A stretch of 64,000 bases of DNA, taken from positions 5,215,501 to 5,279,500 of the forward strand of contig NC_088303.1 in the NCBI RefSeq assembly GCF_032854445.1, given 5' to 3'. This document shows, one piece after another, positions 1 through 64,000 of this stretch; within the stretch, counting starts at the first letter, position 1; the number at the start of each line of letters is the position of its first letter. The stretch is from Liolophura sinensis. Lineage: Eukaryota; Mollusca; Polyplacophora; Chitonida; Chitonidae. The position numbers and the translations under genes are program-made. The notes below the pieces were generated by a model that saw only the letters and a list, made by a program, of their open reading frames with translations, made no database searches and had not been told where the DNA came from.

Positions 1-232
1 CCATCCCATCAATATGCAAGGCGCCGCCTAGCAAACTCCATCCCACCAACATACAAGGCGCTGCCCAGCAAACTCCATTCAACCAACGTACAAGGCGCCG
101 CCTAGCCAATTCCATCCCATCAATATGCAAGGCGCCGCCTAGCAAACTCCATCCCACCAATATACAAAGGCGCTGCCCAGCAAACTCCATTCAACCAATG
201 TACAAGGCGCCACCCAGCTAAACCGGCGCCTG
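1..232. repeat. Tandem repeat, about 37-bp unit in a 111-bp higher-order period
   Basis: Units of about 37 bp carrying a conserved core (TACAAGGCGCYGCC) run from the window edge. The sequence at 1 recurs almost exactly at 112, so three variant units form a 111-bp higher-order repeat. The array is cut by the window start. Decayed single copies of the same core occur near 280 and 710-735, mixed with a GCGCCTGTTGC-like motif, so the units may come from an older dispersed element. Confidence 0.8.
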
Positions 233-1100
233 TTGCCATGCATGTTAGACCACCGACAACACAAACACCATCCAACCATATACAAGGCATCCACAGAACC
301 ATCGTGTGTTGCCCTGTATGTTATAAGTAGGGCGTAGCTCAACCACGTGACTGGGACAAAGTAACTGGGTTTTAGGTGACCCTAAGCACCTGGGAGCAAC
401 TGGAAATGATCAACAGGGGACATACGACCGAGCATTAATTTTAGTCGATCTACGTCGGCTTGCAATCACCGACAACTGCTGACTGCTCGGAAATGAACAT
501 GGTCTACTTTGCTGCGTCTCGAAGCATCCAGTTATACCCGTCGATGTAAGCTTGATTGTGTCTAGTTGGTCAGAGTTGCTGACGACAACAAGGTTTTGCC
601 AAACTTTTCGACATAAGCGTTACGTGTAGGTCGACTTTGTCCAGTTGGACCCAGTTGCTTAGGGTCGCAAGTCGACCTACGTTTGGCTTTAGGCCACCAG
701 CAACGAGGGCTCCATCCCAACCAAATACAAGGCGACCTCTTACCAGTCGCCTGTTGCTCTGCATGCACTTAAGGCAGAAACAACGCCAAATCCTTCCAAG
801 GGAGAGCCCTGCACCTGCACTTTATATATCAGTCCAGGTGATTGTATTATTGCCAGTTTTAATTTATCTGGCAGTCTGTCAGATGATTTATACGGTGAAA
901 GTTATTCACACGTCTGGATGAAATTTTGTTTGAAGGAAAACTTCGTTTTGTGCCAAGCGCCAATTAACCTGTTACATTTTAATAGTGATTTTCTTCACCA
1001 TTTTTTGACAGGACACAAATGGATATTTTCCTTTTACCTTGTAATAGTGTCAAGCAGAGAACTACCCATTCTGAACTAACCAAACACTTTAAATGTAGTT
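233..1100. other. Non-coding stretch with decayed repeat fragments
   Basis: Short ORFs here have no recognisable domain. Two decayed copies of the neighbouring 37-bp unit lie near 280 and 715. From 740 to 1100 I see nothing that can be assigned. Confidence 0.5.
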
Positions 1101-1300
1101 GGGGCCTCCGTGGTTGAGGTGGTTAGCACGCCAGCGCGGCGCAATGATTTAAGAGCGTCTCACCAATGGGGTCGCCATGACTTCCATGTGCTGGCTTCCT
1201 CTCCAGCCGTACGTGGTTTCCTCCCACCATAATGCTGCATGACCGCCGTCGTATAGATGAAATATCCTTGAGTACGGCGTAAAACACCAGTCAAGTTAAA
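1101..1300 (+). mobile_element. tRNA-derived SINE (family A), copy 1
   Basis: The head GGCCTCCGTGG..GAGGTGGTTAGC resembles a pol III A box and is followed by a B-box-like stretch. The tail GAGTACGGCGTAAAACACCA is shared with about ten other copies in this window. Family A elements share head, body (CTGGCTTCCTCTCCAGCCG, CCTCCCACCATAATGCTG) and an AT-rich end made of AATAAATAAATA. This copy is diverged. Confidence 0.85.
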
Positions 1301-1630
1301 ACTTAATTTAGCTGTGATGGAGGTCTAAGCTGCCAGAGTGCCTTGCTTTAGTGTGAATATCAGACATTAACGCAGTTTTTGCCGAAACCCAGGTACTGAT
1401 TCAGCGACAACGAACCAAATCACGACTTCGTTACAAATAGGGTGGACACTAAAACCATTCTACATACATTGCCAATTTTACGACAAACGCAACAAAAACG
1501 AAGAAAAATGGGATAAAGATCCATGTGACATATTCTAGCTAAAATCCGCTTACATTTATACATATTTATTTTTCGTAATCACTTTTGAATTAGGACTTAA
1601 ATTCAGACCCTGTCAGAAAATCTATTAAGT

Positions 1631-2017
1631 TTACCAGGATATTTTCTGCGGCTTTTTCTTAAATCTAACGTGGTGTTTCTTTTTCTGTTTCCTACGAGGC
1701 CGTGGGTCGTGAGGGTATTTCAAAATGGAATTCGCCGGACGGTGCGGAAATGATGATATTGTCACTGACTGGGTCTTCTTGGGGTGAAAGACGCGATTCC
1801 ATAAAGATTTTAGCAAGCCTGTGTCTTTTTTCGGCTCTGGTTCGCGATGTTCCGCCTGTCGGTAAACCGGAGAGCTCCGGAGATCCGCGTCCTCTGGACT
1901 CGGGAGACCGAACTTGACCCGTAGCATCCGGTTCATTGCTAAACCTTCCTCTCTCAACAGAACGATCTGGGCTGTCCAATCCGGCCACATCCGGCGGCGA
2001 GGGACTCTGTTGTTCAT
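1631..2017 (-). CDS. Unassigned basic 128-aa ORF
   Basis: An intronless ATG-to-stop frame with an in-frame stop just upstream of its ATG at 2017. The product is strongly basic, with PRRRMWPDW near the N-terminus and a Lys/Arg-rich C-terminus (RKQKKKHHVRFKKKPQ). The HVRF piece fits the loose RVxF docking pattern of protein phosphatase 1 partners, which is weak evidence alone. A second frame on the same strand (2044-2385, see next entry) lies immediately upstream. I do not recognise the protein, and it may be a chance frame or part of a spliced gene running off the left edge. Confidence 0.22.
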   Translation of the reverse strand: MNNRVPRRRMWPDWTAQIVLLREEGLAMNRMLRVKFGLPSPEDADLRSSPVYRQAEHREPEPKKDTGLLKSLWNRVFHPKKTQSVTISSFPHRPANSILKYPHDPRPRRKQKKKHHVRFKKKPQKISW

Positions 2018-2043
2018 TTCTTGTTCATTTCAAAATACTTCGT

Positions 2044-2385
2044 CTATCGCCATCTGCACTCGACGTTTAAGCGTAACGTACATTTCGAAGAAATGTTGAC
2101 AAAACAGAGTGGCACTACCCAATGAAGTATGGATCCCTTCGATGTTTGTGGTGTAAAATACGTGGGGGCTCTTTTGTAGTTCAGCGATCTCTCCGCGGTC
2201 ACAATGAAGACTTCAGAGGTGATACCAAGCAACACCTGCCGAATGCCTTGGCTGTGACGGGTGGTCTCCAAACACGGGGCCTCAGGCAGAACGTCGGCTT
2301 TAAATTCCCTGCACTCTTCCGACAACAACTTGCGGATCCGACCGACTGTTATACACAGGGCTTCTGCAGATGTAGGCCTACACAT
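2044..2385 (-). other. Open frame of unknown status, possible upstream exon or decayed gene
   Basis: A 113-codon frame on the same strand as the 1631-2017 ORF but in a different phase. On the minus strand an acceptor-like TACATCTGCAG precedes AAGCCC near 2368. The piece TVGRIRKLL and a later KRAPTY gave a fleeting histone-fold impression that does not hold along the sequence. It could be an exon, a decayed retrocopy or noise. Confidence 0.15.
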
Positions 2386-2485
2386 AAAAAAATATATTTT
2401 GGCGCTTTGTAATAACTATACATTAAATAGTTTTAATGGTTGACACACAATGTTGCAACCATATGTCATGACTAGCTAAATCCGT

Positions 2486-2706
2486 TTTATTTATTTATTT
2501 TGTTTATTTATTTAATTGGTGTTTTACGCCGTACTCAAGAATATTTCACTTATACAACGGCGGCCAGCATTATGATGGAAGGAAGCCAGGCAGAGCCCAG
2601 GTAAAACCCACGACCATCCGCAGGTTACTGGAAGACCTTCCCATACCTACAGTCGGAGAGGAAGCCAGCTCACAGCGACTGCATTGGTGAGAGGATCCTA
2701 GGTCAT
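2486..2706 (-). mobile_element. SINE family A, copy 2
   Basis: Reverse-oriented copy: the AT-rich tail TTTATTTATTTAATTGGTG and TTACGCCGTACTCAAGAAT lie at the left. The body follows through ACCATCCGCAGGTTACTGG to the CACAGCGACTGCATTGG part of the head. The tRNA-like head itself is truncated. It lies directly against the next copy. Confidence 0.85.
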
Positions 2707-2884
2707 TATTTATTTATCTGATTGGTGTTTTGCGCCGTACTGAAGAATATTTCACTTATACGACGTCCGCAAGAATTATGGTGGGAGGAAACTGGACAGA
2801 GCCCAGTGGAAACCCACAACCATCCGCAGGTTTCCTGAGTCATTACGCTGCGCTAGTGCGCTAACCACTGAGCCACGGAGGCCC
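2707..2884 (-). mobile_element. SINE family A, copy 3, internally deleted
   Basis: Reverse-oriented copy with tail at left and the full head (CGCTAACCACTGAGCCACGG, GGCCCC) at right. The part between CCGCAGGTTTCCT and GAGTCATTACGC is missing, so the element is about 70 bp short. It abuts copy 2 head to tail, which suggests insertion into that copy's tail or head. Confidence 0.85.
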
Positions 2885-3231
2885 CTATACCCCATTAAGG
2901 TTGGACGGTTATCTGATTTGTCTACCTTGTTTTGTAAGGTGTAGAACATGTATCTCATAGAAATGTCACTCCATCCATCTGGCGGTCAATATAGCGTTAA
3001 GAAAACTCATGCAACAGCGAGTGCCACTTTCTACATCCGACGGGAGGCCAGATTCGCCTCTTCGAACGTCTTCCATGACATCGTCATGTGGCCAATTTCG
3101 TCCAGGAAACTATAGTTTTAACATTGCGTCAAGTGAGGTTAAAGTCTACAATCTACGCGAGGCAAGAGATGCGGCCCTTCTTGATCTGCACGTTGTCCAC
3201 TGCATACAGGCTAAAGTTGTAGTCTTAAATT

Positions 3232-3535
3232 GAGTGAGTGTTTGGCGTTTAAAGCTGTACAATTTTTCAGTCATATGACGGCAAAGCAATCCTTAGAATG
3301 CATGTAATGTGCCTCCTTGTTGCAGGACGAATCTCCACCGCTCTTTCATCTAGTGTTGTTTCACTGATACGCCTTACCAAAGGCAAGTAAGCTGCCAGGC
3401 CATTATACTGAGACGAGCCAACCAGTCGTTGCACTATCCCCTTCACGCTGAACGCCAAGCGAGGAAGTTACAACTTTACAACTTTCTTAGGTGTGACTCG
3501 GCCCAGGATTGACCCTGGATCTACCGCTCCCGTTC
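3232..3535 (-). mobile_element. tRNA-derived SINE (family B), copy 1
   Basis: Family B reads, on the plus strand, GAGTGAGTG..GGCGTTTAA, TTTTTCAGTCATATGACG, GTGCCTCCTTGTTGCAGGACG, AACCAGTCGTTGCACTATCC, CGCCAAGCGAGGAAGTTACA, and a tRNA-like end around CCCAGGATTGACCCTGGATC. On the minus strand that end carries B-box-like GGTCAATCC. This copy lacks part of the A-box end. Better copies are at 8041 and 61018. Confidence 0.85.
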
Positions 3536-5561
3536 GATCTTAAATTGAAAATAAGATTATTGTCACACGATAAATAAATGGACAGATTAACAGAGGAGCG
3601 ACAAGGTTATGTTACTTGCTTACCATCGGAAGAATGGTTCTCAACATTCCCGTTATAGGCCTGTCCACAACACAAAGCTGGCCTCTGGGTTCAGCCTGAT
3701 CGCTCCATCCTCACCCATGCCTGGAGGATCAACTGTCAGACTTGCAAGGCTTTGTCAAGTTTATACCATAGACGACACAATCGCAAGCCTTTGTGACGTT
3801 TATGTGACGTTTTCGCTGTTGTATATGGCAACGCGAACAATGGTACTCTGACATATTTATAGGTTATTGAATGGATACGGGCTGATGCGAGCGAGTTCTA
3901 TTGTTGCGTGGAACCGACGCGGGAACGAGCTCGAGAAAATAAACTATTTATTATACACTAAATATCAATCATTTCACTAGGTAGCAAAATTTAGTCCCTG
4001 AAAATGAAAATTTGACACAATGTAAGATACCAAGACTCGTATTATTTTTCTGAATGGCACAAGAATCTGTACATGGAGAGAAGACAGTGTCACTGAATGA
4101 TGTAACGTCACGTTGCTGCAATACGAAAAATATGTGGCACGATCGCCAAAATGTTAGAAGACAGACAAACGTTGAAGATGTATAATAAAAATAAATATGT
4201 ACACGTGTATTTGTGTATTGCAGAATCTAGTGAAACGCGTAATGCAAGAATCTAGTAAAACAGTCATCCCTGGGATCTCCTGAACCCAAGCAGTGCCAAG
4301 TGTGAATTATTTTCAACGGCATCTACCGACATTTTCTAGAGAGGGCAGGCAATCCTTGTCCAACAGACAAAGCTCCAAAATTTTCACAAAGAAAATAAAT
4401 GTTATTTGACCCAAGCACTCATGGGCCCATTCGCAGCCTAAGCCCCGAATGCTCTGGTGTTTCAGACAGCCCAGACGCGTTTTAGATAATTTCTGGTGCC
4501 CAAAGTCATGACAGGAAGGAGGGATAAAACGGGACACATAAGTTTAGAAAAATTTCATCACAGAAACTCACCAGAGAAATGATATTATCGATTCGAGGTT
4601 CAAAGACAGAAACGGACACAAAAACGGTTCATGACCCCGATCTTTAATAAACATTCTGTACAGTTTCTTAAGATATCAAACGTTTGGCAGTACATGTATC
4701 TTTATCTTTGAAAGTTTAAACATGGTCATGGTATGAACATCCCTGCCTTGGAAGAATAAAACTACAAAGCATATCCTGCCAATTTAAGATCATCTGTCTC
4801 ACAAAAGGTTGGAGAAAAGTATTTGCTTTACCGCAGTAAATTCAGGCTAATTTTAGGCACTTGACGTTTGCTTGAAAACAAGTAGGATATTCAGACTGAT
4901 ATCGTGAAGCTAATCTAATCTTTTACAAAACATGCATTCTGGAAGTATAGAGAAAGCAATACATGATCCCAAAAGGTTAGATCCATCATAATAGTAACTT
5001 GGCCATAAAAATGGCCATAATTTTGTTGAAAATTGGCAAACTTGGCATGTAACTCTTCATGATGAAGTTAGATGGATCATTCTGTAACAAAATCCACCTT
5101 CCCCCTCTCACACCGGGGGCCCATAGGGAAATTACTTACCGTGACTGGATCTTTATTTTAAGACAAGATTATTATGTTACATCAAATTCATGGTATCAAA
5201 ATATGTTACCCATGTCTTACCCTGGGCACAACCTTGGACCTTGACACTTTAGCCAGCTTTATATAGCTTTCCTCACACCAGCCCTATTTGGTACTTCACC
5301 AGAAGAGAAAAGCTTCCTTACAACAGCTAATAAGGACAAGACAAGTTATGATACGTTCCTTTTCAGTCTCAATTACCATACCCAATCTTGATTATTCAAC
5401 CTTATATAAATTAATACAAACCTATTTATAAAGAAAATGTTTTAACTTCTCGCATCTGCTACTCCTCGAAAATATATCTTCTGGGTCTCCTTGAAAATTT
5501 GCATGCACTTCTAGTTTTCTGTAACACTAAATGTGTTCATTGTCATGGTAACAGACCCATG
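3536..5561. other. Non-coding 3' flank of CIAPIN1
   Basis: No ORF here has a recognisable domain. On the minus strand an AATAAA hexamer (plus TTTATT at 5152-5157) lies about 400 bp past the CIAPIN1 stop and could serve as its poly(A) signal. The rest is ordinary AT-rich sequence. Confidence 0.5.
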
Positions 5562-8500
5562 CTACGCATCTGCCTTCAGTTGTCTGTCAGTCAGCGACAC
5601 TTTTTCCCCGGGCTTGAAGGCCGGCATTCCCAAGTAAGGACAGCTGGCACAACGGAATGCATCTCCCAGGTAACACTGAAATGTACCAACATAATCAGCA
5701 GGTTTATTTGTTGTATTTTTTTTCAAACCTCAACATACTTCGTATCATTTTGTTTCAAGACCCATTTCAATTTCAAAGGGTTACCCTGGTAAAATAAAGT
5801 GTAACATATTTTCAGGAGTGCAAATCTAATCATGACCCAGGAAATACCTGCCAATCTACCAGAGATAAAACTGTAGTTGGATGCAACATGTATTTATAAA
5901 GATTTACATAAATTATAGCACAACTGGATTATCAATCTAGTGTACATTGTCACTCAGGATGTGTCTTCTGTGGAACATCAGACATCAGACTTACACTTCC
6001 ACAGGCTCGATCATCAATCTAGTGTACACTGTCACTCAGGATGTGTCTTCTGTGGAACATCAGACATCAGACTTACGCTTCCACAGGCCTGATCATCAAT
6101 CTAGTGTACATTGTCACTCATGATGTGTCTTCTGTGGAACATCAGACATCAGACTTACACTTCCACAGGCTCGGTCATCAGTCTAGTGTAAATTGTCACT
6201 CATGGTCTGTCTTCTGTGGAACATCAGACATCAGACTTACGCTTCCACAAGCTCGATCATCAATCTAGTGTACATTGTCACTCATGATGTGTCTTCTGTG
6301 GAACATCAGACATCAGACTTACACTTCCACAGGCTCGGTCATCAATCTAGTGTAAATTGTCACTCATGGTCTGTCTTCTGTGGAACATCAGACATTAGAC
6401 TTATGCTTCCAAAGGCTCGATCATCAATCTAGTGTGCAATGTCACTCATGGTGTGTCTTCTGTGGAACATCAAACATCAGACTTACACTTCCACAGGCTC
6501 AATCATCAATCTAGTGTACATTTATCACTCATGATGTGTCTATGGAACATCAGACTTACGCTTCCACAGGCTCGATCATCAATCTAGTGTACATTGTCAC
6601 TCATGATGTGTCTTCTGTGGAACATCAGACATCAGACTTACACTTCCACAGGCTCAATCATCAATCTAGTGTACATTGTCACTCATGATGTGTCTTCTGT
6701 GGAACATCAGACATTAGACTTACACTTCCACAGGCTCGATCACCAATCTATTGTACCCTGTCACTCATGATGTGTCTTCTGTAGAACATCAGACATCAGA
6801 CTTACACTTCCACAGGCTCGGTCATCAATCTAGTGTAAATTGTCACTCATGGTCTGTCTTCTGTGGAACATCAGACATCAGACTTACGCTTCCACAGGCT
6901 CGATCATCAATCTAGTGTACATTTATCACTCATGATGTGTCTATGGAACATCAGACTTACGCTTCCACAGGCCGATGTAGCGGTCTTCTTGGTGTTAGCC
7001 TTGACCACTCCTAAATTCTCCCCTTCCTGTTCCTCAGCTAGGCCACAGGTGCAGTTCTTGCAGGCTTTCTTCTTTCCCAAGCCTGGGCCACATTCCGCTG
7101 AAATGATCACATGCAGAATGAGAAATACATTACCTTCTTGAACAACATTCCCACAATGAACATAAGTGCAGCTAAGATTCTGTAAGGACTCAGCGACCTG
7201 ATTACCAGTACTTGAAAAACTGTAATCCCATTTGACTACAGAACTACATGTAAATTTAGCTGACACAGATTTTGGTGCTGTCAGAAACAAACATGCTGAC
7301 CAGAAACACAAGCATTACATGTGAACAGAATTACAAGTACATCAGATGATATACAATAGCTACCTGTGGATCAGATACTATACAGATACCAGATGCCAGA
7401 TTAAACCTTGTGTGTTAAGTGAAAGCAGAGATAAGTTTGCTGGAATATGACTGTGATGTACATGTATGTTGGAGTGAAGCTGTGTCAGGACGGGATATGA
7501 AGGTGTACAATGTCAGTACAATTCCTGTGAGGGAAGCTAGACCCCTAATATCACACCTGTAGGGGAAGTTGGATCAGCTTTGTGTGAGGCCCCCAATATC
7601 ATACCTTCAAAGGAAGCAGGATCAGGCTTGTGGGAACAACTCAGATACTAAAGGAAACTGAATCAGGTTTGTATCAAGGACCCCAATATCATACCTTCAA
7701 GGGAAGCAAGATCAGATACTATATCAACTCAGATACTATACCCTTAAGGGAAGCAGGATCAGGTTTGTGTGAACAGCTCAGATACTATACCCTTCAGGGA
7801 AGCTCAGGTTTGTGTGAAGGCCCCCAATATCATACTGTGAAGAGAAGCTGGAACAGGTTTGTGTAAAAAGCCCTGATACAATACCCTTAAGGGAAGCTGG
7901 ATCAGGTTTGTGTGAAGGTCCCGAACATCATACCCTTAAGGGAAGCTGGATCACATTTGTGTAAAAAGCCCAGATACCATACCCTTAAGAGAAGCTGGAT
8001 CAGGTTTGTGTGAGGGCCTAAAATATCATACCTTTAAGGGAGTGAGTGAGTGAGTGAGTGCTTGGGGTTTAATGTCGTACTCAACAATTTTTCAGTCATA
8101 TGACGACGAAGGAATCATTAGGGTGCTTGTACGTGTAATGTGCCTCCTTGTTGCAGGACGGATTTCCAAAGCTCTTTTATTTAGTGCTGCTTCACTGAGA
8201 CGACTTACCGAAGGCAAGTAAGCCGCCCCACCCGAGCCATTATACTGATACAGGTCAACCAGTCGTTGCACTATCCCCTTCATGCTGAACGCCAAGCGAG
8301 GAAGTTACAACTTCCTCTTTTGAAGTCTTAGGTGTGACCCGATCAAGGATTGATCCTGGATCTAACGGTCCCGAAGCGGGCGCTCTACCAACTGTGTTAT
8401 CCGGGCCGGTGCCTTTAAGGGGAGCTGGATCAGGTTTGTGTGAGGACCCCAATATCATACCCTCAATGGAAGCAGGATCAGGTTTGTGTGATCAACTCAA

Positions 8501-11500
8501 ATACTATACCCTTAAGGGCAGCTGAATCAGGTTTGTGTGAAGGCCCTCAATATCATACTTTTAAGGGAAGCTGGACCAAGTGTGTGTGAACAACTCTGAT
8601 TCTATACCCTTAAGGGAAGCTGTGTGAAGACCCCCAATATCACACCTTTAAGGGAAGGAGGATCAGGTTTGTGTGAACAATTCATATACTATACCCTTCA
8701 GGAAAGCTGGATCAGGTTTGTGTGAAGGCCCCCACTATCATACTTTTAAGGGAAGCTGAATCATGTTTGTGTAAAAAGCACAGATATCTAACCCTTAAGG
8801 GAAGCTGGATCAGGTTTGTGTGAAGGCCCCCAATATCATACCCTTAAGAGAGGCTGGATCAGGTTTGTGTGAAAATCCCTAATATCATACCTTTAAGGGA
8901 AGCTGGATCAGGTTTGTGTGAAGGCCCCTAAGATCATATCCTTAAGGGGAGCTTGATCAGGTTTGTGTGAAGACCCCTAATATCATAACCTTAAGAGAAG
9001 CTGGATCAGGTTTGTGTAAAAAGCCAAGATACCATACCCCTAAGGGAAGCTGAATCAGGTTTGTGTGAAGGCCCCAACATCTTACCTTTAAGGGAAGCTG
9101 GATCAGGTTTCTTCAGATCCTCCTCATCCAAAAGGTCATCAGAGTCCATGATATCCAAGTCATCATCTAACACATCATTGGCTGAGAGGGTCCACACCTT
9201 GGCCACACTGGCATCAACTTTGGCTGTTGCTAAAGAGTAAAAGGAAACAGGTGTTTTCAGCACATTTCTTATGTGTTTAATGTGTAATTTAAGAAGGAAA
9301 GACAAAACAGTTGTTGAAAATTTCCAATTGCTGAAAATATTTTCAATATCTTATATGCCAAGCAGCTGCTAATCATATATAAAAAAGAAAAATGTAAGAA
9401 ATTAAATGGGATTAACCGACCTGAAGATTTTAAAGGAAATGAAAGCTTCAGTTGTGAAGTGGACCCAAGCTCATACTCTGGTTTCTTGGCACTGAAGTGG
9501 GCAACTGTCAACTGCAGGTCTGTTTTTAAAATCTTTTGTATCTCGCTCAATTCGGAGGATGGACATTTAACTGTTTTGGCCTGAGAAACAGAGACATAAA
9601 CCAAAGGACACATTGAAGGAAAAATACATTTCAGCAACAAAAATATTGACCAGGGTTATAAGAAAGTGGTACATTTACATGGCTATACTGCCATAGACTT
9701 CTTATCCAGAATTAGCCACCTCTATAGTTTAACCAGACCAATGAGATTATTCCAACCACCAATTACACTCACAGTATATCTTGTAGGATGTTGTTCTGAA
9801 ATGTGATAGTTGCTTTGTACACGTACATGTGTGTAAATGACATTTTCGTACCAGAATCTAAACGGATTCCCATAGGTTTGCTTTGCGGGAATCCATTAGA
9901 ATCTAGGTCAAATCTAGTACCACAAGGTATACAGTTACTTACTAAGTTTTAATATGGGCTGTTTAAAATCAAACGGTTTGGGGATTTTGGGTGACACATC
10001 ATTATACAGGGATAGAAATAAGCCACTCAAATCATAAGGCTAGCAAGGCCAGTTGACTTGGAAATCAACTGGCCCTTCCCCAATTATTTAAGGCCCTTCA
10101 TAATAGAAAAAAGCACTACGCCAATATAGTTTTAACATTGTAGGCTGATTTGAGACATACAGTGTATTATTATTTATGTTCAAAGAATTACAAGATTACT
10201 GGTTACTGATGACCTGACAATTTTTTTTTAAGAAGTTCAGGTACTAGAGGTTTGTAACAAAGAAATCAGCTGTGAACTTTTCATATTGGGTAAGATTTTG
10301 GGGGAACCAGCAAACCTCGCACAGGCCCTATTAGTAAAATATAAACCATCCTCAGACCAAACCTATCAGGTACAGAAGACTGAACTCAGCTGTAGCAGAT
10401 CGAGCTGCTAACATTTCTAATAGATTTGCTACATCACTGTGACATTTGACAGTAGCAAGTCACAATAAAATCCTTCTTTTAGTTCCAAAACTTTAGTGTA
10501 GATGCGATCAAATTTACAAACAAACTGTTTAAAGTGATTCTGGTTCCGCCACTTCCGGTGTTTCATATCTGCTTAATAGCCAACAACATATTTTTTGGTT
10601 TTAATCGTCCTCTGTAGATGGTCAGAACTGCTACCACTGCTGTAGCTGACAAACGGCCATTGCCTTGTTGTACACAAGCGGCATTTCCTACAATTTGTTA
10701 CAAGCTCACTCATTGGTCCACAGGAGCGACACAGCCAATGGGATAGCCTGTATCATAACCACACTAGAAACCAGCACGTTTTGTTAGCTACTTTTCTTTC
10801 ACTTTCACCGACATGACGAAGATCGATCAAACTAAACACACATGAACTCCCATTTTGTTTACCCACCACACCCTAATTCACCAGAGTTTGTGTATACATT
10901 TAAAGCCCCTTATTCTTACAACTACTCTCCCCGCTTCCTGTCCCTAGGCCCACTCGACCCACTGGACTTTGTTATCCCAACTCTCACCACCACGTCAAAG
11001 ACTTTATTTGTCAGTTAGTTTATGCTAAATTTGCTTGCAATATGATTCACATCAAAATTACAAAATTAGTTCACAATTTACATGTACTTTGATCTCTGTT
11101 CAACAGTATAAAAGTTCATGTTTGTATGTTTTGAAAGAGCTGGTTAGCGCACTAGCACAGCGTAATGACCGAGGAGCCTCTCACCAATGCGGTTGCTGTG
11201 AGTTCAAGTCCAGCTCATGCTGGCTTCCTCTCTGGCCGTAAGTGAGAAGGTCTGCCAGCAAGATGCGGCTCTGCCCGGTTTCTGACCACCATAATGCTGG
11301 CCACCGTCGTATAAGTGAAATGTTCTTAAGTACGGTGTAAAACACCAATCAAATAAATAAATAAATGTTTTGAAAGTTTGAAAAAACTGAAAATTTGAGA
11401 ACAACTGGTCATTTTGAAAATTACTTTTGTGACTTTCTTACGGGAATCCAAGCAGATTCCTGTAAATTTGATTTACAGGAATCATAGCGAGAATCGGATT

Positions 11501-13093
11501 TCTGAATTCCTGTCGAAAGTAAAGCCCTGTGCAGGAAGTAGTACATGAGGAAATAGAAATAAACAGTGAAAAACACAGCCTTGTTTTACTGGACATTATG
11601 GACAGTGAAACAGCCATATCATCTATCTCTGCGGCCTTGTAATCACACTGAATGGCAATCAAACAAAGCTGCCAGGATCCTCTTTCATTTCATACTTTCC
11701 TGAAACTGCCAATTCCCCTCTCACCGGATGAGTTATTCAAGTCTGAAAACAGCTGGTAAAAGAGATTTCTACTTGTAATTCAGATAAGTAAAGATAGAAC
11801 GAGTGCTGCACCAATTGTCTGGCCAGGTAAAATAAAGCCTAAATCACTCACTTCTAACCATGCCAAGCTTGGTGTTTAACACAATATTAAAGAATATTTC
11901 ATTTATATGATGACTCGGCAATCACCAACAAATCCTAGCTGGCTGAGCCACAATGCCTACAAACTTATTGGCCAAGGGGCTAGCAGCACAAAATGAATAC
12001 TGTTACTTACCTCTGATATATCAACAAATCCTGACAGCTTTATCACAGACGCTAATTTAGCTTGTGTTTTAATGTTAGATGTGCCTTCAGCTGACATGAC
12101 TGGCTCTCTAATAACAACAACTCCACTTGGTCGCAGTATTCTACACACTTCACCCAGAAGCTCAACATCATGCTGTATGCAACAAGGGGAAGCAACTCCT
12201 GACAGCACAACGTCAAATGTGGATACTCCATGTGAAGCTGAAACACAAAGGTTCCAAGGTGAATGAAAGATTATGGCTTCATGTCACTTCAACAATATAG
12301 CAGCCATATGGTGGTGTGAACATGTTAAACTAGGAGACAGTAGATGACCTTTCATGCGGCAATAAAAACATTACACAAAAGCAGACATTTTTAGAAGTAG
12401 ATAAAATAACACTAATATTGTATACTAGAAAATCAGTTATATATTTAGGTTTTATGATGTCAAAACCAAGACATTACCAGCACACTGAAACTCCTTCAGT
12501 TTGGTTACATACACATGCCACACTGCCAACCTAGAGGGGTCACTTTAGTCAAGAACACACCATCAACCTTGAAGGGTCATATTACTTACATATACATTGT
12601 CAATCTAGAGCGGTCACTTTAGTCATGTATATATGTATACACAAGGACAACCTGTTGGGGTCAGTTTGGTTACGTACACCTGCCACAAGGTCAACCTAAA
12701 GGGGTAACTTTAGTCGTGTACACACTATCAACCTTGAAGGGTCATATTACTTACATATACATTGTCAATCTAGAGCGGTCACTTTAGTCATGTATATGTA
12801 TACACAAGGACAACCTGTTGGGGTCAGTTTGGTTACGTACACCTGCCACAAGGTCAACCTAAAGGGGTAACTTTAGTCGTGTACACACAATCAAACTTGA
12901 GGGGTCACATTAGTTACTTACACACAGTCAACCTTTCCACATTCTCCACCTGGACTTTTCCTGTGCCCACTTTCTGTTGCAAGTTTTCCACAAGTGTCTT
13001 CACAACCTCAGGGGACTGGGAGCCACCCCATAACACCAGTACGTTGTCCCCATTCTTCACTGGTAAATCCTCTATGTTCTCTGGAATTCCCAT
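5562..13093 (-). CDS. CIAPIN1: Anamorsin (CIAPIN1), cytosolic Fe-S cluster assembly factor
   Basis: Six coding exons on the minus strand: 13093-12922, 12237-12011, 9580-9421, 9229-9086, 7097-6961 and 5675-5562 (954 nt, 317 aa; human is 312). All junctions are GT-AG and phases agree. Residues 1-170 follow the SAM-methyltransferase-like domain ([25 protein letters not shown]-type block). Then come an acidic linker ([21 protein letters not shown]) and two cysteine motifs: C237-x9-C247-x2-C250-x-C252 and C278-x2-C281-x7-C289-x2-C292. The second is split by intron 5. The family accepts electrons from the diflavin reductase NDOR1 for cytosolic Fe-S assembly. The ATG follows an acceptor directly, so a 5'UTR exon must lie upstream, probably in 13700-13950. 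Introns 1, 4 and 5 hold arrays seeded by the preceding donor site. Confidence 0.96.
5925..6972 (-). repeat. Donor-containing tandem array in CIAPIN1 intron 5 (82-bp unit, 12 copies)
   Basis: Twelve units of about 82 bp (75 bp in two) run from the 3' end of exon 5 into the intron. Read on the gene strand, each unit carries GCCTGTGGAAGC or a near match followed by GTAAGT. The first 12 bases equal the last 12 bases of exon 5 (6972-6961), and the next six are its donor. Donor-like sites lie near 5993, 6076, 6156, 6239, 6320, 6402 (GT lost to AT), 6482, 6557, 6638, 6720, 6802 and 6884; the real one is at 6960. Two 75-bp units 402 bp apart point to block duplication of about five units. Confidence 0.93.
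7510..9110 (-). repeat. Donor-containing tandem array in CIAPIN1 intron 4 (49-bp unit, about 25 copies)
   Basis: Unit about 49 bp; roughly 14 regular copies at 8407-9108 and about 11 more irregular ones at 7510-8040, split by a family B SINE at 8041-8406. On the gene strand each unit contains a version of AAACCTGATCCAGCTTCCC TTAAAG, the last 25 coding bases of exon 4 (KPDPASLK), followed by GTATGA or GTAAGA. The exon 4 boundary at 9086 is the right-most copy. Copies further from the exon are more diverged. Confidence 0.92.
8041..8406 (-). mobile_element. SINE family B, copy 2, inserted into the intron 4 array
   Basis: Near-complete copy, with GAGTGAGTGAGTGAGTG tail at left and tRNA-like head at right. 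On the minus strand the head reads CAGTTGGTAGAGCGCCCGC (A box), then GGATCAATCC (B box). It is flanked on both sides by CCTTTAAGGG, a unit motif of the array, consistent with a target-site duplication of about 10 bp. The array therefore existed before this insertion. Confidence 0.9.
10047..10074. other. Perfect 10-bp inverted repeat
   Basis: GGCCAGTTGA and TCAACTGGCC flank an 8-base loop inside CIAPIN1 intron 2. The surrounding GGGATAGAAATAAGCC stretch looks like a dispersed repeat, but no boundaries are visible. Confidence 0.5.
11136..11366 (+). mobile_element. SINE family A, copy 4 (CIAPIN1 intron 2)
   Basis: Forward copy, antisense to CIAPIN1, missing the first bases of the head. It carries GCTGGTTAGCGCACTAGCAC, GAGTTCAAGTCCAGCTCATG (B-box-like), the CCACCATAATGCTGGCC body and an AATAAATAAATAAATG end. 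A very decayed reverse fragment lies at about 11868-11955. Confidence 0.88.
12495..12930 (-). repeat. Donor-containing tandem array in CIAPIN1 intron 1 (37-46 bp unit, about 10 copies)
   Basis: About ten units of 37-46 bp begin with the last bases of exon 1. On the gene strand the exon end AGGTTGACTGTGT is followed by GTAAGTAACT..TGACCCCTC, and intron units read AGTTTGATTGTGTGTAC, AGGTTGACCTTGTG, AGATTGACAATGTATATGTAAGTAA and so on. Only some copies keep GTAAGT. A four-unit block of about 168 bp (12560-12727) is repeated at 12728-12893. Confidence 0.87.
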
Positions 13094-13700
13094 CTGGGCA
13101 AAAAATAAAAAGAAAATTTCCCTAATTCTGAGTAATGACAGGTTCTCTCTGCACATGCAGATAAATAAACATATGCATCAAAGAAAAGAATATGCTGGAC
13201 ACTTTCACGGAGCTGTCAAGCTGAGGGTGCTGTAATTCGGTATAGTGACATCAGTTCATTGATGGACACATAAGTTCACGATTTCATGTTTGAAATGTAA
13301 ATTAAAACATGTGGTGACCAATACCCTGGGAGGCTCAAGTATGTATATATAATAATGTATGTATTTGTTGTTCCCAGGGGCACTGACCTAATCAGAGTAA
13401 ACACACTAAGTTTTCACCAGGATGTCATGTACATGTATTCCTACTATACCAAACTATATTACTTCTAGTAGTAGGCATAAGTAGACCCAACAAAAATATC
13501 AATAAATCGGCATCTTAACACAGAAAACAATTCAAGAAAATGGAGAACGGAAGGGTGAAATAACCACAACAGCACAATTTCCGAAATTTACACAATTTTT
13601 GTTCTAAAATGATTTTCTCTCGTCACGCATTTACCCTTCTGTTATCTGCAGTATCATGGATAACATGCGCAGTATACGATATCTTGGGTTGCTTTGGATC

Positions 13701-14068
13701 TGACGTCATGTAGAAGGTTTATGGCGCACATACTTTCACGCGTACGCTCACACATCTCACAGGCCTGTGTCTTAGAAGAAAAAAAAATTCACGACAACCA
13801 AGTCATTTTAACTTCTCCTTCTTCAAATCATATAATATTTATTTAAGAATAGCTTGACTGCTTAGATATCATCCTCAACTGATTTACTTTGTGACGTCTG
13901 ACGCGTGCGTCCAATTTTCCCCAAGATGTCTTATTTTGCATCATATCGTGACCGCCTTTATCGGTAGAGGGCGCTGCTTGTCATGCAGCATCCATCCAAT
14001 GACCATTAACGTAAACGCTCTCCAGCCTCGTTTTAGCCAAAATAGGTTGTGACAGTTCATTTTATTGG
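13701..14068. promoter_or_regulatory. Shared promoter region of CIAPIN1 and TPX2 (CRE and three CCAAT boxes)
   Basis: CIAPIN1 (minus) and TPX2 (plus) start 1.1 kb apart, head to head. A palindromic cAMP-response element TGACGTCA lies at 13701-13708 and a seven-of-eight match TGACGTCT at 13892-13899. CCAAT boxes are at 13911-13915 and 13996-14000, and an inverted one (ATTGG) at 14064-14068. Multiple spaced CCAAT boxes binding NF-Y are typical of G2/M genes in animals, which fits TPX2. Transcription start sites are not visible. Both genes probably have non-coding first exons, because a splice acceptor precedes each start codon. Confidence 0.6.
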
Positions 14069-14193
14069 CTCCTGTATTTTAGCGGACAAGTCAAATTTAG
14101 CTGTTGTGAGAACCATTTCGATTTTCTAGATCGTTGGTCCATGTTTTCCAAAATACTCTTTTTTATTTAGATGTTAAGTGTTTTTATTTAGGT

Positions 14194-17100
14194 ATGGATG
14201 TGGACGAGAACGCCTGGGAGTACAACTGTCCCCAGTTTGTAGATTTTTCAAATCCGGATGCACTACCCCAAGCAGATGACAAAGAGTTCTTCAGTGTTGG
14301 TAAGTTCAATAAAATGATCTGAAAGTGCAACGATCTTGCAAGGAAACGTTTTCTAACATGCTGAATATTTCGGGCAGTGACTATCACATGTTTGTTTGTA
14401 ATTTTTTCTCTCTCCCTCACCCTCCTCTCAATATTAAATGCCATAATTACTCTTATTTCAAAGTGATGTAACAATTCCTTTGCTTCTATTTGTGGAATAA
14501 GATGAAAAAACGCAACTTTGATTGAAGTGATGCTCGAAATTATATAATGCTATGGTATGACTATCAGTGACAGTTGTCGATGAAGATCGTGAGAATCTTG
14601 TTTCATTAGTTTAATTAAATTAAACACTGAGGTTTATTTTCAACAATTTCTGATAATTACCTACCTGAAAGCTTAATCACTGAACTGAAACAGTAGCACC
14701 AATTTCTGGTGTGGATTGAAAAGAGTTTAACCTTAATTACCTCTCCTGCAAGCAAAAACCAGTTCTTGAGTCGCAATGTTGTTGAAATCCACAGAAATAT
14801 TCCCCTCTGTCTTAATAACTTTTGTGCTGTCATGATGAGTCATGTACTGAAGTCTCGAAACTACGCACTGACAAAGTATTGAAATCAACCTTACAAAATG
14901 AGACCATACTGCCAGTCTTAAATGACCAGTTTCAAGTTGGTTTCATGTAGGTAGAATATGTAGGTAGAATAAAATAGAAGAATTTGCCCAGTCAATCGAG
15001 AGAGAAAAGTCAACTTGCAGATATCTATGTTTATCCATGTTTTCTGGTCCTGGCTTCAGATACTATCTGGATTTTGGATACACCCAATGCGTGTTGACTG
15101 CAAACTGAGATTTTGAAAAATAGAAAAGTCAGTGCTTGTTCAGATCTTGGGATTTGTGAGGACTAGGTTCTTTATGTGTTAATTGCCGCATGCTTGTAAA
15201 CCCTGTTAAACCCCAAGCATTTATTCATTCATTCATTCTATTTTTGGTACATTTAGCTGCCAGTGTCAAGGAGGAAGACTTTACGGCTCCTGTAGCAAGT
15301 GAAAAACCCCAGGCTACATCCAGTAAGTACTACTTCAAGATTACTTTGCGGGTTCAGGGGCCACTTTCACAAAACTCTAAAAGTCACATTTCTCGTAACT
15401 TTTTTGAGTAAAAGTTGTCTAGGTTATGGATCTATAAGGCGATGTCATTTTTTGAGAAAAGTTACAAAATTTTGATTTATGAAATTTTGTGAAAGTGGGC
15501 CCTGGTTCAGGTAACAAAAATCAAATAGGCATAAAAGTGAATTAAGTTTTCCGAAGTTGTTACATGTATGTTAGACTTGTGTCTCCATGTGCTTGTTCAC
15601 AATTTCATGCTGAGTGTAATGTTAAGTTATAGTAAGGAAACTCGTTTGGAACAGTGAATCAGAGGTTTGAATTTGTATCAGTTTTCCAACGACTAGTTCA
15701 GTTGGCCTTTCTAAAGTGTTTTGTTAATGGTAATGAGGTCATCAAGTTTGTCATTTTGAGGGCACTTCGGTTTCCTCCACCCATATGACAGCTGATGTGA
15801 AAAAGTACAGTTTCTAATGTTACGTATTTTTGGAACCTTTTAGCCTAGGTAATGTGCACTTTAGGGAAATTTTAAGCATATTTTGATCTCCCCTAATGAG
15901 TTCATAAGCAGTCCTGTGCATAGTGTCATGAGTTAATGACTTGTTTATACATGTACAGTAACATAAACATTTGAGGACATTGTCAACAGTTGGTGTAATG
16001 CGTAGAAGACCATCCCACAGCAAGACTGCACATCTGTGTCAATTGTCATTGTTTTATTTATTTTGTTTAGTCCTCCTCCTAAGTTTGGTTTACTTAAATT
16101 TTCTTGCTGCACATGAGTTGTTGAAAGTTATGTATTTTGATTAAGTTTGTGTTGACGTTATTTACTTTCAGAAATTATACCCGAAAATTAAGATCATACA
16201 TTATTAACTTGTCTTTGTTTAGACTGACTTATTCAAGTTTGTTGGTTGCATTGCACCTAACATCTACTTTTCTACAATCTTGAGTTAATTTAAATTTTTT
16301 TTGTTTTCATCTTTAATATATTCAACCCTTATGTATTCAAATGTGGTTTCAAAAAGTAACACATACTGACATAAAGCAGTACATGCTCTGCGTTGTGATT
16401 TAAACGTTGGTTAAAATTTACAAGCACTTTGATATTCAGATGTAACTTATAATGATGGCATTAATGATGGCACAAGTACAACATTTTTACTTACATGTAT
16501 TTCTCATGACCTTTTGTTTATTATAATATTCCAGGTGAAGTAATAAGTATACCTGCAGGATTAGTATTTTAAAATAGAATTCTGCTCAATTTCACATCCA
16601 TTTTGTTATTATATTAATATTACACTACATGTACGTAATTAAATATCACTCTCAACATCTCTGTTTTCATAAGCAGGATCACGAGAAACTACAGTAAGGG
16701 TAAATTATGAACAGAGGCTTAAAACAGAAGACATTTGGTAATACTACACCTTAAATGGCAGAGAATATTTGAGATCTAATATGTGCACAACTACTTCCAG
16801 AGCTTAAGAATCCAGCTGAGCTTAATACATCACATGTGTAATCTCATGATTCATTGAATTTCATTGTAAATTTATTAAATGTAACTTGATCATATAAGAG
16901 ATTGACTTTAACACTGTAGTCCGTCTCTGGTTGCAGATTCTGGCCCAAGTAACGTATATTCCTCTTTGGACGCATGGAATAGGACGGGAGCCAGTAAAAG
17001 TACTGATTCCTCCAAACCAGTGGCTGTGGATAAAAGGTCAGTGTGCTAAGTTTGGATCTGTATCGTTCAAGAATACCTTGTTTGGATTTGAAGTAAGAAG

Positions 17101-20100
17101 ATTTCATCATGTTGCAAAATTCAAAAATTTTATGGATTTGGTATTTTGTGGATTTATAGAATCTGATGTTCTTTTAATTTATTATTTGGAGGAGTACAAA
17201 TGAGCTTTTCATAATTTTTTTTTTTTTAGGAGGTAAAAATTGTTCTAAAAATAAGGCTTCTCTTGCTGTGAGCAGTGTCATTAACATATACTTTCACACC
17301 TTGAAAATGCACAGTGTAGAAGTTGGTGAGACAAACATAACATTTGTGAGTGGTAAAGACATATTATGGTCACATGGCAATATTCTTCTACAGTTTGTAG
17401 ACTGAAAATCTGTTTTCCTTCAAAAATAAATACATCCCAGTCCCATTTCCACTGGTTGTTTGTGAGTTATGCGTTTTCAAAGTGGTTTTCCCGAAAAAGT
17501 AATTCTTAATGCTTTATTTCCCCTTCAGCATTACTGCTCTAATTTACATGTAGGCAATTTTTAGTTTGGCTTCAAAAGCCTGATTTATAATAATCTTTGT
17601 GTGCTGTTGTGACCAGCAGCGAAAGTGAAGTCTTCATGTGAGAATGGTCACAAGGTCACTGATTCTTGTAACCATGTTGCTGACCCTTATCACAATGCAA
17701 CTGACACGTGCCACAATGCATCTGACTTTTGTTACATACATGTACATGTTACAGGATAAATGGCCAGTCTTCAGGCAAGGCTGTGCTAGTAAAACAGGCC
17801 TCGATACATCCACCCTCAAAGAAAGTGGAACATGGGAGAAACTCTCTAAAACGCAGTCGCTCCTCCGCAAACACCAAACAGCAGGAGGAAATTGACTGTC
17901 CCTCACCAGCAGCTAAGTCGATTAAGCGCAGCAACTCTGTGAAAAGCCTGTCGGACGCCAAGTCATTTCAGCGTTCCAACTCTTCCTCTGATCTGGCCTC
18001 TAGGAAGAGGTTGACCAGAAGTACCTCTAACAGCACTTTGGCACCTGCGTCTAGCAGTTTTAGACTTACACGCACCACGTCAAGGGACTCACTGAGGGAT
18101 CGCTCTGTAAGAGATCGCTCTCTCGAGGTAAAACCCACTGCAAACAGAGAAAAAAAGATGGCCACACTGACTGTTGCTACATCTCCCACCTTTCTGAGGT
18201 AAGCTTGTGGACCTTAGGGAAGGCAGTGTTAATTATTCATGTTCTTGAGGCCTTCATGGCTGAGGTGGTTAGTGCCTCAGCATGGTGCATTAACTCGGGA
18301 GCCTTTCACCAGGCTAATCGCTGTGAGTTCAAGTCCAGCTCATGCTGTCTTCCTCTCCAGCTGTACAAGGGAAGGTCTTGCCAGAAACCTGCAGATGGTT
18401 GTGGGCTTTGCCCAGTTTCCTCTCACTGCAATGCTGGCCGCCATCATGTAAGTGAAATATTCTTGAGTACAGCATAAAACACCAATTGAATAAATCAAAT
18501 GAGATTAATGTTCTTGTTCAAGCTGTGGTCCAAAATGGCTTTCTTCACCACTTGTCCCAGGGGCTACCATCAAAACATACCATATGCCTGAGGCATACAG
18601 ACTTATTTTTACCCTCATCTAGTGAATTGCTTTGAAACTCTTGGTTTCCTGGTATGGCGTTTTCATTGGATAGCAGAGGACCATATCAGTTTATATGTGG
18701 GAGGATTTAAGGACTCCTTGCTTTCTTTAATAGGTCTCCAAAAAAATGGGTGGAAATCAGATGGATGTAAATCAATCAAATTATTTGCCACCATTATATT
18801 TTGAATGTTTCTTAACCCATTTATATATGAATTTTATACTCCTTCCCACATGAATCATTGCAGGGATGTCAGTGGAAGCTACTTTTTGTCTGTTGGCATT
18901 TTTTTTTTTTTTCATTTGACTAAAAATAAAATAAGGAAACAACCCTGTGATTCTTTGTAAAATTAGTGGAAAGTTCTCTGCTTTTGTTTTAGTCGACTAC
19001 GCAAGAAATGTGCTGGGAAAGCTCAGACGAAAACAACAGAAGAAATTGAGATAGAGCAAACTGCCATGATGAGGAAAGCTTTGCAGGATAAACTGAAGAA
19101 AAATCAGCATGGCTACAAAAAGGCATTAGCTTTGCCGGCTTTTCCGTCTGCTGCTCCTCAGCTTGCTAACACTGTTGTCCAGGAGTTTCACTTCCACACC
19201 GACAAGAAAGTGAGGACACACACAATGGAAACCAGAAGTGAAACCAAGGACTTTGCTCAGACCTTGCGATCAAATTCTCAACCTCATCAGGTACATGTGT
19301 GTCCCAGTTTCATTTTGCATGAAAGTATATTCTCTAGCCAAGCAACCAAATGATTTTCGTTACTGGCCCGCTTGCCAGGTTCTGATGCTGCTTCCAGTGT
19401 TCTGGCGTCAGCTGTAAGCCAGGATATCTGTCAGCTGTCAGACCAGGTGCAGTGTTTTCTTTCAAGGCTCTCCCTGATTTTCTCTTCAAAAATGACCATT
19501 GTCACACAGGTGAAGTGCACCAATGAAATAAACATCCATAAAAAATTCTTTTTCCTGACCCTATCCAAAAAAGTAGGTTGTGTAGGTTGAAATTATTTTT
19601 TTTATTCTGGCTAATGAAAAAATGGTAAAGAAAAGTGATTATTTCTTTAATTCAACTTGTAAACTCCAGATACTTATTACAAAATAATTATTATTTAGCA
19701 GATGCTGTCACTTTCTGAATGATTTACAAAATACTTGTACCTAGATTTTTCACAACAATGTCAGTAGACAAGCATCGGGAATGTAACAGTCCTCGTGAAG
19801 AGTAAACATTTTAAGGCTGCTTTTAAGTCATAAAATGGATTAGGCTCCATTAGATTTAAACTGTTTTGAAATGTTCAATACACCGAGTTTATTGCAAATG
19901 CATGCACCACAAATATGCCATGAGGCTATGCTGTTGAATGTGTGTTTTCATTTGACAGAAGCAACTTCCTCAAGGATGCATGACTGTTGTACAACCTTTC
20001 AACTTGACAGAGAGTAAAAAAAGGCCTGAAGAAAACACGGGAGCATGTGTATTTAAGTCAATGGCAGAGACCATCAAAGATTTCCACAGGCGAACTCCTG

Positions 20101-23100
20101 ATAGATTTAGGACAAAATTAAAAGGTACACCATACATGTAGCTCAGATTTAAAGGAAATGTAAACCATCACAGTGGGTGATGTTATATAGATTGTACTTC
20201 TTTTTTTTGTGCATTACGGTTCACGTAACCAATATTTGTAGATGTACACTTACACAAGTCTTAACAGGCAATGACGCGAATGTCTAATATACATGTACCA
20301 CAATTAGATAGGACTTGCTTTCTAGACTGGGTTGTTTTGTATACCGGAATTTTTTTGTACAATGGATGTTTTTGCACACGCATTATAGACTGGATGCGTT
20401 TACAGAGTGGATTTCATTGAAGATGTGAACTGTTTCCTTTATCAACAGATCCCAGTCCAAGAATGCGATCTAAATCCCCTCCTCACAAACTAACCCTTCC
20501 AAAGACGCCATCACTGGAGACCAGGTCTAGGAGCAGACCTGTACACGCCCCATCTCAGGAGGAGCTAGAGGAGCAGGAACTGGAAATGATCAAACAGTAA
20601 GTCTGTGTCCCTGTAACATGGTACTTAAGTTAGAACCATATTCTTCGTTGGGTAAAGGGAGTGGGTCGAGAAGCGGGTGGTTAAAGGCACTTGTTTTTCA
20701 ATGACAAGTAAAACAAGGCATAGGTTCAGTCCTGGCTTTGGACAAAAATTTGCAGATTCCCCCCACTTGCTCTGCCCCGGGTGATACTTACATGTATGTG
20801 GGGTGGTCTGCATAGTCGGCACCATAATGATTATGTCAAAATGTTTGAGAAAACCTTTGCTGTCATGAGCATCTTTTGTCAACTATAGCTGGCAACAACT
20901 GTCAGCTCTCAAGTAGCAGTTACACTTTTGGTGACATGGGCCTGGTTCTCAAAGAGGTGATAACATTTCCCTGTTGCATGTGATGCATCACAATGAACAA
21001 CTCTGGGTACAGTGCTCAACTTTGCCTAAGCTTGCATAGATCAACACAACTGTAGACTGTTGGATGTTTCTTGTCTCAGGAGAGTAGATTGTGATCGCAA
21101 ACCCATATAGACTGATGAAAACCAACACCTGATCTTCCTAATTTTTGTCTTGTTTAATACATGTATTTGTTGGTGTTGTTGTTGACTCAGGAATCAGTTT
21201 AAGGCTCACCCAGTTAACCCGAAGATCTTCACACATGGTCGCCTAGGACTGAAGAAGGTGGAGAGCAAGCCTGTCACTCAGGTGGAAGAATTCAGCCTGA
21301 CCTCTGACCAAAGGGTCAAGGTCAACTCCACCACCAACAAAGACAAGGAGGAGAAATTTGAGTTCCATGCTCGACCTGCCCCAGCAAAAATCCTTGAGGG
21401 TGTTGTGGTATGTGTATTTGTTAAACAATGTAATCTCTAATACTTTAATAGCGGGTACTGACTTACATTGTTACATTTTAGATGGGATGTATACATACAT
21501 GTAAACACTGTAGTTCATAAAATCACTCTTGGAGAATTCCAAAGAGAACTTTGGCATAAGTTGTCACTGTGTGACAAAAGTTTGGAAGTTGGTTTGAGTA
21601 ATGGTTTACCCAGTGAATTCTGGTTTCTCCCACCGAAGAAACTGACTGTTGTATTGAGAGTACGACATTTTCCCCCAAGTTACTGTGGGGCCACGGTCAC
21701 AAGTAATCAACAACTTTTGTGTGGCCATTTGCGCAGTCTAACATTTGTTGAAGTGAAAATTATTCAGTATGGCATAATGCAGCAGTCAGGTAAATTAATT
21801 ATGTAGACAGTGTAGAATTCAGTTCATGAGATACAGACTTAATGCAGTGCTGTATTTGCACAGGGAGTGAAGCCAGCAAAGAAGGTTGTGCCAACAGTGC
21901 CACATTCGCCTGCTCTTTCGGTCAAGCTTCGCGCTCGCCTGCCCCGCCTCCAGCCCGAGCAGGAGGAGGAGTGTGTGGCTGTGCTCAGGCGCCCTGTCCC
22001 CCACACAGGGGTACCTTTTCAACCCCATCTGCCTCATAAACACAGTGTAGTGGAACCTTTCCAGTTTGATGAGAGAGACAAGGAAAGATGGGCAAAGAAG
22101 GAAGAGAAGCTGAAGCAAATTGCAGAAGAACAAAATAAGGTAGGATTTTGTTGATGTAAATGTAATGATGAATATATCAAGGCAACCTGTGAGCAAGTAA
22201 TGTTTCTGTGATAAATGTTGATGATGCTCTGCCGATGGCCTGTGTGCGTATAGTACAGCTTAACTGATACAGGGTTCGCACAGTCATTGAAACTCCTTGA
22301 AAGTGCTTGAAAAATACAATTTCATTTTCAAGTACTTGAAAGTCCTTAAGAAGGACAAATACTCCTGGAAACTCCTTGAAAGTCTTAGTTTGTCCGGACT
22401 AAAATATTGTCTGCTGGCCGCCGAATCTGTATATCGGGAGCTCGCTGATAATTCTCCCACAATCAGGGCTTCTGCTGGCACTCGCCATTGTCACAAATTT
22501 AGAACAATGTTTTTGAAATGGCCATAAGATTTGAAAAAATGTAAATGTTTTTGGCGACAAATTTATTTACTTAAGAAAAAACGTTATACAAAATCTGTCA
22601 TGAGAGTTTTCTGGGGTTTTTAGCAGATTTTCGGAATTTTTCTTATGAAAATAATCCACTTTCATTTCAGACAGTCTCATCTCGGGGATAAGTGAAATAT
22701 TCTTGAGTACGGCGCAAAAAACACCAATCAAAAAAAACTTACACTAAGTTAGACTTACACTAAAGAACGCTTGAAATCATTTTGTTAAACAACAAATGAA
22801 AATCATGGCATTTTTGGGGATGCCTTTCATCGCCAGTTGTTAAAAAGGAAAAAAAAAATTATCAAGGGAAATAAATCAATGTAGAGTTACACCTGTAAGT
22901 TACCTCCCATGAATCTCATCTCGGGGATAAGTGAAATATTCTTGAGTACGGCGTAAAACACCAATAAAAAAAAAAAAAAAAAAAAAACATATCGGGGAAA
23001 CAACAGCAACACAGTTGTATGGAAATTACTTGATGGAAATCTATAAAGGGGATTCAATATTGTTGCAAGTTGACTTACACTAAATAACGCTTGAAATCAT

Positions 23101-26100
23101 TTTGTTAAACAACAAATGAAAATCATGGCATTTTGGGGGATGCCTTTCATCGCCAGTTGTTAAAAAGGAAAAAACAAATTATCAAGGGAAATAAATCAAG
23201 GTAGAGTTACACCTGTAAGTTACCTCCCGTGAAAAATTTAAACTTTTCCACTTAAACTATTTTTTTTTTTTGGGATCCGAAGTAAATTAAATGTTTCAGA
23301 ATCTGTGCCGTTACATAAATGTGTACCCCATCTGGTTTTCTCGTCTTAGACTGTGTTACTCCAGTGTACTGATCATAATGTTGCATTTAAATGAGCTTAA
23401 TTTACAAATTAATTTCGTAACAAATTTTTTGATAGAGGAAATGACATTTTACTAGGATCCTATGGATAGGTTGAAAAAAGGATTGATTTTTTCTTTCGAA
23501 AAACAAAAACATGCTGCCAAGCAGTGGTCCATTATTTTGAGGGCAATTGTTCTAAATGTAACTTTTGATAAACTCCAGATATAGCTGGAAGAGACCAAAC
23601 TGGTTCTTGCAGCTACACCAAGGCAGATAAAAATGAATTACAGAAGGAGACCTACAAGAGTCATGGGCGCTAAGGAAGTATGGCTAAAGAAAAATAGTAT
23701 TTACTACAAAATCTGAGTGGCTAAAGTCACTGGCTAAAAAAAATACTGACCCAGAGGAAGCCCTGCATAATGATATATCATTTATTTAATCGAGCCAAGG
23801 TCGGGTCAAAGAATGTGTTGTATTACAGAGGTCAAGGGCAGATATTTCTTGCAAAAGCAAGCGTACTATTCAATATACATGCATGCAAATAAGAGCATCT
23901 ATTATTCAGACTAAAAATATATTCTATAATTTGTACCATGGTATGTTTAAACTAGCCTTGAAAATGACAAAACTCCTGGAAAATGCCTGGAAAACTCCTT
24001 GAATTTCATTTTCATATGCCTGCACGAACCCTGTGATATCAAAACAACTCTGTGGGAGGAAGAGTCAGAATGGGGAGGTGGGGGGAGTCACTAAGCTGGT
24101 TCTTCATTCCCCTTAAGTTCATTTATAGTGTTATTTTCGACCATTTAAGGAAAATACATGTATGTCCCCCAAAAAGAGGGTAATAAAAAGATATAAAATG
24201 TGCCTGAAAAACGAAAGTTTGTGGCATAACTTTCTCCGTTTCCCTTATAACCCTTATTTTTAAGTGTTGCAGGTATCATTTAAACAAGTATTGCTGGGAA
24301 ATAATAAGATAAACCTAAGCAACAGGGGGTTTACCATTTCTGAGAAAGCATGCGTTTATTTTTGCTTGAAATGACTTCATTGTTGTTTTGGTGGTTAAGT
24401 ACACAAATGCTGTTAAGATTTTAAAAACAGGAATATTATTTTCAGGTCCGAGACTTCGTTGCCAACCCATTGCCTGAGAGTGTGATATCAAGGGAGATAA
24501 CCCTGCCTGCTAAACAGCCAAAACCTGCCACAGTTCCTCAGCCTTTTAACCTAGAGTTGGACAAGAGAGGAAAGAAAAGACAAGAGGAGTTCAAACACAA
24601 AGTATGTACCTAACCTTCACTTCCTTGATTACCCATTGCAAGTATCTATCCCAGCAGTTTGAAAAATTTCTGTGAAGTTGACTGGGTGAACAGGCCGTGT
24701 TGTAAACCCACAGTCAACAGGTTTGGTTTGCTCTCAATGCTTGTTGGTGACAATACGTGGTTGGAGATGGGTGTTTGGCAGTTAGCTCTGTCTAGTGTTC
24801 ATAGTGTGCATATCTATGCTAAAATTAAATCAAAACAATGGAAATCATGAATGCTAAGAGGTGGTGAACCTAACAGGTCGTAAAAAATAAGAAATAAATA
24901 AATGAATAGATAGTTGAGTTTAAGCTGATATATGGTATATCAATACTTTATTTCTTCATTTTTTTATTTTATTTTTGGTGTAATACCAGATTTACAGAGA
25001 ACTTTTATACACTTGTATACTGATTAAAACAAGTAAAAGGAGAAACTGATTTTTTTAAAAAATCGACCTATTGGTGACCTTGAAATTTAATAGCGCTTGG
25101 TTCCAACTGCCTGAAATTTTGTGAAGCAAGATTTCCTTTTTTGAAAATATTCTCTTTCTAAATGGCCACTGTTTTGTAAGTTTAAAGAAAATTGGTGCCG
25201 ATGTAAAACTGATGATCTTTGTGTGTTATCCAGGTTGAAGAAGAGGTGCATCATCTGAAAGAGTTGACCAAATTCAAAGCTCAGGACAGCTCTGTAATTC
25301 ACAAGGAACCATTTGTGCCAAAGAAAACTGGCAGGCAGTTATGTGGTAAGCTTGCGAAGAAATAATTAGCTTGAAAAATGTTTTTAATGGATTAATAAAG
25401 GCCATGAAATATTTCTTTTCGTAAACTTTTTCCAGCAGAAAACCATGAGTAAGTTGGACATTTTGCCAGATTCTGAGAGTTGTCAGAGATATTAAGCAGT
25501 GTGTCGAGGTTTGCTTGAATGGTAAGATATCCTTCTCAAAATCGACGTTTCAGCACTAAAATTAATATTTTATGACAATTATTTGCATCTAAAAATGTAC
25601 TTTTTGGGGAGAAATGGAATATTGTTTACCTTAGCCGTTCAGTGATGAAAGTTTGAGGAAAGCAGTTTGCTGTTTATGAATGAGTAGTTTGAGGGCCGTT
25701 ACAGCTTGTGCCAAGTGGCTTTCATGTGGTATATTGTGTTGTTGTAATGCTTTGTCTTTCAGATTCACGTTCCATCAAGTGGCTGAGAAATTTAAATGTC
25801 AGTTGTACATGTGACTTTTGATAAACATTCTGCCAAATTATTTGTGAGGTGGGAGAGAGTTAGGAATAATTACTTGACAAATGTTTAGTCATACTGCAAT
25901 CTTCTTAAAATAATTTAAAAGCAAATCTATCAAATGCATCTGTGATGTTCAAGCTATTTACAGTCAGTGTTCCGATTTTTTAAAACTTAGCTACACTTAC
26001 ATTTGGTTAGTTCATTTATTATATGGGTTTAATTTCCAAAAAAGGAAAAAATAAATAGCCATCAATAGATGGAGGTGATATATCTCTTTGTGCAAAGGCT

Positions 26101-26443
26101 AAATTTTGACATGTTTTTTTTTGTTTTTTTGCCAGACATTACTGAATTCCGGCTAAATACAGAGCTGCGTGCCAAGGCTCGTGAGAACTACGAGCAATGT
26201 AAGAAGGACCGCCAGATGTACATGGATGCGTGCCAGAGAGAGCAGGAGATGCGAAGGATGGATGAGGAGAAGGCAGCAATTTCTCAGATGAGACAGGAAA
26301 TGGTGCACAGAGCTAACCCTATCAGACATTACAAGGCCGTGGAGATTCAGGCATGCACCAAACCCATCACCCAGCCCCTCACCCCCAAACTGTGCACCGC
26401 CCGCAGACTACGCAGTAACACCGACAATAGCATTTCAAATTGA
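14194..26443 (+). CDS. TPX2: TPX2, spindle assembly factor and Aurora A activator
   Basis: Twelve coding exons: 14194-14299, 15257-15322, 16937-17036, 17755-18198, 18993-19290, 19959-20124, 20449-20596, 21191-21407, 21864-22139, 24446-24601, 25234-25345, 26136-26443 (2397 nt, 798 aa; human 747). Phases agree throughout. Residues 10-20 (YNCPQFVDFSN) match the Aurora A-binding start of human TPX2, and DAWN near residue 72 may stand for its second contact. Exon 4 encodes a Ser/Arg-rich basic stretch (about residues 92-238). FHFHTDKK, VVQPFNL, the KFEFHARPAPAKILE motif of the TPX2 family, VVEPFQFD and a charged C-terminal helix ending in MVHRANPIRHYKAVEI follow in the vertebrate order. The protein binds microtubules, is released from importins by RanGTP and nucleates spindle microtubules. 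The ATG at 14194 follows an acceptor at 14191, so a 5'UTR exon lies upstream. Confidence 0.96.
15359..15503. mobile_element. Short TIR element (MITE) in TPX2 intron 2
   Basis: Ends are inverted copies: GGCCACTTTCACAAAA at left, and TTTTGTGAAAGTGGGCC at right. GGTTCAGG occurs at 15351-15358 and again at 15504-15511, a plausible 8-bp target-site duplication of hAT type. Length 145 bp, no coding capacity. The AG at the TPX2 exon 2 donor is only 30 bp away. Confidence 0.75.
18247..18500 (+). mobile_element. SINE family A, copy 5 (TPX2 intron 4)
   Basis: Forward, near full-length copy starting GAGGCCTTCATGGCTGAGG, with B-box-like GAGTTCAAGTCCAGCTCATG and an end of AACACCAATTGAATAAATC. It begins 49 bp after the exon 4 donor of TPX2 and is in the sense orientation. 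Confidence 0.9.
22270..24033. mobile_element. Non-autonomous TIR element (hAT-like ends) filling TPX2 intron 9
   Basis: The left end reads CAGGGTTCGCACAGTC followed by AAACTCCTTGAAAGTGC; the right end reads CTCCTTGAATTTCATT..GCACGAACCCTG. Outer ends are inverted copies (CAGGGTTCG) and inner repeats of CTCCTTGAA type sit at both sides, as in several animal hAT families. A matching 8-bp target duplication is not evident. Inside are two direct copies of a roughly 230-320-bp block (22676-22912 and 22914-23232), each starting with a SINE A tail (GGGGATAAGTGAAATATTC). No transposase remnant was seen. Confidence 0.6.
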
Positions 26444-27640
26444 AACTGTCTGTATCCCTGGTTATGTTTGCGTTTTAGTACAGGGGTCATTTTTTAATGT
26501 TCACAGCATGGTTTCTGGTGTTTGTCAGTTCATCACATCATTTTACTATGTACTCAGTATTTTATAGGTATGTCTTTATAGTGAGTCCAGTTTCTTCCAC
26601 CTATAAAACTGATGGTGATTTGTATAGAATGAAAAATTCTTGAGTGTGACATTTAAACAACAGTCAAATATATTAATGTCTTACAGAGTTATTCAGCCAA
26701 ACCCAATCTGATATTGGTCCAGGACTGCTTGTTCAAAATGGACACTCTTGTCCAGAATTTAAAGAGACTATTCAGAATCAGCATATACATGTAAACAAAC
26801 AAATTTTTGCTGTTATTTTAAATAGAATAGACCAACCTTTCACAAAATACCAGTCTCATCTCTGCACGTTAGCATTCAAAATTGGTGAATTGGTTCCTAA
26901 AATTTATAATGTGTATCTTCTTGATTAAAAAAAAAAAATGTGGATAAAAGCGATACTTGTATACCTTTGCAAAGATCTTTTGCCAGGCATTACAGAATAA
27001 TGGTGCGGTATTGCCACTTTTAGGTGCTAGCAGGTATGCTTTAGGTGTTTATAGTGGAGTGGAATTTATTTACTGGTTCAGCAGTAAAATTGGACTAAGC
27101 TATCCTGGCCGTTTGAGCAGATTTTTTAAGGTAACAAGGCATTGCATGAAGGCAGGGTGGTGCGCTGTAGGTATACATTTTGACGTTTACCATGTGTATC
27201 AGTTTTATCAGTAATTGGAAAGCAGATGGGTAACTTCATTGTAATGGGTTGTTTCTTTCATGTTTGATATATTCTATATGGCTGCTGAGAAAAGAAATAA
27301 TAATACATGAATGCACATCCCTCATTAGCAACATCTTGTGATACCCTAGTTGGTATGTATGAATTATATGATTGTACATGTGTATTTGTACACAGTGTAC
27401 TAGTACTGTGAAATGATTCTTAATTGGCACTTTATCTTGTTCTTAATTTTGTTAATGTAACATGATCCACTCTCCATATGTACTAGTACTGTAAAATGGT
27501 TCTTAATTGGCACTTTATCTTGTGTTCTTAATTTTGGGTATGTAACCTGATCCACTTTCCATATATGGTATCAACTGCCTTTCCTTTCCAGCAGTTCAGT
27601 CTGAACAGTTCACATTTATGATGTTTATAATAAATGATGT
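26444..27640 (+). other. TPX2 3' untranslated region (probable)
   Basis: Non-coding after the TPX2 stop. The hexamer AATAAA at 27629-27634 is a candidate poly(A) signal. A segment with TACTAGTACTGTRAAATG occurs twice (about 27398 and 27480), a short direct duplication of about 80 bp. Confidence 0.5.
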
Positions 27641-28087
27641 TTAGGCAAATCTTGTTTAGATTTCATTGAATGAGAATTAAATATTCCTCAGATGAATGTT
27701 TAACTGACTGCAATCTGAGGATTTCTTACTGCCATGTAGCACATGTCCACTCAAGTCCACTTCTCACTGGTTCTTTGTGAATTTTTATCTAGTGCAGATC
27801 TGTGGATAAAAGTTCAGCTTAGTGACAAGTGAAAATACAAGACAGGGTGACCTCAACAAGTCGATTGATTGATTGACATTTAAACGTTGCACTCACATAT
27901 TTCACTGACACAATGACAGTCAGTTTCACAGGCTGAGTAAACCACCTTGGTCAAGTGCCTGATGACACAAGCTGCTTTACCTCGGACTTGTGACAAATAT
28001 TTCGTCTTCAAAGGGAGTTCCATGTGTATGCAGTATTATGGAACATGTACATATGTTGGTAATGTCATGGTCTCCTGTCTCCTGTTT

Positions 28088-28340
28088 GGGGCCTCCGTGG
28101 CCTGGATGTTAGTGTGCTAGTGCAGCATACTGACCCAGGAGCCTTTCATCACTGCAATCGCTGTGGGTTCAAGTCCAGCTCATGCTGGCTTCCTCTCCAG
28201 TCATACATGGGAAGGCCTGCCAGTAAACGGTGCAAATTGTTGTGAGTTTCCCCAGCCTAATGTCCTCGAACCACAACGTAGGCTGCCGTTGTATCACTGA
28301 AATATTCTTGAGTACAGCGTAAAACACAAATCAAATAAAT
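28088..28340 (+). mobile_element. SINE family A, copy 6
   Basis: Forward, near full-length copy from GGGGCCTCCGTGGCCTGG to AAAACACAAATCAAATAAAT. It has GTGGGTTCAAGTCCAGCTC as the B-box-like part and lies downstream of TPX2. Confidence 0.88.
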
Positions 28341-29240
28341 ACTGTCCATTTTGTCCACCTCAGAGATGAGAGACGCGGTGAAACCTGGGTCGGTTTATAC
28401 CATACCTCGCCTGTAGGAGACACAAAGTTCTGAAACCGTGAATTTGGAAATTTACAGTAATTATTACGCACACACAGCATCAGCAATGGAACATCCCCAT
28501 TTTATCATTGTGCTTTAAATGAATGTAAAACTTCAGGACAATACATGCTGGACTTTCTGAGATACCACTCCCAATATTTTGTTTTAACATTGATTTTGAT
28601 TCACAAAGTTAGGAATTCAGCGATTTACAGTATTTATTATGTATACACTGGATCAATGATGGAATATCCCCCTCATGTTATTGTGCTCTACATTTGTGCA
28701 AAACCGGAGCTGAATAAATGCATTGCTTGCTGACTTGTGTTCTATGCAGTACTCAAGAATATACGGACGTCAACGCTCAGGAAGTACAGGTGAGCTGAAA
28801 ATGGTGCTTGCTGCTGCCTTGCTTTGGCACGATTCTTCAGTGGCAGCAGCGTTTTGGCAGGATGGACTCCATGTATGTACACCCCCCAATTTTCTCTTCA
28901 TAAGACTGAAAAATTGTACATTAACATATCTACACACACATACTGTCTCATTTTTCGGGGCATCATTATATGTGTTTGTTTATGCAAATTTCTATGAGAA
29001 CGCAGGGGATTATCATGTTATCTGTATTGCTCACTCTTTTATTGCCTTTATCGAAAAATCCAGACATCATATCCACCAATTTATTTATTTAATTGGGGTT
29101 TAATGCCACACTATGTCACTTATATGACGGTAGGCATCAATATGGTGGGAGGAAACTAAGCAAAGCCCTAGGCAAACCCACGATCATCCAAAGTTGCTGA
29201 CACCTGCCCTCATGACGACTGGAGAGCCTGTCCACATAGT
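28341..29240. other. Intergenic sequence with a partial family A SINE
   Basis: No gene seen. A diverged, reverse family A fragment at about 29079-29200 shows TTATTTATTTAATTGGGG at left and GGTGGGAGGAAACTAAGC within. Confidence 0.55.
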
Positions 29241-29244
29241 GACA

Positions 29245-29680
29245 GCACACCAACACCAAGGTGAGCTCTGCATACGGTGCATGACAGGAGTGACTTGAAC
29301 CCATAGACCGCAGTCCCTACCCTTTGTTCATGACAGGACTGACTGCAGTCCCGACCCTTCAGGCTTGAACCTGCAGACTGCAGTCCCCACCCTCCAGGCT
29401 TGAAGAGGCTGGCTTGAACCTGCGGGTGGAGGTCCCCACTCTTCAGGATTGAAGAGGTTGGCTTGAACCTGTGGACAGCGGTCCCCACCCTTCAGGATTG
29501 AAGAGGCTGGCTTGAACCTTCGGACCGCGGTCCCCACCCTTCGGGCTTGATGGGGCTAGCTGGAACCTGTGGACTGTGGTCCCCCACCCTTCGGGCTTGA
29601 TGAGGCTAGCTGGAACCTGCGGCCTGCGGTCCCCACCCTTCAGGCTTGAAGAGGCTGGCTTATACTTGGTCTTGTAGTCC
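29245..29680. repeat. Minisatellite, 49-50 bp unit, about 8 copies
   Basis: Unit contains GGCTTGAACCTGYGG, a GTCCCCACCCTTCAGG block and TTGAAGAGGCT. Several overlapping minus-strand frames stay open across it (up to 92 codons), encoding repeats of the SSLKGGDR type. I treat these as repeat translation, not genes. Confidence 0.88.
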
Positions 29681-30191
29681 TGGCCATTCATTCAAATGAC
29701 TTTAAAATTGTTGTTTTGTATGTTATGTGGTCAAAATTTGCTGGGCAACATACATTCTGGGTAAGTTATTATACAACAAATTTCAGCTAAAACAACAAGA
29801 AGGAACATACCAAATTTTGCGATTGAAATTTTGACTTAAGTCTAAGATCGCTTTGTGATCCCAGGGTCTGGTGCAGATTTCACAAAACTGTTTTTCGAAA
29901 TTTATAAAGAAAATTTTAAAATTTATTTTTGGATTATAGAACTTGAAACTATGAGTATCTGATAAGTAATGTATGTTAATGCAGATGTACATATATTACA
30001 AGTTTCATACCAAAAACCAATCATTAGGCCTGTGCTGTCTTAAATTATGATATATTTATTATATGATACATGAAAAATTACTATAAAGCGGAGTTTATAG
30101 TAAAATAAAAAAATATATGCCCCAAAAAATGAGAATTTTTTTCTTCATTTTTGAGTCATATTATATATTTCTGAATAACATTCTGAAATGA

Positions 30192-32332
30192 CATCACTGA
30201 TGAACATACTGGGAACACATGACCAGGCTATCACCTCCAATTCTATGGTTGGTCTTGATCACTGATGAACATACTGGGACCGAATGACCAGGCTATCACC
30301 TCCAATTCTATAGATGGTCTTGATCATTGATGAACATACTGGGAACACATGACCAGGCTATCACCTCCAATTCTATAGATGGTCTTGATCACTGATGAAC
30401 ATACTGGGACCGAATGACCAGGCTATCACCTCCAATTCTATAGATGGTCTTGATCATTGATGAACATACTGAGAACACATGACCAGGCTATCACCTCCAA
30501 TTCTATAGATGGTCTTGATCATTGATGAACATACTGAGAACACATGACCAGGCTATCACCTCCAATTCTATAGATGGTCTTGATCAATGATGAACATACT
30601 GGGAACACATGACCAGGCCACCACCTCCAATTCTATAGATGGTCTTGATCAATGATGAACATACTGGGAACACATGACCAGGCTACCACCTCCAATTCTA
30701 TAGATGGTCTTGATCAATGATGAACATACTGGGAACACATGACCAGGCCACCACCTCCAATTCTATAGATGGTCTTGATCAATGATGAACATACTGGGAA
30801 CACATGACCAGGCTACCAGCTCCAATTCTATAGATGGTCTTGATCAATGATGAACATACTGGGAACACATGACCAGGCCACTACCTCCAATTCTATAGAT
30901 GGTCTTGATCAATGATGAACATACTGGGAACACATGACCGGGCTACCACCTCCAATTCTATAGATGGTCTTGATCAATGATGAACATACTGGGAACACAT
31001 GACCAGGCCACCACCTCCAATTCTATAGATGGTCTTGATCAATGATGAACATACTGGGAACACATGACCGGGCTACCACCTCCAATTCTATAGATGGTCT
31101 TGATCAATGATGAACATACTGGGAACACATGACCAGGCCACCACCTCCAATTCTATAGATGGTCTTGATCAATGATGAACATACTGGGAACACATGACCA
31201 GGCTACCACCTCCAATTCTATAGATGGTCTTGATCAATGATGAACATACTGGGAACACATGACCAGGCCACCACCTCCAATTCTATAGATGGTCTTGATC
31301 AATGATGAACATACTGGGAACACATGACCGGGCTACCACCTCCAATTCTATAGATGGTCTTGATCAATGATGAACATATTGGGAACACATGACCAGGCTA
31401 TCACCTCCAATTCTATGGATGGTCTTGATCAATGATGAACATACTGGGAACACATGACCGGGCTACCACCTCCAATTCTATAGATGGTCTTGATCAATGA
31501 TGAACATATTGGGAACACATGACCAGGCTATCACCTCCAATTCTATGGATGGTCTTGATCAATGATGAACATACTGGGAACACATGACCAGGCTATCACC
31601 TCCAGTTCTATAGATGGTCTTGATCAATGATGAACATACTGGGAATGCATGACCAGGCCACCACCTCCAATTCTATGGTTGGTCTTCATCATTGATGAAC
31701 ATACTGGGAACACATGACCAGGCTATCACCTCCAATTCTATAGATGGTCTTGATCAATGATGAACATACTGGGAATGCATGACCAGGCCACCACCTCCAA
31801 TTCTACGGTTGGTCTTCATCATTGATGAACATACTGGGAACACATGACCGGGCTACCACCTCCAATTCTATGGATGGCCTTGATCATTGATGAACATACT
31901 GGGAATGCATGACCAGGCCACCACCTCCAATTCTATGGTTGACCTTCATCAATGATGAACATACTGGGAATGCATGACCAGGCCACCACCTCCAATTCTA
32001 CGGTTGGTCTTCATCATTGATGAACATACTGGGAACACATGACCGGGCTACCACCTCCAATTCTATGGATGGCCTTGATCATTGATGAACATACTGGGAA
32101 TGCATGACCAGGCCACCACCTCCAATTCTATGGTTGACCTTCATCATTGATGAACATACTGGGAACACATGACCGGGCTACCACCTCCAATTCTATGGAT
32201 GGCCTTGATCATTGATGAACATACTGGGAACACATGACCAGGCCACCACCTCCAATTCTATGGATGGTCTTGATCAATGATGAACATACTGGGAACACAT
32301 GACCAGGCTACCACCCCCAATTCTATGGACGG
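30192..32332. repeat. Satellite array, 65-bp unit, about 33 copies
   Basis: A long regular array with unit TGATGAACATACTGGGAACA, CATGACCAGGCYAYCACCTC, CAATTCTATAGATGGTCTTG. Two variants (GACCAGGCCACC and GACCGGGCTACC) alternate over much of 30560-31370, giving a 130-bp higher-order period. Toward the right end variants with AATGCATGACC and CTATGGTTG appear in larger blocks. There is no long ORF. It lies between the 3' ends of TPX2 and PSMG2. Confidence 0.95.
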
Positions 32333-32579
32333 TCTTGGGTTTCCCTTGGCCTCTGCCCAGTTTCCTCCCACCATAATCACATGTTTACATGGCCTATTGC
32401 CAAACACTTTTTATCACCTTATCTAAGATATTTATTTATTTGATTGTTGTTTTAATGTCGTACTTTGAGCCAATGAGAGAAACATGAAATTGTTTTCTAG
32501 CTGTGGATTGTTGCAGAAAGACTGGGGTAACAGTCTTGTTCCAATTAAAATCACAATGAGCATTAGCACAAACTTATGA

Positions 32580-33120
32580 TTCAAGATATGCTGTAACTTA
32601 GGATAAGCCTATGATTTAAAATAAACTTATGGCCCAAGATACACTTGTAACTGAGTATGAGCTTATGGTTCAGAATAAGCTTATGGCTAAGGATACCCTT
32701 ATAGCGGAGTGTGAGCTTATGGTTCAGAATAAGCTTATGGCTCAGGATACACTTATAACTGAGTGTGAGATTATGGTTCAGAGTAAGCTTATGGCTCAGG
32801 ATACACATGTAACTGACTATGAGCTTATGGTTCAAAATAAGCTTATGGTTCAAGATAACCTTGGAACTGAGTATGAGCTTATGGTTCAGAGTAAGCTTAT
32901 GGCTAAGGATACCCTTATAGCTGAGTGTGAGCTTATGGTTCAGAATAAGCTTATGGCTCAGGATACACTTATAACTGAGTATGAGCTTATGGTTCAGGAT
33001 GAGCTTGTGGCACAGCACACAACTATGGTTCAGGATGAGCTTGTCACAGGATGATCTTTAGCTTAGGATGAGCTAATAGCTGAGTACATGCCTAGGGTTC
33101 AAGATTAGCTCATGGTTTAG
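32580..33120. repeat. 18-bp-based repeat in the PSMG2 3' flank, open on both strands
   Basis: Units of 18 bp such as GAGCTTATGGTTCAGAAT and AAGCTTATGGCTCAGGAT, grouped in threes to a 54-bp period, run up to 19 bp before the PSMG2 stop codon. Because the unit is a multiple of three, frames stay open on both strands (141 codons plus, 145 codons minus). The translations are pure repeats with no known domain. On the minus strand this is probably PSMG2 3'UTR. Confidence 0.88.
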
Positions 33121-33138
33121 GATGACTTGGCTGTGAGA

Positions 33139-36100
33139 TCAATGGAACAGCATTGGGTCAGCTTGGTTTCCAAATGTCAATCTCCATGAACTAGGAATTT
33201 TCCACATGGGCGATCTCTGCCCTTCTGATGTCTCAGATGCAGATGGCTCCTGAAATGTGAATAATTTCATGCAATTAATTCTCTTTAAGACATATTTTTA
33301 GATATATCTGAAGACAACCATTTTGTACTAAATACAGAATGTGGTCATATGTAGTACATATGTAAATACATATGTAGAACATCTTCACATTTTTACCATC
33401 CTAATAATTTTAATTAGAAATGGAGCCATTAATTAGCATGAATAGCTAAATTCTAATAAATACATATAACCTGGATGACTCCTTCAAAAAATGTGCTAAT
33501 TTAACAAGAATATTTTATTTCTCTGCTGGCAATCAGACTTTAATATGGGTAAGGGAAACCGAGCACACCAAGACAGACATGGCTGCACTCTGCCAGCTGC
33601 CAATTCCACAAAGTGAAATTTGAGTACGGATTGATACAATTTCCTACTGGAAATACTGGCTCAACTGAGACGGTAACTTGTGACTTTGGCTTCCTAACCC
33701 TGCCCACCTACCAGCAGCTGGCATAGTTAAGGTGCTGCAGGCACCGGAGATGACACCTTGCCCAGTCACAGTGTACTAACACCAGCCTAGCTATCTGTTA
33801 AGGATAAATGTTGAGCAAGGGAAATTGTTAATTATAAAGTCTTCAGGAATTACCAGATTTGGATATACACCTTGGTTCCTTGTTCTGAGGCAGGTCATCT
33901 ATCCCTCTCCCAACACAGCAAGCTAACTATACAGTACAGATATGAAATAATGTCATGTGGTGATGACTTACCTGCTGAGGTAAAACTTATAGATATTGAT
34001 TGATATGATGACTTATCTGCTGAGGTGAACCTTGTAGATATCAGTTGATGTGATGACTTACCCACTGAGGTAGAACTTGCAGAAATTGGTTGATGTGATG
34101 ACTTACCTCCTGAGGTAGAACTTGTAGATATTGGTTGATGTAATTAGCTAATTGTACTGCATCTGGAGCATTATCGCCCTCTGCACAGAATGTCAAGACC
34201 AGTAACACCGCCACATCATTGTAACTGAAAATAAACATGAGGAAATGTTCCAAGAATAGCCAAGATGTTTTGGTTTGATTGTCCTGCATCATCAGCATCA
34301 GTAATTTTTCACTTAATGTCATACTATGTGATGACTGCCAATGTCCTATGGGGGAATAAAATCACCAATATTTTGGAAAGATCATCTGCCAAACTTTTCC
34401 ATGTGTGACATATGTCATGCTGATTAATAGTGCAAGTCATCTCCAGTACACTTCAGAGGAATCTTAAAAATTTCCATCTGGGAATGGTATTGAAGCAATA
34501 CATCAGCTTACCTAGTGAACGAAAGGTAAGCGCCTTAACAACTCTGCCATGACATGCATACACATCAGCATGCGTTTTAATGTTGTACAGTACTTAAGAA
34601 TATTTTGCTTATATGACATTGGTGAGAGGGTGGAGGAAACAGGGTAGAGCTCAGAGGAAACATGGCATATTGCCAAGTACATGTACCTGTAAACAGAATT
34701 AAAGGTACGCTCTATACGCTCGCTTTGCATCACTATCACCACTGAAGAAGCTTGACTTTAGGAGCCTATGCAGCGCATGTTGACTTGCTTAAACAGTCTC
34801 ACCACAGGTCTTTTCCTGCAGAAGTATTTAAACCACATTCGGCAATAAAATTGCTTTAGGTCTTATGCATACTTTAGATAGAGAATTTATGTGCATAAAG
34901 TATTATTAGAAACCAAGGCTGCGACAGAGTTTTTGTGTTGGGGACACTGGGATGTCTGACATGTAGAAGATCCTAAAGAATGAGAGATCCATTGGTCAGA
35001 GTCACAAACAGATCATGTGTGGTATTGATAAAATAAGTGATCCATTGGTCAGAGTCACAAACAGATCATGTGTGGTATTGATAAAATAAGTGATCCATTG
35101 GTCAGAGTCGCAAACAGATCATATGTGGTATTGATAAAATAAGTGATCCATTGGTCAGAGTCACAAACAGATCATGTGTGGTATTGATAAAATAAGTGAT
35201 CCATTGGTCAGAGTCGCACACAGATCATGTGTGGTATTGATAAAATAAAATAAGTGATCCATTGGTCAGAGTCGCAGACAGATCATGTGTGGTATTGATC
35301 AAATAAGTGATCCATTGGTCAGAGTCGCAAACAGATCATGTGTGGTATTGATCAAATAAGTGATCCATTGGTCAGAGTCGCAAACAGATCATGTGTGGTA
35401 TTGATAAAATATACCATTAACATTGCAGCACTTGCAGACTGACAAGTATTTTATAGACAAATGGTCAACACTGGAGGTCTTTATAAATGCAGACGCAGAT
35501 AAATAATTAGAAGGAGAATAGATCTGGAATTATGGAGGCCATGTGTTGACTCAGGCTACCTGCCTTGGTAAATACACAGTGTGAGAACAGACGTATATCA
35601 GTGTATTATGTAATAAACACACACAAACAAATATGCTGTATTTCACCTGAATGTTGTCATCAAAGCATGTTCAGGCTTTGTGCTTCTGAAAGTGCATTTT
35701 TACCTACCAAACATTAGGTGAAATACAACAAATATATGTAGCTTACCAATCCTCAAAAAGTGCCTTAGCAATGCCTCCCCCAGGGATATAGACTGACTCC
35801 TGACCTCTAGTGTCAGCCTGGTCTATAGACGACGGTGCAGGAAAAGCTATCCTCTTCTCTAAGCACTTCCACTGCAGCTTTTCCCTCACCAAATTGTCCA
35901 ATCTATCTGTCATCTTTGGAGAAGCTAAGTATCTTTGCTGAGAACTGAAACATTGAGAGAACCTACTTATTTATTTGTCTATTACCTGCTTCAAAGAAGA
36001 TGTCTTCTGAAATTTCGTGCATTCAATTTTGGAGATGATAGAGACAAAAGGAAGTTTTTTAAAAACAATTTCTCACCATGTGCTGATGTGGCAGAAATCA

Positions 36101-39100
36101 ATAGTACTGTTCCTTTGTCATTAATGGATAAATTTCTACTATTAGCTGCAGTCGAGGTTTGCTCTCTCTGACTGCGCTATAGTTTAATACATTACAGCCC
36201 GATGACATTATGGCTAGCATTAAGGACTTGAACTGTAAACACTCCCTGTTTGTAAACAGTTTCATATGCCAATATATTATCTTTCCTTCAGTCCGAAGTT
36301 TTATTTAATTTCTCTGTTACTCACTAGACCTTTCTGAAGAATTATTCACTTACATGATGCAATGGTGGTCAAGATTATAGGTGAAACTAACCAGAGTGTT
36401 TGAGAGAAACCACTGTCATTCACAAGCTACCTGCCAAATCTCGAGTTAAACCTGTCACTGTACCAGCAAGAACTGGATTTGAATCTGTGACCACAATGGT
36501 CAATGGCTGGCTGACTGGCTGGATGGCTATGGTGATAACAAAGCTTAAATACAATGAGCCAGCGAGTGCCCCTACATCTGAAGACAGCTGACTGTAGAAC
36601 TATAAGATGAGCTTACCCTGACAGTTGCTTGTCCACTCTCTCATGAGCATAACTACTGGTCAGTATAACCACTTGGTCAAACCCACACTTTTTGATCCAC
36701 TCCACCAGTTTTCTTCTGAAAGATCTTCTCTTACCCTGCAAAAAATACAAGTATTCTTATCATCCCATAATTACAGGTAATTGTATGGTGCAATAATTAC
36801 AGGTAATCGTATCGTGCAATAATTACAGGTAATTGTATGGTGCAATAATTACAGGTAATCGTATCGTGCAATAATTACAGGTAATTGTATCGTGCAATAA
36901 TTATGAGGACTCTTGTGCTCCAATAATTTCAGATACTCTTACCTTACTTTAATTACAGATACTCTTATAATAATTAAAAGTACCTGTACTCTTCAATTAT
37001 CACCTGTAATCTTACCTTACATGAAACACAGGTACAATAATTACAGATACTCCTTCAACAACTATGAGTATAAGTACTTTTACTTTCTGCGAATTACCAG
37101 TACTCTACACAGTATCAGTTTCGACATTGGACAGATTCAAGAGGCTTCCTGAACAAAATACATTGAACCCTCAAATATGCAACACATTTTAGTTTGGGTG
37201 TCTATATCTAATGTACTGGTGGAATTCTTGAATACAGCATAAAATACCAATCCAACAAATTAACACTGACTTCCTTTTCTTAAATTTCTGGTTTGGCTCC
37301 TAGAAAATGTGATGTTACCACATTAATTCTATATCCCAAGGGGCCAAAGTGGGTATCAGAACAAACATTTCAAGGTAAATTAATATACAGTTGCACTTTA
37401 CATTTGATAGAAACCTTCACTTTAACCAAGCCCTCCAAGAATACCTGGATGTTAATAGAAATTGCTAAAATGATATATTTATTTATTTATTTATTTGACC
37501 ATCCACAGATTGCTGGAAGACCTTCCCACGTCCGACCCGAGAGCAAGCCAGCATAAGCTGGACCTGAACTTACAGTGACAGCATTGGTGAGATTACGTTG
37601 CGCTAGCGTGCTAACCAAATGAGCCATGGAGACCCGCCTAAAATGATATAAAATCCACTAAGCTACTAAAACAAAAGAAAGAAACAAAAAAATAATAATA
37701 AAAACACTTCTAATTCTGATTGGTGTATTACGCCATACTCAAGAATATTTCCCTTATACGACGAGGACCAGCATTATGGTGGGAGGAAAACGGGCAGAGC
37801 CTGGAGAAAACCCATGACCATCCGCAGGTTGCTTGCAGACCTTCCCACTCATGGCAGAAGAGGAAGCCAGTATGAGCTGGACTTGAACTCACAGTGACTG
37901 CAGTGGTGAGAGACTCCTGGGTCATTATGCTGCGCTAGCGCGCTAACCAACTAATCTATGGAGGCCCCAAATAAAAACACAGACTAACCTTCACAAAAGG
38001 CGCTCTCTGCTGGATGATGATAATTTTGTCCTTTGAAGACTTGTAAACTGTAAGATCAATAACATACAGATAGGAGTACTACAAAGACAAATTTATTTAC
38101 CTACGACATAAACACATCATAACACAATAGTAAAGTTTGAATATATGCTGTGGAAAAGACACTTTTATATGGAACAAAAAATCTTTAAATGACTGTTAAA
38201 CTTTCTACCAGTTGAAATCTCACACATTTACATGTAGCTCTAGTTGGCAACATAACAACTGAAAAATAAATGCATTAAAAAAATATTTCAACAAAAGTGA
38301 CACAGCACGTACCTTACATACATATATACATGTCCATAGATGTATAATATTTTTCTTAAAAATCCTTCACTTATATTTCATGAAGAATCTTTTTATCTTT
38401 AATACACAGAGACATGGATAAGAATCCTTGCTTTCATCTTACTCTCACAACTGGTGACCAGCTGACATGATTCTGAATCCAGCCTGGAGAATGGGTCATT
38501 GCCCACCATGGGCAGTATGCTGTCATCGTGACTGTAACCCATCCTTGTCATCTCCATTGAGGATATGATCAGGTCTGTCGTCAACTGACCCACATTGCCC
38601 ACAGAAACTGCTGGCTGTCCAAAGACAAAATCAGAGGCTTTTTACTTAAATGGATTTTTAATGAATTGCATAATGACTATATCAGTCTTCATATAGTCTT
38701 ACTTGTTCCACTCACAGATATTGAAAAGTTAAATTACTTCCTGATAAAAACTGGGCCCTTTATATAGGAGTACAGGGTTTACATTACTTATTTATTTGAT
38801 TAGTGTTTAACACCATACTCAAGAATATTTCACTTATGCGACGGCCAGCATTATGGTGTGAGGAAATCCACGACCACATGCTGGCAGACCTTCCCAAACA
38901 CAACTGGAGAAGAAGCCATGGTGAGCTGGACTTGAACTCACAACAACTGCATGGTTGAGGATTTACATTAACACATGTAACTTATACATATTGTTATTCA
39001 TGGTCATAAGTTTACATAAACACATAATGATATATTATTTATTTGATTGGTGTTTTACGCCGTACTCAAGAATATTTCACTTATACGGCGGCAGCCACCA

Positions 39101-39674
39101 TTATCGTGGGTGGAAACCGGGCAGAGTCCAGGGAAAACCTACGACCATCTGCAGGTTGCTGCCAGATCCTCCCAATTACAGCCAGAGAGGAAGCCAGCAT
39201 GAGCCAACTTTAATTAAAAGTATGTATACATCATTAATGCTTTACATCATATGTAATATTTAGCACTGTATGTACAAAACTACAGACACTTTTACTTAAA
39301 TGCAACCAGTCATCCCTGCAGCATTATTTATACTCATTTTTAATATATGTCTAGAAATAAATGCCATAGATGTTCTCACAGCGTTAAATCAATAAGTGGA
39401 ATAAAATAGAAGGATAACTGAATACTAGATGACATGACATGGACAAATGCAACTCACACTCGGTCAAAACTGGGACTACAATAAGAATAAATATAATGAT
39501 AACAGAACTAATCTGTTATTGTTAAGTGTTATATTAGTCCTCGGTCCAAATAAACAAATAAAGTTAACACCGCTGGCGAGCCGAATACAAATTGACTTCT
39601 TTCTTCACCTAACCCACCACTATGAGAGTATAGTCCTTCCAGTCTTGTTGATTTGGATCTATCAAGTAAAACAT
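33139..39674 (-). CDS. PSMG2: Proteasome assembly chaperone 2 (PSMG2/PAC2)
   Basis: Seven coding exons on the minus strand: 39674-39618, 38614-38443, 38047-37989, 36735-36617, 35944-35747, 34224-34107 and 33249-33139 (834 nt, 277 aa; human 264). All phases fit. Landmarks in human order: DWKDYTLIV, then PAVSVGNVGQL, DLIISSMEM, VPMVGN-type ILPMVGNDPF; KLVEWIKKCG with VVILTSSYAHER; QRYLASPKM; IPGGGIAKALFED; AVLLVLTFCAEGDNAPDA; C-terminal WKIPSSWRLTFGN. PAC2 dimerises with PAC1 (PSMG1) to scaffold assembly of the proteasome alpha ring. The start was chosen because MFYLIDPNQQDW aligns with the family start and ends in phase 0 at a GTGGGT donor. Exon 5 uses the TTTCAG acceptor at 35945; the nearer CTCAG would break the frame. 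Intron 6 contains in-frame copies of the exon 6 end. Confidence 0.95.
33958..34139 (-). repeat. In-frame donor-containing repeat in PSMG2 intron 6 (45-bp unit, 4 copies with the exon)
   Basis: The last 33 coding bases of exon 6 (INQYLQVLPQE) plus 12 intron bases (GTAAGTCATCAC) form a 45-bp unit that is repeated three more times into the intron. Copy 2 keeps GTAAGT and encodes INQFLQVLPQW. Copy 3 has ATAAGT. Copy 4 has GTAAGT. Since 45 is a multiple of three and the exon ends in phase 0, using the copy 2 donor would add the 15 residues VSHHINQFLQVLPQW without a frameshift. Confidence 0.93.
34979..35412. repeat. Minisatellite, 53-bp unit, 8 copies (PSMG2 intron 5)
   Basis: Unit TAAGTGATCCATTGGTCAGA, GTCACAAACAGATCATGTGT, GGTATTGATAAAA. 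Copies are nearly identical, and one has an extra AAATA. It is not related to the flanking exon ends. Confidence 0.92.
36767..36910. repeat. Short tandem repeat, 26-bp unit, 5 copies (PSMG2 intron 3)
   Basis: Unit CAATAATTACAGGTAATYGT with ATSGTG. Degenerate ATTACAG remnants continue to about 37100. Plus-strand CAG-GTAA motifs are present but antisense to PSMG2, so they are not donors for it. Confidence 0.85.
37485..37636 (-). mobile_element. SINE family A, copy 7, 3'-truncated (PSMG2 intron 3)
   Basis: Reverse copy with AT-rich tail TTTATTTATTTATTTGACC fused directly to CATCCACAGATTGCTGG, so the GTACTCAAGAAT part is deleted. It continues to the head at CGCTAGCGTGCTAACC. Confidence 0.85.
37714..37968 (-). 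mobile_element. SINE family A, copy 8, full length (PSMG2 intron 3)
   Basis: Complete reverse copy from CTGATTGGTGTATTACGCC to CTATGGAGGCCCC, in the same orientation as PSMG2 and ending 21 bp downstream of its exon 3 donor. Confidence 0.92.
38788..38958 (-). mobile_element. SINE family A, copy 9, head-truncated (PSMG2 intron 1)
   Basis: Reverse copy beginning TTATTTATTTGATTAGTG; it includes GCGACGGCCAGCATTATGG and stops at CACAACAACTGCATGG, so the tRNA-like head is missing. Confidence 0.87.
39033..39204 (-). mobile_element. SINE family A, copy 10, head-truncated (PSMG2 intron 1)
   Basis: Reverse copy beginning TTATTTATTTGATTGGTG and ending at GAAGCCAGCATGAGCC. About 70 bp from copy 9. Confidence 0.88.
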
Positions 39675-39734
39675 TATTCAATGAACGAGAAGCTGCCCAA
39701 TTAAATCAATAACAAAACGCTATATCATGTCAGT

Positions 39735-39765
39735 TGATGGGGGCTGCCATATTGGAAGTGCCCGG
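39735..39765 (-). promoter_or_regulatory. Candidate PSMG2 core promoter (YY1-like and ETS-like sites)
   Basis: About 70 bp upstream of the PSMG2 ATG, the minus strand reads AATATGGCAGCC (39753-39742), a match to the YY1 pattern. The plus strand has GGAAGTG (39754-39760), an ETS-type core, directly beside it. Paired YY1 and ETS sites near the start are common in animal housekeeping genes. Function is inferred. Confidence 0.4.
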
Positions 39766-39991
39766 ATTAAGGACTTCCCATTTTAACGAGAGGAGGGACA
39801 GGAAAAGAAAAGATGTGATTAAAACGTTAAAAGCTTGGCTTATTGTGTAAAGGAACAAATGCGTGTCCCTAATTCCGTACAAGAGGTCATCGGTTAAAGA
39901 TCTATAGCCTTTTAGCACAAAACTGGATGCAAACTGAAACAAAACACTGTGTTACATTCACAGTAACTCGGTTAATGGTTTAGCCTATATT

Positions 39992-40004
39992 GGGTCAAAG
40001 GTCA
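39992..40004 (+). promoter_or_regulatory. DR1 nuclear-receptor element upstream of FMO-A
   Basis: GGGTCAAAGGTCA is two AGGTCA-type half sites in direct repeat with one-base spacing, the site class bound by HNF4 and RXR heterodimers. It ends 49 bp before the FMO-A ATG at 40054 and follows a TATA-like CTATATT (39985-39991). The pairing with a xenobiotic-type enzyme gene is suggestive; binding is not shown by sequence. Confidence 0.55.
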
Positions 40005-40053
40005 TCGTAAGCATTACAACCACATGAGACCGTCGAGACTAATATCGAAGGTG

Positions 40054-43000
40054 ATGCCAGCGATCAAAGTTGCAGTGATAGGGGGCGGGGCAGCAGGATT
40101 GTGCGCTCTCCGCCACCTGACAGCCCGACCGTCAGTCTTTACTGCTGTCGGATTCGAGCAGACGAACAGAGTTGGAGGAACCTGGGTGTACACAGACGAT
40201 GTGGGTACCGACCAGTTCGGATTGCCCATCCACTCCAGCATGTACAAAAACCTCAGGTCTGTTCAATACCATGGAATGACACAAGCGCTGGCAGCTAAGC
40301 GACATTGCTAAACTGCATGTGCTGACAAGGCTGATGTGTCAGTTTGATGCTTGAAATGTGAGACGAATCCTGCATGAACATATAGTATGTACAAAGGCCT
40401 GTATCTACCTACATGTATATCTAGAAGCCTATATACGGCAGCCTGCAATAAATAAGGCTTGGTACACCACAGATACACTTGTGTTATTCATGTCTGATTT
40501 ATTAGGCTATTAATATTTCTGCAAGCTGTCATTATGTGTATTAACATTAACAAGGTCAACCAGTCTCAGGCACGTACACACACCTTCTAGAGGTGTAACT
40601 TGAATATGTGGGCCTTGGTGAAGGACAAGTCTGAAATTTGAATAGGCCAGATTTGTATGGAAGCCAGTAGATGCCCTATTGCTTCCTTGCCTTATTTTAC
40701 AAAGTCGAGGTAGCAAGATGATTCATATGTTACCTGACTTCGCTACTTTTTTACCTCACTGCCTTGTATTAAAACGGTCAAGGTAGCAAAAGGTTCTCTG
40801 TTGGCTTCCATACATTACGGACATTAGCTGAGAGTGGAATTAGATAGTCCCATTGACACAATGCCTATGTCGTATACTTTCAGGACTAACCTTCCTAAAG
40901 AGGTGATGGCCTTCCCCGATCTCCCGTTTGATAAAGAACTCCCCAGCTTCATCAGACACGAGGATGTCCAGGCTTATCTAGAGACTTATGCCAAAATGTT
41001 TGATCTGCTAAAATTTATTAAGGTTAGCAGTTGCATAATACAGTATTGGTCAACTAAAGAGCAGTAAGAACATTGCAGATTCTAGCCTGGCTAAATGTAC
41101 ATTTACAAGTTGTTATAAGGCTATATTTGATTGAATGAAGCTCCCAGTTAAGCTTCCTCTCACTAGACAGATCAGCCACACACAACTAATGCCTTTGTCT
41201 CGCACTCTGAGGTGTCCAGTTATGCATAATGGTCCAGCAGCAGTGTGGTTGTGCATAATGGTCCAGCAGTGTGGTTGTGCGTAATGGGCCAGCAGTGTGG
41301 TTGTGGGTAATGGTCCAGCAGTTTGGTTGTGCGTAATGGTCCAGCAGTGTGGTTGTGGATAATGGTCCAGCAGTTTGGTTGTGCGTAATGGTCCAGCAGT
41401 GTGGTTGTGCGTAATGGTCCAGCAGCCTGGTTGTACTTTATTTTCCAGCAAGTTTTTCCTGCTGGATGGTTCTGCTGAATGTTCCATCAAGCTGGATTGG
41501 TCTACTTGATGTTTCAGCAAGCTAGTCTTGCTGGATGGTTCTACTTGATGTCCCAGCAAGCTGGCCTGGCTTGATGTTCTAAAAGGCAGGTCCTATTTGA
41601 TGTTCCAGTATGCTTGTCTTGTTTGACGCTCCTGATGTATGGTCCAGCTTTATGGTCAAGCAGGCTGGTCCTGCTTAATGATTTTGGAGGCTGGTTCAGA
41701 TTCATGTTCCAACAGGATGGTTCTCCTTGATTTCCCAGCCAGCTGTTCGGATGCACGGTTTTCTTTGATGTCCCAACAGGCTGGTTCTCTGCGATTTCCT
41801 AGGAGGCTGGCTCTCCTTGATGTTCTAGCAGGCTGGCTCTCCTTGATGTGCCAACAGGTGGGTTCTACTTGATATTCCAACAGGCTGGTTCTCCTTGATA
41901 TGCCAACAGGTGGATTCTCCTTGAAGTGTCAATAGGCTGGTTCTCTTTGATGTTCCAGCAGGCTGGTTTTCCTTGAAGTGCCAACAGGCTGTTCTCCTTG
42001 ATGCTCTAACAGGCTGGTTCTTGATTTTGTAGCAGGCGGGTTCTCCTTGATGTTCCAGCAGGCTGGCTCTCCTTGATGTTCCAGCGGGCTGGTTCCCCTT
42101 GATATTCATACAGGCTAGTTCTCCTTGATAATACAGGCTGGTTTTCCTTGATGTTCCATCAGCCTGGTTTTCCTTGATGTGCCAACAGGTGGTTTCTACT
42201 TGATGTTCCATCAGGCTGGTTCTCCTTGATGTGCCAACAGGTGGGTTCTACTTGATGTTCCAACAGGCTGGTTCTCCTTAATATGCCAACAGGTGGGTTC
42301 TCCTTGAAGTGTCAATAGGCTGGTTCTCTTTGATGTTCCAGCAGGCTGGTTTTCCTTGAAGTGCCAACAGGCTGTTCTCCTTGATGCTCTAACAGGCTGG
42401 TTCTCCTTGATTTTGTAGCAGGCTGGTTCTCCTTGATGTTCCAGCAGGCTGGCTCTGCTTGATGTTCCAGCAGGCTGGTTCCCCTTGATATTCCTACAGG
42501 CTAGTTCTCCTTGATAATACAGGCTGGTTTTCCTTGATGTTCCATCAGGCTGGTTTTCCTTGATGTGCCAACAGGTGGTTTCTACTTGATGTTCCAACAG
42601 GCTGGTTCTCCTTAATATGCCAACAGGTGGGTTCTCCTTGATATGTCAGTAGGCTGGTTCTCTTTGATGTTCCAGCAGGCTGGTTTTCCTTGAAGTGCCA
42701 ACCGGCTGGTTCTCCTTGATGTTCCTACAGGCTAGTTGTCCGTGATAATCCAGCAGGCGGGTTTTCCTTGATGTTCCAGCAGGCTGGGTCTCCTTGACAT
42801 CCCAGCAGGCTGGTTCTCCTTGATGTTCCTACAGGCTAGTTGTCCATGATAATCCAACAGGCGGGTTCTCCTTGATGTCCCAGCAGGCTGGGTCTCCTTG
42901 ATGTTCCGGGAAGCTGGTTCTCCTTGATGTGCCGACAGGTGGGTTCTACTTGATGTTCCAACAGGCTGGTTCTCCTTGATTTTCCAGCAGGCTGGTCCCT

Positions 43001-46000
43001 GTTGATGTTTCCAGCAGACTGGATCTACTTGATGTTCCAGCAGGCTGGTTTTCCTTGATGTTCCAACAGGCTGGTTTTCCTTGATGTTCCATCAGGCTGG
43101 TTTTCCTTGATGTGCCAACAGGTGGTTTCTACTTGATGTTCCAACAGGCTGGTTCTCCTTAATATGCCAACAGGTGGGTTCTCCTTGATATGTCAGTAGG
43201 CTGGTTCTCTTTGATGTTCCAGCAGGCTGGTTTTCCTTGAAGTGCCAACCGGCTGGTTCTCCTTGATGTTCCTACAGGCTAGTTGTCCGTGATAATCCAG
43301 CAGGCGGGTTTTCCTTGATGTTCCAGCAGGCTGGGTCTCCTTGACATCCCAGCAGGCTGGTTCTCCTTGATGTTCCTACAGGCTAGTTGTCCATGATAAT
43401 CCAACAGGCGGGTTCTCCTTGATGTCCCAGCAGGCTGGGTCTCCTTGATGTTCCGGGAAGCTGGTTCTCCTTGATGTGCCGACAGGTGGGTTCTACTTGA
43501 TGTTCCAACAGGCTGGTTCTCCTTGATTTTCCAGCAGGCTGGTCCCTGTTGATGTTTCCAGCAGACTGGATCTACTTGATGTTCCAGCAGGCTGGTTTTC
43601 CTTGATGTTCCAACAGGCTGGTTCTCCTTGATGTTCCAACAGTCTGGTTCTCCTTGATGTTCAAACAGCCTCGTTCTCCTTGATTTCCCAGCAGGTGGGT
43701 CTTGCTGGATGGTTCTGCTTAATGTTCCAGCACGTGGGTCTTGCTGGATGGTAGTGCTTGATGTTCCAGCAGGCATGTCTTGCTGGATGGTAGTGCTTGA
43801 TGTTCCAGCAGGCAGGTCTTGCTGGATGGTTCTACTTGATGTTCCAGCAGGAAGATCTTGCTGGATGGTTCTGCTTGATGTTCCAGCAGGCGAGTTTTGC
43901 TGGATGATTCTGATGGATATTTCAGCTTGGTGGCAGATCTTTGATGTTCCAGCAGTTTGTGTCCAGTAGTTTCAGCAGGTTGATCCAGCTGTTGTGTCCA
44001 GCAAGATGACTCTGCTTGATGTTCCAGCAGGCAAGTCCTGCTTTTGTGGCTCATCTTTGTGGCCTGCTTGATATTCCTGCAGACTTGTCCCACTTGATGG
44101 TCCAGATTGATGGGCAAACTGTTTGGTTGATGTGATGGCTTACGGTTGTTCACATTGGGCCCAAGTGCGCTGTAAATATGTCAGTGGTATTTTAGTCGAA
44201 AGTGCCTGATACATACAACTTATAAGTGAGCTAGATGATACCCACTCAACTAGCACCCTACATTTGATTGCAGAAGAAAAGAATGAAAAATATTTTGTTT
44301 TATGTTCAAAATAGTTCAGAACATCTGTGGATAAAGTCAAGCCAATCCCAGGTAACCCTGTGAGATGGGAAGTGAAGTACAGTAAAGTTACGGGGAAGAT
44401 ATCCCCATCAGAGAATACACCCCCGACAAAAAGTACACCCCCATCAGAGAATACACCCCCATCAGAGAATACATCTCCAGCAGAGACAGAGATCTTTGAT
44501 GCTGTTATGGTGTGTAATGGGTGAGTCTCAGTTAGGAAATAGGGGTGTATAATAGTGATGATTGCCACTAGCATCATCAGGGCTTCCACTGTCCACTATA
44601 GGTCTAGCCACACATGTTTGGCTCAACTGATCTGACGATGAACTAACATACCAAACAGTACAGAGCCACACCTAAACCTTTAAGAAATCAGCCAGGACCT
44701 AGAAGCCCGTTCTCACAGTCACATAGCGTGGGGTTTTCCATCTTCAGGTAATTACACAGCATCACACACACACAAAATGCACACACGCCCCAGTGCCAAC
44801 CCCTTTGTGGATAACTCGGACTGTTTTGAAATACATGGCTTGTAGATCCTAAACAAAGCGACCCTGTTAGAACTATCGGCAGTACAACTTAACGAAGTTG
44901 GCCGTTTGCTGACATCTTCGTCCCTCGTAAGTTTTGTGTGCAAAATTAAGTTGGTAAGATCTGCGAGTACATGTCACACGACATCACAGAAGATTGCGCG
45001 GTTCTGTCAAATAGAAACAAGGCTATCGTTTCCGGAGATGGAGACCCCGGCAGTGAAAACACATGGATTTACACTATATATTGACCGGAATCTACGAAAC
45101 GAAGACACACAAATGTTCAAATACTAGTAGGTTTGATCTTGTCACTGACATACAAATATACCAGGTCAGTCCTTGTTATAATGCATTTCTAAAGCTTGCT
45201 GTCAGGAAGCATGTTTTTCTTCTTCCAACGCCTGGGATTTCATCCGAGGAGTAGGTGAAACTGACCTGCTGAGTATTTTAGTATATTGTCAAATCAGGTG
45301 TCAGCTTCACTCGTGGAGCTACTATATGTTTAGCTCAGTGCAGTATTAGCAACATGTGCTCTTCTGCTGTAGTGTGCGGAGTTGAACCTCAGCTTTGTCC
45401 AGTCAACCACTCCGCTTTATGGTAAACCATGACCATTCCTGGTAGAGTTTACCATGCTTTTGACATAACTCTGACAAGTTCTGTGGCATTCCACTCTTCC
45501 TCTACATGACACTTTGTGAATAGGCTGACCTTGAATAAAGTTGGTTAGTAAGGTGTATATATGCAGGCTTCATCTGTAATATCACTTTTCATTTTGTCAA
45601 AAATAGGTCAGATATTCATCTTATATTTTTGTCAGATTTTTTTTCGTATTAGCTCGTATTTCTGAAACAATATTCTACACAGTCTTATGTTGCATTCCCT
45701 TGTTATAATTCGTATTAAGTACTGAAAGCTCAGCATCTTATAGTACACCGAAAGTGGAAATATACATGTGTAAGATGAATTTTGTAAATAGCAAATATTC
45801 GTAGTGATAAAAACAGAAAGTAAGGTTATGATGAAAGTATCCTATGCTATATTGTGTCAAGAATTCATTCATTGTGTTTCTGGATTTTTTCTTTTTAGCC
45901 ATTATTCCATACCAATGTTTCCCCAAATTCCGGGTGCTGATAGTTTTAGGGGGTGTCTCCTCCATAGTCATGACTATAGAGACCCAGAACACTTCAGGGA

Positions 46001-47156
46001 TAAGAAGGTGGTTTGCTTGGGTGCCGGGTCATCGGGGCAGGATATTGCCTTAGAATTATCCAGGACAGCTAAGGAGGTGAGTTTTTGGGTGGAAGTTGGT
46101 GGGGTGAGGCATGAAGAGGACAGATAATCAGGACAGCTAAGGAGGTTAGTAGGGGAAAGGTTGGCAGTTATCGTGGACAGTGGTGGCAGCTACAGTAAAT
46201 GGGACCGTGGACGCCTTGGTGTAATTTTCCAGTTGCCTTAACGATGTGCTGTACATGCAAAACTTTATAAACTTTTAAGAAATATAAGTTCTACTGATGT
46301 AGAAAAAGATTGAATTTTTTTGTAAAATGCATTTCCTGGCTAAAATTTCCTGAATGTGGATAAAAGCTAACATCATTGTTATGGTTACAATACACTTGAC
46401 CTTGACCAATGCGAAAACCTGTTAGATGCCAGTTTTACCAGTTTGGATGGAATGAGGACATCCACAATATATTAAGTGAAATATTCATAAACACATGATC
46501 AATTTTCAAATTATTTGTTGCAGGTTATACTGAGTCACAACAAAAGTTTTATCCAATGCCCCCTGCCCGAGAATATGTACCAAGCTCCAGGGATTAAAAA
46601 ACTCCAAAAAAACTCAGTTGTTTTCAACGATGACTCTGAAGTAGATGACGTGGACTTGGTTTTGTGTTGTACTGGCTATCACTTCAGTTTTCCTTTCTTA
46701 TCTGAGGAGTGCGAGCTAAGGATCGAAGACGAAAGATTGACTCCACTCTACAAGCACCTTATACACACGCAGTTCCCATCACTCTCGTTTATCGGGATAT
46801 GCAAAGTTATCTGCCCTTTCCCGCAGTTCCATTGTCAGGTGTTGTTTGCCTTAGCAGTTCTCGATGGGTCTCTGAAACTGCCGTCAAAAGAGGAGATGGA
46901 TGAAGACACAAAGGCTGATTTTCAGGCACGACTCAAAGATGGCTTGCTGCCTCGCTATGCACATCACATGGGCCCAAGACAGTGGAACTACAATAATGAG
47001 CTGGCCAGAATTGCCGGATTCACACCAATAGCACCCGTTGTGGAGAATTTATACAGTGTCGTACATAACAGCAGAGGGAGAAACCTCATTGGTTATAAAA
47101 AGGAGAGGTACGAATTGACAGGCCAGGAGAGTTTTAAAACACTTGGGGCGCCATGA
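40054..47156 (+). CDS. Flavin-containing monooxygenase (FMO GS-OX-like), copy A
   Basis: Five exons: 40054-40256, 40884-41022, 44315-44520, 45899-46076, 46524-47156 (1359 nt, 452 aa). An in-frame ATG at 40024 would add 10 residues. The enzyme oxygenates soft nucleophiles (N or S) using FAD, NADPH and O2. Visible motifs: FAD-binding GGGAAG at 10-15, the FMO signature F199-x-G-x3-H205-S-x2-Y209, NADPH-binding GAGSSG at 224-229 and CTGY at 291-294. Length fits invertebrate and plant-type FMOs (about 450 aa) rather than membrane-anchored vertebrate FMOs; no C-terminal membrane anchor is seen. Exon 3 contains an extra Pro/Ser-rich stretch at about residues 143-174 made of SENTPP repeats. It starts 380 bp from PSMG2 in divergent orientation. 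An AATAAA at 47295-47300 is a likely poly(A) signal. Confidence 0.95.
41205..44115. repeat. Large minisatellite in FMO-A intron 2 (about 28-31 bp unit)
   Basis: About 100 units of TTGATGTTCCAGCAGGCTGG with TTCTCC and variants fill most of intron 2. Block duplications are visible: about 386 bp (41825-42211 against 42211-42597) and 547 bp (marker CGTGATAATCCAGCAGG at 42741 and 43288). The left part (41215-41420) uses a shorter unit (GTGGTTGTGCGTAATGGTCCA), the right part (43690-43910) a unit with TCTTGCTGGATGGT. Minus-strand frames of 128-165 codons are by-products of the repeat. Confidence 0.93.
44400..44485 (+). repeat. Coding minisatellite in FMO-A exon 3 (18-bp unit)
   Basis: CCCCCATCAGAGAATACA recurs in frame with variants, giving ISPSENTPPTKSTPPSENTP and so on. 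FMO-B exon 3 is 66 bp (22 codons) shorter and lacks it, so the repeat accounts for the length difference. It sits between two strands of the core fold in an apparent surface loop (inference). Confidence 0.9.
46055..46150 (+). repeat. Duplicated exon 4 end with donor in FMO-A intron 4
   Basis: The last 19 coding bases of exon 4 plus donor (AGGACAGCTAAGGAG then GTGAGT, boundary at 46076/46077) recur 68 bp downstream (AGGACAGCTAAGGAG then GTTAGT, boundary at 46144/46145). A single extra copy. Use of the second donor would add 68 bases and shift the frame. Confidence 0.9.
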
Positions 47157-48559
47157 TTGTGACTGGGTGCTATATTCAATTTAATTGGGCATTCTTAAAA
47201 AGTTAGGTTGATCGGTTGGGAGAGATTTCGGTTTTTTTTAAAATTCTGGTTAATGAAAAAGAAATGAACATTAAGAGAAAAAATATTCAAAAATAATAAA
47301 AAACCTAATTAAAAACCAGATTGGTCTGCCTTTGTGTATGGTCAGTCAGGTCACACCCAAGGAACGTATTTTTAACAACGGCCCGGGTATACACGTAAAT
47401 TTTTACACCTCGAACTGTTTACACCTGCAGGAAAATAATGTGATCTCGTGTACCAACTTTATATTCTGTGATCAGATACATTGTAATATTTAGTTCTGAC
47501 TGCTTATTGTTATGATTTTAAGGAGATTTTATTACAATGCATTATTTTTTTTTGTATCATGGGCATATAAATCTTTTCTTAATACTACAAAGTGTTCCGC
47601 TGTATCATCTCGCCTTCAGTGTCTCAGGAATGTATGTTGATTATTTAGAATTGGTCTAGTTAGTACGTAAAAGTATATGATTGGGATTTAATTTATAAAA
47701 CTTTATGGAATTTTCAAACTTATGTTTTTTTCTTTTTTTTTTCTATTGCTTTTTCAGTCTTTCTTAGCGCTTTGGAGCTCAGTGTCTGTTTATAGCATCA
47801 AGTAAACAGATTTATAAGTGCACCGTGGGTTTATCAACATGTTATTTTTTAATTTGGGACCTGATTGCGAAGGCTTCATGAAACCCTTAGGGAGGTGATT
47901 AACGAACGGGCTCGCAGTAAATCAATTAATTCCTCATTTATGTGACTCGGTAACAGACAGGAATTGCGGATAGGACGACAGGGCCAAGTTTGTGAGCATT
48001 TGCTAACTGGATTATTATGATTTACGACATTGTCCCGCTCGGCCCGTATATTCAGCGGTCAACCTGTGGGACGTTGCACTTGTTTCACTTCCTTGTTCTT
48101 ATATTTAATCAGTAGAAGGCACTGAAGATCCAATCGTAGGAAACATCGTTTTGGATTGTATTACATGTACTAAAGTTATTTTGGGGTTATCATAGGGAAG
48201 CGAAAGTGCTCATTTAAACTTTGGCTGTTATCAAAATTTGCATGAAAACGTGTAAGCATTTGACTGAGTAAATGACAACAAAAATTTGTCCGTATAATCG
48301 TTTCCTTCATTAGATATAACTGCAGACGTACAGCATACAGAGTAAGTCCAGGGCAGCGACGACGATAGCTGGCAAATGGCCACCCGTAACCCGTGAAATA
48401 CAGCCTCTTGTCAATTTACCTCAGTTATACAGGGTTTTATTCTAACTCTTCATGTAAATGATTAAATAATAGCAAATTACACGCCTCCTGTCACCATGGC
48501 TTAAGCAGAATGAGGTAAAAAAAAATGCAGTGATGTTAATTGCAATGTATTATACACTC
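47157..48559. other. FMO-A 3' flank, no gene seen
   Basis: AT-rich non-coding sequence with the FMO-A poly(A) hexamer near its start. No repeats or domains were recognised. Confidence 0.5.
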
Positions 48560-48694
48560 CTGGGGCTCCCGTCCCCGAGGGGATTAGCACGCCAGCGCAG
48601 CGCAATGACCCAGGAGCCTCCCACCAATGCGGTCCCTGTAACTGAAATATTCTTGAGTACTGCGCAAAACAGCAAACAAACAAATAAATAAATA
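48560..48694 (+). mobile_element. SINE family A, copy 11, internally deleted
   Basis: Forward copy with head (GATTAGCACGCCAGCGCAGC, AATGACCCAGGAGCCTC) joined directly to the tail GAAATATTCTTGAGTACTGC and AATAAATAAATA. The middle of about 110 bp is missing. Confidence 0.87.
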
Positions 48695-49384
48695 TTAGAC
48701 GTCACTGATGTAGAAATATTCACAAAGCTGTGTTGTCATCACATTTAGCATACAATAACATTTTCACTGTTCACTGACAACACTGGTCATACCAGCAGTA
48801 TGGCGGAACTCTTAAGTAGGTCGGTGGTTTACCCTTGAGTATGTGACGTAAAGAACAATCAATTTAATAAAGACAAGAATTAAATCCAGTGCAGTTGGAG
48901 ATACTAGGGCAGATAGAAGATAAGAGCTAGCTTTAGGATCGGTTGGCTGTATGTTCTCAGCTAAGCTTCCACAATAACTTCAATTCTTTCTGAAAGATAG
49001 TTCGAAGAGAATGAAACAGGGCTCAGGTCTAGGTATGGGAGCGCTCTCGGTGGTTGTAAACTAGAGTTGGACCATGCCTAAACACAATCAAAATACATGA
49101 AGTTTCCCCAAGATACAAGGATATGCCAAACACCGCATGTTCGGATCACTGTCCATATACTGCGGCATGTTGCGGTTTGATGTTTTCGGTAAAATTCAGT
49201 TCCAGGTGAGAGAACATTAGTTTTAATCGCTATTGGGCCTGACCTGCTTGAGACAGCGTCATGCATGATAAGATTGAAATTTTGTGGAAGAACTAAACAA
49301 ATGCGGCAGTTATATAGGATTGGTTTAGACCAATTTACACACGTGATGGTCAAATAGGATGTTCCAACAAAACAGCAAGTATTA

Positions 49385-49983
49385 GGTGGGCATAAAAAAA
49401 TAGGCCGTACTCTGACACTCAATATCTCCGAAACCCTCTTACGTCAGCTTCTCAAAATTTACACACTAAAAAGCCATTATGTCCTAAGTATACAGACCAA
49501 ATTTCAATTTCACCCTTTAAGATTTCTGTTCATGGGACCAAAATCAAAATAGAGTCAAAAACGCATTAACATTAACAATGCTGTTCTACCTTGTTTTAAT
49601 TGAAAAGGTGATCAATTCCTAGTCCGCCGCAGAGAAAACCATCTTGATTCAGCAAAACTTGTGCCTATCTGGCAGAAGAGTTTCTCTAACACTAGAGCCA
49701 GACAAATTTTCCAGGTGGCACTTGATTGACGCGTGTCAGACGCAGCGCGTGCTCCACTCATGACACATGACAGGTGATGCAATGTGGGATACCAGAACGT
49801 GCTTTATTGAGGCTATGTTTTCATTTTAACCCTGTGTACAGACTACTCAAGCTATTGCCTTGAAAATTGGTCAGTATATTAACAAAATCATGCCATCTGA
49901 ATGTCTAAAGTTTGAAAGGGTTTGAACAAAATAATGCAGCAATGAAGTATCAAAGTACGGCCCATTTTTTTTTTATGCCCACC
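49385..49983. mobile_element. Foldback/MITE element with about 35-bp terminal inverted repeats
   Basis: GGTGGGCATAAAAAAATAGG and CCGTACTCTG at left match, inverted, AAAGTACGGCCCATTTTT and ATGCCCACC at right. Length 599 bp. A 114-codon minus frame (49078-49422) overlaps the left end without a known domain. No clear target duplication. Confidence 0.75.
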
Positions 49984-50141
49984 CGATATAAATAAGCCAT
50001 GTATTATTTGGTAGTGGGAAGGCCTAACGGTCCAGCCGGCATTCCGAGAGAACAGTTAACGTTACATCTGCCTCCACAGGTTTACTCTGCACTCTTTCAG
50101 ATGGTTTATCAGGTACCAGCACGTGATTATTGCTTTTTATC

Positions 50142-50315
50142 TTATTTATTTGATTTGTGTTTTACGCTGTACTCAAGAATACTTCATTTATACGACAGCG
50201 GTCAGCAATATGGTGGGAGTAAACCCACGACCATCCGCCGGTTTCTCGAAACCAGCCATCATGGGTTGGACTTAAACTCACAGCGACCGAACTGGTAAGA
50301 GGGTCCTGAGTCATT
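50142..50315 (-). mobile_element. SINE family A, copy 12, internally deleted
   Basis: Reverse copy from TTATTTATTTGATTTGTG through TACGACAGCGGTCAGCAATA to CACAGCGACCGAACTGG and GGTCCTGAGTCATTGG, with the centre shortened. Confidence 0.86.
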
Positions 50316-51069
50316 GGCTTTTAATCTTAATAGCTTTGAGATGCATATTGTTTGCACTACACTTTCGTGTTGTAAATGTTTACAAATCCTACAGTCTAAC
50401 GTTATACTCATTTAATATTTGCGTTTTAGATATTGTGTGTATAAGTTAAATCCAAGTATTTGGGTAGAAAAATTGGAAGCATTGAATGGATTCATTACAT
50501 GGTTGAAGGGCCATTACATTAATGATTCCCACTGTCATGTTGAGCTGTTCAAGCATTATATCATGACGTTGTCTGTACACTTCTGACCATTCCCATTTGG
50601 AAAGGGGCTAATTCGAGGTAAATTTGTGAATTCCATGGTGACATAATTAAGCGACATTTTTAAGTGAGTTTGTCCCCATATCATATGGTTCTAGTTTTCA
50701 AATCGAGTAAACATTTGCATTATCTCGTCGGGGAACGGATTGTATAGGGATTAATGTGATTCCTAAACAGGAGGCATACGAGAAGCAAGCATAATCCCAA
50801 ACCTGGGCAGGGAATTGGTGAATTTCCTTACATTTTCTCACTGTTCGAAGGGGACGGAGGGGGCAGGGGTGGGGGCGTTCGTTGAAGACCAGTTATACAG
50901 CCACCACTATATAGCGTACAAATTTGTATATCACACGCACGAAAGCTCCTCATTAGCTTGTCGCGGGTTTGTGGTTTACCTCTAGCAAACCTTGAGTATC
51001 GCTTTAAACGAAAGCAATCCATTATTTTATGAATAATCGATTGAAAGTTGCGCTTCACATTCATATAAG

Positions 51070-51194
51070 CCTATCATCGCTGTGGGACTGATTCAGTGTG
51101 TCACACCGCATCTTATATAACGGTACCTACGCCTATCACCGCTGTGGGACTGATGCAGTGTGTCACGTGCACATCTTATATAACGTTACCTACG
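51070..51194. repeat. Two-copy direct repeat, 62-bp unit
   Basis: CCTATCATCGCTGTGGGACT..GTGTCAC..ATCTTATATAACGGTACC at 51070 recurs at 51132 with few changes. Non-coding. Confidence 0.88.
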
Positions 51195-51760
51195 GGAGCA
51201 GAAGTGGACTGGAACCGGCCATACAAGTGAGTACAAGTACAGGTGATTTTGCCCATGTGAAGGACAGTCGGTGTGGATTGTCCATGTTTGTACTTTGGTA
51301 CATCTGATGTAATAAGGTGATACGGCGTGAGATTTACATGAACATTACACGCTAGTTAAGTGATTAGATGCATTCCTGTATCACACAGATGTAGATCACA
51401 CCACAGGCACAGGCAAGCACACAGTAAACGCCATGTTTCGGAACTCACGCTCTCATACATAGTTTATATATATACAGGCTAGATGAATAGCCGCATGCTA
51501 ACTATACAGTGAGCGCTGGGCGGGAGATTCAAACTGAGCTGGGTGCGTATCATTGTGGAATCGCCTGTGTCTTGTATAATGATGTACATTACCAGAACCC
51601 TGCATCCTCCATGACTGCTCTACCTGGAAATAGCAATGCTTAGACTGGAAACAGAGGCGTCGGTAAAACATTGATTACTTGACGGAAGTTGATTTGCAAT
51701 AGAAACGTTGGCCTAGATTCATTTTGTGATTTGTAGTTAACTAATCCATTCTTTCATATA

Positions 51761-52220
51761 CACTCTCAGAAATCTTGATTCTTCACGGTTCTTCAGAGAA
51801 CCGCGTGGTTCTTTGCTCTCATAGTTGGTTCTCTATGGAACCTATTGGTATATATGTAATATAATCCAAAATATTTGATTTAGTACATGGGTAAACAATA
51901 AACGTCTCTGGAAACGTGAAATCTAACCATAAATGTTGCCTACAGGTACTCTGGCGGTCGTTAGGTGGCTCTGGTTCAACCTTAATGGCCTTTTGATGGT
52001 GTGGGTTGAGAAGAATCAGCATGGCCGAAAGTACTGTACAGGCCAGTGACGTTTCACGGTCTGTAAACCGTGTTTGCGCTTTGCTGCAGGTCGAAGAACT
52101 CGGTGCAGCGAAAAAAAGATTAACATTTGGTTCTATGGTTGGTTCTAACTTTGGTCTCACCTGTGAAGCATGCCAAAGAACTTAGTCAGGTGCATTGAAG
52201 AACCAACAATTCTTAGAGTG
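51761..52220. mobile_element. MITE with TA target duplication
   Basis: Ends CACTCTCAGAAATCTTGATT and AACAATTCTTAGAGTG are inverted copies, flanked by TA on both sides (51759-51760, 52221-52222), as expected for Tc1/mariner-type non-autonomous elements. Inner stretches rich in GGTTCT(T) occur near both ends. Length 460 bp. The minus frame 51819-52160 inside it looks incidental. Confidence 0.78.
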
Positions 52221-52921
52221 TAGGTCCTTTATGTAACGGTGGCATACTACATCGCTATACTCTCAACCGGCCCATGATGGTCCGAGATTGTTGTCCTAGG
52301 TATGGCAAAGTTCTTATCGGCCAAGGATCTTCCCATCCAAAGAGGACTTTTGCCGTCTTTGACACTGGCCAAACTTCACGTTACAGTATAATCTTGGACT
52401 AAGTTATTGAAATTCACATGCACGGAAACCTCAAGTGAGTTGTCACATATCTACTTTATTGAACCAGAGTACACCGTTAAATAATTAACGGTGAGTTATA
52501 GTAAACACGGCAAAACCCTCAACACATCTCGGCATCAAATCAACCTATTTATGTGAAAACTGTTATTGAAAATTTTGCGAATTAACGCCTACAACCCTAT
52601 GACACATTCCGAGAAAACCCTTTCGACCTATACCCACGCGGAGCGTATAGCTGTGCACAAAGAGGAACTGTTACTATAGAGTGTGTAAATCTCTGGAGTA
52701 AAATCCCCTAGAGACCAAAATGTCTTTAAAATTGTTCACCGATCGTGTCTTTCCGAAGCTTGCTCCAACGGACGAGGAATCCCCGGACAACCTGGAAGCA
52801 GTCCACTGCGATGTGAAATCAACAGTATTTGATGTCTTTAGTTTAGCTTTAAATTAATCACACACCTAGCAGAATTAGCTTATATACATAACAAGTGTCC
52901 TAATTAGTTATCATAATATAG

Positions 52922-55900
52922 TTACACACTTCCAACAACTCTGAAGTTCTCCGAGTCGGTCAGTTCGTAGCAAATTTTCTTGTAGTTCATCAGATCTTTG
53001 ACCCTGGTGGCATGGACATGGTTGTATAGATTCTGCAGAGATTTGTCAATGGGCTGGAAATGACCAATGACGGCTAATTCATCGTTGTAGCTCCACTGTC
53101 GTTTACCCATCAAGTGCGCATGGCGGATCGGAAGTCCTTCCCCTAATCTTCGCTGGAAGTCAGCCTCGGTGTCGGCATCCATTTCCTCTTTACACGGCAG
53201 CTGAACAGAGCCCTCTAGAATCGCCATGGTAACCAGAATTTGACAATGGAATTGCGGAAAGGGGCAGATGATTTTGCACATCCCTATGAAAAAGAGGGTG
53301 GGGAAGGTAGTGTGGATCATGTGCTTGTAAAGGGGAGTAATTCTCTCATCCTTAATCTCTAAGCCACATTGCTTTGACAGAAACGGGAATGAAAACTTGT
53401 AGCCTGTGCAGTAGACGATGGCATCAGCGACGACCCTCCTGCCGTCTTTGAACACAACAGCGTTCTGTTCCAGGTGGTCAATGCCCGTCACCTGCTCCAG
53501 ATTTGATGGCATTTCACTTTCCACCAGTGGTTTGTTGTGGCTCAACAGAACCTGTAAGAACAAGGCATTTTCTATAAATAAAGACGACTTCCTCAAATTT
53601 AATACACTAAATTCATCATCATATAAATGATAGCGGAGATCGTAATCCAAGTACTTACGGACCGTCCAAAAGATGCAGATAAGAAAGTGATTTAATTATG
53701 TAAATGTGGATCGATAGGCCTACAGTTTATTAAAGGTAACATTCTTCAGCTGTAAGCAATCGATAGAAAGTATAAGTGATATTCTTTATACGTTATGCTT
53801 TATTTGTGCATGCTTCAGTAATGATAATTAATCAACTGATGGGTGAAAAATTACCTTTTTTGCCACTTTGCTAATCTCAATAGAGATGTCCAGACCGGAA
53901 GAAGCTGCACCAAGGCAAACCACTGTCATGTCCTGGAAGGGGTCCGCTTCCCGGAAATCATGGCTGTGCATCACTAGACCGCGGAAGTCGGCAGACCCTG
54001 GCAGATCTGGGAGCAGGGGAGTGGAGTAATGCCTAAGGAAGACAGTTCATAGAACTGAAGGGCTTGAGTTCTTGATCAGCATAACCCCAAAGCGCCTCTC
54101 ATCGTAAAAGAGCTGAGAATACTATGGACATTTACAAGCAGAAGATTCTATGAAATGTATTTAAGAACGCATGCCTGAGGTTTTACGTCGCACAGAACAA
54201 TTTGTCAGTCATATGAGGCGAGGACTCATTAGGTGCGTGTACGTATACCGTGTCTTCTAGTTTGTAACAGATTGAGTTCATGCCGCTAAAAAAAGTGCTG
54301 CCGACACTGATGTATTATGCCGCACACCAGACAACCAGTTCTGTTTCCTTGCTCTAACCTCTGACTGCTGAGCGCCAACCGAGGCAGGAACAAGTACCAT
54401 TTTTAGACTGTGGTGTCATGGAAGTTTAAGCGGTGTCATGGAAGTTTAAGCCTCGGTCTTCGTAGTCACCGGGACGTGCATTTGCAATGTTTGTAATAAA
54501 GAGATTTTAAATCAATTAGACGAAGCCCTGATGATAAAGGTTGAAAAGTGCTACATAAATCATAATAATATAAAAACAATTTTGCAAACGTTATATTCAT
54601 ATGAGCTCACTTATCCCTGCACCCTGGATGCTTCCGCAAATTACGTCATTAACATTATCTTTATCCCCAAATTAAGCCATGGCTTTCATCAGTCAAAAGA
54701 TCACAAAACATTGCACATTGCGTGGAGCGAAGGTCATCAGATTTAAAGACTTACAAATAAATTTATTTTCTAGCCACTAGACACGCTATAGAACTGTGCC
54801 GCATGATATGCCTCATGTAATTTACAATGAAGAACCCTATTACCTGAAAAGTAGCCATTAGGTTATCAAACATCGCCGATGAGTGATATCATGGTTCAGA
54901 ACGTTTAATGACGTGCAAAGAAAATGGCCTTACGTAATCAAGTAGATATTGGGCAAAGATATGGACCAACCCATTGCAAACCATGACTGAGTCGAACTCT
55001 TCTGTGTGCAGAGGGGAGGAAGTGTCCAGGAGGTTTCTGTACGTTAGCCGCCAGTGTTTGAAGCAGTTCTTTTCCTGGATTGGTTTGACTTCCTCTACAC
55101 AGGTGTTAAACTGAAGGTATACAGTGTGGCATTTAAGACCAAAACAATTACTGTCTGTGTTTAATAATCTGTTCTAATTTATTATTTTACATACTTTCTT
55201 AATTCTTTGGTGCTTTGTGTTAAACTTTGTTTTGGAAATTGGTCCTGTGGTTATTGACCTGGAACTCTGGTTGACGGTTGACGGCTTATGAATGCCTGAT
55301 TCAAATCAACATTGATATTTCAAAATATGAAGAAATATAATAAAATTGTATCGTGTTCTTGTTGAATTTTGTACAGAGAACCAACATTAAGTTGTTACGG
55401 TTTTTCCAGTTTACAAACACTTGATCCAAAATTGCTTCATGCAAATACATCAGCAATTATCTGAAGCCTGTACCAGTACAAATTTTATTAACATGTCAGG
55501 GAAACAAATCTTCCTTAACATTCTAGTAAGATTTTAATATTGATTGTGTAGAAATCTCGTGTCGATAAAATGACAGTTAACATCACGCCCAATGAAAAAA
55601 CTTTGGGGCAAGTTTTAATATATGTTGACATTTGCATGCGCAATCCAGTTGTTTTTGTCCTATACATACCTTAATATACTGCTCCAGGTTGTAATGCTTT
55701 CCGTATTCCTGAAGGTACTCCAAGACTTCCGAGTGCTTAATAAAACTTGGCAATTCTTCCCGGAACGGAAAGTCTGGAAAGGCCATCACTTCCTTGGGAA
55801 TGTTTGTACTGTGAAAATCAAGGTTGCAATCTAAGAAATGAAAATCAGTATTAGATTGATTTGAGATCTGTTTTATTCTTTCCAGCTTTATAAGTTTAAG

Positions 55901-58900
55901 AAATACAGATCTGTACTTTTCCACGCACTAACGTAGAATTTGAACTTTTCAAGCGTTCCGTTCTCAACATGTCAAAGCTTTACGCTACAAATGTTTCATT
56001 AGAAATTCTTCAAAAATAGTTGTTTACGAAGTTCGGATGTTGTCCAAGTGGATGCGTCGGTTATGTTTGTGTTAATTGCGATTTTATGGTTATATTTTCT
56101 CTGCATAATGCGAGATGTAAACTTGAAATTACTTTACACAACTGAAAATCCGTTTTCGTCGCGTACATCTCACACTTTGAGGACAGCAAAGGGGACATGT
56201 CCCGTTTTCTGATTAGTGCATCTAACGATGCAGAGGGGTTAATGTGGTCAACTGATCTCAGAGCTAAGTATTAGAAAAAACCTTATGTGCACACATCCGT
56301 GGCATTACTTCAATAGCCTTCTCAGTTGTTTGGTGGTTTGTGTGAAAGGTTGGCCTTGAGATTTTTGAACTGGGACGTATAAATCAGACAAACATAAATA
56401 TATGTATGCTGGGCAGCCCGATATAAAGTCTACACTATAATCTAGAAGGCAGGGCATACATTCATACTTTCGCAAGGGAATGTACAGGAACAGCTTAAAC
56501 TAACAGTTCAAAACAAGTGTATTTTCAATACATATTAATTTCTACATGAGGAAAATAAGTAAGAGTTATACTGACCGTCAAATTATTACCCTATGAGTTA
56601 CATCAGACATTCGTATATTATCAATTGCGTCATTATAGACATTCGTATACTGCCTTATGCATCAAAAAAGAATTCGTAGACTGCCCTATGCGCCACAGCT
56701 GACATTCGGATATTGACATACGCGTCATAACAGACAGTCGTATGTTGTCCAACACACGCGTCAAAACAGACATTCGCATACTGCCAAATGCGTCAAAACA
56801 GACATTCTTATGTTGCCAAATGGGTCAAAACAGATATTCGTATACCGCCTTAAGGGACAAAACAGAATTCGTATATTACCTTATGCGCGACAGCAGACAT
56901 TTGTATATTACCAAATGGGCATAGCAAACATTGGTACAGTATACTGCCATACGAGTTAAAACAGACATTCGTAAATGGCCATACGCTTCATGACAGAAAT
57001 TCGTATGTTGCCTTATAACAGAATATATCGCCTTATGCGTCTTGTCAGATATTCGTATATTGAGATCTCCGGGGGTGGTAAGTACAAATGTAACGAGAAA
57101 ATGGCTGTTATCTCCTATCCTTACGGTGAGGTGAGGTGAATTTTCGAGTAACAGTGACACACTGACACACTGACACACATACATAATGCACGAAGAAGCC
57201 GAGGTAACGGGACATCTGTGACAGATCACGCTAAAGACACCTTCAGATCACGTGTTATCCAGAACCATGTATTCACATGGACAGCTTAATGGACACCCGT
57301 GTATGGGATAAAAATTCTATCTAAAATATAACGCATTTTGTCATTTGAAACCTTCCACCAGATGGCTAGTGGAGATCTTTTTGCAGCGTAGAAAATTTCT
57401 TACCGATTTGAATAATGATATTTATAGACAAAATTAGGTTATACACCCCTTACGACCACTTGATATCAAGTATCACTGACTGAATATAGAAATGTATGCT
57501 CTCTGTCTGGAAAAGTTCACCACGTGATCTTATCTCGAGACTCCGTTATCGGACAGTGTGCCACGTCACCAATAACGTCACATTGTTTACACCTGGAAGA
57601 TGTATTTTCACCAGCTGTCCCGTTTGTTTATATTTACACAATAGATCATTTATGAGCGTCGATAAAGTTATGCACAAATATTTTTGATTCGTAATCAGAA
57701 ATGGATTGGACAGAGAAATTTTTGAGGGGTGCTATAAACACATATATCATCACCTGATATTTTATTCTTTATGTCCACAGGAAAATAAACACAGAAAAAA
57801 AAACCCCACTTGTGAACAAGGCAAAAATAACACTTGTTGGGATGCACCTATATATCAGTTATTTAACACAACAATTATTTAAAACTGTTATTTAATGTAC
57901 ATGTGAAACGAATTCAGTGGAGTTGGATCGTGAATATGTTAGCTGTTGTTGCATTTTAACTCGATCATACAACTCCAGTTTTCAATCGTCCGTCATTTCT
58001 AAATAATGGTCTCAGCGAATGGACTATGCATTCGTGAAGTCCGGCTCCTCTGCATTATTTCCACGTAAATGTGTATTAAATGTTATGAAAACACGGCATT
58101 TTGAGCTCTTCATCAAATAACGTATAAAATATTACAAATAACATCACTGTATACCGCTATGTGTAATTTGCATAAGCCAAGATTGTAGGGGTTGTATAAA
58201 TGGCTACTATTTAAGCATTTACATGAAAAACAAGGCCCTAATTGAGCAAAATAGACAAGATGCCGGATTCACCCGTTTATACGTGTGATCATTTGCTAAC
58301 TATAACATTAACTATGATGTAGTCTTTCATATCGTCATAATAATCTCGCTTATTAATGGGTTTTGGGTTCAGACTGCATACTGTGGATTGCATATTTTCA
58401 TTTATGTTGTTTGCAAGTGATATAAAAGTAACATAAAAGACAGATGAGTGACTGAGTTAGTGCTTGGGGGTTAACGTCGTACTTAACAATTTTGCAGTAT
58501 TTGCATTTTGCAATATGACGACGAAGGAATCCTTTTAGTGAGATCAGCGACAGGCCAGTCAACTAAATGGCAAATCACATACATGGATGTCGTATCCCCT
58601 CCTCGTCAAAAATACAGACGGGAGCATTTCGTCAAAAACATCGTTTATTTTGTTTTTAATGCAAGTAATACACATATTTTTTTTATTTAACTGATTGTTG
58701 TTTGAATCTGCACACAAAATCGGATCACTTACACGACGGGCAGTGGCTCAGTTGGTTAGCGCGCTCGAGCAGGGTAATGACCCAGGAGCCTCTCACCAAT
58801 GCGGTCGCTTTGAGTTCAAGTCCAGCTCATGCTGGCTTCCTCTCCGTCCGTACATGGGAAGGTCTGTCAGCAACCTGGCGATGGTCGTGGGTTTCCCCCG

Positions 58901-59757
58901 GGCACTACCCGTTTTGCTCCCACCAGAATGCTGGCCACCGCCGTCGTATAAGTGAAATATTCTTAAGTACGGCGTAAAACACCAATGAAATAAATAAATA
59001 AATACAGGACGGACACCAGATCTAAGCTGGATTCGAACCAGCTCCTCATTTAGGACAATCGCTGTTCGGGTTATTTCGGCCTACCACAAATGCAAAAAGC
59101 TCCCATTCAGAAAATAAAATAATCAAAACCCCCACAGGTGTATCATATGCCTACCTTTCTTCCGTAGGCATTAGTGCTCGCTGAACACAAAAGTATACAT
59201 TCGATCCTTTGATAAGCTGATTTTAGGTCTATTTTGTTTAATAATTTGGTTGAAATTGAATCGACAGATGGACAAAAATAACACCATGAACCCCATATCG
59301 GCATAAGTATATAAAACTTGCAGATAGACCCGTATGAGTCGCTGGTAGAGCGTATTGGCCTATAGGACCGCCAGCACCACTCCAGGTTATATACAAATAT
59401 ATTCAGGCGTCTTGTATATCCACTAACTGTAATAAATTCCATACATACAAAACTGCAACACTATCTGCTTCTACTTTTTAAAAATCAACTTGAATGGAAG
59501 TTTGAATTTTGCCTGGTGTCAAACACATGAAAGAAAAAAAAAACTCACCGGAGTGACTTGTACATGCTAGAATGAACCGGTAGACCAAACCGGTCGGTGC
59601 CGACCTGATCTGTGTAGACCCAGGTCCCGCCAACAGTATCCGTCTGCTCGAAAGCTACCACGGAGAAATCTTCGGGTCTGGAGGAGTAGTGCCTGAGGGC
59701 GCAGAGTCCGGCAGAGCCCGCCCCGATCACAGCAACTCTTTTTGGTGTCGTGTCCAT
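52922..59757 (-). CDS. Flavin-containing monooxygenase (FMO GS-OX-like), copy B
   Basis: Five exons on the minus strand: 59757-59549, 55808-55670, 55110-54971, 54032-53855, 53551-52922 (1296 nt, 431 aa). Exons 2 and 4 equal the copy A exons in length (139 and 178 nt) and all four intron phases are the same (2, 0, 2, 0). Motifs: FAD-binding GAGSAG at 12-17, FMO signature F179-x-G-x3-H185-S-x2-F189, NADPH-binding GAASSG at 204-209 (the usual second Gly is Ala), and CTGY in exon 5. Strong similarity to copy A runs throughout, for example NIPKEVMAFPDFPF and CPFPQFHCQILVTMAILEGS. Exon 3 lacks the SENTPP insertion. The start at 59757 (MDTTPKRVAV) is the only ATG close before the FAD motif. The gene is convergent with copy A, 5.8 kb between stops. 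Confidence 0.95.
54183..54407 (-). mobile_element. Decayed SINE family B copy (FMO-B intron 3)
   Basis: Recognisable pieces TTTACGTCGCACAGAACAAT, TTGTCAGTCATATGAGGCG, CAACCAGTTCTG and GAGCGCCAACCGAGGC are in family B order, strongly diverged. The tRNA-like end is absent. Confidence 0.7.
56590..57065. repeat. Degenerate minisatellite, about 34-37 bp unit (FMO-B intron 1)
   Basis: Repeated CAGACATTCGTATAYTGCC and TATGCGTCAAAA in about 13 uneven copies. An old, mutated array, unlike the sharp arrays elsewhere in the window. Confidence 0.82.
57066..58440. other. FMO-B intron 1, no feature seen
   Basis: AT-rich intron sequence. Nothing recognised beyond short direct repeats (ACACTGACAC near 57160). 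Confidence 0.45.
58442..58535 (-). mobile_element. SINE family B fragment (FMO-B intron 1)
   Basis: Only the tail side is present: GAGTGACTGAGTTAGTGCTT, GTTAACGTCGTACTTAAC and AATATGACGACGAAGGAATC. The rest is lost. Confidence 0.8.
58741..59005 (+). mobile_element. SINE family A, copy 13, best preserved (FMO-B intron 1)
   Basis: Forward copy starting CAGTGGCTCAGTTGGTTAGC, a good A box, with GAGTTCAAGTCCAGCTCATG as B-box-like part. The intact body is GGGAAGGTCTGTCAGCAACC, GTGGGTTTCCCCCGGGC and GCTGGCCACCGCCGTCGTAT, with an end of AACACCAATGAAATAAATAA. It is the best consensus source for the family. Antisense to FMO-B. Confidence 0.93.
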
Positions 59758-59800
59758 CTTCTTACCAGTTCGTCCGACTGAAACAAACGAAAGAGACGCC

Positions 59801-59828
59801 TTATTTAAACCTCCGCATTTTAACCAAT
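59801..59828 (-). promoter_or_regulatory. FMO-B core promoter candidates (TATA-like, inverted CCAAT)
   Basis: On the gene strand ATTGG (59828-59824) precedes TTTAAATAA (59809-59801), about 45 bp before the ATG at 59757. Spacing suits a TATA-driven start near 59775. The DR1 found before copy A is not present here. Confidence 0.45.
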
Positions 59829-59829
59829 C

Positions 59830-61017
59830 AGGTTTCGTTATTGCCAAAAGAGGCGGAGTTTCAACGTGATGAAATATCGGCTGATGTTTTTATAGCACAT
59901 TTTCAAAGGATGCCTATGAAATTAAAGTGCATGGTTTCTTGAAATACCACGCCTTTGTCACGTTAATGCCTTTCAAAATTTACTGCAGTGCTATTTTAAC
60001 TGTACTTGGGTAGAATACATAAGGCCAGGTCAGGTTTATGGGGTGGATTAAACAGGGTTGCGCGAAGTAAATCACCGCCTTACCCCAGATAGTTGATAAG
60101 AAAAGCCTTATGACCGACCGTACCAGCGAGAGCTGGATTTGAACATGTGATCTCACTGGTCCAGGTCAGTCGCAGTAAACCAGCGCTTTATGCATCTGAC
60201 TGTACGCAATGTACTCAATAGCTATACTATACAACTAATAGACCCATTACATTTGACCTTGAGGTATAGGCTGTTTGGATTGGCGCATGTTTGTCACAAC
60301 AATTACCTTATATCGTAAGCTGATGTGTATAAGTCTGTGATAACCATTGACATACATGTATATCTTCTATACCGTCCTTTGAACTATGCCTTTGAGGCAG
60401 CACACAATAAGGGTATATCCACATCCATCGGACAGAAAGATATATCAGAGGGCAAAAAATCTTGCTCGCTCGTTTAGTTATTTTCACAAATAGGTAAAAA
60501 GATTGTTATCAGTTATTTAATCTCATTATGTACCAGCTCTTGGTACATGTAGGTAGTTAACTGGCGAGGAAGGCATGAAATAGAGTACAATTATAACATC
60601 ACCCCCCACATGCACGTCGTAACCTCACAGTATTATTGAAAAGGCTATATTCCGCGATGAAAGTCGATCGGCGCAAATCCAGCTCATTTTTTGCTATTAT
60701 TTCCAAACACTCCAAACACCTTTTCAAACTTAAAATCATCATAACACTATAAATATAACAGGTATACAAGTCTGATATTTACCGAAAGGCAATAATCTGA
60801 GCCATTCTTGGTAAACACAGAAAATTAGATTTGATTAGCGAATATGGATTTCTTTCCCAGAAATCTCCGGGATAGCCTCTATAAGCAGTGAAATACCTTA
60901 GGTTTAGTATGTAGACCTATAACCCCGATGGAAAATGACGAACTTAATTGCAGCTGCAGTATTACAGTACGAATCATATACGCCGTGAAGATGTAGGAGT
61001 AAACATGCAGACTAGAT
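59830..61017. other. Upstream flank of FMO-B, no gene seen
   Basis: No coding signal. Mixed AT-rich sequence; a tRNA-like relic (GCTGGATTTGAACATGTG..CCAGCGCTTTATGCATCTG) sits near 60130-60205 but lacks a full tRNA shape. Confidence 0.45.
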
Positions 61018-61383
61018 GTGAGTGAGTACTTGGTGTTTAACGTCGTACTTAGCAATTTTTCAGCCATATGACGACGAAGGAGTTCTTGGAGTGCATGTAA
61101 GTGTAATGTACCTCTTTGTTGCAGGATGGATTTCTATCGCTCTTTTATCTAGTGCTGCCTCATTGAAACGACTTACCGAAGGCAATCAAGCCGCCCCGCC
61201 CGAGTCATTATACTGATACGGATCAACCAGTTGTTGCAATACCCGCCTTGATGCTGAACGCCAAGCGAGGAAGTTACAACTTCCCCTTTTAAGAAATAGG
61301 TGTGACCCGACCCAGGATTGACCCTGGATCTAGCGCCTCCCGAAGCGGACGCTCTGCCAACTGTGCATACTATCGGGGCGCTG
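61018..61383 (-). mobile_element. SINE family B, copy 3, near full length
   Basis: Tail GTGAGTGAGTACTTGGTG at left, then AACGTCGTACTTAGCAATTT, TTTTTCAGCCATATGACG, GTTGCAGGATGGATTTC and GAACGCCAAGCGAGGAAG. At right is a tRNA-like end: on the minus strand CAGTTGGCAGAGCGTCCGC and GGGTCAATCCTGGGTCGGG. Confidence 0.92.
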
Positions 61384-63180
61384 TGGCACATCCAGTTCAG
61401 CGTCAGTATTACCCAGTTTTATCCTGCCAAGGAATGCACAACTTTGACTAGAATGGGATAGGGGCAGTATATTGGTCGTGTTGATTGACAGCTGAAATCA
61501 ATGAAGAACTGAGATAGGTATTTTGATTATCAAAAAATTATAAACTACATGTATATATGTAACATGCATGAATGATCTACGATTTGAATACTGATTTATT
61601 CATTCGCCTAGCACATTCATGGCATCTTTTCAACATCCTTTGAAAACCGTCGATTGCTTCTTTTTGCATGCATTCGTCTTAATTTCGTGCTTGATATGCT
61701 TTTTTAGTTCTTTGGTGGATTCTGTTGAACGTATTTCAGGGAAATGACCTTGCAAGTATGGACCTGGGAAGTCCATTTTTGTTGACGACTGGTATAGGAA
61801 TGTTTCCATGCCTAGATCCATGCAGTTTTCATAGGAATAGGAATGTAAACATTAGCCCAACAGATCATTAAAACCGCACATCAAATTTGAATTTATTCAT
61901 CTTCTGGGTTTGCGATGGTGTAGGTGGAGCAATATGGCTGCTGTCACGCAGTCTCCACATACATGTACATGTTCGATTAGGCCATATTATTATTTTCTAT
62001 TGTGACATTGAAGAACTAATAAATAAACGTACCGTATATACAAAGGACTTATCTCCACCTGGGATTTGTCTACTCACTATACTACTGTTCCTCACAAAGA
62101 CATAGGCTAAATGATAGAGTTTCATGAATAATTGTTTCCGTGTTTAATAAAAGCGGTCACCGAGACATTAACGCCAGGCAACAAAGGCTTCTTCAGTTTC
62201 ACTATATACATACAAGGGTTACCATTCATGAAATGTCTCGTTGTTGATGATTGCTTGAGTTTTCCATTGGTATAACATCTATACGAAATTCGGAGAAACC
62301 TCTTATTGACACAATATATGTAATCCGACGATTACAAATTGTAAACCCCTTTAGAGATTGACGAATACTTGTTCTCGTATGAAGACGACGATAGGTAGAA
62401 ATTATTAAAGGTCAACAATTGCCTATCTAAAGACGCGTTCATGTGGCGTCATTTGTCGTATCGTCCAACGCGACAATGGAATGGAAATAGGAAGACCTCT
62501 CATTCACGCGATTTGCACTTTTCCATTAAAATAGACAGACAGTTCACACGTTTGGATTTTGTTGAATTCTCTAAGTTGCTCGGTAGCCTACAACAAATCT
62601 CAAAATATGTCATTATAAAAGACATTTGGGAAGTGACTTGTGGGTGCGGCTATGTATACTCTCTGGACTTCGGATCCTGGTTCGCGCATAACACTCAGTC
62701 TTTTCGCTGCTGAAGTTTTAGCTCCAAGCATGCATCCGGCCAGGACGTGTTTTATATTTGATTGATTTTTATGACAGAGAAAAATAAATGCAGCGTTGGT
62801 CTATAAATAATTTACAAAAACAAAAGCAGGGAAGTTTACGGAATTCGCTTACCATCGATTTGCGTATACTCTCATTTTTAGCTGTACGTTTACATTGTTT
62901 GGCTTTACATTTGACATTTGGCATTAGCACTTTTACAGCACATTTGTAGTGCAAAAACACGTGGCACCATAGTGTACTTTTACAACACCTTGTCTATGTA
63001 TCTATATGCATATGGCTTGAAATTTAAAGCCTAGAAGAGGGAAACTACATGTAGCTCAAACTGCCAGCAAATTTTGCTGTAAAAATACAGACTTGCTATG
63101 ACACAGGAACCCCCACACGCAATGAAAGACATTTACAGTGTACACACTGGCTTATGACAAGGTGCAATCGTTATCCACCT
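61384..63180. other. Non-coding stretch, no gene recognised
   Basis: Open frames up to 90 codons (62441-62713 plus) have no recognisable domain or splice support. Confidence 0.45.
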
Positions 63181-63194
63181 TTCGTACATGTTTC

Positions 63195-63925
63195 TTTAAC
63201 ATGTGACTACAGGTAACCGCTCTATATCCATGAATCGATCTTTTAACATGTGACTACAGGTACACGCTCTACATCCATGAATCGATCTTTTAACATGTGA
63301 CTACAGGTACACGCTCTACATCCATGAATCGAGCTTTTAACATGTGACTACAGGTACACGCTCTATATCCATGAATCGATCTTTTAACATGTGACTACAG
63401 GTACACGCTCTACATCCATGAATCGATCTTTTAACATGTGACTACAGGTACACGCTCTACATCCATGAATCGAGCTTTTAACATGTGATTACAGGTACCC
63501 GCTCTACATCCATGAATCGAGCTTTTAACATGTGATTACAGGTACCCGCTCTACATCTATGAATCGAGCTTTTAACATGTGACTACAGGTACACGCTCTA
63601 TATCCATGAATCGATCTTTTAACATGTGACTACAGGTACCCGCTCTACATCCATGAATCGAGCTTTTAACATGTGATTACAGGTACCCGCTCTACATCCA
63701 TGAATCGAGCTTTTAACATGTGACTACAGGTACACGCTCTATATCCATGAATCGATCTTTTAACATGTGACTACAGGTACCCGCTCTATATCCATGAATC
63801 GATCTTTTAACATGTGACTACAGGTACCCGCTCTACATCCATGAATCGATCATTTAACATGTGACTACAGGTACACGCTCTACATTCATGAAACGAGTTC
63901 TTCACATGTGACTACAGGTGCACGC
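63195..63925. repeat. Minisatellite, 47-bp unit, about 15-16 copies
   Basis: Unit TTTTAACATGTGACTACAGG, TACACGCTCTACATCCATGA, ATCGATC. Two sequence variants (TACACGC and TACCCGC; GAATCGATC and GAATCGAGC) are interspersed in blocks. Every unit contains CTACAG-GTACAC or GTACCC, resembling a plus-strand exon end with donor. Confidence 0.93.
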
Positions 63926-64000
63926 TCTATAAAGTTTTGTATCTTCAGAATTAAGGAGAAAACGATGAGAGGTTATTTATTGGTCATGTCATATGAGGTA

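Follow-up and report, generated by a model that had tools for sequence, protein, structure and literature searches.

Minisatellite-like tandem arrays that run across exon–intron boundaries recur genome-wide in the chiton Liolophura sinensis, and they are found more often at 5' splice sites (donors) than at 3' splice sites (acceptors), which are affected too. In two samples of exons, arrays spanned 20/282 donors and 6/281 acceptors (Fisher p = 0.0078), a moderate bias whose direction was the same in all tests and which was weaker when splice-site calls were set aside. The minisatellites spanning such boundaries that our literature search turned up belong to a small number of genes in amphioxus and in human, whereas here approximately 7% of the sampled donors, in ordinary conserved mollusc genes, carry one. 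The likely explanation, in our judgment, is that these arrays are minisatellites of the type named 'mirages' in amphioxus, arising by random tandem duplication and tolerated as long as the exon-proximal splice site is the one used.

Boundary-spanning arrays in the 64-kb window

In a preliminary description of the window (the whole stretch of 64,000 nucleotides that was analysed), five tandem arrays were said to be seeded at donors, with the repeated unit beginning in the end of the exon and continuing into the intron. This geometry is directly visible in CIAPIN1 introns 1, 4 and 5 and in PSMG2 intron 6, but FMO-A intron 4 holds a single 22-nt copy and no array. The CIAPIN1 intron 5 array (5927–6972, minus strand; 82-bp unit, about 13 copies), delimited by TRF together with reading by eye, begins within the final 12 exon bases, 6961–6972, with 6960 as the first intron base; TRF ended it at 6956, four bases inside the intron, and the remaining bases to the exon were assigned by eye. 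In CIAPIN1 intron 4 the TRF array (7649–9110, minus strand; 49-bp unit, about 23 copies) includes 25 exon bases, the first intron base being 9085, and thus starts in the exon and passes through the donor as described; it is, however, not continuous, since it consists of two TRF blocks (7649–8041 and 8415–9110) around an unrelated stretch at 8042–8414 (strand not assigned), delimited by the sequence and the gap in the TRF output. By eye, that stretch appears to be SINE-like. The array of CIAPIN1 intron 1 (12496–12935, minus strand; TRF) has a 37-bp unit with a 163-bp higher-order period and includes about 13 exon bases, with 12921 as the first intron base, a position that is the computed value shifted by one base. 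Finally, PSMG2 intron 6 carries four copies of a 45-bp unit (33960–34141, minus strand; TRF), of which about 33–35 bases are exonic, the first intron base being 34106.

The FMO-A case (46061–46150, plus strand) is absent from the TRF output and came from a repeat comparison: the end of the exon with its donor, 46061–46082, recurs once at 46129–46150 (22 nt, 95% identical), and the first intron base is 46077. As a contrast, a second TRF array of PSMG2, made of 26-bp units (36737–36958, minus strand), ends at the acceptor AG of its intron and does not enter the exon. Between 14180 and 29361, the TRF output contains a single entry, 13 bp x 2 at 14945. Of the units, that of 82 bp from CIAPIN1 intron 5 was searched in the genome (609 Mb, 632 contigs), where it gave 13 matches, all at its own locus, so that a transposed or dispersed repeat is unsupported as the source of this array, a missing match elsewhere being no proof of absence.

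The exon ends of CIAPIN1 (six exons) and FMO-A (five exons) were set by exon translations. The joined CIAPIN1 protein matched the Pfam families CIAPIN1 (1.4e-22) and Anamorsin_N (8e-49), and the joined FMO-A protein matched FMO-like (3e-67). A partial PSMG2 translation had no Pfam hit at 0.001 and matched the solved 'Proteasome assembly chaperone 2' (E 4e-24). Models were rebuilt for CIAPIN1, FMO-A and part of PSMG2; the denominator of 30 introns against which the five cases had been set, which also takes in TPX2, FMO-B and the rest of PSMG2, is that of the preliminary description.

Frequency at donors and acceptors

The first sample consisted of myosin, kinesin and SNF2 domain exons, chosen blind to repeats (81 + 132 + 58 = 271 matches), of which 27 had been removed beforehand for two or more stops or for being too long; the 244 that passed were read in 175 stretches with flanks of 500 bases on each side. 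Junctions were placed by splice-signal scores near the ends of the matches, giving donors for 244/244 exons and acceptors for 243/244, and an array was taken as spanning a junction at a TRF score of at least 40. Before inspection, which was limited to spanning cases, arrays crossed 19/244 donors and 7/243 acceptors. L064, a partial exon copy within an array, was then removed on both the donor and the acceptor side, L129, whose true donor lies upstream of the array, was reclassified as non-spanning, and the donors of L148, L025 and L068 were reassigned by hand to the first copy, which left 17/243 donors against 6/242 acceptors (Fisher p = 0.031). In the second sample, of TCP-1 exons with 450-base instead of 500-base flanks, 47 of 50 matches were entered (three long, apparently intronless ones being omitted), the filter retained 44 and sequence was retrieved for 39, in which arrays crossed 3/39 donors and 0/39 acceptors. 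The directly counted frequencies of both samples treat exons of one gene as independent, L083 and L084 lying in one gene cluster and L192 being counted twice.

The excess does not depend on TRF. When the criterion was a perfect match, 14 nt or longer, between the sequence across the junction and the adjacent intron, 16/282 donors and 3/281 acceptors of the two samples qualified (p = 0.0038), including one donor (L054) additional to the 20 TRF cases, and junctions paired with other introns gave 0/5599 donors and 0/5574 acceptors. Chance is excluded, because five rounds of shuffling the sample loci produced one donor-spanning and no acceptor-spanning array. Acceptor calls were less sure than donor calls, 138/243 acceptors reaching a splice score of at least 3 in the first sample vs 166/244 donors; among ends with such a score in both samples, the counts were 19/192 donors and 3/162 acceptors (p = 0.0016). 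With splice calls ignored altogether, arrays reaching at least 6 bases into the domain match numbered 16 on the 3' side and 6 on the 5' side, of 282 (p = 0.048), this comparison including the acceptor-side case L079, which is outside the six; at 10 bases the counts were 14 vs 4 (p = 0.028) and at 15 bases 12 vs 3 (p = 0.033), and all three 3'-side counts contain the false donor L129. The earlier suggestion that the window arrays are separate events sharing one geometry is supported; the geometry recurs genome-wide, and sampled donors are affected about three times as often as acceptors.

Array positions, splice signals and reading frames

At points located 200–450 bases into the sampled introns, array coverage amounts to about 12 to 17%, and the genome is thus rich in minisatellites. 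The preliminary description had made it a test whether arrays overlap donors more often than acceptors or other intron positions; the first half agrees with the sample counts, but donors were not covered in excess of the mid-intron points (19/244 in the first sample before inspection vs 12 to 17%), and the excess exists only in relation to acceptors and in where arrays start and end. Near donors, 17 arrays enter the exon, nine stop 5–60 bases short of it and one stops within 5 bases, while near acceptors six enter the exon and 15 stop short (donor vs acceptor, p = 0.019). The share of the unit contributed by the exon ranges from 0.23 to 0.94 (mean 0.54) and is indistinguishable from uniform (KS p = 0.27, n = 17), which argues that the ends of the duplications are not set by the donor; we saw directly, among these 17, no preferred position of the duplication end relative to the donor. 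Array starts in exon bases -60 to -5 (13) did not differ significantly in number from those at intron +5 to +60 (9; p = 0.52). Further into the intron, at +100 to +350, a stretch that may extend beyond short introns, 20 starts were counted in 250 bases, or about 4.4 per 55, so that the 13 in the 55 bases of the exon tail are approximately three times denser. These figures leave room for a bias of array origin toward the 5' ends of introns.

A mutational process targeted at 5' splice sites or at intron 5' ends, such as transcription-associated or R-loop-associated breakage or slippage, with selection in a minor role, would fit this denser seeding in the exon tail and the ranking of donors above acceptors. 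We nevertheless regard it as unlikely: the exon tail and the first intron bases do not differ significantly in their starts, the endpoints are spread over the unit and acceptors carry arrays as well, and a process aimed at donors, as the preliminary description had put forward, is not supported by these starts or by exon shares that cannot be told apart from uniform. A broader proposal is that chitons, and perhaps other molluscs, seed tandem duplications genome-wide at the 5' ends of introns, with many introns starting with serial donors; we consider it doubtful, and mention it for what would follow. If true, such seeding would count among the main ways in which introns grow and would supply new exons and introns; it would also provide a natural library in which position, not strength, decides between identical donors.

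The copies inside the introns retain the splice signals to a large extent. In 19/23 donor arrays the first donor is equalled in score by at least one copy downstream, so that many arrays present a working gene with a series of donors of the same score. Compared with its own copies, the first donor exceeds their mean in 16/23 arrays, with five ties (p = 0.005), a result that regression to the mean could also yield. GT is kept in 152/165 downstream donor copies in an ungapped search, which also underlies the counts over 23 arrays, may take in out-of-register hits and favours copies resembling the first; a separate count, excluding CIAPIN1 intron 5, mis-aligned there owing to a first copy of less than unit length, gave 121/137, and at L140 GT is present in 0/3 copies. 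Over 19 arrays, however, the conservation of GT did not differ significantly from that of other unit positions (0.95 vs 0.93 agreement, p = 0.10), and neither purging nor preservation of decoy GTs is thus indicated, as expected for copies that splicing ignores. The six acceptor arrays keep AG in 41/48 upstream copies.

Reading frames can be followed directly. If the nearest downstream donor-like copy were used, the frame would shift in 14 arrays and an in-frame stop would be read in four, i.e., 18/23 arrays would be broken or stopped, which speaks against routine use of the downstream donors; in the other 5/23 the outcome would be an in-frame insertion without a stop. On the acceptor side, use of the nearest upstream copy would shift the frame in 5/6 arrays. 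The length of the unit is divisible by three in only 5/17 arrays, ruling out a coding role for the copies as a general rule. Because the frames would mostly break with the nearest copy despite the presence of equally scored ones, splicing probably relies, as a rule, on the exon-proximal site at both donors and acceptors, and strength alone would not account for the choice. Since the donors of such a row are equal, RNA junctions at these introns would directly test whether the spliceosome chooses the first-transcribed, the exon-proximal or the strongest site.

That the downstream donors are functional, either as alternative donors or as decoys for U1, and that the arrays have been selected for, would agree with the frequent retention of GT in both counts, with the five arrays in which an in-frame insertion is possible and with the human IFI6 gene, in which repeat units serve as additional donors (as cited in PMC4526556). 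We judge it improbable, as retention of GT is not significantly above that of other positions and GT is missing from all three copies of L140, 5/17 units are multiples of three, and most arrays would suffer a frame break or a stop. An artefact, whether from misplaced exon ends, from errors of assembly or from repeats arising by chance, is largely refuted and deserves hardly any weight. In spite of the two sample cases removed on inspection (L129 and L064) and the three donors moved to the first copy, exon ends are supported both by splice signals and by matches to domains; shuffled loci and mismatched pairs yielded next to no spanning repeats, and the assembly is described as HiFi-based (PMC11068029).

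Origin of the arrays and relation to known systems

In the reading that we prefer, i.e., mirage-type minisatellites born of random duplication, a tandem duplication whose ends are placed essentially at random would happen to fall across a splice junction and would then grow as any minisatellite does, via slippage or unequal exchange. The array would be retained where the spliceosome keeps to the exon-proximal site, that is, the first donor or the last acceptor, and its copies would become neutral intron filler. The idea, already present in the preliminary description, that such duplications are tolerated since the exon stays whole when splicing uses the first donor is consistent with the data. 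The directly observed excess at donors could come from selection, its simplest reading being that additional acceptors upstream do more harm than additional donors downstream, and the difference between the two sides may then gauge the harm done by duplicated sites on each.

The preliminary description regarded the serial form as undescribed, but it has precedents. Amphioxus 'mirages' are minisatellite-like tandem repeats, with units of 10–160 bp, lying over exon–intron boundaries at both 5' and 3' ends; they are described from Adh3, the globins BflGb6 and BflGb9, TnC and PGBD5, several per genome, with AG/GT in many copies and with splicing reported as undisturbed, by RT-PCR for the globins (PMC3087553, PMC3902484). 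Length instability, between haplotypes or somatic, is also listed among the mirage criteria. The chiton arrays resemble them in that the repeats contain both exon and intron sequence, in four arrays of the window as well as at the sampled donors and acceptors, and in that many copies carry splice signals. They differ in belonging to a mollusc, i.e., to another phylum, in having their frequency and donor bias measured, and in that normal splicing is here argued from reading frames. The molluscan family of haemocyanin domains, PF14830, has eight successive matches in the genome, in keeping with its origin. In the human IFI6 (6-16) minisatellite, two downstream units act as donors (Turri 1995, as cited in PMC4526556). 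The tandem repeat supplies extra donors in both systems, although IFI6 is, in that account, one gene with used downstream donors, whereas the chiton arrays are distributed over many genes and their donor-like copies are known from sequence. Internal tandem repeats at exon–intron boundaries are also reported to change gene structure in human segmental-duplication genes (PMC2812944). These too are minisatellites located at boundaries, but, unlike the chiton arrays, they concern recent paralogues for which novel introns are reported. A literature search of titles and the beginnings of abstracts, in which few subscription papers were covered, recognised no molluscan or genome-wide report; as far as that search shows, the molluscan occurrence, the frequency and the donor bias are new here.

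Tandem duplication across a splice boundary, which duplicates the splice signals, has been proposed as a route of intron gain, with the RdRp gene of potato as a case (PMC4974935). There a new intron is made, whereas the chiton arrays that were inspected sit in existing introns. Human tandem-array introns are reportedly the subject of a 2007 study by Zhuo. Arrays of the kind found here are a plausible nursery for new introns, and at one locus (L063/L064) a partial exon copy lies inside an array.

A kinesin exon and its partial copy, both with arrays

Two separately read stretches of contig C11, 557 bases apart, carry related kinesin sequences. The first (L063, C11:27412483-27413650) contains a kinesin exon with a donor array after it, a tandem repeat spanning the exon end and the 5' splice site. 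In the second, further downstream (L064, C11:27414208-27415330), part of this exon recurs, and the donor of the partial copy sits within an array of the same kind. This layout resembles a published model in which a new exon is born inside such an array, known as a mirage.

Arrays in CIAPIN1 and PSMG2 introns, and a possible acceptor case

Within the window, a stretch that is SINE-like by eye (8042-8414) divides the CIAPIN1 intron 4 array into two blocks, and the array is therefore probably older than this insertion. In PSMG2, a 26-bp array (36737-36958) has its end point at an acceptor AG and does not enter the exon. Elsewhere in the genome, at the sampled stretch L079, a myosin domain match is entered by an array from its 5' side, the called acceptor not being spanned; this locus may represent a seventh acceptor case.

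Repeats in FMO-A and at other loci

FMO-A intron 2 contains a long run of 26-39-bp arrays (41238-43926); the run begins about 215 bases past the donor and leaves it untouched. Within it, a 26-bp unit is repeated about 75 times (41757-43702). The coding sequence of exon 3 itself carries an in-frame 18-bp tandem repeat (44403-44486), in which the residues PSENTP are repeated. At the right end of the window lies a 47-bp array (63195-63929; 15.6 copies, 94% matches). On contig C8, eight successive haemocyanin PF14830 matches were observed (G000:C8:37880506-37891931), each within an open frame that is 429-529 codons long, so these units probably contain few introns.
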